Source: Methylocapsa aurea
GTDB taxonomy: Bacteria; Pseudomonadota; Alphaproteobacteria; Rhizobiales; Beijerinckiaceae
Assembly: GCF_000746085.1 (NCBI RefSeq)
Contig: NZ_JQKO01000022.1
Span: forward strand, 1-49,923
Direction of reading: 5' to 3'
DNA: 49,923 nt
Shown: positions 1-49,923 of the stretch, piece after piece
Numbering within the stretch: the first letter of the stretch is position 1
How the letters are laid out: every line of letters starts with the position of its first letter
Translations under genes and position numbers: made by a program
The notes under the pieces: generated by a model
The model's input: only the letters and a program-made list of their open reading frames with translations
What the model was told of the DNA's origin: nothing
Database searches by the model: none

Positions 1-510
1 ATTCGCGATCTTAGCGCGGAAATGCCGATCAGCGTCATCGAGGGCGATCAGCAGACCTTGAACGACGCCGAGCGCATCAAGGCGGCGGGAGCGCCGGCGG
101 TGCAGGTCAATACCGGAACCGGCTGCCATCTCGACGCCGACATGGTCCGCCGCGGCCTCGACATCCTGCGGCCGGGGTTCGGATCGCTCGTGTTCATCGA
201 GAATGTCGGCAACCTTGTTTGTCCGGCCCTGTTCGATCTCGGCGAACGCGCCAAGGTCGTGGTGCTGTCGGTGACCGAAGGCGACGACAAGCCGCTCAAA
301 TATCCGCATATGTTCCGCGCCGCCGAGCTGATGATCATCAGCAAGATCGACCTCGCCCCTTACGTCGATTTCGACATCGCCCGCTGCGAGGAAATGGCCC
401 GCGAAGTCAATCCAGGCATCCGCGCAATCCGCCTCTCAGCCCAATCCGGAGCAGGCCTCGACCAATGGCGCGAATGGATCATAGCCAAAAAGACCCAGCA
501 AGGGGGGTAG
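1..510 (+). CDS. hypB: Hydrogenase nickel incorporation GTPase HypB, 5'-truncated by the window edge
   Basis: HypB is a GTPase that delivers nickel to the large subunit of [NiFe] hydrogenases together with HypA. The reading frame is open from base 1, so the N-terminus (His-rich stretch, Walker A) lies outside the window. What remains is the conserved C-terminal two thirds: VIEGDQQT, the metal-site block [12 protein letters not shown], the [11 protein letters not shown] block, [15 protein letters not shown], and a G4-like SKID motif. These are strongly diagnostic of HypB. It is on the plus strand; the next gene is convergent. A second hyp group (hypC-SIS-hypD) starts at 48730, also on the plus strand, about 48 kb away. 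This copy therefore probably belongs to another hyp operon lying to the left. Confidence 0.95.
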
Positions 511-548
511 CTATGCGCACTCTTTGACGGATCGGCGCCGCAGAGAGT

Positions 549-1109
549 TCAGCCGACCAATCGCTTCCACCAGGACTCGCGCGGCCGGGTCGCCTCGGCG
601 AGCAGCTTCTTCAACCCGAGCAGTTCGGCTTCCAGCGCCGCCATTCGCGCCGCAAGCTCAGGAGCAGAAGAGTCCAGCGCCGCGGGCAACTCCTCTTGAA
701 CGAGAGGCTCGACGCCCTCCTCGGCCGCCGCGTTCTTGCCTTCAGGCTTGAAGAACTCGCACAATGCGGCGGGGTCTATGGCGTAACCGCCCTCATCGTT
801 CTTGGGCGCCGCCAGCCCGCCCGATTGGATCGCCCGTAGGATCGTGCTCTTGCTGACGCCAGCCAGCCGCGCGGCTTGGCGAATGCTCAATCCGGCCAGC
901 GCTTCCTTTGGCGCGATAGGATCAAGCTCAGCCGCCGCGTCAACCTTGGCCCTCGGCTGGTACGCCTTGAACAATTCCGCCGGGTCTATGGCGTAACCGC
1001 CCTCATCGTTTTTGGGCGCCGCCAGCCGGCCCGACTGGATCGCCCGAAGGATTGTGCTTTTGCTGACGCCGGTTTCCCGCGCGGCTTCTCGGAGGCTCAA
1101 ACTGGTCAT
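549..1109 (-). CDS. Tandem helix-turn-helix protein with C-terminal coiled coil
   Basis: A 186-residue protein with two near-identical ~40-residue HTH units, each of the form S(L/I)R(E/Q)AAR.(T/A)GVSKSTILRAIQSG followed by LAAPKNDEGGYAIDPA. The C-terminal 60 residues are Ala/Glu/Leu-rich, probably a coiled coil, and end in ESWWKRLVG. Single-unit proteins with a terminal WW(K/R)RL tail are, as I recall, common on alphaproteobacterial plasmids and mobile DNA; here the HTH is doubled. I prefer the ATG at 1109 (MTSLSL) over an upstream in-frame start at 1163, because the HTH begins right after it. Probably a DNA-binding protein; target unknown. It converges on hypB with a 38-base gap. Confidence 0.7.
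   Translation of the reverse strand: MTSLSLREAARETGVSKSTILRAIQSGRLAAPKNDEGGYAIDPAELFKAYQPRAKVDAAAELDPIAPKEALAGLSIRQAARLAGVSKSTILRAIQSGGLAAPKNDEGGYAIDPAALCEFFKPEGKNAAAEEGVEPLVQEELPAALDSSAPELAARMAALEAELLGLKKLLAEATRPRESWWKRLVG
772..1070. repeat. 89-bp tandem-type direct repeat inside the HTH gene (772-860 and 982-1070)
   Basis: Bases 772-860 and 982-1070 are about 90% identical over 89 bases with an exact 210-base (70-codon) offset and no indel. Most differences fall at synonymous positions. This is the DNA footprint of an in-frame internal duplication of the HTH unit. Confidence 0.85.
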
Positions 1110-1837
1110 GGCGCGATTGTCTCCGGGATGATCCCATGGAGTGGTCCGCGCCCTTGTGCGCATGATATGGTTAACAGTCGGTAAACCGGACCGGGACAGG
1201 CGAGCCGGCCGGCCCGCGCCGGCGACGCCGTCGAGAGCGCAAGTCCAGCAGCCAACGGCGCAAATAGGGCGGGGCTCAGAGCATGTCCCGAAAAAGCTGA
1301 CCGACTTTTTCGATATTTAGACATCGGATATATCCGACGTCTCATCAGGACATGCTCCAACTCTTTGATTTTGAGCGGGTCCTTGTCGATCACACGATTC
1401 CATGTGATCGGGACGCGCTCTAGAGCATGATGCCGAAAAGTGGAAACCGGTTTTCGGATGACATCATGCTCTAACTCTTTGAGAAGAGGCGGATTTAAGA
1501 CTTTGGACGAGATCGCCTTGCGATTCCGTCCAAAGTCATCCGGCTCTAGGGAACGAGGTCTTTAGGGGATATCGACCTTGCTCTCTATCTCTTTGTTCCG
1601 GCGCATGATCTTATCCAAAGAATCGGAGCCTTTTTGGATCACGCTCCAGAGCTTTATCACGCGAAGCGGACAAAGGTTCGCGGTCAGAAAATGCGACAGA
1701 AGAAAGAGCTAGAGCTACTCGACAAACCCCAATGATGATGCCGGTCAGTCAAGCGCCAGCGGCGCGACGAAGTGGAGGCGATTTGAAGGCGAATCAAAAC
1801 GCAAAGTCAGCCCGCGGCCTCTCGCTGGAGCGCCGCA
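1110..1837. repeat. Gene-free spacer packed with intergenic palindromic repeats
   Basis: No convincing gene in 728 bases. It contains several hairpin-forming repeats: GAGCATGTCC (1279-1288) with GGACATGCTC (1348-1357), enclosing the palindrome TCGGATATATCCGA (1324-1337); CGATCAC (1387-1393) with GTGATCG (1404-1410); and AGAGCATGATG (1422-1432) with CATCATGCTCT (1462-1472), the latter holding a nested CCGAAAA/TTTTCGG stem (1433-1439/1451-1457). Related degraded sequence continues near 1600-1660. These resemble the short palindromic repeats widespread in Hyphomicrobiales genomes. Related copies lie near 31580, 35780 and 37950. Confidence 0.75.
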
Positions 1838-4800
1838 ATGGTTGAAGCAAGGCTCGGCGAGCGGGCGCGCCCCGCGGCCTACGCCGCCCTTGGGAGCCTG
1901 TTCCTGGTTTCCTCTCTTTTTGCCGTTGCCGCGGCCCCGCCATTCGCGCCGGGACTCCTCGCCGTCCTACTGACCGCATTGCTGGCCGCGGGCGGCTTGG
2001 CGATGTTTCAGCTGGCTCTCACCGGCAAGCCTCCTAGCCTCGCGCAAGCTGCGCTTGACGCCGCCGTGATCGCCGCTTTCGCCGCGGCGCGCGACGAAAC
2101 CGCGCAGCTCTGGCAATTGCCCGCCCAATGGAGCAGCCTGTTTCGCCTCTCGACTCCAGGCGCCGTGGCGGCCTGCGGGCTCTACTTGGCCAGCGCCCTC
2201 ACGGCGCAAGCGCGCAGGCGCAGGCATCTGACGCTCGGCCAGAGCCTCCCGGTCCTCCTGGCTCCAGTTCTCTTCAACCTCCTTCTCGCTCTCGGCGCCG
2301 ATGGCCTCATGCGTCAGCTTGGCGGATGGCTGGCATTCGCCGCGATCGGCTCCGACAGCTTGCGGGAGACGCTGGGACGCGCCGCCATCCTGACTGTCTT
2401 TGTCGAAGTTTTGGTCGGAATTCTCCGGATTCTCACCGTCGGACGCATGTCGGGAGACTGGCGTCTCCATGCCCTTCTGGTCGCGAGCGCGGTCCACGCC
2501 GCGCTGACGCCCATGATTGCCGAACTGCCGCAAGCCGCTGGAGCGGCGGGACCGTTCGCGCAGGTTGTCATGGCGGCGACGGCGGCGGCGTTGGCCCAGT
2601 CGGCGCTTTGGGCGCTGGTTTTCGTCGTCACCGGCCTCGCCATCGACTGCCTGAGCGGCACGCCGCCGATTTTTGTCGTCGCCTATCGGCATTGGAGGCA
2701 CGGTTTCGTCAAAGGCGCGATCTATGGCGGCGTGTTTATGTTTTTGCTCCTGGCCGCCGCCGCGCTGCTGCGAAATCCGGCGCTGGTCCAAGCGGCCTAT
2801 TCCGCGCCGCTGCTAGCGGCCGCGATTGGCGGCGCATTGTTGTTTCCGCTCACCAAGACAGTGGTCGCGAGCGCGGATGGAACTCCGCCCTTCTTTGGCA
2901 GGCTTGTCGCCAGCTATCGCGATCCGCGCGCCTATTTGCGCGGCGGCGTGGTCGGCGTCGCGGCGGCGATCGCGTTGACCTCCGGGTTCGGCGACTTTGA
3001 CGGGTGGGGCCGCGTCGCGGCGCTTTTCCTGGCCGGGGCCCTCGCATATGCCGGCGTCGATCTCGCCTTCGATCTCTTCGCGCTCGCGCGGCGGCGTCAA
3101 GTATTGGAAACATGGCGCATCTACGCCCTCGGGGCTTTACTCGGCGGCCTCGTCGGAGCCGCCTTGGGCTGGTATTTCGATGCGACCCAGATCGAGGTCG
3201 TGCGGACGAAATTCTGGGCCTACGCCGATATTGCCTACCAGTCCTCCGGGCGTCCCATCCGTGAAATGATCGTCTATCCCTGGTTCAGCAAATGGGGCAG
3301 GATCGACCTTGGGCCCGTCGGCGGCGGCGTCAGATTGTTCTATGACGAATCCTTGTCGGGCTTGATCAATTGGGCCATCGCCGCGCCCTTGTTCAGCATC
3401 AACTTTTTCTTCCTCGCCGCGGTCTTTCAGCGCAGCCTTTCGCCGCTGAAGAAATTGTTCAGCCCGGTGGGGTTCCAGGGCCTTTTCGAGCAAACGATCA
3501 GGGTCTTGCGCTGGGGCCTGTGGATGGCGCCGGTCATCAATTCGTTTCTGCGTCCCGCGCCGGACCCCACCTGGTTCAATCAGGACGGAGGCGTTCGCAC
3601 CATCGCGGCGAGCCTCGCCAATCTCGTCATGCCGGCGGGCGATTTCCGCGCTGCGAGCCTCGCCGTCTTCACTGGCCTTCTCGCCTATGACTGGCTCCGA
3701 GTCGTGATCTGGCTCGACCATATGGGCCTGCGGGTCGCGACGCTGGTCAACCTGACTTTCATCGGCGGCGACAGGATCGACGAATCGATGGCCCGCTTCG
3801 CCGGCTATCCTGCTCGCACCCGCGTCATCCCGGAAGGAATCCGCCGTTTCGCCACCTGGACGCCGCTGCTTATTCCCTTCTACATTCCGCGCGGCGCGGA
3901 TTGGGATGCGGCATGGACCGGCGCCGAGCAGCTGCGCGCGGCCTCCCCTCCTTTGCCGATGCCGGTCGCAGGCCTCCTCGCCGCCTACGCCGCTGCAGCC
4001 GTCGGCGCCGGCGTCGCGGCCGCCTTGATCGCCCGGCGCTGGAGCTGGCAAGGCGCTGCAGGACCGCCGATGCTCGGGGCTCCCCGCGCGGTGACAGAAG
4101 GACCCGCGCGATTTGCCCTTTCCGACGGATTGATGGGACTCGAGCTTCTGTCGGATGGCCGCGGCTACAGTTGGATGAGCGGGATGGCCCGCGCCGGCGG
4201 TCCGATCGACCTCACTCGCCGTCCCACCGATCCGCTTCAACTGAGGGGCCGGTTCTTTTATCTTCGCGACACAGCCGCCGGGGATTCTTGGAGCCTCGGC
4301 TACGAACCGGCCCGGACCGCTGGACCGGATTATTCAGTAACCGCGCCGCGGCCGGATCGCCTGCGGATCGTCAACAGCTTTTGCGCCGTCCGCGCCGAGG
4401 CGGACGTCTGCCTGGCGGAGGACGGCTGCGTCGAACTGTGGCGAATCCGCCTGACCGACCTCGCCAAGCGGCCCCGCCGGCTGCTTCTGACGAGCTTTCA
4501 AGAACTCGCGCTGAACGAGCCCGGCTCCTATGTCCGCGATCCCGATTTCAGCGCCATGCATATCGAGACCTGGTTCATCCCCAAGATCAACGCCCTCTTC
4601 GCGCGAAACCGGCTCCTCCATGATCCCGCGACCCGGCGAATGTCGCGGGAGGTCTGCTTCCACGCCGCGGCGGCCGCGCGGGACGGACTGCGGCTGCGCG
4701 GCTTCGAGGATTCGCGGACGCGATTCATCGGAACCGGCGACCTCCGCCGCCCGCAGGGACTCGAGGAAGGCCGCCCGCGCAGCCCGGACGATCAAGGCTC

Positions 4801-7384
4801 TCTCTACACATTCGACCCGGCGGCGAGTCTCACCATCGAGATCGATCTGCCCGCCGGCGGCAATCGCGAGATTCTCTTCATCAATGGCCACGCCCGCGAC
4901 GAGGTCATGGCGGCGCGCCTCGTGGCGAACCATTCGGGCGTCGCGGCGCCGAGCGAAAGCGATCTTCGCCAGGCGCTCGAATCCGTGCGGGAGTTGGAGC
5001 CCCCGCCGACGCTCCCCGCCAGCGCCTGGCCCTTCGCGTTTTCCACCGATGGGACAGAGCTGCGCCTGACGCACAAAACGCCCCGGCCATGGGCTCATGT
5101 CCTGGCCAACGCGACCGGCTACGGCGCCGTCGTATCGAACGAAGGCGAGATCCACTCCTTCGCAGGGAACGAAAGGCAGAATGCGCTGACGCCATTCCGC
5201 TTCGAATCGGTCGCCGCCTCGCTTCCCGGCCAGATCATCTATGTCGTCGATCTCGCCACCGGAGAGGCCGACGCCGCCGGGTTCGTTCCCTATCGCCGGG
5301 CGGATGCGACATATGACGTCACCTACGGGCTCGGCTTCGTCGCGTTCCGCAACACCCGTCGCGACGTCGAATTGGAATTGACCTTTTTCGTTCCGCCGAC
5401 CGGGTCCGCCGACCTGCGCATTCTCACCATCAAGAACCGCGCCGAGACCGCGAAGACGTTCCGGATCGCGCCTTATTTCGACATCGCCCTCGCGGAGACG
5501 CCGGCCGAGAGCCTCGGCTGCATCGACACCGCGCGCGACGAGGCGTCAGGCGCGCTTCTCTTCAGCAATCCGGCCAACGATTTCAAAACGGGCTGGGCCT
5601 TCGCCGCGACGAGCCTGGCCGGCGCGACGACCGAAACGGTGCGGTCGCGGTTTATCGGCGCAAAGGGGCGCGATCTCACCAATCCAGTGATGGTCGAGAC
5701 CGGCGCCGCCGACGGATCGCGCGAGGATGACGGCCGCCGGGTTGCAGCGTTCTGCGCGGTCGCGACGGTTCCCGCCGAGGGCGAGATCGAAGTCGCGGTC
5801 GCGTTGGGACAGGCTGCGACCAGAGATCAAGCCGGCGCGATCGCCAAAAAGCTCAGCGATCCGACAGCGGCGCGCGAGGCCCTGCAAGCGACCCGCGCCT
5901 GGTGGACCGAGCGGTTGAACGCAATCCATATCGAAACCAACAATCCGGCATTCGACCGTCTCGTCAATTATTGGCTGCCCTATCAGGTCCTGGTCTCCCG
6001 GCTGTGGGGCCGCACCGGGCCAAACCAACGCGGAGGCGCCACCGGATTTCGCGACCAGCTGCAAGACATTCTGCCTTTCCTGTTTCTGGACCCTGACCTC
6101 GCGCGCGGGCAGATCGTCCTTCACGCCGGCCAGCAATTTCCCGAGGGCGACGTCTTGAAATGGTGGCACAACGCTCCGGATGGACGCACCGGCGTCGGCC
6201 AGCGGACCCGCGCCTCCGATCCGCATCTGTGGCTGCCCTACATCGTCGCGCGCTACCTTGCGGCGACTGGCGACGCCTCGGTGCTGGCGGAGGAGGCTCC
6301 CTATCTCGAAGGGGCGGCGATTCCGGAAGGTTCGCTCGATCTGTTCATCGCTCCGCGCGCCTCCCGCGTGATCGGCGACGTCTACGATCATTGCCTGCGG
6401 GCGATCGACTATTCCCTCGCGCGGATGGGCGCGCACGGCCTGCCGCTGATCGGCACGGGCGATTGGAACGATGGCATCGATCGCGCCGGCGTCGAAGGCC
6501 GCGGCGAGAGCGTTTGGCTCGGCTTCTTCCTGCATGGCATCCTGAGAGATTTCAGCAAGATCGCTCAAGGCAAGTCTCTGCGGGACGGGAAAGGCGATGA
6601 CGATGCTCACCGTTTCCGCGTCGAGGCGGACAGGCTGAAGCGCAGGCTCGAAGGCGCATGGCTCGATGACCGCTATGTGCTGGTCTTCGACGATTCCGGC
6701 CTCGCGCTGGATCGCGCCAGCGCGATGACGGCGGCTTGGCCGATCCTCTCTGGCGCGGTCGATTTCGAGCGCGGCCGCACGGCGCTCGAAAACGGCTTGG
6801 CGCATCTTGAAAAGGCCGACCGGATCCTCCTCCTGACGCCTCCCTTCGACGAAAACGCCTCGCCCTATCCCGGCCGCATCGCCGATTATCCGCCAGGCGT
6901 GCGCGAAAACGGCGGTCAATATTCGCATGGCGCATCCTGGACGGTGGACGCCTATGTGCGCCTGGCGGAAATCGCGCGGGACAAAGGCGATGCGCCGCTC
7001 GCCGCGAAGCTGAAAGAGCGCGCCCTCGCCTGCTGGATCAAGCTGTCGCCCATCGGCAAGACCGAAGGCGACGCACTCGCGGTCTATGGCCTCGCGCCGC
7101 ACCAGCAACCGGCCGATATTTACGACGGCGCCGGATATGCCGGCCGGGGCGGATGGAGCTGGTACACCGGCTCGGCCGCGCGGATGCTCTCGGCGGCCTA
7201 TGCGATCTTGGGTCTTGACGTGAAAAATGGAGCGATCGTCGCCCCTAGCGATCTCTTCGCCCCCAAGGGCGCGTTGCAGGTGAAGGCGATCCGCCTGAAT
7301 GGGCGCTGCTTCACGGCGCCGGATATGCCGAATCCTGCGTCGGAAAAACCTGCCGAGCCCCGCGCCCCAGCAGCGCGGGTCTGA
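1838..7384 (+). CDS. Giant membrane protein with GH94 (glycosyltransferase-36-like) catalytic module
   Basis: 1848 residues. Roughly residues 10-700 are an integral membrane region with many hydrophobic segments and connecting loops. The rest matches the GH94/cyclic-glucan-synthase C-terminal architecture: a first GT36-associated beta-sandwich (GRGYSWMS near residue 773), a second one (NATGYGAVVSNEGEIHSFAG near 1089), then an alpha/alpha barrel with RGGATGFRDQLQD, DVLKWWH and GTGDWNDG (D1542 in the motif that carries the catalytic Asp in GH94), ending with WSWYTGSA. GH94 enzymes phosphorolyse or rearrange beta-glucosidic bonds; in NdvB this module sets the length of cyclic beta-1,2-glucan. 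I do not see the GT84 synthase domain that NdvB has, so this is not a complete cyclic glucan synthase. A role in periplasmic or exported glucan turnover is inference. Its start is the first ATG after the repeat spacer. Confidence 0.82.
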   Translation: MVEARLGERARPAAYAALGSLFLVSSLFAVAAAPPFAPGLLAVLLTALLAAGGLAMFQLALTGKPPSLAQAALDAAVIAAFAAARDETAQLWQLPAQWSSLFRLSTPGAVAACGLYLASALTAQARRRRHLTLGQSLPVLLAPVLFNLLLALGADGLMRQLGGWLAFAAIGSDSLRETLGRAAILTVFVEVLVGILRILTVGRMSGDWRLHALLVASAVHAALTPMIAELPQAAGAAGPFAQVVMAATAAALAQSALWALVFVVTGLAIDCLSGTPPIFVVAYRHWRHGFVKGAIYGGVFMFLLLAAAALLRNPALVQAAYSAPLLAAAIGGALLFPLTKTVVASADGTPPFFGRLVASYRDPRAYLRGGVVGVAAAIALTSGFGDFDGWGRVAALFLAGALAYAGVDLAFDLFALARRRQVLETWRIYALGALLGGLVGAALGWYFDATQIEVVRTKFWAYADIAYQSSGRPIREMIVYPWFSKWGRIDLGPVGGGVRLFYDESLSGLINWAIAAPLFSINFFFLAAVFQRSLSPLKKLFSPVGFQGLFEQTIRVLRWGLWMAPVINSFLRPAPDPTWFNQDGGVRTIAASLANLVMPAGDFRAASLAVFTGLLAYDWLRVVIWLDHMGLRVATLVNLTFIGGDRIDESMARFAGYPARTRVIPEGIRRFATWTPLLIPFYIPRGADWDAAWTGAEQLRAASPPLPMPVAGLLAAYAAAAVGAGVAAALIARRWSWQGAAGPPMLGAPRAVTEGPARFALSDGLMGLELLSDGRGYSWMSGMARAGGPIDLTRRPTDPLQLRGRFFYLRDTAAGDSWSLGYEPARTAGPDYSVTAPRPDRLRIVNSFCAVRAEADVCLAEDGCVELWRIRLTDLAKRPRRLLLTSFQELALNEPGSYVRDPDFSAMHIETWFIPKINALFARNRLLHDPATRRMSREVCFHAAAAARDGLRLRGFEDSRTRFIGTGDLRRPQGLEEGRPRSPDDQGSLYTFDPAASLTIEIDLPAGGNREILFINGHARDEVMAARLVANHSGVAAPSESDLRQALESVRELEPPPTLPASAWPFAFSTDGTELRLTHKTPRPWAHVLANATGYGAVVSNEGEIHSFAGNERQNALTPFRFESVAASLPGQIIYVVDLATGEADAAGFVPYRRADATYDVTYGLGFVAFRNTRRDVELELTFFVPPTGSADLRILTIKNRAETAKTFRIAPYFDIALAETPAESLGCIDTARDEASGALLFSNPANDFKTGWAFAATSLAGATTETVRSRFIGAKGRDLTNPVMVETGAADGSREDDGRRVAAFCAVATVPAEGEIEVAVALGQAATRDQAGAIAKKLSDPTAAREALQATRAWWTERLNAIHIETNNPAFDRLVNYWLPYQVLVSRLWGRTGPNQRGGATGFRDQLQDILPFLFLDPDLARGQIVLHAGQQFPEGDVLKWWHNAPDGRTGVGQRTRASDPHLWLPYIVARYLAATGDASVLAEEAPYLEGAAIPEGSLDLFIAPRASRVIGDVYDHCLRAIDYSLARMGAHGLPLIGTGDWNDGIDRAGVEGRGESVWLGFFLHGILRDFSKIAQGKSLRDGKGDDDAHRFRVEADRLKRRLEGAWLDDRYVLVFDDSGLALDRASAMTAAWPILSGAVDFERGRTALENGLAHLEKADRILLLTPPFDENASPYPGRIADYPPGVRENGGQYSHGASWTVDAYVRLAEIARDKGDAPLAAKLKERALACWIKLSPIGKTEGDALAVYGLAPHQQPADIYDGAGYAGRGGWSWYTGSAARMLSAAYAILGLDVKNGAIVAPSDLFAPKGALQVKAIRLNGRCFTAPDMPNPASEKPAEPRAPAARV

Positions 7385-7417
7385 CGCCCCGAACCGCGCA
7401 GGATCCAATCGCGGCGG

Positions 7418-7816
7418 CTATTTGGCGATGTAGGGTTGCTCGCCCGGCTGCGGCGGGTCATGATCGGGCGGCTGCGGCCGGAGCACGAGCCACGCGCTTA
7501 GCCCGATGAGCGCGACACAAATGAACAGCGCAAACGACCTTCGTCCTTGTTGCATGACGACAACCAGCCGAAGCAGCCGCAGCTGCTTTTCATCGACGGC
7601 GGCGCGAGCGCGGGCATCCGACTCGAGGACCTCGAGCAGCTTTGCCGGGCTCATCGCATTCAGATCCTGAATGCGCACATTGGGCGCGGCGCGCAGCTTC
7701 GCCACAATGGCTTTGGCGAGTTCGCCGCCAGCCTGGGTCTTGCCTGTCGCCAATGTCAGAAAGCCCGCCAGCCCGAGCGCTCCGGGCAATACCTTCAAAA
7801 AGGTCAACATGTCCAT
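7418..7816 (-). CDS. Small membrane protein, unknown function
   Basis: 132 residues starting MDMLTFLKV. The start at 7816 is supported by a GGAGG about nine bases upstream; an in-frame start further up would lose it. There is an N-terminal hydrophobic segment (LPGALGLAGFLTLATG), a charged central region, a second membrane span near residues 90-110 (SFALFICVALIGLSAWLVL) and a proline-rich tail. I do not recognise the family. It converges on the GH94 gene with a 33-base gap. Confidence 0.6.
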   Translation of the reverse strand: MDMLTFLKVLPGALGLAGFLTLATGKTQAGGELAKAIVAKLRAAPNVRIQDLNAMSPAKLLEVLESDARARAAVDEKQLRLLRLVVVMQQGRRSFALFICVALIGLSAWLVLRPQPPDHDPPQPGEQPYIAK

Positions 7817-8170
7817 GAAACATGGCCTCCGAAGTAAGGCTGCCGCCTTGCAAGAGTGGCGGAGCGCCAGCGCCCCGATCAAGGATGCTTTTGAATGAAA
7901 GGTTAACGTGTTATCAGTCGCTTGGCGACTCCTTTCCTTTGCAACCCGCCGGCGTCAAAGACGCCCTGGCGAGGCTTCCGCGGGCTCGCCTACTCTTCAT
8001 GAAGCAGATCCCTGGAGCGGCGTCCAGCTTCCGCATCCGCCGTCGCGGCCGCTTCACAATCCCTTGATAGGCCGGCGCCTTGTCGGCCTTCGCCCTCGTT
8101 GACATCGAACCGGGCGCCTATATGTCTGCGCAGGCCGCGCCACGACCGCGGCGAAGCGGAGAGTTGCGCA
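7817..8170. other. Divergent spacer between small membrane protein and M48 protease
   Basis: 354 bases separating two divergently transcribed genes, so it must hold both promoters. I see no RNA gene, repeat or strong hairpin in it, and no credible additional ORF. Confidence 0.5.
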
Positions 8171-9448
8171 ATGCCCTTGCTCGTTACCGCCTTCATCCTG
8201 GCCGCGACCGGCTGGACCGCGCTCTCGCTTTACCTGTCGGCGCGGCAGGTCGCGCATGTGCTCCAGCACCGCGACCGCATCCCGCCCGATTTCGCGGCGA
8301 GCGTCGCCATCGAGGATCATCGCCGGGCGGCCGACTACACAGTCGCGTGCGAGCGGTTGGCCCGGATCGAGACCGTGCTGGAATGGGCGCTGTCCCTGGC
8401 CTGGGCCCTCGGCGGCATCGGCCTGCTTTACGGCCTGCTCGCCTCGGCGGTCCCGCCCTCCCTCACGCTCGGCGTCCTGTTTCTGCTCGCGACTGCGGTT
8501 GTAAGCATCGTCGCGCAGCTTCCGCTCGACATCTACAAGACCTTCGTCCTGGAGCAAAAATTCGGCTTCAACCGGACCGATGCGCGGACCTTCATAGCCG
8601 ATCGGCTCAAGGGGTGGGCCATCTCTTTGGCGGTCTTTGTTCCGCTGGTCTTCGCCGGCCTCTGGATCATGCGGAGTTTCGCCGGCCTATGGTGGCTCTG
8701 GGCCTGGTTTGGGCTCGTCGCCATAATGATTGCGGCGCCCGCCGTCTATGTCCGGCTGATCGCGCCCCGTTTCAACACCTTCACGCCGCTCGAGGACGGC
8801 GCCCTCCGCCTGAGCATCGAGCGGCTGCTGGCCCGCTGCGGCTTTCGCGCGTCCGGCCTTTTCAGCATGGACGCTTCGCGGCGAACCGCGCATGGAAACG
8901 CCTATTTCATCGGCTTTGGCAAAGCCAAGCGCATCGTCCTCTTCGACACGCTTATCGGCCACAGCACGCCCGAGGAGATCGAAGCGGTGGTCGCGCATGA
9001 GCTCGGCCATTTCCATTATCGGCACGTCTGGTACGCGATATTGCGCGGAGCCGCGATCCTGTTCGCGGGGCTGGCCGCCTTCGGCTGGCTCACCAAGCAG
9101 GAGTGGCTGCTGCCCTCGTTTGGAATAGACTACCGCGACGACGCGCTGGCGCTCTTTACGTGCATGCTGCTCGCCTCGGTCATCGGCCCTCTCATCGCGC
9201 CGGCCAGCAACTGGATTTCACGCAAGAACGAGTTCCAGGCGGATGATTACGCGCGCCGCCATGTCGGCGTCGGACCGATGGTGAGCGTCCTGATCAAGTT
9301 GGCGCGCGACAACGCCTCGACGCTCACGCCCGATCCGATCTATGCCTTGGTGAACTATTCGCATCCGCCGGCGCCGGTCCGCGTGCGGCAGTTGCGGGAG
9401 GCCGGAGCGCGGGACGCCGGCGCAACGCCCGAGGCGGCCATCGCCTGA
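8171..9448 (+). CDS. M48-family membrane metallopeptidase (Ste24/CAAX protease-like)
   Basis: 425 residues from the ATG at 8171 (MPLLVTAFIL). An upstream in-frame ATG at 8099 would add a non-hydrophobic stretch ahead of the first membrane span and is unlikely. It has an N-terminal membrane span, several more between residues ~60 and 215, the zinc motif HELGH at 276-280 followed by FHYRH, two further spans, and the third zinc ligand in NEFQADDYA (E354). This matches the Ste24-type M48 branch, which in eukaryotes cleaves prenylated CAAX proteins. In bacteria the substrate is unknown, and membrane protein quality control is the usual guess. Its 3' end overlaps ada, on the other strand, by 94 bases. 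Confidence 0.88.
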   Translation: MPLLVTAFILAATGWTALSLYLSARQVAHVLQHRDRIPPDFAASVAIEDHRRAADYTVACERLARIETVLEWALSLAWALGGIGLLYGLLASAVPPSLTLGVLFLLATAVVSIVAQLPLDIYKTFVLEQKFGFNRTDARTFIADRLKGWAISLAVFVPLVFAGLWIMRSFAGLWWLWAWFGLVAIMIAAPAVYVRLIAPRFNTFTPLEDGALRLSIERLLARCGFRASGLFSMDASRRTAHGNAYFIGFGKAKRIVLFDTLIGHSTPEEIEAVVAHELGHFHYRHVWYAILRGAAILFAGLAAFGWLTKQEWLLPSFGIDYRDDALALFTCMLLASVIGPLIAPASNWISRKNEFQADDYARRHVGVGPMVSVLIKLARDNASTLTPDPIYALVNYSHPPAPVRVRQLREAGARDAGATPEAAIA

Positions 9449-10518
9449 GCCTCCCTATCGAGCAGGGCGCGCTTGCGTTCGACTCCCCAGCGGTAACCAG
9501 ATAGCGCGCCATCGGTCCGCACAACGCGATGGCAGGGAATCGCCACCGCGAGGGCGTTCGCCGCGCAGGCATTGGCGACCGCGCGGACCGACTTAGGCGA
9601 TCCGATCCGCTTGGCGATCGCGGCATAGCTTGCCGTGGAGCCGGCGGGGATCTCTTGCAGCGCCCGCCAGACGCGCTGCTGGAACGCCGTTCCACGCAGA
9701 TCGAGCGGCAGATCGAGGCCGAGCGAGGGCGCCTCGACGAAACCCACCACCTTGGCCACAAGGTCCTCGAACCCCGCGTCGCCGCCAGTCAGCCGGGCGC
9801 GCGGGAACCGATCCTGCAGGTCGCGGGCCAGCGCATCGGCGTCGTCGCCCATGAGAATGGCGCAGACGCCGCGCGCGCTTCGCGCGACCAGGATGGAGCC
9901 GAGCGCGCATTCGCCGACCGCGAAGCGGATCTCCGCGCCGGCGCCCCCAGCTCGGTACGCCGTGGGGGTCATGCCAAGCACCTGGTTTGAGGCCTCATAG
10001 AACCTACTGTTGGAGTTGAAGCCGGCGGCATAGATCGCCTCGGTCACCGTCGCGCCGGGACGGGCGAGTTCGTCCCGGACCCGCTTGGCGCGGCAGGCGA
10101 TCGCGTAAGCCCTCGGCGTCACGCCGGTCGCGGATGTGAAGATCCGATGCAAATGAAAGGGGCTGAGCCCGGCCTTTCGGGCCAGCGCGTCCAGGCTGGG
10201 GATGTCCTCCGCGCTCTCGATCGCTCGGCAGATCTCCGCTGCTTTCGCGGCATGTCGCAGCGCCAGCGCGGGCGCATCCGGTTTGCAGCGCTTGCACGGA
10301 CGAAACCCCGCCCCCTCGGCGTCTTCGCGCGTCGCATGGAAATCGACGTTTTCGGGCTTGGCAAGGCGGGAGGCGCATGAGGGGCGGCAATAGACGCCGG
10401 TCGACTTGACCGAATAAACGAACTTGCCATCGAAGGCGCGATCGCGCGCGACGACGGCCGGCCACCTCGGGTCTTGTTCCGTCCTGGCGATCTTCGGTGT
10501 GTCTGACATGGCCTGCAT
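9355..10518 (-). CDS. ada: Bifunctional methylphosphotriester/O6-methylguanine-DNA methyltransferase and activator Ada
   Basis: Ada repairs O6-methylguanine and methylphosphotriesters by irreversible transfer to its own cysteines, and once methylated activates the adaptive response. All modules are present in 387 residues: an N-terminal zinc/acceptor domain with C44, C48, C75 and C78 (YCRPSC...PCKRC), an AraC-type HTH (~85-190), an RNase H-like domain, and the C-terminal methyltransferase with PCHRVV (acceptor C329). Starts at 10518 and 10509 are both possible; GGAG lies upstream of the first. The last ~30 residues past LLDRE are low-complexity and run 94 bases into the convergent protease gene. 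Confidence 0.95.
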   Translation of the reverse strand: MQAMSDTPKIARTEQDPRWPAVVARDRAFDGKFVYSVKSTGVYCRPSCASRLAKPENVDFHATREDAEGAGFRPCKRCKPDAPALALRHAAKAAEICRAIESAEDIPSLDALARKAGLSPFHLHRIFTSATGVTPRAYAIACRAKRVRDELARPGATVTEAIYAAGFNSNSRFYEASNQVLGMTPTAYRAGGAGAEIRFAVGECALGSILVARSARGVCAILMGDDADALARDLQDRFPRARLTGGDAGFEDLVAKVVGFVEAPSLGLDLPLDLRGTAFQQRVWRALQEIPAGSTASYAAIAKRIGSPKSVRAVANACAANALAVAIPCHRVVRTDGALSGYRWGVERKRALLDREAQAMAASGVAPASRAPASRNCRTRTGAGGCE

Positions 10519-10860
10519 TCTCGCGCCGCTCCGCCGAATACTATCTTGCCGCTGATATAGCGCCTGCGATGGCGCCCCGCACTCCGGCGCTTGCTTTCAA
10601 ATCATCGGCCAAACCATCGGCATCAAAACGCGCTTGCGGGGCCGCATTGGCCCCTAGATCTTTCCAATCCAATGTTGCTCGTTTGCAACAGCCGGACGGT
10701 ATGTATGATTTTTTTTGGCCTAGAGCTTACGCTTTGGCCGAAGTTTTTCTAGGCTTGGAATTGACCAGAGCCCCCTCGAGCTGAAAGTTCGGCGGCAGCG
10801 GCTCAGCAGGGTCTCCCGGCGCGCCGGGAAGGCCGGATGGTCGAATGATGGGAGGGTGAT
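10519..10860. promoter_or_regulatory. Divergent spacer between ada and the TonB receptor
   Basis: 342 bases with no credible gene. A small inverted repeat GTTGC (10674-10678)/GCAAC (10685-10689) is followed about 20 bases later by a run of T. It could be an operator or a weak hairpin; nothing identifies the factor. The promoters of both flanking genes must lie here. Confidence 0.4.
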
Positions 10861-13110
10861 TTGCTCCAAGGCAGCCATGGCGCCGATCGATTGCGAGCGC
10901 GGCGAATCGCCAGGATAGCGATGTCGGGAGGTTCGGCGCTGGCGATGATGAGCGCCCTCACGCTCCATGCCGCAGCGGAGGAGAGCGTCGCGCTTCCCAC
11001 CGTCGACGTGTCCGGACCAGAGGTGGAAAATGCGAAGGCCGACTCGACGACAAGCGCTGGGACCGGGGCGCCGGCCGACATGAACGACGCCGCGAGCGCC
11101 TTCAGCGTCACCGGCGAACAGGTCAACGAGCGCATCTTCGCGCGGCCGGCGCAAGCGCTGGAAATCGTCCCCGGACTGGTCATCACCCAGCATAGCGGCG
11201 ACGGCAAGGCCAACCAATATTTCCTGCGCGGCTTCAACCTCGATCACGGAACCGATCTCGCCATCTATCTCGACGGCATGCCGATGAACATGCGCACCCA
11301 TGCGCATGGCCAAGGCTACACCGATCTCAATATGCTGATTCCCGAGCTGATCAGCTCGGTCGACATCAAAAAAGGCCCCTATTTCGCCGACGAAGGCGAC
11401 TTCGCCTCGGCCGGAGCGGTTCATATCAACCTGCTGGACAGTTTCGACGGGCAGGTGGTGAAGGCGACCCTCGGCAGCTTCGACTATCTGCGCTATCTGG
11501 GCCTTGGCTCGGTCAAGGCGGGGGAGGGAAATCTTCTCTACGCCGGAGAGGTCAACTTCTACAATGGCCCATGGACCTATCCCGACAAATTGCGCAAGCT
11601 GAACAGCGTTCTTCGCTACACGCAAGGCACGGCGCTGAACGGGTTTTCGATCACCGGCATGGCCTATGGCAACCAATGGAACTCGACCGATCAGATCCCT
11701 GAGCGGGCGGTGAGCGACATCGGCCTCTATGGCTCCCTCAACCCCTCCGACGGCGGCAATGCTCAGCGCTTTTCGCTCTCAGGCCAATGGGCGAAGACGG
11801 AGGGAGGCAACGCCTGGCAGGCCAATGCTTACGCGGTCAGGAGCGCGCTTAATCTTTGGAACGATTTCACCTACTTCCTCTCAAATCCAATCCTTGGCGA
11901 CCAGTTTCATCAGCATGAGACCCGCACATTCGCAGGGGCCAACGCCTCTTACACTTTATCAAACGTCATCGCCGGCATTCCAACCGAGACCACGTTCGGC
12001 GTGCAGAGCCGTTTCGACGACATCAATCTCCTCCTCACCAACACCTATCAGCGGCATTGGCTGTCGACCACCCGGCAGGATCACGTGAGGGAAGGCAGCA
12101 TCGGCTTCTATGCACAACAAACCTATCATTGGAGCGAGTGGTGCAAGGCCATCGTTGGAATTCGCGGCGATGTCTATACAGCCTCCGTCAATGCGCTGAA
12201 CCTGCCGCTGAATTCAGGCGACGCCGTCGCCTTCGTCCCCGGCCCGAAACTGAGCGTCATCTTCGGGCCCTTTGAAAAAACCGAATTCTACATGAATATC
12301 GGCCAGGGCTTCCACAGCAATGACGTTCGCGGCGTGACAATCAAAGTCGATCCGATCGACCCGGCCAGCAGGCTGGATCGGGCGCCCCTCTTGGTGCCGA
12401 CGCAAGGCGCGGAAATCGGCGTCCGCACCAAGGCAATCGCGGGACTGAACAGCGCCATCGCCATTTTCGGCCTCGACGCCGCTTCCGAAAACCTTTTTGT
12501 CGGAGACGCCGGAACCACAGAGCCCAGCCGGCCGACCCGCCGCATCGGCATCGAATGGACCAATGATTACCGGCCGGTTTCCTGGTTGGACCTCGAAGCC
12601 GACGTGGCCGTGACGCGGTCGCGGTTCCTCGGCTATGATTACGGGCAGGCCATCGCCTACAACGAGCTCGCCGGCTACCCGCTGGCGCAAATCGGCAATG
12701 CCCCTGGAAATTTCATTCCCGGCGCGCCCAATGTCGTCGGAACGATTAACCTCACGCTCGGCGAGAAGACCGGATGGTTCGGAGGGCTCGGCTATCGCTA
12801 TTTCGGACCCCGGCCGCTGACGGAAGATAATGCTTTCATCTCTCCGGCGACGGGCCTCCTCAACGCCCGCGCGGGGTATAATTTCGAAAATGGCTGGAAG
12901 ATCCAACTGGACGCTTTCAACATAACCAACAGCCGGTCGGATCAGATCACCTATGCCTATGGGTCCTTTTTGAAGACCGATAATCTTTACCAGGCGTGTA
13001 ATGGGCCGGTCCCGCCGCCGGCGGCCGTCTGCGAGAATGGCGTCATGGGCCGCGTCCTCCACCCGGTCGAGCCCTTGGCGCTGCGGTTGACGATCGCGGG
13101 CAGGTTCTAG
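10861..13110 (+). CDS. TonB-dependent outer-membrane receptor
   Basis: 749 residues. The TTG at 10861 is preceded by GGAGG five bases away, so it is the better start than the ATG at 10921. The N-terminus is basic then hydrophobic, with a signal-peptidase-like AAAEE near residue 40, and a TonB-box-like LPTVDV follows. The plug domain has FARPAQALEIVPGL, QYFLRGFNLDHGTDLAIYLD and a His-rich NMRTHAHGQGYTD. The rest is beta-barrel repeats ending in the terminal motif LRLTIAGRF. Such receptors import metal chelates or cobalamin using TonB energy. The substrate cannot be read from the sequence; metal uptake is a reasonable guess. It is the last chromosomal gene before the integrated element. Confidence 0.9.
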   Translation: MLQGSHGADRLRARRIARIAMSGGSALAMMSALTLHAAAEESVALPTVDVSGPEVENAKADSTTSAGTGAPADMNDAASAFSVTGEQVNERIFARPAQALEIVPGLVITQHSGDGKANQYFLRGFNLDHGTDLAIYLDGMPMNMRTHAHGQGYTDLNMLIPELISSVDIKKGPYFADEGDFASAGAVHINLLDSFDGQVVKATLGSFDYLRYLGLGSVKAGEGNLLYAGEVNFYNGPWTYPDKLRKLNSVLRYTQGTALNGFSITGMAYGNQWNSTDQIPERAVSDIGLYGSLNPSDGGNAQRFSLSGQWAKTEGGNAWQANAYAVRSALNLWNDFTYFLSNPILGDQFHQHETRTFAGANASYTLSNVIAGIPTETTFGVQSRFDDINLLLTNTYQRHWLSTTRQDHVREGSIGFYAQQTYHWSEWCKAIVGIRGDVYTASVNALNLPLNSGDAVAFVPGPKLSVIFGPFEKTEFYMNIGQGFHSNDVRGVTIKVDPIDPASRLDRAPLLVPTQGAEIGVRTKAIAGLNSAIAIFGLDAASENLFVGDAGTTEPSRPTRRIGIEWTNDYRPVSWLDLEADVAVTRSRFLGYDYGQAIAYNELAGYPLAQIGNAPGNFIPGAPNVVGTINLTLGEKTGWFGGLGYRYFGPRPLTEDNAFISPATGLLNARAGYNFENGWKIQLDAFNITNSRSDQITYAYGSFLKTDNLYQACNGPVPPPAAVCENGVMGRVLHPVEPLALRLTIAGRF

Positions 13111-13114
13111 AAAG

Positions 13115-13137
13115 CTGGCGGAGAGGGGGTCCGCCAG
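13115..13137. repeat. Distal attachment site, also a perfect hairpin
   Basis: Bases 13115-13127 (CTGGCGGAGAGGG) repeat the 3' end of the tRNA-Ser gene at 29251-29263. The same place forms an 8-bp hairpin, CTGGCGGA (13115-13122)/TCCGCCAG (13130-13137), which could end the TonB receptor transcript, although no T-run follows. An exact 13-base match placed precisely at the boundary between chromosomal and phage-type genes is unlikely by chance. Confidence 0.8.
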
Positions 13138-13279
13138 AAGTACGTCATAAGAAATTGATTTAGATACAGAAATAGAAATGCGCTATTTCAGCGTCCTAGT
13201 CATTATCCTAGTTAGATGGTCGGCGGCCCTTTCGCCGACTCGGCTTCCATGGAAATCGAGGCCGGTCGGCGCCGAGTTT

Positions 13280-13783
13280 TCAGACTTTGACATTCGACTT
13301 CTCCGGGTTTTGAAAAAGGAGGACCGCGCCCGTCTTGGTAAGCGCGTAGATGAGGGCCGGGACGGCGACGCCGAGGCCGATCGCCGGGTAGAGCAGCCAT
13401 CCTTCGGCATGCGCCGCAAAAGCGAGGGCGTTCATTCCCGCCGAGATGGCGAGGGTTCCGATGATCGCCGGCGCGGCGTAGCGCGCTGCGGCCGGCCGGA
13501 TCGCTGCCGGCGAGACGAGCATGGCGAGCTCGAGGACGACGAAGCCGACATCGATGCCTATGGCCATCAGCCAGCCGTCGCGCTCGCCCGAGCCCGTAAC
13601 CAGCGCGACGCCGGCGGCGAGATGCGACAGCGACAGGCCGACCAGGACCAGCGCGACGCACAAGACGCCGATCGCGGCCGCGACATGACGTCGGCGCCCG
13701 CGCCTCGAGGCGCGCGATGGCGAGGCCTCCCGCCTCGGCGCGCGGCGTGGAGGCTTTGTCTTTTCGAGACGGACGACGGTCAT
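13280..13783 (-). CDS. Four-span membrane protein of the element, unknown function
   Basis: 167 residues from the ATG at 13783, whose ATGA overlaps the stop of the upstream gene by four bases (translational coupling). The first ~35 residues are very basic (Arg/Pro/Lys), followed by about four hydrophobic segments (AAIGVLCVALVLVGLSL, DVGFVVLELAMLV, APAIIGTLAISAGMNALAF, PAIGLGVAVPALIYAL). Similar small membrane proteins occur in alphaproteobacterial prophages as far as I recall; no function is assigned. Last gene before the distal att site. Confidence 0.65.
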   Translation of the reverse strand: MTVVRLEKTKPPRRAPRREASPSRASRRGRRRHVAAAIGVLCVALVLVGLSLSHLAAGVALVTGSGERDGWLMAIGIDVGFVVLELAMLVSPAAIRPAAARYAAPAIIGTLAISAGMNALAFAAHAEGWLLYPAIGLGVAVPALIYALTKTGAVLLFQNPEKSNVKV

Positions 13784-14478
13784 GGGGCCGCTCCAACCGC
13801 TGCGCTTGTCACGGCCGGCGGCCATTCGGTCGCGAAATGCCAGCCGCCGCGCTTGTCGATCGGCGGCGATCGTCCGGTTGCGGCCCTGGCATAGGTCCAC
13901 CAGGCGTCGCCTTGCGGCGAATCGCGCCTGACCCAAATGCCTGTTGGAATGTCGGCCTTGCCGGCGCCCGGCGCGGCGACGCCTCGCGCGCGCTTGGTCT
14001 CGGCGTCACGCGCCATGAAGCGCCGAAGCTCGGCATGCCAGTCCGCGCGCCGCACGGCGTTCGCCGCCGCCCAAAGCTTCAAGTCCCGCGCGGACCTCGC
14101 AACCTCTCCCTCGGACAGCCCTTCGGCCTGGCCAAAGGCTCGATCTTCGGCGCAGGCTTCGAAATCGACGGGCAACCGGCCGGGCGCGGGCGCGCGCTCT
14201 CCCGAGGTAGGGGTTAGGAAAGGGGTTTGATTATATTCTTTGGGGGGAACCTCAGGGGAAGGAGGTAACGGGCCGTCACAGCGTGACGCGTGACGGAGGG
14301 CGCGTTTGCGCTCCCTGCAGCGCTGTTGCCGGAGCCTTGCGCCTTCACGAAGCCGCGCCAGGCGCTCTTCGCGCTCGCGCTCCCTTGCCTGCTCCAAGGC
14401 GGTCACGGCCGCCGCGATTTGCTCGCCGGAGCAGCCTTCGTCCAAAAGAGCGCGGGCGATCGGTCCGAAGATCCCCAT
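13780..14478 (-). CDS. Phage-type replication-associated protein (hypothetical)
   Basis: 232 residues. A charged Arg/Glu-rich helix lies near residues 30-60, then a Pro-rich linker, then a C-terminal module containing WAAANAVRRADWHAELRRFM and a terminal WVRRDSPQGDAWWTYARA...GGWHFATEWPP. This terminal pattern is typical of prophage proteins in the position of replication/DnaT-like genes. The function is not proven from sequence. It overlaps the next gene by four bases and lies 3 bases after the 228-aa gene, so the three form one leftward transcript. Confidence 0.6.
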   Translation of the reverse strand: MGIFGPIARALLDEGCSGEQIAAAVTALEQAREREREERLARLREGARLRQQRCRERKRALRHASRCDGPLPPSPEVPPKEYNQTPFLTPTSGERAPAPGRLPVDFEACAEDRAFGQAEGLSEGEVARSARDLKLWAAANAVRRADWHAELRRFMARDAETKRARGVAAPGAGKADIPTGIWVRRDSPQGDAWWTYARAATGRSPPIDKRGGWHFATEWPPAVTSAAVGAAP

Positions 14479-14481
14479 GGT

Positions 14482-15168
14482 TCAGCCCTCCGCCGTCGGC
14501 CGGCTGGCGAGGGAATGGAGCAGCGCCTCGATGCGCTCGCCTTCCATATCATCGAGGCGCTCTAGCAGATGTTTTGCCTTGGCCTGGATCTCCGCGATCG
14601 AAGCGCAGGGCCAGGCGCAGATTTGCAGGAGGATCGCGTCAGCCGCCTTCGACGCTTGTTCGGTCTGCGCCTCGGCTCTCGAATAGTCCGCCTTCTCTTT
14701 GGATGCCGCGACCTTGGCGGCGAGATCGTCGAAGGCTTTGAGGACGTCTTCGACATGCTCTTTCCAGAGGTCAAAGAACTTCCTGCGCATCGGCCCGAAA
14801 GAATGGTCCACCGCCCCGCAAAGCGATTGCTTATCGATCGCCAGCAGCCGAATCAGCTCGGCCCGGCTGCCGGCCGGGTCGTTGAGGTCACAGCGCCATT
14901 TCACTGGCCATTGGCGCGTGAAATCGACGGGGTTCTTGACATCCTTGAAGCGCAGAAAGGCCTCGTCTTCCTGTATGCAAGCGAGGCCATATGCTTCTTC
15001 GGCCGCGCGATGCGCTTCGAAGAGGTCTAGCAGCTCGGGCGAGACCGCCGGCGAGGCATGGGCCGCGTGAGCCAGCGCGCCAAAGACGGCGCCGGCCGAT
15101 CCGGCGGCAAGGAATAGGCGACGATTTGGCAAGCCGATAGCGCTTGCCGGAACGGGAAGGTTCGGCAT
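14482..15168 (-). CDS. Hypothetical element protein with Tat-like N-terminus
   Basis: 228 residues. The N-terminus NRRLFLAAGSAGAVFGALAH resembles a Tat-type signal but with RR-LFL after a neutral start, ending near AHAS. The remainder is helical and charged, with an acidic/Lys-rich coiled-coil-like region around residues 120-170. I do not recognise the family. It is divergent from the XRE gene at 15282, and the 113-base spacer between them holds operator-like inverted repeats. Confidence 0.6.
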   Translation of the reverse strand: MPNLPVPASAIGLPNRRLFLAAGSAGAVFGALAHAAHASPAVSPELLDLFEAHRAAEEAYGLACIQEDEAFLRFKDVKNPVDFTRQWPVKWRCDLNDPAGSRAELIRLLAIDKQSLCGAVDHSFGPMRRKFFDLWKEHVEDVLKAFDDLAAKVAASKEKADYSRAEAQTEQASKAADAILLQICAWPCASIAEIQAKAKHLLERLDDMEGERIEALLHSLASRPTAEG

Positions 15169-15218
15169 TTGGGTTGCTCCATTGACGGAAGCACTGCTTG
15201 TGCTATGAATTTATATCA

Positions 15219-15277
15219 GCGCTCTCTTTTTAAAGCCGATATATAAGAGCGTCAATCTCAATTTATAGCGGTGCTAT
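15219..15277. promoter_or_regulatory. Operator-like inverted repeats between divergent element genes
   Basis: Two symmetric motifs: CGCTCT (15220-15225)/AGAGCG (15246-15251), and ATAGC (15265-15269)/GCTAT (15273-15277). The second ends four bases before the XRE start codon, where no Shine-Dalgarno is visible. GCGCTCTC at 15219 and AGAGCGTCAA at 15246 recur in the same order at 22596 and 22617 in the other regulatory gap of the element. Confidence 0.5.
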
Positions 15278-15281
15278 TAAA

Positions 15282-15569
15282 ATGCTGGCGGTGCAGTGCA
15301 AGATGGCCAGAGTCGCGCTCGGGCTTGGTCTCCGGGAACTTGCAGAATTGGCTAAGGTGGCGCCGGCGACTATTTCCCGTCTCGAAGCGGGCGAGGAGCT
15401 GAAGCCGCGAACTATCGAAGCCATCCGCACTGCCCTCGAGGCGGCCGGCGTGATCTTCGTCGAAGAAAATGGCGAGGGGCCGGGCGTCAGGCTGAGGAAA
15501 GGCGGCGCCAAAGGCAACCAGGCCACAGCAATCCCGGTCGAGGATCTGAACGCCGAAAATGACGAGTGA
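15282..15569 (+). CDS. XRE-family HTH regulator, candidate element repressor
   Basis: 95 residues with a canonical XRE/Cro fold: LGLRELAELAKVAPATISRLEAGE forms helices 2 and 3, followed by TIEAIRTALEAAGVIFVEENGEGPGVRL, the usual tail of small phage-type repressors. It is the only plus-strand gene of the element, divergent from the 14482-15168 operon. That is the arrangement of a switch regulator controlling both directions. Autoregulation through the inverted repeats in its upstream gap is inference. Confidence 0.8.
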   Translation: MLAVQCKMARVALGLGLRELAELAKVAPATISRLEAGEELKPRTIEAIRTALEAAGVIFVEENGEGPGVRLRKGGAKGNQATAIPVEDLNAENDE

Positions 15570-15662
15570 AGCCCGCCGCCCTCGATCAACCGGCATCAAA
15601 TTCATCGCCGAGAACGGCGGCGCGAAACCAACCCAGCGAATCGGGAAATAGCCAAATCAAGA

Positions 15663-16742
15663 TTATGAAATCAATTTCAGCGTCCCATGACTTCGTGCGG
15701 GGCGTTCGCTTTCAGAGTCGGAAAGCATATTGGCTAGGCCAAACAGCAGATTTTCGATCTCCCGCTGTGGGACGCTCAATTGCTCGGCGATTTCTTTCTT
15801 CGTGACTTTTTCGTTCCAAAGCGCAGTCAACACCTTTTGCCACACGACAGATTGTTCGCGCCCAATTCCAAACGGCTCTGCGGTTCTGTAACCAACTTCA
15901 GTCGCTTGAATACAGAACATTCGATACTGCCAGTCTGATACTATATCCAACGAATGGAGCCGATGAATCATTGCCATAACAGACACGGACCAGCGTTTTT
16001 TTGCCTCAACGATCTGGTTGAGCGCATGAAGACGAGGCACTTTCGCAAGCACGTCGGCCGCCGGCATCAAAAATGAAGACGCAAACTGATCTGCTTGTTC
16101 TTCAGCTTTTCTTCCCTGCGGCCCTCCGTGCTTATGAAGCACGAGATGAGCAAGCTCATGGGCTGCGTCAAAGCGGCTGCGCTCTGGCGTCTTCATCATA
16201 TTCAGGAAGACAAATGGTCTTTCACCTCTCCACACAGAAAAAGCGTCGACTGTCTTTGTATTTTCGGCCAAAGAGAAAACGCGGATTCCCTTAGCTTCTA
16301 ATAGATGCACCATGTTTTTGATTGGCTGTTCGCCAAGCGTCCATTCTTGGCGAAGCGAGCGTGCAGCAACCTCAGGGCTTTCTCCAGATAGGTCAATAAG
16401 GTCCGGTTCTGGTAGTGCAAAATGCTCATCCACCCAATCTGACAAAGCGTAGGCAAGCGTTCCAGCAGCAAGCGCCGAATCTCGATCCTTGGCAGACATA
16501 GCGGTAAGGCTACGAAAACTCGCCGCGTCCGCCACAATCTCGTCCATGTCTGGCGCATGAAAAAAGGCGGCTGGAAAATCCAATAATTTTGCAATCTTTT
16601 CCACAACGTCATCAGGCGGCTCTATGTCTCCGCTTTCATAACGCAAAATAGTGTGAGGGGTAACGCCAAGCTCCTCGGCGAATGCTTTCTTGGTCAGTCC
16701 CCTCCGTCGACGAGCAAGGCTGAATCGTCCGGGCGTAAACAT
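15663..16742 (-). CDS. XRE-HTH / ImmA-IrrE-type metallopeptidase fusion
   Basis: 359 residues. An N-terminal HTH (SLARRRRGLTKKAFAEELGVTPHTILRYESG) is followed by an ImmA/IrrE (M78) domain with the zinc motif HELAHLVLHKHG and the downstream EEQADQFASSFLMP. Family members cleave repressors or act as regulators; COG2856-type fusions are often partners of toxin-like genes. It starts six bases after the stop of the unknown 16748-17392 gene, so the two are co-transcribed. Base composition is visibly less GC-rich than the chromosomal genes around the element, as expected for recently acquired cargo. Confidence 0.88.
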   Translation of the reverse strand: MFTPGRFSLARRRRGLTKKAFAEELGVTPHTILRYESGDIEPPDDVVEKIAKLLDFPAAFFHAPDMDEIVADAASFRSLTAMSAKDRDSALAAGTLAYALSDWVDEHFALPEPDLIDLSGESPEVAARSLRQEWTLGEQPIKNMVHLLEAKGIRVFSLAENTKTVDAFSVWRGERPFVFLNMMKTPERSRFDAAHELAHLVLHKHGGPQGRKAEEQADQFASSFLMPAADVLAKVPRLHALNQIVEAKKRWSVSVMAMIHRLHSLDIVSDWQYRMFCIQATEVGYRTAEPFGIGREQSVVWQKVLTALWNEKVTKKEIAEQLSVPQREIENLLFGLANMLSDSESERPARSHGTLKLIS

Positions 16743-16747
16743 GGCGC

Positions 16748-17392
16748 TTATTTCCGCCGAATGTTGATCTCAAAATCTTGACCGCCGTCTCTGCCGCCAT
16801 TTTCAGCGGGCGGCTCGATCGCAATCCGTTCCCATTCACCAGGCCGAAGAATCCATATTCTCTCGCTATAGCCGACGAAGTATCCAGACTTGAACTCGAT
16901 CGGGCGGGACAACTCGGCGCGCACTAATTGACCATCGTCGAAAACGCACAATTGCCAGAGGTCGAAGGCACCTTCCTTGATCGATTTTGGGTGTTCTTTT
17001 CGAAACAGCTCTAGCTGATTATTGAGATCGGTGATCTTTTCAGCCGCCGGACCTTTTAAGGTGCGATTTCTTGGGGAGCGGGACCGATCGCAGACGCCGA
17101 AGTCGGCATTCATCACTGTAATCTTCTTTCGGAAGTCGCGGTTGGCAATATGCTCCACGCCGTCATCGTCGCCAGCATCCCACCCCTCCCGGCAAAAGTT
17201 TTGGCGCATTCTGGTGATTCCCGCATCCCATGCGAAATAGCCGGGGGAAGCTTTTGGGTTGTGGTCCGTGCACGAACCGCGTGCGGCAACCATAGCCTTA
17301 ACGACTTCGATCCATTGATCGCGAGAAGAGTTGAAATACTGCGCGAGCCGCCGGTCGCATTCCCGAGGCGTTTCATGGATGATCGCGACCAT
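16748..17392 (-). CDS. Unknown protein, first gene of the XRE-ImmA operon
   Basis: 214 residues from the ATG at 17392 (MVAIIHETPREC), supported by GGAG about eight bases upstream; a TTG at 17419 would lie inside a palindrome and is less likely. The protein is soluble-looking with scattered Cys and Trp residues and a C-terminal beta-rich segment (FKSGYFVGYSERIWILRPGEWERIAIEPP). No family recognised. Its tight coupling to an XRE-ImmA gene, lower GC and neighbouring darTG suggest a toxin or defence effector, but this is inference. A 44-bp palindrome lies immediately upstream. Confidence 0.6.
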   Translation of the reverse strand: MVAIIHETPRECDRRLAQYFNSSRDQWIEVVKAMVAARGSCTDHNPKASPGYFAWDAGITRMRQNFCREGWDAGDDDGVEHIANRDFRKKITVMNADFGVCDRSRSPRNRTLKGPAAEKITDLNNQLELFRKEHPKSIKEGAFDLWQLCVFDDGQLVRAELSRPIEFKSGYFVGYSERIWILRPGEWERIAIEPPAENGGRDGGQDFEINIRRK

Positions 17393-17403
17393 TCCGAATC
17401 TCC

Positions 17404-17447
17404 GCGTAACTTTTTTCAATCACGAACGTGATATAAAAAAGTTACGC
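17404..17447. promoter_or_regulatory. 44-bp nested perfect palindrome, probable operator
   Basis: Outer arms GCGTAACTTTTTT (17404-17416) and AAAAAAGTTACGC (17435-17447) are 13 bases and perfectly complementary. Inside them ATCACG (17419-17424) and CGTGAT (17427-17432) form a second dyad. It lies just upstream of the ribosome binding site of the unknown/XRE-ImmA operon. No T-run follows either hairpin in either direction, so an operator (autoregulation by the XRE domain) is more likely than a terminator. Confidence 0.65.
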
Positions 17448-17600
17448 TGTCAAGCCGGCTCGCCTATTTCCCACGTTTTCGGCCACTGCTTTTTTCGCGA
17501 TCTCGGCGCGGCGCTCAGGCGGCATGCTCTTGGCCCGGGCTACGCCCTCTTTCTTGCCGAGCGCCTTTGCGGCGTTCTGTCGGTCGCGAGCTCGACGATC
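17442..17600 (-). pseudogene. Remnant of a small basic protein gene
   Basis: On the minus strand this frame encodes NAAKALGKKEGVARAKSM then PPERRAEIAKKAVAEN, ending at TAA (17442-17444). This resembles the short basic proteins with a GGxARAKxLxPERRxEIAxKAA pattern. The frame stays open upstream into the end of darG but offers no ATG, GTG or TTG start before the internal Met, and the usual ARW-type C-terminus is missing. It looks like a fragment cut off by the insertion of darTG, or by the palindrome on its other side. Confidence 0.4.
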
Positions 17601-17638
17601 ATGATGGCTGTACGGGAAGCGCTCGCTCTTAGTGCCCT

Positions 17639-18727
17639 TTAGGCACCGCAGGTCTCCGCAGACGCTCCAAAGGAATTCAACCGATCAAGAGCCAATTCGA
17701 TGAGGCGGTCATCGAAGAGTCCCTGTTTCCGTTCAGCGGCTTTTTGGCCTCCGGCCCAGGCGTTAAGGCCAATGCGGATGGCATTTCGCGCAGGCGCAAC
17801 ACCCTCTTTGTAAACGAGCCAGTCTAAAGTCGCCAACAATTCCATGCCGAGAGGCGACTCAAATCCGTCGATGAGCTTTGCCGTTAATTGCAAAGCGGGC
17901 TGATATGTTTTCGCATCCCCGGACATCAAATAGACACCAACCTTGTCTTTCTTTGCATCGTCGAACCAAATAACATCGAATGGGCTTGCGTCTCCCAATC
18001 GTTTATCGCAATGCAGATAGCTGCCATCCAAGCCATTTAGAAGATGTGTCAGCCTCGGGGCATAAGGACCATACCTGTCCGCCTCGAAGCGCAGATCGAG
18101 CGGATTCTTCAAACCAAGAATTTCTATACTTCGTTCCAAAAAGTATGAGAGCTTTTGGACCTCCAGTAGAGAGCACTCGATCCCTAAAATCCAATAACGC
18201 CGCACAAGCTCAGCGACAAGGGCACGCGCTGGCGTTAGCTTCTCAACGCCAGTTCGTTTGGCAACGTTTTGATATTTAGTTGTCGGCTCATATACTAGAG
18301 CTCGAACCGGCCGGGCGGCGAGCGCCGTCTCGATCTTCTGTCGAACATCGCTCCAATTCAGCCCGCCGTTCCCACTTCCCAATGGAGGAATTGCAATTGA
18401 GCGAATGCCTTTTTCAGTAATCACGCGCTTCAAATCCTCCAATCCCGCCTCAATCCATTCCATTTTCGACGGATTGCGCCAGTGCTCCTTTGTCGGAAAA
18501 TTGATAATGAATTTTGGGCCAATTAGATGTGCTCTCTCGGTCACAAACATACGCCCGACCCGAATCTCTTTTCGCTTGCAGGCCTTTTCGTACTCTCTGA
18601 AGTTCTCCGGAAACGTCTCCTTGAACATGAGCGCAACGCCTTTGCCCATCACGCCAACAGTGTTGACTGTGTTCACGAGCGCCTCTACGTCTGCTTCTAG
18701 CAGATTGCCTGTTGTAAATTCGATCAT
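17639..18727 (-). CDS. darG: DarG-type antitoxin: macrodomain ADP-ribosylglycohydrolase
   Basis: DarG removes the ADP-ribose that DarT attaches to thymidine in single-stranded DNA. The first ~155 residues are a macrodomain: GNLLEADVEALVNTVNTVG, MGKGVALMFKETFP, and the phosphate-binding IPPLGSGNGGLNW. The C-terminal half (about 165-350) contains LLEVQKLSYFLE and LRFEADRYGPYAPRL, which fits the conserved C-terminal region of DarG proteins. Its start overlaps the darT stop by four bases (ATGA), the standard toxin-antitoxin order. Lower GC than the flanking chromosome. As cargo of a satellite-like element it most likely acts in phage defence or element maintenance. Confidence 0.92.
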   Translation of the reverse strand: MIEFTTGNLLEADVEALVNTVNTVGVMGKGVALMFKETFPENFREYEKACKRKEIRVGRMFVTERAHLIGPKFIINFPTKEHWRNPSKMEWIEAGLEDLKRVITEKGIRSIAIPPLGSGNGGLNWSDVRQKIETALAARPVRALVYEPTTKYQNVAKRTGVEKLTPARALVAELVRRYWILGIECSLLEVQKLSYFLERSIEILGLKNPLDLRFEADRYGPYAPRLTHLLNGLDGSYLHCDKRLGDASPFDVIWFDDAKKDKVGVYLMSGDAKTYQPALQLTAKLIDGFESPLGMELLATLDWLVYKEGVAPARNAIRIGLNAWAGGQKAAERKQGLFDDRLIELALDRLNSFGASAETCGA

Positions 18728-19368
18728 CCGAAATACCAGTCCGACTTCTTTAAAACTTTGAGGGTTATACCTCGCTTCGTCAGAGCTTGCTCGAAGGTTA
18801 CTTTTACTTCATCACTATAGCTCACGAGCCCCCGGAGTCTATCGATTGGCAAGTGTTTATATACCAATGCCTCAGCTTGATATCTCTCTATCTTTGACGG
18901 ATCTTCCGGGTCAGCCTTGAAATCTCGACGCTCAAGCATCGCCCAGTCGATTTGATCGAGGCGCGCAAGATCGGAATAAAATTGGGCGGCGACAAGATAA
19001 GCGTGCCGGTCGGTAAACAAGAACGGGATATTGCGATTTTTCAGATCGTGGAGCGATGCGACCATTATTGCGATTTCGTTATTGCTGCGCTTTCGGATGC
19101 CACCCCAGCCAGTCGCGATATTGAGGAGCATCGGTGAAAACGGGGTAAAATAGAATGGAATATAGTCGCTTAGAGTTCCCCCCGGCGACTTCGGAACGGG
19201 ATGGTAGTTCCGCTTGCTGATCAAATCGGGATTCCCGATCTCTACATAGCTCGGGTCGGCCATGCTCGAGTTTCGACAATGAAGCCCATGATCGAGAATC
19301 CACGGCACATTGTCCCGGTGTACGATCCGGAAAATCAGCGCTTTACGAGGATTGAGGTCTCTTGACAT
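18724..19368 (-). CDS. darT: DarT-type toxin: ssDNA thymidine ADP-ribosyltransferase (DUF4433)
   Basis: DarT uses NAD+ to ADP-ribosylate thymidine bases in single-stranded DNA, blocking replication, and in several bacteria protects against phage. Visible family features in 214 residues are the N-terminal RIVHRDNVPWILDHGLHC, an SKRNYHPVP loop holding the likely NAD-binding Arg (R53), the YIPFYFTPFSPML block, TDRHAYL, and YQAEALV with the presumed catalytic Glu (E166). Both key residues are present, so it appears intact. Nearby upstream sequence carries two CTTAGC copies 12 bases apart (19409 and 19421). Confidence 0.93.
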   Translation of the reverse strand: MSRDLNPRKALIFRIVHRDNVPWILDHGLHCRNSSMADPSYVEIGNPDLISKRNYHPVPKSPGGTLSDYIPFYFTPFSPMLLNIATGWGGIRKRSNNEIAIMVASLHDLKNRNIPFLFTDRHAYLVAAQFYSDLARLDQIDWAMLERRDFKADPEDPSKIERYQAEALVYKHLPIDRLRGLVSYSDEVKVTFEQALTKRGITLKVLKKSDWYFG

Positions 19369-19518
19369 ACCAGCGCCGAATCACTCGCGTGACGCCCAAG
19401 CGTTAATGCTTAGCGGCATACTTAGCAACCCAACCCTGCCGTTGTCCCCGTTAGTGTTTTCCAGCGCCATAATCCATATGTGCACAAACCACGAACATAA
19501 AGTCAAGCGTGGCCGGCC

Positions 19519-19716
19519 TCAGTCACCGCCCCGCCGTCCGGTGCGGCCGTTGTTGCTCGACCGCAGTTCGCCACCGGCGCGGCGCAGCTGCGCGACCTTC
19601 GCAAGGATCGCCTTTGGGCTTGTGCGGAATCTCTCGGCGAGCGCGCCGGAACTGAAGCCGGCATTCCAGGCCGCGGCGAGCCGCTTTTCGGCGTCCGCTG
19701 TCCATCTGATCTTCAT
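19519..19716 (-). CDS. Small GcrA/Myb-like HTH protein
   Basis: 65 residues, MKIRWTADAEKRLAAAWNAG followed by FSSGALAERFRTSPKAILAKVAQLRR and a basic, low-complexity tail. The W...AAW spacing and the following HTH resemble the N-terminal DNA-binding part of GcrA-like alphaproteobacterial proteins, often found as small orphan genes in prophages. Probably a DNA-binding regulator. It is downstream of the capsid gene on the same strand. Confidence 0.6.
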   Translation of the reverse strand: MKIRWTADAEKRLAAAWNAGFSSGALAERFRTSPKAILAKVAQLRRAGGELRSSNNGRTGRRGGD

Positions 19717-20053
19717 GCGACTGCCCTTCGATGCTTTTGCCGAGCTGCCGGTCCAAACGATGGCCGCTTGGGGCGGTAAGCCGCGCTCGAACGCCGATGC
19801 TGCGCCTGGCAATCGGAGCGGCGCCGGCAGTCTCCGGGAAGAGCGGACCGAAGGCGGGGGGAGCCTCCGCATAGAGGCGCAAGCTCCCCACACTCGCGGC
19901 CTCGCTTTGCAGCTCGCTGGCGGCCTCGGCCAGCGCCGAGAGGCATGGCGCAAAGGCCGAATAGAACGGCGCGGCGACCCGAAAGGAATGCCGCCGCGCC
20001 GTCAACGCCGAAGACTGGGAGCTCGCCACACCCAGGCAGCCCCTCGGCGTCAT
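19523..20053 (-). CDS. Doubtful hypothetical gene after the capsid gene
   Basis: Between the capsid gene and the small HTH gene, one minus-strand frame has the most coding-like third positions and reads FRVAAPFYSAFAPCLSALAE then AASELQSEAASVGSLRLYAE. It then runs on into the HTH gene in a different frame. A competing frame (19713-20063) ends with an ATGA overlap on the HTH start. I cannot decide which is real, or whether a frameshift joined or broke a gene. No function recognised. Confidence 0.3.
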   Translation of the reverse strand: MTPRGCLGVASSQSSALTARRHSFRVAAPFYSAFAPCLSALAEAASELQSEAASVGSLRLYAEAPPAFGPLFPETAGAAPIARRSIGVRARLTAPSGHRLDRQLGKSIEGQSHEDQMDSGRRKAARRGLECRLQFRRARREIPHKPKGDPCEGRAAAPRRWRTAVEQQRPHRTAGR

Positions 20054-20107
20054 GACGCGCCATCGCCCGAGAACCTGCAAAACTCGGGTTCCGGCGCGCC
20101 AATTCGA

Positions 20108-21385
20108 TTAGGTGGCGGAATTTTGCAGATATTTGATGCTCTGATTACTGGCATCGATCAGCCGGCCATCGGCGCGGGCCCAGGCGAGGAAGCCGACCTG
20201 CGCCTTTTTTGCGTAGGCCGAGTCCGTGAAGCGGAGGATGATCACATCCATCACATCGCGAATGAGATATTTCGAGAAGTCGCCGAAGAGGATCGGCTTC
20301 GCGTTGGCGGCCATGTCCGCCATATGTTGGTTGATGACGAGCTTCGCGCCAAGCAAGGTATCGAAGCCCGCGTCGCTCTTGAAGCCCGATTCCGTCGAAG
20401 GCAGCCAGATCGGCCGCCCTTGACCGTCCTTCATTTTTTTAACGATTTTGAACGAGGCGTCATTCATCATAAAGGCGCAGCTGGGAGACATCCGATAGGC
20501 GGGGTCGAGCGAATGGTAGAGGTCGACCAGGCCGTCATAGGTCACGGCCGTTGTATTGCCTGCCGGCAGTGTTATGCCAAGGGCCGCCGCCGTCACCGCG
20601 CCTTGCGGTTCCCCAACGCCGCTGCCGGTCGTGAATTTGCGATTCTGACCGCGCGCGAGGCGCTCGGTCAGCGCGTCGAGCACGACGCTTTCCGCATCGG
20701 CGTTGGCGTCTTGAAGTAGCTGCATGCTGACCGGAATCGTCTTGGACGAAAACATCCAGGCGCCGATGCTGGTCGAGCCGAAGCTCAGATCGTCATCGGT
20801 CGTCGCCGAACCTTCGGCGACCAGCTCGCCTTCGGCCGCTGTATCGTCGAGCGTGCCCCACTGCATCGTCTCGCCGCCCGATGTCGCAAGCACTTTGGCG
20901 ACCGTCCGCATACCCCCGAAGGCTTTGAGTTTGGTGAGAACGCTCGGCATGACGATCGTCGGAACCAACACGCCGCCGGCCGCCGAGGACGAGGTTGCGA
21001 CATTCTGCACCCGGCTGCGATTGCTGGGTGCGTCCGCAGAGATCAGCGACGCCTCTTCCGGGCTCAGGCGCTCAGCGCCGAAGCGCAGCGCCTTGACGAA
21101 GGCTTTTTTGGCGGCGGAAATCCGATGCGCCGATTCGTCGATTGAGCGGCCTTCGCGGTCAGAAAGGTCCCTCGCAGGGCCGTTGAGATCATTTTCGAGC
21201 ACAAGCGCCTTTTCGATTTGACCGATCTGGGAGCTCAAGCTTTCGATCTCGGCATAGAGGGTTTCGACCTTGTCCTGAACCTGTTTGGTGTAAGGGGTCA
21301 CAGCAGGGTCGAGGAGGTTTTGGGCCTCTCTCACTTTAGCGGCTTTCGCCTCGCGGCGGTCTTGTAGTCCGTGCATGTTGAGCAT
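20108..21385 (-). CDS. HK97-type phage major capsid protein
   Basis: 425 residues. The N-terminal ~110 residues are a charged helical delta-like region (DKVETLYAEIESLSSQIGQI), followed by the HK97 fold: SSAAGGVLVPTIVMPSVLTKL, ETMQWGTLDDTAAEGELVAE, SKTIPVSMQLLQDA, a glycine-rich GSGVGEPQGAV, FMMNDASFKIVKKMKD and LFGDFSKYLIRDVMDV. This is a confident match to the phage_capsid family. AAGGAAA lies just upstream of the ATG. It is the only structural phage gene I can identify in the element; no portal, protease or terminase neighbours it. Confidence 0.92.
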   Translation of the reverse strand: MLNMHGLQDRREAKAAKVREAQNLLDPAVTPYTKQVQDKVETLYAEIESLSSQIGQIEKALVLENDLNGPARDLSDREGRSIDESAHRISAAKKAFVKALRFGAERLSPEEASLISADAPSNRSRVQNVATSSSAAGGVLVPTIVMPSVLTKLKAFGGMRTVAKVLATSGGETMQWGTLDDTAAEGELVAEGSATTDDDLSFGSTSIGAWMFSSKTIPVSMQLLQDANADAESVVLDALTERLARGQNRKFTTGSGVGEPQGAVTAAALGITLPAGNTTAVTYDGLVDLYHSLDPAYRMSPSCAFMMNDASFKIVKKMKDGQGRPIWLPSTESGFKSDAGFDTLLGAKLVINQHMADMAANAKPILFGDFSKYLIRDVMDVIILRFTDSAYAKKAQVGFLAWARADGRLIDASNQSIKYLQNSAT

Positions 21386-21453
21386 GTTGATTTCCTTTCG
21401 GTCGAAATGGGCGGCCGCTTATCGGCCAGAAAAATGAAGGGTGGCGCCCGGGC

Positions 21454-22032
21454 CTACCACTCGCCTTTCGCGCGACGGGCCTCGTTGGCAATCACGCGGG
21501 CGCAATCATCGTCGAAGCATCTGACCGACCAGGGATCGAGCAATTGCTGGGGCGGGAACGCCGTGTAGTCGATCACGCGACTGGGGAATTTCGCCTCGGC
21601 AGCGCCGATCATCCGTCGCAACTCCTCTTGGCGCTTAAGAGCGAGGTGGAGCGCGGCGCGGAGCTCTTCTTGCGCGGCCAAATATGTCGGGTAGAACTCG
21701 CTCCAGTCGCTTTCCATCCGCGCGGCCCGCATCGGCTTGATCTTCTCGGCCAAGTCCAATGCGACAATGTTGGCGCGCTCGATGGCGCGTTTCGCGCGGA
21801 GCAAATCGAGGTCTACGGTCTCGATTTCGACATCCGACCCACCGTCGACGAGGAGAGCATTGCGCCGCTCGGCAAGGGAAACCACGTCGCCTTCCGCCTT
21901 CGCCTTTTCGGCGAGGACAGCGGCCAGACGCGCTTCGATATCCTCGCCGGCGATAGTGGAACGCGCAGGCTGTTGTTCGAGCGCCGGAGGCGGATTGGCG
22001 GCTGTTGATTTAAATGATGCAGGTTTCAACAT
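21454..22032 (-). CDS. Coiled-coil protein upstream of the capsid gene
   Basis: 192 residues. About residues 25-150 are highly helical and charged with Ala/Leu/Glu heptads (EDIEARLAAVLAEKAKAEGD; LRAALHLALKRQEELRRMIG). The C-terminus is YTAFPPQQLLDPWSVRCFDD. No family recognised. Its place just before the major capsid gene is where phages often carry a scaffold or head-assembly protein, so that role is possible but unproven. Its start overlaps the preceding gene by seven bases. Confidence 0.6.
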   Translation of the reverse strand: MLKPASFKSTAANPPPALEQQPARSTIAGEDIEARLAAVLAEKAKAEGDVVSLAERRNALLVDGGSDVEIETVDLDLLRAKRAIERANIVALDLAEKIKPMRAARMESDWSEFYPTYLAAQEELRAALHLALKRQEELRRMIGAAEAKFPSRVIDYTAFPPQQLLDPWSVRCFDDDCARVIANEARRAKGEW

Positions 22033-22250
22033 GACGATTCCTGGTGTTTTGTAGAACAGCGCCAGGCGGCTCGGTTGGCGGAAGTTTCCGCGATCACGGC
22101 GGCGACAGCGGCCCGCCGCGCCGACGGGCGAAGCTGCGTCTGTTCAAGAATGAGCCGCTTGTTGGCGAATTGAGCCAACCAACGCGTGAAGCGCCTCCCG
22201 CGCGCCGCATCCGTGAGCGCGCCATATTTTCGTCGATGACGCGGCAACAT
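22026..22250 (-). CDS. Small basic hypothetical protein of the element
   Basis: 74 residues from the ATG at 22250 (MLPRHRRKYGALTDAARGRR), very basic and alanine-rich. It starts one base after the stop of the HTH gene and its stop overlaps the start of the next gene by seven bases, which is how functional phage genes are packed. No family recognised. Possibly nucleic-acid binding because of its charge. Confidence 0.5.
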   Translation of the reverse strand: MLPRHRRKYGALTDAARGRRFTRWLAQFANKRLILEQTQLRPSARRAAVAAVIAETSANRAAWRCSTKHQESSC

Positions 22251-22251
22251 C

Positions 22252-22482
22252 TTACGGGTCACTCTCCTTGGTGCGAGAGCGCCGATTTTGGTCGATATAT
22301 TTCTCGACGTCAGACAGGTCGTAGCGAACGGACCCGCCGATTTTAACGAAATGCGGCCCCATGCCCCGCATACGAAGGCGACGAAGGCTCTGGACCTTTT
22401 TTGCGAGCAGTTCCGCGACAACTTCTTCGCCGACAAGCGGCCGTCGAGAGATCATCTTTGCAATCCGCTGATCTACATCCAT
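22252..22482 (-). CDS. Helix-turn-helix (MerR/excisionase-like) protein
   Basis: 76 residues from MDVDQRIAKM. It contains RPLVGEEVVAELLAKKVQSL followed by RRLRMRGMGPHFVKIGGSVRYDLSDVEKYIDQ, the winged-HTH pattern of AlpA/HTH_17 proteins (HTH, then a P.FVKIG..VRY wing, then DV..YI). It heads the leftward capsid operon, so it may control it. An earlier in-frame start at 22518 is possible. Confidence 0.75.
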   Translation of the reverse strand: MDVDQRIAKMISRRPLVGEEVVAELLAKKVQSLRRLRMRGMGPHFVKIGGSVRYDLSDVEKYIDQNRRSRTKESDP

Positions 22483-23060
22483 CGATGCAAGATAGCTCTT
22501 CAACAAAAATGCGCGCAAAGGCTAAAACTATGAAATATCGGCAACTTGTTTGTTGATGTTTGTCGGCAATACTTATCCACAGCTTTTCTTTGACGGCGCT
22601 CTCACGCCCTCTCACGAGAGCGTCAAGCGCGCGGGATGCAACCGAGTTGCGCATGCCGATGCTGAGTTTCCCTACCGCCCGACTCGCGGCGGATTTGTAG
22701 ACCAACGCGGCGCGGCAGTTCTCTACAAGGGAGCTACAGCGACGCCGCATCCGGACCGTTCGGCGCGCGATGTAAGCTGGCCCAGCGGCCAGGCGCAGGC
22801 GTTAGGCCGCCGCCGGCGATGGCATGGGAAGGAGGCGGAGCGGCGGGCCTCGCCCTGGCGAAGCAATCTGCACAGACAGCCAGCGCGGACGTCGAACCGC
22901 CGGCGATCGGCGAGGAGGCTCTCAGGACATCGTCGACGACGAAGACTTGGCGTCGATACATGGCCAGCGCCAAAACGATGCGCCCTCAGCGTCGCCGTAA
23001 GATCACGGTGAATTCCCTGCTTATTGAATTAAACGATCGGCACTGCCGATGATCCCTAGC
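22483..23060. promoter_or_regulatory. Regulatory gap upstream of the capsid operon, with DnaA-box-like site and dyad
   Basis: No credible gene in this stretch; short ORFs in it look random. It contains TTATCCACA (22573-22581), a perfect DnaA-box consensus, and the dyad CGCTCTC (22597-22603)/GAGAGCG (22616-22622). GCGCTCTC and AGAGCGTCAA here (22596, 22617) are the same words found in the 15219-15255 gap, suggesting a common regulator. The promoter of the 22482-to-19519 operon should lie here. Confidence 0.45.
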
Positions 23061-23090
23061 AAAAAAAAAGATTTTGCCGATATCGCGGCA
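23061..23090 (-). terminator. Probable rho-independent terminator, leftward
   Basis: On the minus strand, TGCCG/CGGCA (23075-23079 and 23086-23090) forms a short stem followed by AAATC and a run of nine T. The stem is only five pairs, so strength is uncertain. It would end the transcript of the 23174-23599 gene. Confidence 0.45.
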
Positions 23091-23173
23091 TTTTCCGCGT
23101 TCTTGAGGAACCGGTCTAAGGCGATCGGCTCTTAGAGTTTTGGTACCCCCCGGGGCACCCGACCTTTGCCGCC

Positions 23174-23599
23174 TCACCTCGGCCGGCCGATCCGATAGCC
23201 AATAGGTTCGACGGGAAGCCTCGCCAGTTCCGATTGAAGAGTGCGCCTGCAACAGAACGATCCGTGGATACCGCCACCGTTCGTTTGGAGCCAAGCGCCC
23301 GTCTCCCGCTCGAACCAGCCAAACGCGAAAGCGTCGCCAGCTCGGAACCCTGCGTTCGGGCAATCGTAAAACCTGCCGGTAGGATTGACGGCGACGCTCA
23401 TCTGAACCTCGCCATAGCCTACGTCATGCACCGCGCCGAGCGCCCGATAGCCGCCGATCGAGAATAGGATCGCGATCGAGGACTCGACCGTCCCCAGGCC
23501 GCCGCATCGCGATTTTCTGAATTCGAAGAGACCAGCGCGGAGCGCTTCGTTGGCGCCGGCGACCATCACATTGCGCCATGCCGCAGACTTTGCAGACAT
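23174..23599 (-). CDS. Hypothetical element protein
   Basis: 141 residues from MSAKSAAWRNVMVAG. The frame stays open upstream to 23725, but that extension is partly the translation of iteron repeats, so I prefer the shorter form. An intermediate start that would include FRCKSCWDAALKICKGK cannot be excluded. The body has a Gly/aromatic-rich, possibly beta-rich sequence (GGYRALGAVHDVGYGEVQMS; AFAFGWFERETGAWLQTNGG) and several cysteines. No family recognised. It lies immediately past the iteron array. Confidence 0.45.
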   Translation of the reverse strand: MSAKSAAWRNVMVAGANEALRAGLFEFRKSRCGGLGTVESSIAILFSIGGYRALGAVHDVGYGEVQMSVAVNPTGRFYDCPNAGFRAGDAFAFGWFERETGAWLQTNGGGIHGSFCCRRTLQSELARLPVEPIGYRIGRPR

Positions 23600-23679
23600 G
23601 GGCTTCGTCGTCTTGCCTTTGCATATTTTCAAAGCAGCATCCCAACAGGACTTACATCTAAATTCGCTGGGTCTTGGCC

Positions 23680-23964
23680 ATCCTCCCGGAAACGGGAGGA
23701 TGACGGGAGGGTTCGGGAGGATCAAAACTTTAAGAATGATCCATAAGGGTTTGATATAAAATCAAACGGGAGGATCACTTAAAAACGGGAGGATAAATAC
23801 ATATGAGATTTATATGCGGGCGCGCGCGCATGCGCACATGTGACGCGGTCAATGCACAAAATCCTCCCGTTTTGATTTTATCCTCCCGTTCGCTGTAATA
23901 TCAGGCACTTGCGCAAGGGCGCATCCTCCCGCGATCCTCCCGCATCCTCCCGAAACGGGAGGAT
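23680..23964. repeat. Iteron array (CGGGAGGAT, both orientations), probable replication origin
   Basis: Twelve copies of CGGGAGGAT or its complement ATCCTCCCG, eleven of them perfect: 23680, 23693, 23704 (one mismatch), 23714, 23767, 23786, 23861, 23880, 23923, 23934, 23944 and 23956. The outer ones include facing pairs (23680/23693 and 23944/23956). Between them are A+T-rich stretches and a TTTGAT/ATCAAA dyad (23750-23755/23761-23766). This is the layout of a P4-like origin: iterons flanking an easily melted region, directly beside the primase/helicase gene. Confidence 0.85.
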
Positions 23965-23967
23965 CAC

Positions 23968-25650
23968 TCACGTCGATCCGTCAAAATCGTAGCCATCCTG
24001 TTCTCTCTCGCCGCAACGCGGGTTGCCGGAGTCGTCGACGAAGTCGGTCACGCCTTTCGTGAGCTCGATATCGAGCCAGTAGACGTTCACGGATTTCTTC
24101 GCCGCGATGCCGCGCTCCTTTAGGGCTGCGCCAAATCCCTTCGCTGACCATGCAGTCTCGCCATTGACTTTCGCCCAAGCGACGAAGAGCGCGTGCATGT
24201 TCGTCGCTTGCACCCGCTGGCCGATCGCCTGGCGCGTGCAGGCGTCTAGGAAGCGCCCCAGCGGATCGCTGTCTGATCGGTAGTCATTCGTCGCCGCCGC
24301 CACGCTGCCGGGGATGCAGAGCCCTTTGTCGAGCCATGCGCAGAGCCCGTCGAGGAGACGGTTCAGGATGCCCGAGGCCTCGCCTCGCAACGTTTCAGCA
24401 AGCTTCGGATCGCGCTTTTCCGGCGGGAAGAAGACTCCCCAAGGCACAAGCACAAGGCGGTTCCAAATGCCTTCATCCGCGCCCATGACCTTGGGCCGAT
24501 AGTTGCCTTGCATGGTGAGCTTGGCTTGCGGCACGAAGGCGAAGAAATCCTTGTTCAGATGGCGCGCCTTGATCACGTCGCCGCCCGAAAAAAGCTTGAT
24601 CAGGCCTTCGTCCAAGGTCGCGCCTTTTTTCGGCTCCGACGTCGTCAGCATGCGCACGCCGGGCAGATCGGCAAGGTCTGGCGTCGCCTGGCCGCCAGCG
24701 CGCGCCCGCCCGCTATCGAGAAAGCTCTCGATTGGGATTGAGTCGGCGTAGTCGCCGGCGACATAGGAAATCGTGTTGACCCAGACGCTCTTGCCGTTGC
24801 GGCCTTTGCCATAGTGGAACGTGATCTTTTGCTCGCTCGTGTCGCCGGTCAGGGAAAGCCCCGCCCATTGATCGAGAAAGCGCTGCACGTCGCGGCCGCC
24901 CGCCTCATCCGGCGGCTGCACCTCGTCCATGAACAGATCGAAGCGCGGGCACGTCGCCGCCGGGTCATAGGCGACCGGCGAAATCTTCGTGATGTAATCG
25001 GCCGGATCGTGCGGATGGAGCTCGACATAAGGCCCGTCGTCGCGCTTTGCGACCTGCAGCGTGCCATTCGCGACGCTGATTTTCATTTTGTCCGCGTCGA
25101 GCTCGTCGACGGCGATCGCGAGCATGGCGGCCGCGCGTTTTGAGATCGACCCCATGCGGTTCGCCGATTCCGAGACGCGGCCCCAAGCCTTGATCTTGTC
25201 GGAATACAAGACTTCCTTGCCGCGCGCGTCCTTGACGAGGAAATCCTCAGGCGCATCGCGCAAGGCTTTCGCCTCGTCCTGGATTGCGCGCACGGTCGCA
25301 TGTTCGCGGAGCTTGACGATCTCTTCCGATCCGCCGTGCGCCCAACGCTTGCCGTCCCAAGAGAGCCAGCCGATGTCCGGGCAATAGCGCAGCCCGCTTC
25401 CATGGCGCTCCGCGAAGCGCTCGGCATTGCCGAGATCGGTCAAGGGGAAATGCGCAAGGCGGCGGTCAATATCCGCGGGGTGTTCGCCGCCGCTTTTTCC
25501 TCCGCCGGAAGCGGACGTTTCGCGCGATCCTCCCGCCCGGGAGGATGCCTCTTCCCCGCTCCGCGGGCGGGCGGCGATCGAGGCTTTCCCAGGAAATGCG
25601 AGGACCTCCCCGCTTTCGATGATCGGCGTGATATCGTCGGAAGAGGTCAA
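23968..25650 (-). CDS. P4-type phage/plasmid primase-helicase, C-terminal (D5-like helicase) protein
   Basis: 560 residues if translation starts at the TTG (25650) whose TTGA overlaps the stop of the upstream primase gene; the longer frame to 25824 would be translated from within that gene. It has a D5_N-like region (CPRFDLFMDEV), a superfamily 3 helicase Walker A GKGRNGKS (~281-288), SSEP-like TTSEPKKGATLDEGLIK, SGGDVIKARHLNKDFFAFVP and MQGNYRPKV, and a C-terminal winged region. It would bind the iterons just downstream, melt DNA and unwind it for replication of the excised element. Together with the Zn/Toprim gene it corresponds to P4 alpha split in two. Confidence 0.9.
   Translation of the reverse strand: MTSSDDITPIIESGEVLAFPGKASIAARPRSGEEASSRAGGSRETSASGGGKSGGEHPADIDRRLAHFPLTDLGNAERFAERHGSGLRYCPDIGWLSWDGKRWAHGGSEEIVKLREHATVRAIQDEAKALRDAPEDFLVKDARGKEVLYSDKIKAWGRVSESANRMGSISKRAAAMLAIAVDELDADKMKISVANGTLQVAKRDDGPYVELHPHDPADYITKISPVAYDPAATCPRFDLFMDEVQPPDEAGGRDVQRFLDQWAGLSLTGDTSEQKITFHYGKGRNGKSVWVNTISYVAGDYADSIPIESFLDSGRARAGGQATPDLADLPGVRMLTTSEPKKGATLDEGLIKLFSGGDVIKARHLNKDFFAFVPQAKLTMQGNYRPKVMGADEGIWNRLVLVPWGVFFPPEKRDPKLAETLRGEASGILNRLLDGLCAWLDKGLCIPGSVAAATNDYRSDSDPLGRFLDACTRQAIGQRVQATNMHALFVAWAKVNGETAWSAKGFGAALKERGIAAKKSVNVYWLDIELTKGVTDFVDDSGNPRCGEREQDGYDFDGST
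25527..25546. repeat. Extra facing iteron pair inside the helicase gene
   Basis: ATCCTCCCG (25527-25535) and CGGGAGGAT (25538-25546) face each other two bases apart, within the coding sequence near the N-terminus of the helicase. They match the main array about 1.6 kb away, like the second cis-acting region of P4-type replicons. Confidence 0.7.
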
Positions 25651-26948
25651 GCGGCCGCCCCGCCGCTTTTCATGGCGAGCCACATATCGTTGAAGTCGGC
25701 GCCGGGCTTCGCCATTGAGAGCCGGATCATCAGATGCGGGTGTGCGCGCGAAAACCGCTTGCCCGCCCGCTCGAGCGCGAGGCGCGTGAACACAGGCTCG
25801 CTGTCGCCGTCGCCCAAAAGCCAAAGATCCTCGACGCTTTCGGCGATCGGGATCAAGGGGAAATCGGGATCATCCTTCGGCTCGCTGTTTGGCACGAAGA
25901 CGGGCCGCACGCGCCCGAGCCTATCGGTCTGCGTCCTGGTCGGATGCCGGACCCGCGCGACGGCTTTGCCAGCCAGATTGCCGAGGTCTATCGAGGTCCT
26001 AAACTCCGCGCCCTGCAACAGCTTGGATCGGGACGCCTTCAGTGCGCAAAAGACCGAAAGAACGGTCTCGATTCCCTCGCCGAGGAAAAGCCGCCGCACG
26101 CCCGCCCGATCGCCGGGAAAGTCACTATCAAACCCACCTTTGACCAATAGGATCGATCCACCCTTGACCGATCCTCGCGTCTTTTTCGCCGGCAGGATTT
26201 CGCCTGTCTCGGGATGGACGATCAGCGCCTTGCCTTTCGGCTGATCGAGGTCGATCCATAGCCGCTGCACGCCGGAAAACTTGCCATTTGCGCCTTCGAT
26301 GGCCGCCAGGATCGCCGCGCCCGAGTGGATGATCTTTCCGCCCTGATCTTTCGGGCGATCCCATAAAGGCGCCGCCGGATGAAACCGCAGCCGCGCGCCA
26401 GGCGGAGCCTCGACGCCGCGCAAGCTCAAATAGGCTTCCGCCGGCGTGCCGGCGATCGGCGCGGCCGCCGTCCAAAGCTGCCACGCTGCCCGGCGCTCGC
26501 GCTCGCGAAATCGCCGCGCCGAATCGGCGTCATCCTGTTCACGGCGATGGCGATCGGCTCGCGCCATGTCGACGGCGTATTCGCGCATGCGCCGCGCGTC
26601 ATCGCTTTCGGTCGATCCGCGGCCGGGCGGAGGCTCGCCAAGAATGGTCTCCACCGCGACGAGAAAGTTGGACCCGTCCAGATATTCCGCGAGCGCGATG
26701 GCGTCGCCGCCCATCCCCGAGGCGCGGCAATGCCAGACATCCTTTCGAAGATTGACCGCAAAGCGATCAGCGCCGCCACAACGAGGGCAAGGCACGCCGG
26801 CGTCGCCAAGCATCGCGCGCGACCAAAGCCCGCGCCGCTCCAACTCGCCGCGCACTGTGAAGGCTCTAGCGCGTGAGAGCCAATCCTCGAAAGCCGGGTC
26901 GTGCGCGCGCATGGCTGTTGATCGCGAGCGCTCGATTTCGACTGACAA
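25647..26948 (-). CDS. Primase: CHC2-type zinc finger plus Toprim domain
   Basis: 433 residues from a TTG at 26948; an ATG at 26912 is the alternative. The N-terminal zinc finger has CPRCGGADRF (C54, C57) and WHC (H73, C74), as in DnaG/P4-type primases. A central charged helical linker leads to the Toprim-like module with LFLGEGIETVLSVF, the acidic metal-binding motif, followed by a domain ending in KPGADFNDMW. It synthesises primers for element replication. Its stop overlaps the start of the helicase gene, so the two chains are coupled and probably form one primase-helicase complex. Confidence 0.85.
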   Translation of the reverse strand: MSVEIERSRSTAMRAHDPAFEDWLSRARAFTVRGELERRGLWSRAMLGDAGVPCPRCGGADRFAVNLRKDVWHCRASGMGGDAIALAEYLDGSNFLVAVETILGEPPPGRGSTESDDARRMREYAVDMARADRHRREQDDADSARRFRERERRAAWQLWTAAAPIAGTPAEAYLSLRGVEAPPGARLRFHPAAPLWDRPKDQGGKIIHSGAAILAAIEGANGKFSGVQRLWIDLDQPKGKALIVHPETGEILPAKKTRGSVKGGSILLVKGGFDSDFPGDRAGVRRLFLGEGIETVLSVFCALKASRSKLLQGAEFRTSIDLGNLAGKAVARVRHPTRTQTDRLGRVRPVFVPNSEPKDDPDFPLIPIAESVEDLWLLGDGDSEPVFTRLALERAGKRFSRAHPHLMIRLSMAKPGADFNDMWLAMKSGGAAA

Positions 26949-26949
26949 G

Positions 26950-27162
26950 TCAGACGGCCTTTGCGTCGCCGCCCGTTTGACGCAAATTCAGAAACCTAGC
27001 GATTTCAGGCGCGCTAAAAATCGTCCGGTGACCGATCCGGATTGGTCTCAACTCGCCTTTGTTAACAAGAGTGTAGAGTGTGTTGCGCCCGATAGATAAA
27101 AGCTTGAGCGTCTCACCAACGCTGTATGTCGGATTTTTGAGGCCATAGTCCTCCGCGGTCAT
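26950..27162 (-). CDS. AlpA-like excisionase/HTH regulator
   Basis: 70 residues. TYSVGETLKLLSIGRNTLYT followed by LVNKGELRPIRIGHRTIFSAPEIARFL is the classical AlpA/HTH_17 winged HTH. AAGGAG precedes the ATG. In P4-like elements AlpA activates integrase expression or assists excision. It stops just upstream of the primase start, forming one operon. Confidence 0.85.
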   Translation of the reverse strand: MTAEDYGLKNPTYSVGETLKLLSIGRNTLYTLVNKGELRPIRIGHRTIFSAPEIARFLNLRQTGGDAKAV

Positions 27163-27184
27163 CTTTGGCTCCTTCCATTATTAA

Positions 27185-27202
27185 ACAATATACATGCATT
27201 GT
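27185..27202. promoter_or_regulatory. Dyad in the AlpA promoter region
   Basis: ACAAT (27185-27189) and ATTGT (27198-27202) are symmetric within an A+T-rich 60-base gap upstream of the AlpA-like gene. It could bind the MerR-like regulator encoded next door, or the AlpA-like protein itself. Weak evidence. Confidence 0.3.
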
Positions 27203-27222
27203 GTATTAAGCACATAAAAACC

Positions 27223-27819
27223 TCATCCTTGTTTCGGCTCAACCAAAGGTGTTAAGGCAGCGCTCAGGTTCAATACAATGGACCATTGCTTTGCAATAAC
27301 GTTTACAGGGAATTCAACGGATACCTTTCCCCACTCCTCAATATCTTTCATTTCACCATTAATCATTACCGGCCATATTTCTGGTTTTTTCAATTCATCT
27401 AAGGAATTAGCCTGTAGTAGACTTGCCCAGCCGATTTTACCGTGATCATCAATAAAAAGCACGACTACCTCGTACTTTCCCAGCAAAGCGCGGCCAACTG
27501 GCGTCATATTCATGTATTTTGACCAACCGCAGGGCGGCTCTTCTTGCGCATCATGTACCCCGCGAAACCAATCAATAAAATCCTTTATATCTGCAAATGG
27601 GATATGAGTTTTCTTCAGAGCCGACGCCAACAAAGCCCAAGTTCGCTCTCCATACATGGGCGCAGACGCTGGGAATTCTCTGAAGTGCCCCCGCCCCTTT
27701 CTGCGCGTCACGGGATTTGGACGCAGAATGCCCATATCGCACCAAAACTGAAGAGTGCGCACGGATTCGCCAGTATCTTCGACGAGATCGCCAATCCCAA
27801 CGATTTCCTTCACGCGCAT
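27223..27819 (-). CDS. MerR-like transcription regulator
   Basis: 198 residues from the ATG at 27819 (a TTG two codons earlier is also possible). GIGDLVEDTGESVRTLQFWC then DMGILRPNPVTRRKGRGHFREF is a MerR-type winged HTH (HTH, then the wing with G.GHxR.F). The C-terminal ~120 residues are not a known effector domain I can name. Base composition is noticeably more A+T-rich than neighbours. It lies between integrase and AlpA, a place where satellites keep a regulator of excision and replication. Confidence 0.7.
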   Translation of the reverse strand: MRVKEIVGIGDLVEDTGESVRTLQFWCDMGILRPNPVTRRKGRGHFREFPASAPMYGERTWALLASALKKTHIPFADIKDFIDWFRGVHDAQEEPPCGWSKYMNMTPVGRALLGKYEVVVLFIDDHGKIGWASLLQANSLDELKKPEIWPVMINGEMKDIEEWGKVSVEFPVNVIAKQWSIVLNLSAALTPLVEPKQG

Positions 27820-27904
27820 CCCCAAAATTTATCTCTCTAAACAGCTATAAACAATAAACAGTCTTTGTGTCAACTCGCGATGTCGCCGTTAATCACACGC
27901 GATC

Positions 27905-29104
27905 TCACCTACGATCATCACGCCGTTCCATCCCCTCACAAAACGCCGCCCATTCCTCCATGAGCGCCCGGCGCTTTTCGAGCGCGTCGCCGCGCCGGTA
28001 GGCTTGCTCTGCTTTGTCGCCAATGACGTGCGCGAGCGCCGCCTCGGCGAGCTCGCGCGGAAAGTGCGTTTCTTCGCCGGCCCAGTCGCGGAAGGCGGAG
28101 CGGAAGCCATGGACGGTCACGCCTTCGACCTTCATGCGTCGAAGCGTCATTTCCATCGCCATGTTGGAGAGCGGCTTCCCGCGTCTCTGACCCGCAAAGA
28201 CGAATTCACCCATTCGCGCTTCGGAGAGCTTTTCAATAATCGTCAGAGCTTGGCTCGGCAGCGGAACCCGATGCTCTCGCGCGGCTTTCATCCGAGCGGC
28301 CGGAACGGTCCATATCTTGGCGTCGACGTCGATTTCGGACCATCGGGCGCCGAGCACTTCTCCGCTGCGCGCCGCCGTCAGAATCGCAAATTCAAGGGCG
28401 AGCGCCCCCATGCCTTCTGTTTCGCGAAGCCGCGTCAAAAAGGTCGGCAAATCGCGATAGGGCATTGCCGCATGATGGCCGCGCGAGAGCTTCGCAGGAC
28501 GAGGCAACATCATTTCGAGGTGTCCCGTCCAACGAGCGGGATTTGGCGCTCGATCGTCGATCTGACCCGCAACGCGGGCCGAATCGATCACGGCCTCTAT
28601 TCGTCCGCGAAGGCGCGAGGCGGTCTCGGGCTTGGTCCGCCAAATCGGTTGAAGGGCCTTGAGAATGTCTTGCGTCGATACGTCCGCGACGGCGATCGGC
28701 CGCAAGGTCGCAGCATACCGCTGCAACGTCATCTTCCATTGCGCCCGGTGCTTTTCATTGCGCCAGCCGCTCTCTTTCGAGGCGACAAAAGTATCGGCGC
28801 ACTCGCCAAAGGTGAGGCGCGCGGCGTTCGCGCGCCGTTCGGCTGCTCGCGCGTCGAGCGGATCAATTCCTTTGACAAGAGATTCACGCATTCTGCCGGC
28901 GAGCTCGCGCGCCTGCGCCAAGGACACAATATCCCGCGAACCAAGCCCAGCTTCGCGCTGGCGTCCACCGCGCGCCCACATAAAAACCCAGCTGGCGGCG
29001 CCCGAGGCGTCGACGCGAAGATAGAGATTTCCGCCGTCCGCGTGGCGGCCTGGCTTCGTCACGCTCGCGCAGAACCGCGCGGTGAGCCGATGGAGCTTCG
29101 CCAC
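27905..29104 (-). CDS. int: P4-type tyrosine-recombinase integrase
   Basis: 399 residues from a GTG start with GAGG six bases upstream. The N-terminal arm-binding DUF4102-like domain contains DGGNLYLRVDASGAASWVF; the catalytic domain has TAARSGEV (R246), HGFRSAFRDW (H332, R335), H359 and the nucleophile Y369 in AEQAYRRGD. All catalytic residues are present, so it appears functional. It sits next to the 3' end of tRNA-Ser and is transcribed away from it, as is usual for P4-type elements that target tRNA genes. Confidence 0.94.
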   Translation of the reverse strand: MAKLHRLTARFCASVTKPGRHADGGNLYLRVDASGAASWVFMWARGGRQREAGLGSRDIVSLAQARELAGRMRESLVKGIDPLDARAAERRANAARLTFGECADTFVASKESGWRNEKHRAQWKMTLQRYAATLRPIAVADVSTQDILKALQPIWRTKPETASRLRGRIEAVIDSARVAGQIDDRAPNPARWTGHLEMMLPRPAKLSRGHHAAMPYRDLPTFLTRLRETEGMGALALEFAILTAARSGEVLGARWSEIDVDAKIWTVPAARMKAAREHRVPLPSQALTIIEKLSEARMGEFVFAGQRRGKPLSNMAMEMTLRRMKVEGVTVHGFRSAFRDWAGEETHFPRELAEAALAHVIGDKAEQAYRRGDALEKRRALMEEWAAFCEGMERRDDRR

Positions 29105-29113
29105 AAGAGCCTC

Positions 29114-29150
29114 GCCGTTCTTTCCTAGTGCTTTCCTAGTTCAGAACGGC
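29114..29150. promoter_or_regulatory. Symmetric repeat cluster upstream of integrase
   Basis: Two direct copies of TTTCCTAGT (29121-29129 and 29132-29140, 11-base period) lie inside an 8-bp inverted repeat GCCGTTCT (29114-29121)/AGAACGGC (29143-29150). The cluster begins ten bases before the integrase start codon and is ~100 bases from the att site. Likely integrase arm sites or an operator for integrase expression. Confidence 0.5.
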
Positions 29151-29250
29151 GCTTCAGGCAAATTGTGAGAAACATGAACAAACGAGAAATCCGTCAATGC
29201 ATTGATTTTTTGGGAGAAAATGACGTTGACAAATGCCGGCAAACAGGGCT

Positions 29251-29263
29251 CTGGCGGAGAGGG
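29251..29263. repeat. Proximal attachment site in the tRNA-Ser 3' end
   Basis: Thirteen bases (CTGGCGGAGAGGG) identical to 13115-13127, covering the last 12 bases of tRNA-Ser including CCA, plus one outside. The tRNA stays intact at this end, as is typical of integration at tRNA 3' ends. Confidence 0.8.
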
Positions 29264-29341
29264 AGGGATTCGAACCCCCGATAGGCTTGCGCCTATGCCG
29301 CATTTCGAGTGCGGTGCATTCGACCACTCTGCCACCTCTCC
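29252..29341 (-). tRNA. tRNA-Ser (anticodon CGA)
   Basis: The minus strand folds as a class II tRNA of 90 bases including encoded GCCA. It has acceptor GGAGAGG/CCTCTCC, D-arm GGCAGAGTGGTCGAATGC, anticodon stem-loop GCACTCGAAATGC with anticodon CGA, a long variable arm (GGCATAGGCGCAAGCCTATC) and T-arm GGTTCGAATCC. Serine identity fits the anticodon and the long variable arm. It is the target of the integrated element. Confidence 0.95.
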
Positions 29342-29448
29342 GCAAACCGCGACGGACAGGACAGGCCGCGGATGGTCTGCGGCGCAGATAGCATGGCGAT
29401 GGCGCCCTTACAAGCGCGCCGCCCTCGCGGACGCTTCAATCGGCGGCT

Positions 29449-30312
29449 TCACACAACCGCTTCGTTTGGCGCGGGAGCGGCCTCCGCCTTCTGGCTATCG
29501 GGATGCGGCATCGAAATGATGTTGTAGCCCGAATCGACATAGTGGATCTCGCCGGTGACGCCGCTCGAGAGATCCGACAGGAGATAAAGCGCCGAACCGC
29601 CGACATCGTCGATGGTCACGGTGCGGCGCAGCGGCGCATGCGCCTTCTGAAAGTTGAACATGAAGCGCGCATCGGCGATTCCGGCCCCCGCCAAGGTGCG
29701 GACCGGGCCGGCGGATATGGCGTTGACGCGAATGCCTTGCGGGCCGAAATCGGCGGCGAGATAGCGGACGCTCGCCTCCAGCGCCGCCTTGGCGATGCCC
29801 ATGACATTATAATTCGGCATGACGCGCGTCGCGCCGCCAAAGGTCAGGGTCACCATCGAGCCGCCATTTGGCATGAGCGCCGCCGCGCGCTTGGCGATCT
29901 CGGTGAAGGAGAAGGCCGAGATCGTCATCGTGCGCAGAAAGTTTTCCCGCGTCGTATCGGCGTAGCGCCCCTTCAGCTCCGCCTTGTCGGAAAAGGCGAT
30001 GCAATGGACGACGAAATCAAGGCCGCCCCAGGCCTTTTCGAGCGCGGCGAAGGTTGCGTCGATCGAGGCGAGATCCTCGACGTCGCAAGGCAGGACCAAG
30101 CTCGAGCCAAGTTTATTGGCGAGCGGCTTGACCCGCTTGCCGAGCGCCTCGCCCTGATAGGTGAAGGCGAGTTCGGCGCCCTGGCCGGCAAGGGCCTTGG
30201 CGATGCCGAAGGCGATCGAATGATCGTTGGCGACCCCCATGACGAGGCCGCGCTTGCCCGCCATCAGCGAACCGTGGCCGGAACTCTGTGACTCCGACTC
30301 AGGCGTCGACAT
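29449..30312 (-). CDS. fabI: Enoyl-[acyl-carrier-protein] reductase (NADH) FabI
   Basis: FabI reduces trans-2-enoyl-ACP in the last step of each fatty acid elongation cycle, in the cytosol. The 287 residues show the FabI cofactor block ([20 protein letters not shown]), PCDVED, and the catalytic Tyr-x6-Lys (Y168, K175 in NYNVMGIAK), and end with a typical YxxDSGYNI. The start overlaps the end of fabB by 14 bases, so the genes are translationally coupled; an internal ATG at 30264 is possible but would remove that overlap. Confidence 0.95.
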
Positions 30313-31522
30313 GTTTCAAGACGATGCTGGCGTTGGTGCCGCCAAAGCCGAAGGAATTCGACAGGACCGCGCGCAATTGAACGTCGTCGCGGCGCTTGCG
30401 GACGATGTCCATATCCGCGAAAGCGGGGTCGAGCTCCTCGATATTTGCACTTTCGCAGATGAAGCCGCTTTGCATCATCAACAGCGAATAGATTGCTTCC
30501 TGAACCCCGGTCGCGCCGAGCGAATGGCCGGTCAGGGACTTGGTCCCAGCAATCGGCGGGCAGTTTTCGCCCGAACCGAACACCGTGCGGATCGCTTCGA
30601 TCTCTTTCAAATCGCCGATTCCGGTCGAGGTCGCGTGCGGATTTATGTAATCGATCGGGGCCTTCACGTTTTCGAGCGCCATGCGCATGCAGCGCACCGC
30701 GCCTTCGCCGGATGGCGCGACCATGTCGTAGCCATCCGAAGTCAGCCCGTAGCCGGCGATCTCGGCGTAAATCTTGGCGCCGCGCGCCTTGGCGCGCTCC
30801 AATTCCTCCAGCACCAGCACCCCGGCTCCGCCGGCGATCACGAAACCGTCCCGGTTCTTGTCATAGGCGCGGGAGGCGACCGAGGGACGATCATTGTAGG
30901 ATGAGGACATGGCGCCCATGGCATCGAACAGGGCCGACATGGTCCAATCAAGTTCCTCGCAGCCGCCGGCGAACATCATGTCCTGCTTGCCATATTGGAT
31001 CATCTCATAGGCGTTGCCGATGCAATGATTCGAAGTCGCACAGGCCGAAGAGATCGAATAATTGACGCCCTTGATCTTGAACCAGGTGGCGAGCGTCGCC
31101 GAAGAGGTCGAGGACATGGCTTTCGGGACCGCGAAAGGCCCGATCTTCTTCGGTCCCTTGGTGCGCGCGATATCCGCCGCCTCGACCAGAGTGCGCGTCG
31201 AGGGACCGCCGGAGCCCATGATGATGCCGGCGCGCTCATCCGAAATATCCGCGGCCGAGAGGCCGGCGTCCTGGATCGCCTGATCCATGGCGACGTGGCA
31301 CCACGCGGTGCCCCCGGCATGAAAGCGCATGGCGCGGCGATCGATCATGCCCTCGGGATCGAGGGTCGGGGCGCCGTGAATCTGACTGCGAAAGCCAAGT
31401 TCGACATATTTATCGGCCTTGACGATGCCGGACTTTGCCTCCCGCAAGGAGGCGACGACCTCCTGTGTGTTGTTTCCGATTGAGGAAACAATGCCCATTC
31501 CGGTGACGACAACCCGTCTCAT
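30299..31522 (-). CDS. fabB: 3-oxoacyl-[acyl-carrier-protein] synthase I FabB
   Basis: FabB condenses malonyl-ACP with acyl-ACP and is needed for unsaturated fatty acid elongation together with FabA. The 407 residues carry the Cys-His-His triad: C161 in [11 protein letters not shown]296 in [11 protein letters not shown] and H333 in [11 protein letters not shown]. It starts [16 protein letters not shown], a standard N-terminus. Middle gene of the leftward fabA-fabB-fabI group; the 178-base gap from fabA contains an intergenic repeat. Confidence 0.96.
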
Positions 31523-31577
31523 GCCACTCTCCCGCTCACGTCGCGGCGCCTGAGCGCAGACCCGCGGGAGCCTTGCT

Positions 31578-31680
31578 TGGAGCGCTTTCGGATTCGACGG
31601 AATGAGAAAGCAGCTCTAAATCTTTATTTTATCGCATTTTCTGAACGCGTACTGCGCCCGCCTCGCTTGAAAATGCTCTA
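31578..31680. repeat. Intergenic repeat between fabA and fabB
   Basis: This ~100-base stretch begins GAGCGCTTTCGGATTCGACGG and ends GAAAATGCTCTA, both hallmarks of a short intergenic repeat family seen elsewhere in this window (35775-35835 and 37948-38098). It could fold and moderate read-through inside the fab operon. Confidence 0.6.
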
Positions 31681-31700
31681 AGGCCGAAATTTCTTGAGGT

Positions 31701-32213
31701 TCAGGCCGCGCCTTGAAACAGGCCGACCTTCAAATCCTTGGCCTCATATATGCGCGCTCCGTCGGCTTCCAACCACCCGTCGGCGATTCCGAGCACGAGC
31801 TTGGTCTTGAAGACACGCTTCAAATCGACCCCATAAATGATCCGCTTGACGGTGGGCAACACCTGATCGGAAAATTTCACCTCGCCGACGCCAAGCGCCC
31901 GGCCGCGACCAGGCAAGCCCAGCCAGCCGAGATAAAAGCCGAGAAGCTGCCATAGCGCGTCCACCCCGAGGCATCCTGGCATCACCGGATCCCCCTTAAA
32001 ATGGCAGCCGAAGAACCAAAGGTCTGGTTTGATTGCGAACTCGGCCAAAATCAAGCCCTTGCCATGGGCGCCGCCGGTTTCCAGAATTTCCGAGATGCGA
32101 TCGAACATCAGCAATGGCGGCAAGGGCAGTTGCGCATTCCCAGGTCCAAACAATTCGCCGCGCCCGCAGGCGATAAGGTCCTCGTAATCGAAATTGGCGC
32201 GACGCTCACTCAT
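31701..32213 (-). CDS. fabA: 3-hydroxydecanoyl-[acyl-carrier-protein] dehydratase/isomerase FabA
   Basis: FabA dehydrates beta-hydroxyacyl-ACP and isomerises trans-2- to cis-3-decenoyl-ACP, the branch point to unsaturated fatty acids. At 170 residues it has the usual length, with the catalytic His and Asp in [20 protein letters not shown] (H71, D85), plus [11 protein letters not shown] near the N-terminus. First gene of the leftward fab group. Confidence 0.96.
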
Positions 32214-32564
32214 GCTCGTTTCACTCTCCGGTCCCCGCGCTGCAGCCAGACGGCATTATCCGGCGAAGTTCGCGGCCTTCTAACACACCGAGCGGCGCGC
32301 CGAAAGTGCAACAAAAGGATCATTTTTCGCCAAGGGCATGCAACTGACGCGGGAATTTTCGAGGGCATCGTCCCCGATCGCGCCCTGGCGTCACACGCAG
32401 GTCATCGCGCCAAGCTAGAGCATCCGCGCGGCAAAGGACTCGGCTCAGCTCGACCGAAGACGCCATAACCATCTGACGTTAAACGTATTTTTGGCAAGGC
32501 GGCTTTCAGCCCCAGGCTCGCGACCAAAGCCGCTGCGGCTCATTCATCAACCAGAGGACTTCGC
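32214..32564. other. Divergent spacer between fabA and the phosphodiesterase gene
   Basis: 351 bases that must contain both promoters. I see no gene, RNA or strong dyad beyond a single repeat-like CTAGAGCATCCGC near 32415. Confidence 0.4.
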
Positions 32565-33827
32565 ATGAAACCGAAGGTGCGACACCTTTATATGGCGGCA
32601 ATGCTGATGCTGACCACCCTCTCTCCGCAAATGGGAAAGGCCGATGCAATCGAAGACAGCGCCACCGCCAACCGTGGGCGCAACAGCCTCAATGTCCAGG
32701 TCGGGCCGCGCCCCTATTATCTCGTCGATCAGCTGAAGGACAGCGCTCTGAAAACGCGCCTCAAAGCCTGTTCGGAACAGACCCTGCGGCGGAGCAATTT
32801 CTCGATTTCGCACCGCGGCGCCCCGCTGCAGTTCCCCGAACATACCAGAGAATCCTACGAAGCGGCCGCCCGCATGGGCGCCGGGATCATCGAATGCGAT
32901 GTGACCTTCACTAAGGACCGCGAACTCGTATGTCGGCACGACCAGTGCGACTTGCACACGACCACGAATATTCTGACGATCCCGGCCCTCGCGGCCAAGT
33001 GCTCCGTGCCCTTCTCGCCGGCGTCGGGTGGCCAATCGGCGACCGCGACTTGCTGCACCAGCGATCTCACCCTTGCCGAATTCAAGACGCTGAAAGGCAA
33101 GATGGATGGCTCCAATCCGAAAGCCACGACGGTTGAGGAATATCAGAAGGGCACTCCCGACTGGCGCACCGAGGCCTATGACGCGACCGGAACGCTCATG
33201 ACGCTTAAGGAACATATCGCGCTCCTGAAGAAGTTTGGCGTCGGCCATACCCCCGAGCTCAAGGAAGCGCGGGTCCCAATGCCCTACCAAGGGACCTATA
33301 CGCAGGAAATGTATGCCCAGCAGATGATCGACACTTATAAGGCCGCCGGCGTCTCGCCAAGCCTTGTATGGCCGCAGTCTTTCAACTTGGCCGATATTCT
33401 CTATTGGATCAAGAAAGAGCCGGCTTTCGGCAAGCAGGCCGTCGCGCTCTCCGCCGTCGATGTGCCGAACGACGTTCCGGCGGCGATCGCGGCCCTGCCA
33501 GGCATGCGCGCGAAAGGCGTCAACATCATCGCGCCGCCGATCTGGGCCCTCGTCGCCCTCGACTCCCAGGGCAAGATCGTCCCATCCGAATATGCGCTGA
33601 CGGCGAAGCGGCTCGGCTTCGACATCATCACCTGGTCCCTCGAGCGCTCCGGCACGCTCACCGACGGCGGCGGCTATTATTTCCAAAGCGTGACGAATGC
33701 GATCAAGGGCCCCGGCGATTACTATAATGTGCTGGATGTCCTCACGCAGCGCGTCGGCATCATCGGGATCTTCTCGGATTGGCCGGGCACCGTGACCTAT
33801 TACGCCAATTGCGTCGGCAAGAAATAG
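32565..33827 (+). CDS. Secreted glycerophosphodiester phosphodiesterase
   Basis: 420 residues with an N-terminal signal peptide (MKPKVRHLYMAAMLMLTTLS, cleavage near GKADA). The GDPD TIM-barrel motifs are visible: SHRGA (H83, R84), the metal ligands E110 and D112 in GIIECDVTF, and H125 in VCRHDQC, then HTPELKEA and a C-terminal WSLERS. Such enzymes hydrolyse glycerophosphodiesters to glycerol-3-phosphate and an alcohol, for phosphate or lipid headgroup scavenging in the periplasm. Several cysteines (CRHDQCD, AAKCS, TCC) suggest disulfides. It seems to be a single-gene transcript. Confidence 0.88.
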   Translation: MKPKVRHLYMAAMLMLTTLSPQMGKADAIEDSATANRGRNSLNVQVGPRPYYLVDQLKDSALKTRLKACSEQTLRRSNFSISHRGAPLQFPEHTRESYEAAARMGAGIIECDVTFTKDRELVCRHDQCDLHTTTNILTIPALAAKCSVPFSPASGGQSATATCCTSDLTLAEFKTLKGKMDGSNPKATTVEEYQKGTPDWRTEAYDATGTLMTLKEHIALLKKFGVGHTPELKEARVPMPYQGTYTQEMYAQQMIDTYKAAGVSPSLVWPQSFNLADILYWIKKEPAFGKQAVALSAVDVPNDVPAAIAALPGMRAKGVNIIAPPIWALVALDSQGKIVPSEYALTAKRLGFDIITWSLERSGTLTDGGGYYFQSVTNAIKGPGDYYNVLDVLTQRVGIIGIFSDWPGTVTYYANCVGKK

Positions 33828-34047
33828 GCGGGAGCTTGGGGACCTGCGGAGGCGCGCCGTCTTTCGGACAGGCCTCCGATAGGTCTGAAAACGTCCTCCG
33901 CCCACCGGAGGCGGCTTGTGTGTTAGCTCGAGCCAGCCTTCGGCGGCGCTAAAGCGCGCTTGTCGACGGGAGACTATTGCCCAGGGGCCAATATTCCCCA
34001 TATTGTTCTTTGGAAATAGTCTTCCATTTCATGGCAGGATCCAAACA

Positions 34048-35043
34048 ATGGCGTTTCGCCGCAAGACCTTGATTTTAACTCTGGCCGGGATGTTGGCGTT
34101 CGGATTGAGCGCGGACGCCTTCGCCCGCGCGGGGAGCGGCGGCTCGTCCGGCAGCCGCGGCAGCCGCACATTCAGCGCGCCGCCCGCCACGACGACAGCC
34201 CCGAGAGGCGCGGCGCCTATGGAGCGTTCGATGACCTCGCCCAGTCAGGGCTTTTCGCGCCCTGGGGCGACGGCGCCTGGCGGTGGGTTCTTTTCCGGCG
34301 GCTTTGGCCGAGGCCTTCTCGGCGGCCTCGTCGGGGCCGGACTCTTCGGCATGCTGTTCGGCAATGGGATGTTCGGCGGCCTAGGCGGCGGCATGTCGAT
34401 CCTTGGCCTCATTCTTCAGATCGGCCTGCTGTTTTTGCTGTTCAAGCTCGTCATGGGCTTCATTCGCAGCCGGCGGGCGGCCGTCCCTGGCGGCGGCTCA
34501 GCGCATTCTTTCGCCCAAAGCGGGACGGGCGGCGGTTTTGGCGGCCTGGGCGGATTAGGCTCGGGACTTGGCGGCTTGGGCTCTGGACTAAGCGGCGCAG
34601 CTTCCGGAGTTGGCGGCGGCGCAGCGCGCAAGCTCGACGTCGGTCAGGCCGATTTCAATATGTTCGAACAGCGGCTAGCGTCGATCGAGCAAGCCTATGG
34701 CGCAGAGGATCTCAACGCCCTGCGCTCCTTGGCGAGCCCGGAAATGGCGTCCTATTTCGCCGAGGAAATCGCCGCCAACGCAAAGAAGGGCGTCGTCAAC
34801 AAGCTGTCCGACGTGACCTTCCTGCAAGGCGACTTGTCCGAGGCCTGGCGCGAGGACAACGGCGAATACGCCAGCGTCGCCATCCGGTTTTCGTTGATCG
34901 ACACGATGGTCGATCGCGCCACCGGCAAGATCGTATCGGGCGATCCTTCAACGCCGCAGCAAGCGACCGAGCTTTGGACCTTCGCCCGGCGGCCGGGCGG
35001 CGCGCCCAGCGATTGGAAATTATCGGCGATCCAGCAGGCTTGA
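34048..35043 (+). CDS. Tim44-domain membrane protein
   Basis: 331 residues from ATG 34048 (MAFRRKTLILTLAG), the first start with a signal-like segment; an in-frame start at 33916 is unlikely. After the signal/anchor comes a Ser/Arg/Pro-rich region, a glycine-rich stretch, a membrane span (GMSILGLILQIGLLFLLFKL), another Gly-rich linker, and a C-terminal Tim44-like domain (about 200-331) with FNMFEQRLASIEQAYGAEDL, EMASYFAEEIAANAKKGVVN and ATELWTFARRPGG. Tim44-like bacterial proteins are membrane-attached with an unknown, possibly membrane-stress or translocation-related role. Confidence 0.85.
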   Translation: MAFRRKTLILTLAGMLAFGLSADAFARAGSGGSSGSRGSRTFSAPPATTTAPRGAAPMERSMTSPSQGFSRPGATAPGGGFFSGGFGRGLLGGLVGAGLFGMLFGNGMFGGLGGGMSILGLILQIGLLFLLFKLVMGFIRSRRAAVPGGGSAHSFAQSGTGGGFGGLGGLGSGLGGLGSGLSGAASGVGGGAARKLDVGQADFNMFEQRLASIEQAYGAEDLNALRSLASPEMASYFAEEIAANAKKGVVNKLSDVTFLQGDLSEAWREDNGEYASVAIRFSLIDTMVDRATGKIVSGDPSTPQQATELWTFARRPGGAPSDWKLSAIQQA

Positions 35044-35048
35044 CTGGC

Positions 35049-35077
35049 GGGCGGAGAGCATTTTTTCCGCCCCTTTT
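35049..35077 (+). terminator. Rho-independent terminator after the Tim44-domain gene
   Basis: GGGCGGA (35049-35055) pairs with TCCGCCC (35066-35072) across a 10-base loop and is followed by CTTTT. It begins six bases after the stop codon. Confidence 0.7.
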
Positions 35078-35084
35078 GTCTCCT

Positions 35085-35720
35085 TCACCACAGGGCCTCG
35101 CCTTTCTCGTGGGGTTGCAGAATGCCACAGTAACCGGCATATGCGACGCGCGACCGCGGCGAATCTTCGCATTCGAAGCTGGTATTGTGCGCGAGATCAT
35201 TGCTCCCATCCCGGCCACCCTGGTGGCCGGCGGCGCTCCTTGCTGCCGAGCGCACAATGGTCGCCTCGGTGGCGGTTTCGATGTGCGTCGCCTCTTCGAT
35301 CGCCTCCTTGATCTCGGCTTCCAACGCGCGGCGGCGCGCCGTGGCGATCATTTCGCTCGTTGCCTCCTTCAGCGATTTGCGCGAAATGCCGACGGCGTCG
35401 GCATACGCCGGATCGTCACAGTTTTCATGCAGGATTTTCGATCGGAGCGGCAAGGCTGCGCGCGCATAGCCGGCGCCCCGAGAAAACATCCAAACACTGT
35501 CATATCTCGCGCCGGTAGGTTGCAATGGCGATGACGCCGGCAAGGCCAAGAATCGCCGTGTCGAGGTCTGGATCGAGAAGAAAAATCGCTCGGTTGAAGG
35601 AGCGTGTCCAGGCGTGAACATCTTGCTTCGCGTTGCCGCTCCCCAAACGAAATTTTCAGTGGCCGAGCGACATTTCATATAGCGCGAGGCGCAAATCTTC
35701 GGGGACACATTCATCCGCAA
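35085..35720 (-). CDS. Doubtful hypothetical gene
   Basis: A minus-strand frame whose second half has coding-like codon use and a helical charged stretch (ISRKSLKEATSEMIATARRR then ALEAEIKEAIEEATHIETAT). The first half looks random, so the true start is unclear; an internal Met or a decayed gene are both possible. No family recognised. Confidence 0.35.
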   Translation of the reverse strand: MRMNVSPKICASRYMKCRSATENFVWGAATRSKMFTPGHAPSTERFFFSIQTSTRRFLALPASSPLQPTGARYDSVWMFSRGAGYARAALPLRSKILHENCDDPAYADAVGISRKSLKEATSEMIATARRRALEAEIKEAIEEATHIETATEATIVRSAARSAAGHQGGRDGSNDLAHNTSFECEDSPRSRVAYAGYCGILQPHEKGEALW

Positions 35721-35774
35721 AGCAATCGCAATGCCTGTTTTGAATTAAACCCGTGCGTTGGCGCATGCGAGGCG

Positions 35775-35835
35775 GTCTAGGTTTTGTTGCATTTTCTTAT
35801 ATGCGAACTGGCATTCACTTCGCTTGAAAATGCTC
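35775..35835. repeat. Intergenic repeat copy
   Basis: TTGTTGCATTTTCTTATATGC and TTCGCTTGAAAATGCTCTCAT resemble the ends of the repeat at 31578-31680. It lies in the gap before the 586-aa gene; the rest of the gap (35721-36001) holds nothing else I can name. Confidence 0.5.
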
Positions 35836-36001
35836 TCATTGTAACGGATCGCCCGCCAAGCACCGCACTCAGGGCAAGAGCGGCGCCGCATTTGATCGAC
35901 TTGGGTTCCGGGCGATCTGGGGCCTGCGTCTGTTCGGGAACAGACTTGCCTTCGGCCAATGTCAAACCGAAGGAGGAGGCTTTGGATCGGTCGGGATCCG
36001 C

Positions 36002-37762
36002 TTACTTCAATTGCAGAAACCGTCGCTTATATTTCGCCGCTGCGGCGATCGCGGTCTCGGGCCCGGCCGTATCCGGCGCCGGCTGGAAGCCATTGCCGTC
36101 TAGGATGAAACTGAAATCGGTGCCGCCGAGCTGAGCGTTGGCGTGGCAGCCCTGGCAACCGCCCATATTAAAGGCATGCACCATGGCGGGCCGCTCAGAG
36201 AACAAATGCGTGTTCTTGAAATTGGGAAGGACGCCGCCAGCCGGGAAGTCGGTCGACGCGCCGCCGGAAAGACGGCCGGAGAAGTTCTGCAGCGTGAAAT
36301 CGGTTTCGACCACACCGTTGGCCTGGAAGAATGTCGCTGCATTGTGTCGCCCGTTCGGATTCGAGGGGGGATCGATCTCCGACTTGTCGAATGGAAAGGC
36401 CTGCACGTTGACGAGCTTGTAATAGCGCCAGGGAGAGTTCGCCACATGATTGGCTGTTTCATAAGCCGCGATCGCGAGATGCGCCGTGGCATTGGCGTCA
36501 ACGATGACCGGGGGAATCGCATGATAGCGCTGCTTGACGCAGATATCGCCGCCGGTAGGAAGCGAAACATTGCCGGGGATGTCATGAAAGAACAATCGCT
36601 TGCCGGTATCCCCGCAATAGGTCCCGCCAACCACCGACACGTGCGGAAAGGTCGGTGAATCCGTATACGTGAGTTCCGGCTCGGTGGGCGCTCCGGGCTG
36701 CGGATTGATGATCCTGCCGTCGGCGTCCTCGACCGGCTTTCCATCGGGGGCGAGAATGTTGTCGGCCTGCTCGAAAGTCGCGAACACGAAGGCCGGCGCG
36801 GTTGGCGTCTTGTGGATGATGTGAAGGGCGAGGAGCGCCCATTGCGCCTCGAAGTAGCAAGGCAGGTTATTATTTGTTTCGTAGAAACGCACGGTCGTGG
36901 TGTGGTAGCGGCTTGCGTCCTCTCCGGGCGCGAGCGGCCGCCACGCTGATTTGACCTCGATGGTTCCATGCGGGAAAAAAACCACCGGTTGGACTGGAGG
37001 CCGATTGCTGGCAACGGCGGTCTTGAAATTCTGCTCGGCGAGCGCAAGACTTGGCGAGTGGTACCAGTAATCGCGCTGCAGCACGTAGATATACTGCGCG
37101 CGGTTGCCCTTGGCCATGAAGCGAATCAGCTGCGGCGCGCTATTGGGACCTGGCGCGTTCGCCGGCAGAACGCCGGCATACATCTGGTCGAGCCCGATCT
37201 GCGTGGTCTCGTCGAGATTGACAAAGGCCGGCTGTGCGACCGGCGTCTGGCCGGGACAGGCCGCGACGCTGCCGTCGACGGAGCCCACTTCCGCCGGCAC
37301 ATAGAAATAGGCGGGCGGCGCGTCATAGCCAAAGGACGGCAGCCGGGCGTTGAACCCCTGCGGAGCCGGAAAGCGGGCGGAGATATTGTCCGGTTCGCGC
37401 GCCGGGAATATCTCGACCTTATGGCGCATCGTCTCCCACACCAGCGGCGGACCGCCAGCCACGGCGTTTTGTCCAAACGGCAGCTTCGTGTCCGGCGTCT
37501 CGCGAACGCCTCGAAGGGCGGGCCAGTTCAGTGCGAAGAATTCTCGCCAGGCGAAGGCGGCCGCCGTCGCGATATCTGCATTCTGGGCCCCGCCAGGAAC
37601 ATCGGCTGGAACGGTCGGGGCGATTGCAAACGGCGAGGTTGGCCTGGGCGGCCGAGTCTGAGCTATTGCGTCCGCGTGGATGCCCCCCAACGTCAGCGCG
37701 CCGAAAGCCGCGGCGGCGAGCGCCACGCGGGGGCGGCAACACATGGTTGACGTCGCGGTCAT
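36002..37762 (-). CDS. Large periplasmic protein with one CXXCH heme-binding motif
   Basis: 586 residues with a signal peptide (basic start, then VALAAAAFGALTLGGIHADA). Only one cytochrome c motif is seen, CQGCH (C536-H540), near the C-terminus in GGCQGCHANAQLGG. The long middle region has many aromatic and proline residues (FAWREFFALNWPALRG, RAQYIYVLQRDYW, FFPHGTIEVKSAWRPL) and would be a separate beta-rich or novel domain. I recall proteins of this style annotated only as cytochrome c-like or hypothetical. A c-type heme attached periplasmically is likely; electron partner unknown. GGAG precedes the start. Confidence 0.6.
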   Translation of the reverse strand: MTATSTMCCRPRVALAAAAFGALTLGGIHADAIAQTRPPRPTSPFAIAPTVPADVPGGAQNADIATAAAFAWREFFALNWPALRGVRETPDTKLPFGQNAVAGGPPLVWETMRHKVEIFPAREPDNISARFPAPQGFNARLPSFGYDAPPAYFYVPAEVGSVDGSVAACPGQTPVAQPAFVNLDETTQIGLDQMYAGVLPANAPGPNSAPQLIRFMAKGNRAQYIYVLQRDYWYHSPSLALAEQNFKTAVASNRPPVQPVVFFPHGTIEVKSAWRPLAPGEDASRYHTTTVRFYETNNNLPCYFEAQWALLALHIIHKTPTAPAFVFATFEQADNILAPDGKPVEDADGRIINPQPGAPTEPELTYTDSPTFPHVSVVGGTYCGDTGKRLFFHDIPGNVSLPTGGDICVKQRYHAIPPVIVDANATAHLAIAAYETANHVANSPWRYYKLVNVQAFPFDKSEIDPPSNPNGRHNAATFFQANGVVETDFTLQNFSGRLSGGASTDFPAGGVLPNFKNTHLFSERPAMVHAFNMGGCQGCHANAQLGGTDFSFILDGNGFQPAPDTAGPETAIAAAAKYKRRFLQLK

Positions 37763-38093
37763 TGCAGGTCTCCTTCAGCATGATTTGGAATCGTGATCAT
37801 CGGGCGCCATCTCAGTGGCCGCGGGAGGCCGACCGTTGTCGACGGGCTTGAGCCTGAGCTTTTTAAGAACATCTGTCAAATAAACATTATTCAAATAAAT
37901 CACTAACGGTGAGTGAGCGTTTGTTCCAGAAGCGCTCCGCGAGGTTAGAGCATTTTCGAGCGAAATGGATGCCGGTTCGCGTTAAGAAAATGCTCTAGAT
38001 GGAAACATCCAAGAGCATGAAACGTGATCTATTGGTGAGAAGAGAGCGGGATTTGACGCGAAAAACCGGATTTCCACCTTTTCGCATCCCGCT
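37763..38093. repeat. Spacer with intergenic palindromic repeats
   Basis: No gene. AGAGCATTTTC (37948-37958) pairs with GAAAATGCTCT (37986-37996), 11 perfect bases. A second related element, with GAGCGGGAT and GCATCCCGC near its ends, follows at ~38045-38094. These are further members of the repeat family noted at 1279, 1422 and 31578. Confidence 0.7.
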
Positions 38094-38813
38094 TTAGAAA
38101 TTCGGCGAGCCAAGCCGCCATCTGGCGATTTGCGTCGGCGTGAGGATGCGCAAAGCATCGGGGGCGCCGTGTTCCGCATTTCGGACGAGGGCGGGATTGA
38201 TGCCCATGGTCGAGCTATAGCGCTGCAGGACGCCTGCCATTCTTCCGTCATCGTATCGACGCCGGCGCTCGCTCGCCGAAGCGGCGCCGTCACCCCCCGA
38301 AGCATAGGCGAACATGCGGTGGAGCCCGACCTTGCTTTGGGGCGGGATGACGCGTTTTTCCGCGCCCATCAAAGCGAAAACACAAGCTGAAAAACAGCGC
38401 CCGCCGGTAAAATGCGTCAGACCATCATCGACATGCGGTTCGGCGCGCGCCACAACGGCAGCAATGCCGGCGCGGCGGAAGATTTTCCCCAACTCCATCG
38501 CGGCGACGACTTTGCCGCCCGGCGAATTGAGGAACACGATCGCATGTACATTGCCGTCGTCCCGGTGGCCGCCAAGAAAATCAAAAAAGGCATCCGGCGT
38601 CGCATCGACGATTTCCCCTCCCGCGGCGATCACCTTCGGGCACGCCCCGCCGCATTTGTGGGGATTGCCGATCGCCGCCAAATAGAAGGTCATGGCCTCT
38701 TCCGCCGCCGCCCCCCCTGCCAAGGCGAGCAGATAGAAGATGGTCAAGCAAGCCATTGCGCGGGGGGAGCGGCCGCGCGGGAGCCCCGCCAGCAGGGAAA
38801 ATCGGCGCGTCAT
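38094..38813 (-). CDS. ClpP-like periplasmic protein (COG3904 type)
   Basis: 239 residues from MTRRFSLLAG (38813); starts at 38876 and 38756 are alternatives. A hydrophobic signal/anchor (MACLTIFYLLALAGGAAA) is followed by a ClpP/crotonase-like fold: HAIVFLNSPGGKVVAAMELG (oxyanion-type NSPGG), GRCFSACVFALMGAEKR with the position of the ClpP nucleophilic Ser, and SKVGLHRMFA. Similar proteins are predicted periplasmic and of unknown substrate. Cysteines (HKCGGACPK) suggest a disulfide. Probably monocistronic; its 3' end touches the repeat spacer. Confidence 0.7.
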   Translation of the reverse strand: MTRRFSLLAGLPRGRSPRAMACLTIFYLLALAGGAAAEEAMTFYLAAIGNPHKCGGACPKVIAAGGEIVDATPDAFFDFLGGHRDDGNVHAIVFLNSPGGKVVAAMELGKIFRRAGIAAVVARAEPHVDDGLTHFTGGRCFSACVFALMGAEKRVIPPQSKVGLHRMFAYASGGDGAASASERRRRYDDGRMAGVLQRYSSTMGINPALVRNAEHGAPDALRILTPTQIARWRLGSPNF

Positions 38814-39113
38814 CGGACCTCTGCGGCGCATGAAAGGGAAGAGCCCGCCAACTCGACCGGCAAGCTCCCATGCCATCGCTTTGGCAAAGATAATGGCGAT
38901 GATAAGGCCGCCGCCGCAGCGAGCGCTTGCTTCGGAGCGGTCCCGAAATCAGGCCAGATGGGTGTTCGAGTCCATGATGTCCAAGCCAGCATCACGCCGC
39001 ATTCCGTCTCGTGCGATTTCGCTCCCAAGCGCATATTCCGAGCATGCGCTTTATGTTCCAGCTTTAACGCATGATATGCGACAAAGCGAAACCGAAGCCT
39101 TTTTCAGGTCTCC
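38814..39113. other. Divergent spacer between ClpP-like and FUSC-type genes
   Basis: About 300 bases with no credible gene; it holds the promoters of both flanking genes. No repeat or strong dyad seen. Confidence 0.4.
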
Positions 39114-40268
39114 ATGTCGCATGAAAAACGCTCGCGTCTGGAATTGACCATGAGCCGCGCTGCAAGAGCATGGAGCTGGCTTCGCGCCAGAATCCACACC
39201 CGCGAGGCGGAGTTGCGCCTCAGCGTCAGGGTCACGGTCGCCGCCCTGGCCACTTATGCGCTATCGGAATTTTTGCATGTTCCCCAGGTGTTGTGGACCG
39301 TTCTGACCGCCGTCCTCGTGACGCAGCTCAGCGTCGGCAGGTCGGTAAAGGCGGCGATCGACTATTTCATCGGCACGCTCGGGGGCGCCATTTACAGTGG
39401 CGCGGTCGCCGCTGTGACCCCCCATTCATCAGAGGTCGGGGTGTTTGTGGTCCTCGCGGTCGCGATTGCGCCGCTCGCCTTCCTGGCCACGATCAATCCC
39501 AGTTTTCGAGTTGCTCCCTTCACCGCCGTCATGGTGCTTTTGGCCCCCGCGATCACCCATGTGGGCTCAGTCGAATCGGCCTTTTATCGGATTCTTGAAG
39601 TCGCGCTGGGCGGCATGACGGCCCTCGTTGTCTCGTTTCTGGTGTTGCCGGCGCGGGCGCATGGTTTGGCGATCGACGCCGCGGCGCGCATGCTTGATTT
39701 CGCGGCCTGGGCTCTTCCCAAGCTGCTCGCCGGCTTCACGGAAAGGCTGGAGGCGTCCTCGATTCGCGCCATCCAGGTCAGCCTCAGCCAGGCCTTCGCG
39801 CAGTTGAACGAGGTTGGCGAAGAGGCGCGGCGCGAGCGGCTGACCTACCTCGCCGACCAGCCGGACCTTAGTCCGTTGCTGCGCATAGTGTTGCGTCTGC
39901 GGCACGACCTTATCATGATTGGACGCGGCGCGAGCGCGCCGCTTCCAGAACCGTTCCAGGCGCGGCTTGCGGCGCCGCTGGCCCGGGTGGGCAATGCCGC
40001 GGCCGAGTATTTGCGTGCGAGCGCCGCCGCGCTCATTGCCCGCGAGGAGGCGGCGCCGCTAGCCGGGTTCGACTCCGCCATCGATAGCTACGAAGACGCG
40101 ATCGCATCGCTTCGCCGCGAACGCCTTACCAAAGATTTGCCGAGCGAGGCCGTGGAGCATATTTTCGGGCTCGGCTTCGCTCTGGACCAGCTGCGCCAGA
40201 ATCTTGCGGAGCTCGAGCAATGCGTCACGGATTGCGCCCGCGCGTCCGGAGAGAGGCAGAGGCTTTGA
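39114..40268 (+). CDS. FUSC-family inner-membrane protein
   Basis: 384 residues; a later start at 39150 is possible. The N-terminal half has about six hydrophobic spans with the FUSC signature (LRLSVRVTVAALATYALSEF, WTVLTAVLVTQLSVG, GTLGGAIYSGAVAAV). The C-terminal half is soluble and helical. Related proteins include aromatic-acid exporters and hydroxybenzoate efflux subunits; the substrate cannot be read here. It converges with the nickel permease gene with an 18-base gap. Confidence 0.75.
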   Translation: MSHEKRSRLELTMSRAARAWSWLRARIHTREAELRLSVRVTVAALATYALSEFLHVPQVLWTVLTAVLVTQLSVGRSVKAAIDYFIGTLGGAIYSGAVAAVTPHSSEVGVFVVLAVAIAPLAFLATINPSFRVAPFTAVMVLLAPAITHVGSVESAFYRILEVALGGMTALVVSFLVLPARAHGLAIDAAARMLDFAAWALPKLLAGFTERLEASSIRAIQVSLSQAFAQLNEVGEEARRERLTYLADQPDLSPLLRIVLRLRHDLIMIGRGASAPLPEPFQARLAAPLARVGNAAAEYLRASAAALIAREEAAPLAGFDSAIDSYEDAIASLRRERLTKDLPSEAVEHIFGLGFALDQLRQNLAELEQCVTDCARASGERQRL

Positions 40269-40285
40269 AGGCAAGCTGACCGCAG

Positions 40286-41392
40286 CTATTCCGGCGCCGG
40301 AACCTTCTCCTGCGATGGCCCGAGCGGAGGCCAGCCGATCGGTTTTGGATGCGCCGGCGCAAGCGAGCCGCTCCGCGCGTAGCCGTTGATGCGATAAATG
40401 AGCGACGACCCAATCCAGGCGATGAGAAAAATCCCGGCCACGACGAATCCGAATTGCGCAAGGTTTTGAGTGAGGCCGTCGAGCGCCCGCCAGAATCCGC
40501 CCTCAAAGCCAAGGCGATCCGAAATCAGCGCCAAGACCTCGACGCCGCCGATGAGAAAGGCGACCGCCGCGGACGCTGCGGTAATGGTGAGATTGTACCA
40601 AAGCTTGCGGATCGGGTCGACGAAGGCCCAGCCATAGGCGCCGACCATCAGCGCGCTATCCGCCGTGTCGACGAGCGCCATGCCGGCGGTGAAGAGGGCG
40701 GGAAAAACCAGCGTGTCCAACGCCGACATATCCCGCGCCGCCGCGGCGGCGGAAATGCTGAGGAGGCCGATTTCGGTCGCCGTGTCGAATCCAAGGCCAA
40801 ACAAGAAGCCGAGCGGATACATGTGCCAGCTCTTCCTCACCGCGCCGAAGATCGGGCGAAACAAGCGGGCGAGGAAGCCGCGCCCAGCTAACAAGATATT
40901 GAGGCTCTCGGGATCGAGTTCCTCGCCGCGCGAGACAAGGCGGAAGCTTTTCCAAACGCCGCGCAATATAACCAGATTGGCGACCCCGACGATCAATAGA
41001 AAGCCGGCGGAGACCGAGGCCCCAATAAGGGAGCCAACCGATTTGAATGCGCTCAATTCGTCCTTCATCGCCGCCGCGCTCGCGGCGAGGACGAAAGAGG
41101 CGAGGATCACCACGGTCGAATGGCCAAGCGAGAAATATAGGCCCGCGCCGACCGGACGATGGCCTTCGTGCATCAGCTTGCGCACGACATTGTCGATGGC
41201 CGCGATGTGATCGGCATCGACCGCGTGGCGCAGACCGAAGACGAAAGCGAGCAGCGCCGTCGCCATGATCGCTGGCCGCTCGGCAAATAGCGCATAGGCC
41301 CACAACCAAGCGCAGATATTGGCGCCGACAAGCGCGACGAACAAGCCGACTGTTCCCGCCCGTGGCGCCCCGATCGACGTCGGCGGCGCCAT
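40286..41392 (-). CDS. NiCoT-type nickel/cobalt permease (HoxN/NixA family)
   Basis: 368 residues from ATG 41392; a GTG at 41443 would add 17 basic residues. The family signature RHAVDADHIAAIDN in the second helix is intact, with the second motif LGFDTATEIGLL and about eight spans. These permeases import Ni2+ (some also Co2+) with high affinity. Last gene of the leftward hydrogenase group, so it probably supplies nickel for the active site. Confidence 0.93.
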   Translation of the reverse strand: MAPPTSIGAPRAGTVGLFVALVGANICAWLWAYALFAERPAIMATALLAFVFGLRHAVDADHIAAIDNVVRKLMHEGHRPVGAGLYFSLGHSTVVILASFVLAASAAAMKDELSAFKSVGSLIGASVSAGFLLIVGVANLVILRGVWKSFRLVSRGEELDPESLNILLAGRGFLARLFRPIFGAVRKSWHMYPLGFLFGLGFDTATEIGLLSISAAAAARDMSALDTLVFPALFTAGMALVDTADSALMVGAYGWAFVDPIRKLWYNLTITAASAAVAFLIGGVEVLALISDRLGFEGGFWRALDGLTQNLAQFGFVVAGIFLIAWIGSSLIYRINGYARSGSLAPAHPKPIGWPPLGPSQEKVPAPE

Positions 41393-41447
41393 CAGCGATC
41401 GCTTAGCAAAACGGGAGCTTCTCGCTCGGCGCGAGACCTCCACGGCA

Positions 41448-41555
41448 TTACATGAACCGTATTTTCAAATAGCGGATCAGATCCCGTAGATTCATGGCGA
41501 TCAAGCCGATCACCAGCGCCAAGAGAATCAACCCGAAAATCGCCCAACCACTCAT
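41448..41555 (-). CDS. 35-residue membrane peptide, DUF6893-like, hydrogenase-linked
   Basis: A very small gene: MSGWAIFGLILLALVIGLIA, then MNLRDLIRYLKIRFM and TAA. GGAG lies six bases before the ATG. One hydrophobic segment of ~18 residues is followed by a basic amphipathic end, with C-terminal R(Y)LKIRxM. This is the pattern I recall for DUF6893 peptides found beside [NiFe]-hydrogenase genes in actinobacteria and others. It lies between the maturation protease and nickel permease on the same strand, at the place expected for a structural or assembly peptide. Function unknown; a membrane tether for the enzyme is one possibility. Confidence 0.8.
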   Translation of the reverse strand: MSGWAIFGLILLALVIGLIAMNLRDLIRYLKIRFM

Positions 41556-41599
41556 GACACGCTCCGTTTGCTCACTGGCGCCCGCAAGGCGCCGATGCG

Positions 41600-42115
41600 T
41601 CAGGGAACCCGTTCTGCTTCGAGCAGCTTTCCAATCACATCCTCAACCATGGCGACGCCTATGTCCACCGCCGCGGCGACCGGCGGACTTAGTTCCAGAA
41701 GCCCTTCACCCGCAAACCCCTCTTCCTCGCCGCCAAAACGCAACGGCTCGCAGCCGATGAGGAAAACCCGGCGGCAGCCGGAGCCCATGGCGGCGGCCAA
41801 GCGAAGCACCTTCGCCGGGTCGAGGTCGTGCGGCGACATCAAGAGATCCTCAGGCGCAGGATCTCCGGCGAGCCGCTCCGGCTCGATAAGATAAACCGAG
41901 CCGGGCCGCCCGCCGCGCCGGACCGCGTCAACGAGCACCACATAGGCGTAGTCTTCTAGCAGCGCATAGGTCAGGTCCACGCCGCGAATTCCATAATCGA
42001 CCACGCTCACGCCCGCCGGAAGCCGGCGTCGCGCCAGCGCTTGCGCGACAGCGGCGCCGAACCCATCGTCGCCCAGGAAGATATTGCCGACGCAGGCGAC
42101 CAGAATCCGGCTCAT
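41600..42115 (-). CDS. [NiFe]-hydrogenase maturation endopeptidase
   Basis: 171 residues of the HybD/HupD family. These proteases clip the C-terminal extension of the large subunit after nickel insertion, which closes the active site. GNIFLGDDGFGAAVAQAL is the N-terminal nickel-sensing motif, with Asp where HybD has Glu (E16), and VDYGIRGVDLTYALLEDY and VVLVDAVRRGG carry the other conserved acid. It overlaps the 436-aa gene by four bases. Confidence 0.9.
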   Translation of the reverse strand: MSRILVACVGNIFLGDDGFGAAVAQALARRRLPAGVSVVDYGIRGVDLTYALLEDYAYVVLVDAVRRGGRPGSVYLIEPERLAGDPAPEDLLMSPHDLDPAKVLRLAAAMGSGCRRVFLIGCEPLRFGGEEEGFAGEGLLELSPPVAAAVDIGVAMVEDVIGKLLEAERVP

Positions 42116-43422
42116 GTCCGGCGCCCCGCGGCGAAACTCTCGACCTCCTCGGGCGCGAAGAAGAATCGGTGGCCGGGATAGCGACCCAGCCCAAGGTCCC
42201 GGCCGGGATCGTCAAGGAGCGTCACCGCCACATGAACCCGATCTTCGAAATCGGTCTCGATGGCTTCAATGACGGCGGCCTTATCCTTCAAGGCGAGATC
42301 CATGATGTCGCAGCCAGCCTTCGGGCGCAGCCGCACCCAATCGCCAACGCTCAGCCGGACGCCATCGATCGAATGCGCGGCGGACGGCGGCATCGCTTTG
42401 AGAGCGCCCAAGCGCGGCTCCCGAAGCGCGCCATGAAGTTTGGCGAGTTCTTCGGGACCAAGCGCCTGCGTCCGCTCCAGCAACGCGCGCGCCCTTTCGT
42501 CAGCGCCCGCCATTTCGCGCTTTTCCGCATCCGTCATGGCGAGAATGCGCAAGATGAGTATTTCATCGATCTCGGTGGCGTCGAACAGATCGCCCGGGCT
42601 CTCCGCCGCGATTTGCGGGAAATCGTAAAGAATGATCGGCGAGGCCAGAACCATATCCCTTGCCTCTTCATCGCCGGCCAACACCGGCCAGACGCCTTGG
42701 TTTTCACAGGCCGCCGCCGCGGCGCGCAGTTCATCGGGAGGATCGATCGAGGAAATGAACGCGCCGTCGCTCACGCTTAAAATCGCATGGGTCGAGGCGA
42801 AGGCGCGCCGTTGCGCTTTGTCGCGACATTCGCGTTCGGCCGGCTCGAGCGGGGTGAGATTCTCGACCCGCGCCGTCAGCCGGTAGATCGCGTCGGCGAC
42901 AGGCTCCACGCTGATTTCAAGCGCCCCTTCGAGTTCTTGTCCGGTCCGGATACGGACGCCGAATCGCTGCTCCGATTGGCGGAAGAGCTCCTGTTCGCAT
43001 TGGCGCGGAAAGGCGAAGGCGATCCGCGCCGGGGCGTCCAGCAATTGCGCGATTGTCGTCGCCGGCGCGACGATCTCGCGTTCGAGCGCCTCCTCCCATG
43101 GCGCGAAGGCGCCGCCGTCGCACGCGCTCGCACACTCATAGGGCGCTTTCTCCGCTGGCCCATTCAGCAAGATGACTTCGCGCGCGATCAGGTGCAGAAA
43201 TCGGAGTCGAACCTCGATGCTGCTTTGCCCACCGCCGCGCAGCAGACATTGGGCCTGCATGTAGCAAGAGTCGCAGCCGCCAGAGGCGACATAGTCTCTT
43301 GGAAAAACGCCGCCAAACGTCCATCGCTGCTGGTTCTTGATCGAGGAGGGCCGGTAGGGATAGAGGAGATAGCCCTCGTAAAGGACCGCCGCGGCGATCT
43401 CCTTCACGCGCTCCAGATTCAT
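42112..43422 (-). CDS. Conserved 436-residue protein of group 1h-type hydrogenase loci
   Basis: 436 residues, soluble. N-terminus MNLERVKEIAAAVLYEGYLL then YPYRPSSIKNQQRWTFGGVF; a three-Cys block (GGCDSCYMQAQC); a beta-rich middle; C-terminal block GVRLSVGDWVRLRPKAGCDI then MDLALKDKAAVIEAIETDFE. I recall such a gene as a regular companion of high-affinity hydrogenases, without an assigned function. It is coupled to both neighbours by four-base overlaps (43419-43422 and 42112-42115). Assembly factor or electron-transfer accessory is inference. Confidence 0.75.
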   Translation of the reverse strand: MNLERVKEIAAAVLYEGYLLYPYRPSSIKNQQRWTFGGVFPRDYVASGGCDSCYMQAQCLLRGGGQSSIEVRLRFLHLIAREVILLNGPAEKAPYECASACDGGAFAPWEEALEREIVAPATTIAQLLDAPARIAFAFPRQCEQELFRQSEQRFGVRIRTGQELEGALEISVEPVADAIYRLTARVENLTPLEPAERECRDKAQRRAFASTHAILSVSDGAFISSIDPPDELRAAAAACENQGVWPVLAGDEEARDMVLASPIILYDFPQIAAESPGDLFDATEIDEILILRILAMTDAEKREMAGADERARALLERTQALGPEELAKLHGALREPRLGALKAMPPSAAHSIDGVRLSVGDWVRLRPKAGCDIMDLALKDKAAVIEAIETDFEDRVHVAVTLLDDPGRDLGLGRYPGHRFFFAPEEVESFAAGRRT

Positions 43423-44069
43423 GTCAATGCGTCCTTAGATGAGTCCGCCAGCAGCTTCTCCAACGCCTGCTCGAAGGTTGGGAGGCCGCCTTGTCGCTTG
43501 TAGCGATAAAGCTGCTCCGCCACGTCGCGTCGCAGACAAAGCCACGCGCAGTTGGGATAATAATGATCCATCATGGATCGCCAGGTTTCCACCGGCAGCC
43601 GAAAGGCGGCCTCCTTGCTCCAAGGAAGCTGGGCAACCTGCAATTGCCCTTCCGGATCGCGATAAAAGACCGAGCCGCTGAACAGCAGGAGAAGCGGCGC
43701 CTCGCCTTCCTCAAGCCCATGGAAATATTTCGTCGCGGCGATGTTGAAATCATAGCTGCAGGGCGCCGGCAGATCGATGCTGCACTCCTCGGCGAATGGC
43801 GCCGTCGCGACGCTGGCGTGAGTCCAGAGAAAGCCTTGCAGCGTCTGGCCCCAGCGCTCCGGCTCGCCGAAAAGATCCTTCAGCCGATCGCGTTGGCGCG
43901 GCCCATATTGCCGGCGCGCCGGCTCAATGCGGATCTGACAATTCAGCATCAAGCTCTGCACCGGGACCGTCGGGACCGTGTTGGTCACCTTCAGCTTGAA
44001 GACAAGCAGCGGCGCGATCGCGTAGGCCTCCACCGCAACGCTCTCCACTGAGATATCGAGATCAATCAT
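43419..44069 (-). CDS. DUF6084-like protein of the hydrogenase operon
   Basis: 216 residues from MIDLDISVESV (44069), which overlaps the stop of the upstream gene by eight bases. Features: a first beta-sandwich-like segment (VFKLKVTNTVPTVPVQSLML then NCQIRIEPARRQYG), RLKDLFGEPERWGQTLQGFLW, and a C-terminal LPVETWRSMMDHYYPN with WLCLRRDVAEQLYRYK. The arrangement matches what I know as DUF6084, found with group 1h hydrogenases. No enzymatic motif is visible; function unknown. Confidence 0.72.
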   Translation of the reverse strand: MIDLDISVESVAVEAYAIAPLLVFKLKVTNTVPTVPVQSLMLNCQIRIEPARRQYGPRQRDRLKDLFGEPERWGQTLQGFLWTHASVATAPFAEECSIDLPAPCSYDFNIAATKYFHGLEEGEAPLLLLFSGSVFYRDPEGQLQVAQLPWSKEAAFRLPVETWRSMMDHYYPNCAWLCLRRDVAEQLYRYKRQGGLPTFEQALEKLLADSSKDALT

Positions 44070-44709
44070 GGCGCTGCTCCGCCAGACCATCGCCATCGAG
44101 CCGGAGCCGCGCGAAAAATGAATCGATCAAGTCCCAGACTTCGCCGCCGCCGGAGAGGCCGCGCCAATTGGCGCGGATCAATCCAACCAGCGCATAGCAA
44201 TGATCGATCGAGGCGCGATAATAATCGCGCCGCCCGCGCAAGCGATTGACGAGCAAGGCTTCGACATCGGGCGAAAGATCCGCCAGGGTTGGATTATTGG
44301 CGATCAGCATCGACCAAGCGTCGACGCTCAGCGCCTGTTCCGCGGCTCCGGCCGGGCCGGGATAAAGCGCGATGGGCCGCGCCTGCGGCGTGCTGTGAAA
44401 CAGAAAAGCCATGTCGATTGGAATGTGAAAGCCGCTCCATTCCGAATCTGTCAGATAAAATTCCCGCATCGCTTGCACGCGCGAAGGCACGGCGCGATAG
44501 GCCGCGTCGACGCGCCCCGCGAAGGCCAGGGCGCAGGTCCGGCAGGCGCAGGCGAGGCGCCGGCCGGCGACATCGAGGAGATGCGCATGCTCCGCCGGAA
44601 TCTCAGCCCGGCAGAATTCACAATATTCCATCGGCGGGGGACAAGCGAATCGCCGCAGCCGCGCCGCCCAACCCGAATGCGCCTCCGCTTCCCCGACCAT
44701 TGGCTCCAC
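44062..44709 (-). CDS. DUF5947-like cysteine-rich protein of the hydrogenase operon
   Basis: 215 residues. An N-terminal zinc- or iron-binding site is formed by CEFC (C30, C33) and CACRTC (C54, C56, C59) in EYCEFCRAEIPAEHAHLLDV then GRRLACACRTCALAF. The rest includes WSGFHIPIDMAFLF and PALYPGPAG-like IALYPGPAG. It fits DUF5947 in group 1h hydrogenase loci, where a rubredoxin-like electron or metal role has been suggested. It is transcribed between the NifU-like and DUF6084-like genes. Confidence 0.75.
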   Translation of the reverse strand: MEPMVGEAEAHSGWAARLRRFACPPPMEYCEFCRAEIPAEHAHLLDVAGRRLACACRTCALAFAGRVDAAYRAVPSRVQAMREFYLTDSEWSGFHIPIDMAFLFHSTPQARPIALYPGPAGAAEQALSVDAWSMLIANNPTLADLSPDVEALLVNRLRGRRDYYRASIDHCYALVGLIRANWRGLSGGGEVWDLIDSFFARLRLDGDGLAEQRHD

Positions 44710-44751
44710 CCCCGGATTTTGCCTCTGCTCTGGCTCTTTGCGGCTCGCTTC

Positions 44752-45309
44752 TCACCCTCGCGCCAACGCGGCGCGCGAAAGATCGTTATCGGGGGAGGCG
44801 GGACTGTCGACGTCGTCGAGACCGACGATGACAATCTCTTCGAGATCTGGCGCAGCATCCAACAACGCTTGTTCGATTTCGCGGCGCCACGCGCGCCTTT
44901 GTTCGCCATCGCCTCCAGCATGCGCGAACACATGAACGACGAGCCGGCCGGCCTCCACTGCGACGCGCCCGCTTTGGATGCCGACGCCTTGAACGCCAAG
45001 CTGCGGCCGGAGCCGGTCGAGCGCCCTGCGAACCCGCGTTTCGGCCTCTTCCGGATGAAGGCCATGCAGCAGGAGCATCGCCTTGATTTGAGCATCCTCG
45101 GCAAGCGTCGAAAGCAATCGCCGATCTTCGCAGGCCGCCGCCGCAGCCATGATTCTAGCCAAAGCCAAGGCATGCAGATCGAGAACGATCTCGATCAATT
45201 CGCGCGCCGGCTCGCGCGCCGACGACTCTGGCGCCTCCTCGATCGCCTTGATCAGAACATCGATGTGGCAGAGCGACGAATCGAGCCTCGCGCGATCCCT
45301 GTCAGGCAT
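44752..45309 (-). CDS. NifU-domain-like accessory protein
   Basis: 185 residues. The first half is a helical domain (HIDVLIKAIEEAPESSAREP, ELIEIVLDLHALALARIMAA); a short MLLLHGLHPEEAETRVRRAL leads to a NifU C-terminal-like fold (RPQLGVQGVGIQSGRVAVEA). The CxxC that binds iron-sulfur clusters in true NifU is absent, so it probably does not carry a cluster itself. Genes of this type usually accompany group 1h hydrogenases. Overlaps the large-subunit gene by eight bases. Confidence 0.75.
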   Translation of the reverse strand: MPDRDRARLDSSLCHIDVLIKAIEEAPESSAREPARELIEIVLDLHALALARIMAAAAACEDRRLLSTLAEDAQIKAMLLLHGLHPEEAETRVRRALDRLRPQLGVQGVGIQSGRVAVEAGRLVVHVFAHAGGDGEQRRAWRREIEQALLDAAPDLEEIVIVGLDDVDSPASPDNDLSRAALARG

Positions 45310-47128
45310 TTAAGTCGGCCCGGCCGACGCCGAACATAGGCGAATGCACAGTCCGCAGCGTCTTGCCGTCGCCAAGGAACATGTGAACGCCGCAAGGCAG
45401 GCAGGGATCGAAGCTGCGCACCGTCCGCATGATGTCGACGCCTTTGAACTTATCGGGTCCGTTCTCCTCGAAAATCGGGGTGTTCTGCACGGCGTCTTCA
45501 TAGGGGCCGGGCGTGCCATAGATGTCGCGCGGGTTGGCGTTCCAGGGCGTCGGCGGATAGGGATGATAATTGGCGATCCTGCCTTTGCGGATGACGAGAT
45601 GATGGGACAGCACGCCGCGCACCGCTTCGTGGAAGCCGCAGCCGATGGCTTCGTCCGGCACTTTGAAATCGGTCCATGTTTTGGTGCGGCCGGCCTGCAG
45701 TTCGGCCAGGCCTTGCTCGACGAAATAGAGCGCCGCGGCGGCGGCATAGGCCTGGAAATAGGTGCGCGCCCTATCCCGCTCGATGGTGTTGCTCCATTGC
45801 GGAACCTTCCATTCGAACTCTACTTCGGGCTTTAGCGCGGTCCTCGGCAAATAGATCTTGACGCTTTGTCCGGTCGCCTTGACATAGCCGATGTCAACCA
45901 ACCCCGCGAGCGCCGTCGCCCAAAGCCTTGCGATCGCGCCGCCTCCGGTGTCGAGCGCGAGGTGCTCGCCGGTCCGCTTGTCGAGCCAGCGCGGCGACAT
46001 CACCCAAGAATATTTGCCATGGAAATCCCGTTTTTGCGGCCGCGGCGCGGTGGTCTGATTCCACGGGTGGTTCTGATCGATGTCATTGCCAAGCGGATCC
46101 TGCTTGACGAAGGTCTCGCGGTTCTCCCACCCGTCATAGAAGGAGCTTCCGAGCAGGATCCGCATCTGCAGATTGATGTCGATGAGGCTCGTCGTGACCA
46201 GCCTTCCGTCGACGACGACGCCCGGCGTGACATACATGGCGCGGCCCCATTCCGCCATGTTCGCATAATGATAATCGCATTTCATCGGGTCCTGGAAAGA
46301 GCCCCAGCATCCCAGCAGAATGCGCCGTTTGCCGACCTCCTCATAGCCGGGCAACGCCTCATAAAAAAAGTCAAACAGGTCATCGTGCAAAGGCACGCAT
46401 TTTTTCATGAATTCAATATAGCGCATCAGCCGCGTCAGATAGTCCGTGAACAGCTGCACAGTCGGGACGGTGCCGACTCCGCCAGGGTAAAGCGTCGAGG
46501 GATGAACGTGCCTGCCCTCCATCAGGCAGAACATCTCGCGCGTGTAGCGGCTGACGACGAGGGTTTCGCGGTAGAAGTCGCCGGAAAATGGATTAAGCGC
46601 GCGCATGATGTCGGCGATCGTGCGATAGCCATGATCGGCGGCATGGGGCGCGGCGGTTTGCTCCGCCTTGTCCAGCAGGCTGGGATTGGTCTCCCTGACC
46701 ATTTGTTCGCAGAAGTCTACGCCGACCAGATTGTCCTGGAAGATATTGTGGTCGAACATATATTCGGCCGCTTCGCCGAGATTGGTGATCCATTCGGCAA
46801 TGGCCGGCGGCCTGATCCCATAAGCCATGTTCTGCGCGTAGACTGAACAAGTGGCGTGATTGTCGCCGCAGATCCCGCAAATCCGGCTGGTGATGAAATG
46901 CGCGTCGCGCGGATCCTTGCCCTTCATGAAAATGCTGTAGCCGCGGAAGATCGACGAGGTGCTGTGGCACTCGGCGACCCTGCGGTTCTCGAAATCGATC
47001 TTGGTGTAAATGCCGAGGCTGCCAACGATCCGGGTGATCGGGTCGAAATTCATCTCGACCAATGTGCTCGCGGGCTTGGCGGACCCGGCGCCGCTTCTTC
47101 CCTCTACTTCGCGCGCGAATTCGGTCAC
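45302..47128 (-). CDS. [NiFe]-hydrogenase large subunit, group 1h-like
   Basis: 608 residues. It binds the Ni-Fe(CN)2CO centre that splits H2. The L1 motif is SRICGICGDNHATCSVYAQN (C84, C87) and the L2 motif is DPCLPCGVH (C576, C579, H582); all four nickel ligands are present. The wording of both motifs, and the long tail after H582 (26 residues, partly removable by the nearby protease), fit the actinobacterial-type group 1h enzymes that oxidise H2 at atmospheric levels. First large gene after the small subunit; 104-base gap between them. Confidence 0.93.
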   Translation of the reverse strand: MTEFAREVEGRSGAGSAKPASTLVEMNFDPITRIVGSLGIYTKIDFENRRVAECHSTSSIFRGYSIFMKGKDPRDAHFITSRICGICGDNHATCSVYAQNMAYGIRPPAIAEWITNLGEAAEYMFDHNIFQDNLVGVDFCEQMVRETNPSLLDKAEQTAAPHAADHGYRTIADIMRALNPFSGDFYRETLVVSRYTREMFCLMEGRHVHPSTLYPGGVGTVPTVQLFTDYLTRLMRYIEFMKKCVPLHDDLFDFFYEALPGYEEVGKRRILLGCWGSFQDPMKCDYHYANMAEWGRAMYVTPGVVVDGRLVTTSLIDINLQMRILLGSSFYDGWENRETFVKQDPLGNDIDQNHPWNQTTAPRPQKRDFHGKYSWVMSPRWLDKRTGEHLALDTGGGAIARLWATALAGLVDIGYVKATGQSVKIYLPRTALKPEVEFEWKVPQWSNTIERDRARTYFQAYAAAAALYFVEQGLAELQAGRTKTWTDFKVPDEAIGCGFHEAVRGVLSHHLVIRKGRIANYHPYPPTPWNANPRDIYGTPGPYEDAVQNTPIFEENGPDKFKGVDIMRTVRSFDPCLPCGVHMFLGDGKTLRTVHSPMFGVGRADLNA

Positions 47129-47232
47129 GGTCGTTTCCTCCTGAAGCGAAGCTCCCGCCGAGGCTAAGCGTTGGTCTTGTTTAGGCCCGTGCGGCGGCGG
47201 CTTCCGATCAACGCGAGGCGATGCGACCTAGG

Positions 47233-48312
47233 TCAATCGCCGCGGTAGCCCGTAGTCAGCTCGGGCCGGTTGTGGCGCCACTTCGGCTCCTTGTTCAGCG
47301 TCGTATTGGTCAAGCGGCGCAGTCTGCGAATGATCGCTCCATAGGGCATAATCGCATTGCTGGAGATGCGGGCGCCGGGCGGTTCGTCCATGAACGGCAT
47401 GAATTTATCGGGGAAGCCAGGCATGGTGCAGCCGATGCAAATGCCGCCGACATTGGGGCAGCCGCCGATCCCCGCCATCCAGCCGCGCTTGGGCACATTG
47501 CATTGCACCACAGGACCCCAGCAGCCGAGTTTGACGAGGCACTTGCGCGAGCCATATTCCTGCGCGAAATCGGCCTGCTCATAGTAGGAGCCGCGGTCGC
47601 AGCCATTGTGAACGGTGTTGTCGAAGAGCCAGGTTGGCCGCAACGCTTCATCCAGCGGGATCATTGGCGCCAGGCCGGCGAGTTGACGCAGCAGATAGAG
47701 CAAAGTCTCCATGAAATTGTCGGGCTGAACCGGGCATCCGGGCACATTGACGATCGGCAACCCGGCCTTTGATTTCCAATCCCACCCGAGGTAATCGGCA
47801 AGACCCATGCAGCCGGTCGGATTCCCCGCCATCGCATGGATGCCGCCATAGGTTGCGCAGGTGCCAATGGCGACGGCGCCCAAGGCTTTGGGCGCGAGCC
47901 TGTCGATCCATTCCGTCGTCTTTATCGGCTGCCCGGTCGTCGGATCGGCGCCCATCGCTGCCCAATAGCCTTCGCCGCTGAGCTTCTCGTTGGGGATCGA
48001 GCCTTCGACGACGAGAACGAAATTGTCGAGCTCGCCGCGCGCGGCCCTGTGAAAGGGGCCGAGAAACTCCTCGCCCGTCTCGTAGGCCAGCACAGGATTA
48101 TGCAAATGCACCTTGGGAAGGCCAGGAATGGCTCCAAGAATAACATCTTCGATGCTCGGCTGGCTTGCGGCGGTGATCGACACCGAATCGCCGTCACATC
48201 CGAGTCCCGCCGTGATCCAAAGAACGTGAACCTCGCTCACCCTGGGCGCTTTCTGCGTCTTGCGGCCATAGGGCGCAACCGCCAAGTCTTGGGTCGCCAA
48301 GTCTTCGGTCAT
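47233..48312 (-). CDS. [NiFe]-hydrogenase small subunit, group 1h-like
   Basis: 359 residues from ATG 48312 (MTEDLATQDLAV) with AGGA upstream; a start at 48360 is less likely. It carries the iron-sulfur relay. There is no twin-arginine signal, so the enzyme is probably cytoplasmic or membrane-bound from inside. The proximal cluster motif is GLGCDGDSV: C39 and then D42 where the CxxC of standard enzymes has Cys, matching the 3Cys-1Asp cluster known in group 1h. Further cluster ligands lie in GTCATYGGIHAM, NVPGCPVQPDNFMETL, NGCDRGSYYEQADF, KCLVKLGCWGPVVQCN and GGICIGCTMPGFPD. Confidence 0.92.
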   Translation of the reverse strand: MTEDLATQDLAVAPYGRKTQKAPRVSEVHVLWITAGLGCDGDSVSITAASQPSIEDVILGAIPGLPKVHLHNPVLAYETGEEFLGPFHRAARGELDNFVLVVEGSIPNEKLSGEGYWAAMGADPTTGQPIKTTEWIDRLAPKALGAVAIGTCATYGGIHAMAGNPTGCMGLADYLGWDWKSKAGLPIVNVPGCPVQPDNFMETLLYLLRQLAGLAPMIPLDEALRPTWLFDNTVHNGCDRGSYYEQADFAQEYGSRKCLVKLGCWGPVVQCNVPKRGWMAGIGGCPNVGGICIGCTMPGFPDKFMPFMDEPPGARISSNAIMPYGAIIRRLRRLTNTTLNKEPKWRHNRPELTTGYRGD

Positions 48313-48729
48313 CGCAATCGTCCTGAACCCGAAATCACAGGACGCGTAACGGCGCTTCAAAGCGTTGGTTCCACCGATGGCTTGCTGGGCTCGCTTTTAT
48401 TGGCGGCGCAAAGGCTCCGTTGGCGCTCCCCCCGCGGCGCAGCGATCGCCACTTTGGCTGCAGCGCCCGCGCCAGCGATCAGGATGTTCAAGCAGCGCCA
48501 GCGCTTTGGTGAGGCGCCGGCTGAAAGTATTTGAGGGCGCATTGTGCGGAGCGGATCTTTTTGTCTGGTCACGGATTTAACGTAACTTGACCCCTCGCAG
48601 TCCGTCTTGAGGGGGATGGCTTTGATGTTTTGTTGCAGGCTAAGGCACCGACGAATGACGGCGGGGTTTCGCTTGGGCAGGCTGTTGTGGCGGCGGCTCG
48701 GCTTGTTTCGGATCGCAAAGGATGACTCC
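48313..48729. promoter_or_regulatory. Divergent promoter region of the hydrogenase locus
   Basis: 417 bases between the leftward hydrogenase operon and rightward hypC operon, so both promoters lie here. A dyad CCCCTC (48591-48596)/GAGGGG (48609-48614) with a 12-base loop is visible. No sigma-54 site was recognised. The stretch 48380-48540 is GC-rich and may be degenerate coding sequence, but no family is identifiable. Confidence 0.5.
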
Positions 48730-49008
48730 ATGTGCCTTGGGATACCCGGCCAGATCGTCGCCATCGCCGACGCGCGCTGCAAACTGGCGATAGTCGACGT
48801 CGCCGGAGTGCGGCGCGAGATTAATGTCGCCTGCATCCTCGGCGAGCGCGCGGTCGAAGAATGCGTTGGCGATTGGGTGCTGGTGCATGTCGGCTTCGCG
48901 ATGAGCCGGATCGACGAAGCCCAGGCGCTGGAGACTTTGCGCATTTTGACCGAACTCGGCGAGGCGCAACAGGAGATCGCGGCGATGCGGGGGCGCTTCG
49001 AGGCGTAG
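48730..49008 (+). CDS. hypC: Hydrogenase assembly chaperone HypC
   Basis: HypC delivers the Fe(CN)2CO group, built on the HypC-HypD complex, to the large subunit. The mature protein is 92 residues starting MCLGIPGQIVAI: Cys2, which binds iron after Met removal, is present, followed by DVAGVRREIN and GDWVLVHVGFAMSRIDE. The ATG at 48730 is preceded by AGGATG-like AAAGGATGACTCC. An upstream in-frame ATG would bury Cys2 and is rejected. First gene of the rightward operon. Confidence 0.94.
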   Translation: MCLGIPGQIVAIADARCKLAIVDVAGVRREINVACILGERAVEECVGDWVLVHVGFAMSRIDEAQALETLRILTELGEAQQEIAAMRGRFEA

Positions 49009-49134
49009 ATCTGGAGATGTCGGATCTGGAGATGTCGGCTTGGACAGGCAAGGCGCTTGGCGGGCCGCCTGACCGAGGGGATCGCTTGGCGGCGAAAATG
49101 GGAGCGCGGCGCGGCGGCGGCGAAAGGGACGAAC

Positions 49135-49836
49135 ATGGTCGAGGACATCCGGCTGCAGGCGCTCTATCCCTTCCTGTCGGGACAGCGGCCCGACGCCGCC
49201 GCGATGGAGGCGGCGCTTTGCGCATCGGTGCGGGAGAAGGCGGCCTGCCACGCGCAGGCTTTCGAGGCGTTCTTTTCGACGGAGGGCCGCGCGGTGGTCG
49301 CCGCCGCGCGAACCATCGCCGCGACCTATCGCAATGGCGGCAAGCTGCTTGCCATGGGCAATGGCGGGTCGAGCTGCGACGCCGCCCATGTCGCGGTCGA
49401 GTTCCTCCATCCAGTGACGGCGGGGCGCCCGGCCTTGCCCGCCGTCAATCTGACGAACGACATCGCGATGTTGACCGCGGTCGGCAATGACGTCGGCTTC
49501 GATCACGTCTTCCTGCGCCAGATCATTGCGCATGGACGGCCGGGCGACAGCCTGATCGGCTTCTCGACCAGCGGCAATTCCGCCAACCTTCTCCTCGCCT
49601 TCCGCAAGGCGCGCGAGATGGGCCTGAAGACGATCGGCCTTTGCGGCGGCTCCGGCGGCGGCATGGCCGCGGCTGGACTCGATCATTGCCTTGTCGTACC
49701 GACAGACAGCATCCATCGCGTCCAGGAATGTCACGTCGCGATCTATCACATGCTTTGGGATCTCGCGCATGCGCTGCTCGCCGATGATCGCGGCGGCGGC
49801 GCCGAGCGATCCGCGCTGGAGGAAGCGAGGCGATGA
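49135..49836 (+). CDS. SIS-domain phosphosugar isomerase/binding protein (GmhA/DiaA-like) in the hyp operon
   Basis: 233 residues from ATG 49135 with AAGGG upstream. Motifs of the SIS fold are AMGNGGSSCDAAHVAVEF, the NLTNDIAMLTAVGNDVGFDH block, GFSTSGNSANLLLAF (phosphate-binding Ser/Thr loop) and IGLCGGSGGGMA. It resembles GmhA (sedoheptulose-7-phosphate isomerase), though the role here may differ. It sits between hypC and hypD and overlaps hypD by four bases (ATGA), so it is translated with the maturation genes. I recall phosphoheptose-isomerase-like genes in group 1h loci; the reason is not established. Confidence 0.85.
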   Translation: MVEDIRLQALYPFLSGQRPDAAAMEAALCASVREKAACHAQAFEAFFSTEGRAVVAAARTIAATYRNGGKLLAMGNGGSSCDAAHVAVEFLHPVTAGRPALPAVNLTNDIAMLTAVGNDVGFDHVFLRQIIAHGRPGDSLIGFSTSGNSANLLLAFRKAREMGLKTIGLCGGSGGGMAAAGLDHCLVVPTDSIHRVQECHVAIYHMLWDLAHALLADDRGGGAERSALEEARR

Positions 49837-49923
49837 AATTTGTCGACGCGTTTCGCGATTCCGCAAAGGCCGCCGTTCTGCTCGACGCCATCAGCGGCGG
49901 CGGCGGGCGATCCGCGCTGGAGG
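49833..49923 (+). CDS. hypD: Hydrogenase maturation protein HypD, truncated by the window end
   Basis: The first 30 codons, beginning MKFVDAFRDSAKAAVLLDAI, match the N-terminus of HypD, the iron-sulfur scaffold that with HypC assembles the Fe(CN)2CO unit. The ATG overlaps the stop of the SIS gene by four bases. The rest lies outside the window. Confidence 0.85.
   Translation, partial: MKFVDAFRDSAKAAVLLDAISGGGGRSALE

Follow-up and report, generated by a model that had tools for sequence, protein, structure and literature searches.

The combination of a lone capsid homologue with a common packaging site is known in staphylococci, and capsid homologues occur in gammaproteobacterial PICIs. Going by the description of its capsid homologue Ccm, SaPIbov5 is the closest precedent for the locus described here. 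Ccm is described as redirecting helper capsids, as having a shortened delta domain, and as 24% identical to the phi12 CP (PMC8569155, PMC5052747). The Gram-negative PICIs presented in PMC6092414 are gammaproteobacterial, with a capsid homologue in PmCI172 and EcCICFT073, and cfPICIs are described as making their own capsids (PMC11389934). Among the matches listed in a search of open-licence papers, none described a satellite of this kind from Methylocystis-like bacteria.

The window (the whole 49.9 kb stretch of DNA analyzed) contains a 16,136 bp element which is probably, at a probability of roughly 0.7, a cos-type, PICI-like phage satellite, packaged by a helper, with a capsid protein of its own and a cargo of defence genes. 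This would extend the same strategy to an alphaproteobacterium that is probably a methanotroph. The parts of this reading that we infer are packaging, size redirection, and the identity of the helper. A preliminary description had already suggested a helper-dependent satellite; the lone capsid gene in four elements of the genus, a block otherwise found before terS, an iteron origin, a sister element, and an empty site all agree with this.

Boundaries and Integration Site

The element is bounded by two exact copies of a 13 bp direct repeat, CTGGCGGAGAGGG, which a repeat search places at 13115–13127 (the far copy) and 29251–29263 (the near copy), as the preliminary description had it. Its identification of the repeat with the 3′ end of tRNA-Ser holds for 12 of the 13 bases, which are inside the predicted tRNA-Ser(CGA) gene (29252–29341, minus strand); the remaining base is beyond the tRNA. 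This target gene is left intact by the element. The far copy does adjoin the TonB receptor gene, but with four bases rather than five between the stop codon (13110) and the repeat. As for the very small probability claimed for a chance match inside a ~170-base boundary, a 13-mer match to the 30-base tRNA end was found somewhere in 5 of 200 Markov-simulated 49.9 kb windows, so its length is only moderate evidence; its position and the comparison with relatives are far stronger. Between the tRNA region (29230–29345) and the rest of the window there is no match of at least 12 bases besides the far copy, and hence no att repeat elsewhere that would give other boundaries.

Twenty-two bases at the far repeat (13116–13137, minus strand) make up an extended att motif, identical at 21 of 22 positions to the far att of a related element at the same tRNA in genome G009. 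The G009 element has a 14 bp repeat directly beyond the same terminal gene, a homologue of orf232 (13780–14478, minus strand), which is conserved through the element family (58–61% identity in G014, 61% in G009). G010 also has a 14 bp repeat, and its integrase is 55% identical to that of the window. In G014, of the same genus, a sister element at tRNA-Ser(TGA) has 15 bp repeats around 15.4 kb, and an empty site matching it is found in G002 (98.3% over 772 bp); both agree with the proposed boundaries. The G002 site belongs to the position of the sister element, not to that of the window element.

The junction that the preliminary description had proposed to look for, an uninterrupted tRNA-Ser(CGA) with this TonB receptor after it, was not found among the relatives compared. 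Homologues of the receptor (E ≤ 1e-20) are found in 3 of 14 other genomes of the genus (G011, G003, and G013), at other locations. Synteny on the right flank is kept in the ten relatives compared, and the 3′ side of the tRNA is different in each, except for element sequence and remnants. Judging from sequence comparison, the element is one inserted by its integrase into the 3′ end of tRNA-Ser(CGA).

Replication and Regulatory Genes

The named genes are all on the minus strand, except for one XRE-type HTH regulator (15282–15569, plus strand) whose position is kept in the sister elements. Pfam and PHROG searches both matched the integrase, primase, D5-type helicase, AlpA-like, and HK97 capsid genes named in the preliminary description. 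The tyrosine integrase (27905–29104) has Arm-DNA-bind_3 and Phage_integrase domains. The gene next to it (27223–27825; 67.5% identity in G009) had been called MerR-like, which stands only as a weak resemblance, its Pfam score of 21.5 bits being below the 21.6-bit cut-off. The primase (25647–26948) has a zinc finger and a Toprim-like region, both weak in Pfam, with a PHROG primase match at 4e-54; it is followed by a D5/P4-type primase-helicase (23968–25824) and, further on, by an AlpA-like HTH_17 regulator or excisionase (22252–22518). Neither the Pfam matches (20 element ORFs) nor the PHROG matches (10) include Psu, Sid, or delta, for which these libraries have models, and membership among the P4-like satellites was rejected.

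Directly after the helicase gene is a likely replication origin (23680–23964), with 11 copies of CGGGAGGAT in two opposed sets. By motif count there are 14 of these iterons in the window, where 0.85 are expected, and 11 of the 14 are inside these 285 bp. The G014 sister element does not have the CGGGAGG cluster, only a few variants recognized by eye. An island with an integrase, an AlpA-like gene, a primase/replication gene, and att repeats, and with a predicted two-set iteron origin immediately 3′ of the replication gene, has several of the features by which Gram-negative PICIs are recognized. Further marks of that group are transcription in one direction, genes found in PICIs only, and an attachment site that prophages never use. 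Homologues of the primase and D5 genes are present in prophages as well, which counts against their being exclusive to PICIs.

The Lone Capsid Gene

The element encodes a full-length HK97-fold major capsid protein (MCP) complete with its N-terminal region (20108–21385, minus strand; PF05065, 1.3e-59; also PHROG). When the window was compared with 25 probes for head and tail components of three phages (E ≤ 1e-3), only the capsid probes matched, in keeping with the preliminary description of a single capsid gene without terminase, portal, or tail genes; a capsid homologue without other head genes is also a mark of the cos-SaPIs (SaPIbov5-like). cfPICIs encode their own terminase, portal, and protease; the same probes found none of these in the window, and membership in that group was rejected. 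In 397 genomes of the family there are 19 places with a capsid match at E ≤ 1e-50, of which four, all in this genus, are lone genes; at each of the remaining 15, TerL and portal matches are close by. At 425 aa, the window MCP does not have the shortened delta domain of the SaPIbov5-like type (422 aa in the G007 prophage); among the lone copies, only that of G009 (373 aa) is shorter. Searches with the MCP gave one match in named genomes, on a Rhodocyclaceae contig that also matched TerS, TerL, portal, and protease, and six loci in viral contigs (33–44% identity); the best matches among solved structures are gene transfer agent capsid proteins. A D5 search of viral contigs gave five distant relatives (28–34%), and searches with DarG or with the orf232 alignment none.

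It is conceivable that the locus is a decayed prophage, in which one capsid gene happens to be left after loss of the terminase, portal, and tail genes. The primase, D5 helicase, and MCP each have prophage homologues, and in the MCP tree the lone proteins are interleaved with those of full phages, that of G009 being a long branch. However, the order of the genes around a lone MCP is the same in four genomes, although in G009 it is interrupted by about 25 kb; the sister element was precisely inserted, as seen from its empty site; and a block otherwise upstream of terS is retained without terS. The MCP also appears to be under purifying selection, with dN/dS of 0.18–0.25 (NG86) among three lone MCPs, values that are rough because dS exceeds 1. 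Lone-to-prophage pairs are similar (0.27–0.33), so part or all of this history may be that of phages. Simple decay seems very improbable. In G009 itself, the 25 kb between the block and the MCP are apparently metabolic genes and orf192 was not found, so that copy may be inactive.

Upstream of the MCP, in the place of the phages' ClpP-like protease, is orf192 (21454–22032, minus strand), a predicted all-helical protein also present in G014 and G007. A fold search with its model (mean pLDDT 76.1, pTM 0.44) returned only generic helical proteins, none of them at E ≤ 0.001, so a role as scaffold is a guess. After the MCP is an ORF (19519–19953, minus strand) that weakly matches a transcription regulator of phages; its short conserved region, at about residues 81–130, also follows the MCP in all three sister elements.

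Identity to the candidate helper MCP is 60% for the window, 68% for G014, 61% for the G007 satellite, and 46% for G009. Between the window and G014, the MCP (59–62%) is less conserved than the integrase (80%), primase (74%), and D5 (73%) genes; orf192 and orf228 (14482–15168, minus strand; 41%; no known family) are lower still. As the MCP is complete and close to that of the candidate helper, it might, unlike Ccm, build the whole shell or mix freely into it, on the portal, protease, and tail of the helper; its lower conservation and the interleaved tree would fit a lineage that keeps re-acquiring capsid genes from helpers. This proposal, together with orf192 as a scaffold that sets head size, is a tentative one of rather low probability.

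A Cos-Like Block and the Question of the Helper

At 23061–23154 (minus strand) is a block of ~94 bp which, outside the satellites, is found in some related prophages, where it directly precedes terS. When five copies were combined into a profile, this detected the block in another four prophage-like loci (E = 1.6e-10, 3.3e-10, 1.6e-6, and, for the weakest, 0.063); in these and in the G007 prophage it is directly upstream of terS. A pattern of 34 bases, derived from the known copies, has six exact occurrences in the 397 genomes, just those known, and the reversed pattern, as a control, zero. The block is present in only 5 of 35 TerL-matching loci examined. Between the window and the G007 prophage it is only 70% identical; between the satellite and prophage of G007, 81%. 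Given its position just before terS elsewhere, the block probably serves in packaging, as a cos site.

Instead of a packaging site, it could be a regulatory one, such as a late promoter or regulator binding site, by which helper proteins switch the element on. The terS ORF starts 6, 7, and 18 bases past the end of the block in the three prophages measured, so the block could drive terS, and since blastn against a collection of known phages gave no match, no mapped cos backs it. In HK97-like phages, on the other hand, cos is usually located at the end of the HNH gene and in the gap before terS, which is what the copy in the G007 prophage spans; in the satellites the block precedes orf192 by hundreds of bases, with no terS-like operon. 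A purely regulatory role is thus considered unlikely.

G007, with a full prophage and a lone-MCP satellite in one genome (the IMG/VR contig for the G007-like prophage is 43,048 bp), is a natural test pair with related capsids and putative packaging blocks. No resident helper was seen in the window's own genome, where the cos-like pattern occurs once; of two portal genes there, one belongs to a GTA-like cluster and the other is at a contig edge.

Defence Cargo

The left part of the element carries two anti-phage defence systems (minus strand). DarTG consists of a DNA ADP-ribosyltransferase toxin, DarT (18724–19368; PF14487, 1.1e-52, and defence-system search), and a macro-domain antitoxin, DarG (17639–18727; PF01661; DarG, 3.2e-123). 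RosmerTA consists of the toxin RmrT (16748–17419; 3.6e-35) and the antitoxin RmrA (15663–16742; PF06114; RmrA, 1.1e-149), with an XRE HTH and an ImmA/IrrE-like peptidase domain. The preliminary description mentions neither these systems nor the iteron origin or cos-like block. Nearer the far repeat, a putative ORF (13280–13936, minus strand) has hydrophobic stretches by eye and no Pfam or PHROG match. In three relatives the same slot has other cargo, the variants being IetAS, a DRT6-like reverse transcriptase with a methyltransferase, and a methyltransferase with a ParB-like gene; such variety within one slot of a satellite family bears on the spread of defence.

As the window and three relatives all have cargo of a defence or defence-like kind, the element might be an integrative defence island, not packaged by way of the block, whose MCP serves only in interference or sensing, as a dominant-negative capsid or an abortive-defence bait. 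Ccm alone is described as lowering phi12 titres (PMC5052747). But the prophage copies of the common block sit at terminase genes, and a passive island would not need the origin found here, which makes this account quite unlikely.

Proposed Life Cycle

If the element is a helper-packaged satellite, its integrase would insert it at the tRNA-Ser(CGA) 3′ end, and growth of a helper phage would lead to excision and to replication from the iteron origin, which is observed beside the element's own primase-helicase and presumably active. The HNH, TerS, and TerL proteins of the helper would recognize the block, observed in both partners and a putative cos, and package satellite DNA. By analogy with Ccm, the satellite MCP may co-assemble with or replace helper subunits to give small or satellite-specific heads, which would take the helper's portal, protease, and tail and so hinder it. 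Between helper encounters, the element could pay its way by DarTG and RosmerTA.

Comparison with Known Satellites

cfPICIs, as described in PMC11389934, are likewise satellites with a capsid gene. With the P4-like satellites, as described in PMC8628076 and PMC9122126, the element has in common a P4-type integrase, an alpha-like helicase, an AlpA-like gene, a defence hotspot, and a cos (here a putative one) common with the helper; its candidate helper is HK97-like, however, not P2-like. The Gram-negative PICIs PmCI172 and EcCICFT073, as described in PMC6092414, resemble it in an integrase, an AlpA-like protein, a primase, a capsid homologue, use of cos (putative here), and two iteron sets in an origin 3′ of the replication gene, but here primase and helicase are encoded separately and defence pairs make up the cargo. 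As far as SaPIbov5 and the cos-SaPIs are described, the element is like them a small island with one HK97-fold capsid homologue that includes the N-terminal delta region, a cos or (here) cos-like site in common with helper phages, no sign of terminase, portal, or tail genes, and a helper (here a candidate one) about three times larger. It differs in the identity of the lone MCPs to the candidate helper MCP, 60–68% for three of four (46% in G009) as against 24% for Ccm and phi12, in the full delta region of the window MCP, in its primase/D5 and AlpA-like genes, and in carrying defence genes in place of virulence genes.

Element ends and insertion site

The element occupies 13115-29250 (16,136 bp, counting one att copy), beside a tRNA-Ser(CGA) gene on the minus strand (29252-29341), and its G+C content is 0.589, vs. 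0.643 in the left flank and 0.621 in the right. The 13-mer CTGGCGGAGAGGG is present at 13115-13127 and 29251-29263. No other stretch of at least 12 bases in the tRNA region recurs elsewhere in the window, the next best being 11-mers in unrelated places. The preliminary description put the likelihood of a chance match within a ~170-base boundary as very small. Anywhere in the window, a 13-mer from the 30-base tRNA end recurred by chance in 5 of 200 simulated (Markov-1) windows, so repeat length by itself is fair evidence but not decisive. It is comparison with relatives, which have matching ends and in one case a sister empty site, that settles the boundaries, and these hold as first drawn. The far att (13116-13137) has an inverted copy of itself alongside (CTGGCGGA / TCCGCCAG), as in the related genome G009; the far-att motif, searched as a pattern derived from these same sequences, occurs once in the window.

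Around tRNA-Ser(CGA) in ten same-genus genomes, the right flank is kept and the 3′ side is variable. Relatives of the integrase and D5 helicase genes are found there in G009 and G007, with a primase relative in G009, where a 14-bp repeat lies ~41 kb from the tRNA, directly beyond the homologue of orf232, the conserved terminal gene of the family. The far ends of the window and G009 elements are identical at 21 of 22 bases, and that of G010 is alike. A sister element in G014 (15,422 bp) lies at tRNA-Ser(TGA) with 15-bp direct repeats at both ends. The same tRNA-Ser(TGA) region is present but uninterrupted in G002 (97% identity upstream), the tRNA being followed directly by the sequence found past the far G014 repeat (98.3% over 772 bp). 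This is an empty site for the G014 element, and comparison of this kind establishes integration. At the window's own tRNA-Ser(CGA) site, the uninterrupted tRNA-Ser followed by the TonB receptor that the preliminary description proposed looking for was not found in relatives. TonB homologues occur in 3 of the 14 other genomes of the genus, all at other locations.

Other arrangements were seen at tRNA-Ser(CGA). G010 has a 29-kb island (L081, L091) with a 55% identical integrase and a 14-bp direct repeat. The G009 element (L090, L213, L077) is stretched to ~41 kb by genes that look metabolic and regulatory, which take up ~25 kb between its origin region and its capsid gene. In G008 (L075, L092) there are signs of repeated insertion, given a partial homologue of orf228 (the neighbor of orf232) and an XRE gene close to the tRNA and, further out, a weak primase match and two integrase copies, one near-full and one partial.

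Gene content and cargo

The integrase, primase, D5-type helicase, AlpA-like (HTH_17) and HK97 capsid genes listed in the preliminary description are confirmed by Pfam and PHROGs; the MerR-like gene is weak. Head and tail probes, 25 in all, were taken from the phages Bordetella PHB09, Halomonas H4907, and Pseudanabaena Pan4; only those for the capsid matched the window (E ≤ 1e-3), with no terminase, portal, protease, or tail homologues seen.

A cargo slot, whose content is different in each element, separates the capsid region from the XRE/orf228/orf232 end. In the window DarT (18724-19368), DarG (17639-18727), and the RosmerTA proteins RmrT (16748-17419) and RmrA (15663-16742) all match PADLOC along almost their whole length. 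DarTG systems act in phage defense. RosmerTA is described as a toxin-antitoxin group with the same role (PMC10440598). The slot holds IetAS in G014, a DRT6-like reverse transcriptase and a type IIG-like methyltransferase in G007, and in G009 a D12 methyltransferase and a ParB-like gene, possibly a defense pair. Defense hotspots are described for P4 satellites (PMC9122126).

The lone capsid gene

Capsid genes were found at 19 places in 397 family genomes (E ≤ 1e-50). Four are lone, all within the window's genus (15 genomes in the set): those of the window, G014, G007 (contig C37), and G009; each of the remaining 15 lies near matches to TerL and portal. In a further set of 17 capsid-bearing loci, one of them (L063) common to both sets, 15 have terminase and portal matches. 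The exceptions, L086 and L089, are viral contigs ending just upstream of the capsid gene. G007 contigs C24 (tRNA, integrase, D5) and C37 (D5 end to orf232) overlap by 127 bases at their ends and are therefore probably one element at tRNA-Ser(CGA).

Values of dN/dS (NG86) among the window, G014, and G007 lone capsid genes are 0.39/1.56, 0.35/1.91, and 0.28/1.23, which are rough since dS exceeds 1 and YN00 gave no estimate for these pairs; lone-to-prophage pairs have dN/dS of 0.27-0.33. These values fit purifying selection, some of it possibly exerted in phages. The lone proteins do not form a single clade, at least two changes being needed: a G007 prophage capsid protein groups with three of them (100/99), and that of G009 is a long branch of unsure placement. 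For orf192, the ORF preceding the capsid gene, an all-helical structure is predicted (mean pLDDT 76.1); a fold search gave no informative structural match, and no homologue was seen in the G009 element.

A shared cos-like block and a candidate helper

All four lone-capsid elements have a sharp-edged block of ~94 bases between D5 and the capsid region (23061-23154 in the window). It recurs in a full prophage on G007 contig C33, at 82% identity to the G014 copy, 81% to the G007 satellite and 70% to the window. The prophage copy takes in the end of an HNH gene and stops 5 bases before terS. A profile of these five copies (self-matching by construction), searched over 228 loci and the window, gave further matches in G559 (E = 1.6e-10), G561 (3.3e-10), and G523 (1.6e-6), plus a weak one in G476 (0.063); every one of these loci also matched terminase and portal. 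The block adjoins terS in all four: the terS ORF starts 7 (G561) and 18 (G476) bases past it, and terS homology begins 197 bases past it at probe residue 55 in G559, and 121 bases past it at residue 46 in G523. A 34-base pattern from known copies, allowing up to one mismatch, was found at six places in 5 of 397 genomes, namely in each of the four satellites and in two prophages, those of G007 and G561, with no further copies and no matches to the reversed control. One IMG/VR contig also matches; its proteins are identical, in the parts compared, to those of the G007 prophage.

The block is read as a probable cos packaging site, an activity suggested by its position. Only 5 of the 35 retrieved loci that match TerL contain it, which counts against this reading, and since blastn against known phages gave no match, no experimentally mapped cos stands directly behind it.

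The G007 prophage, which shares a genome with a lone-capsid satellite, is a candidate helper. It encodes HNH, TerS, TerL, portal, ClpP-like protease, capsid, head-tail adaptor, tape measure, tail, and endolysin genes, and its capsid protein is 60% identical to that of the window, 68% to G014, 61% to the G007 satellite, and 46% to G009.

The window is a complete contig of a 3.97-Mb genome. A methane/ammonia monooxygenase A-family protein encoded in that genome makes a methanotroph the probable host, presumably an alphaproteobacterial one. Near the window's left end (549-1163) is a gene for a protein with two HTH_17-type stretches, with a GH94 family gene nearby. The 34-base pattern (≤1 mismatch) found no second block copy in this genome, which has two portal genes. 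One is clustered with distant capsid and terminase homologues (L220, contig C5, 160000-179999) in what looks like a gene transfer agent. The other is at the start of contig C16 (L203/L221), possibly part of another prophage; the first 20 kb there had no head-probe match from the three phages (E ≤ 1e-4).

A likely replication origin

A 285-bp stretch directly 3′ of D5 in the window carries 11 copies of CGGGAGGAT arranged in opposed groups; the whole window has 14, vs. 0.85 expected. A GCGCGC-rich palindromic tract (23812-23839) lies between the two opposed sets. The iteron arrangement 3′ of D5 is the same in G007 and G009 and absent from G014. It fits the origin layout described for Gram-negative PICIs (PMC6092414), and the cluster is a putative replication origin. 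Some elements that carry terminase and portal genes (L167, L168, L173, L177, L181) also encode D5 helicases related to the satellite's; the replication module thus appears to be exchanged between phages and satellites.

Comparison with known satellites

The early suspicion of a satellite proved sound: the element is a PICI-like satellite with a predicted cos, sharing part of what defines the PICI family. In SaPIbov5, the capsid homologue Ccm is described as sitting in pentamers and redirecting phi12 heads, with a cos site common to satellite and helper (PMC8569155, PMC5052747). By analogy, the lone capsid protein would act on helper heads as Ccm does; unlike Ccm, however, the window protein is nearer to a phage major capsid protein, and its delta region is not shortened.
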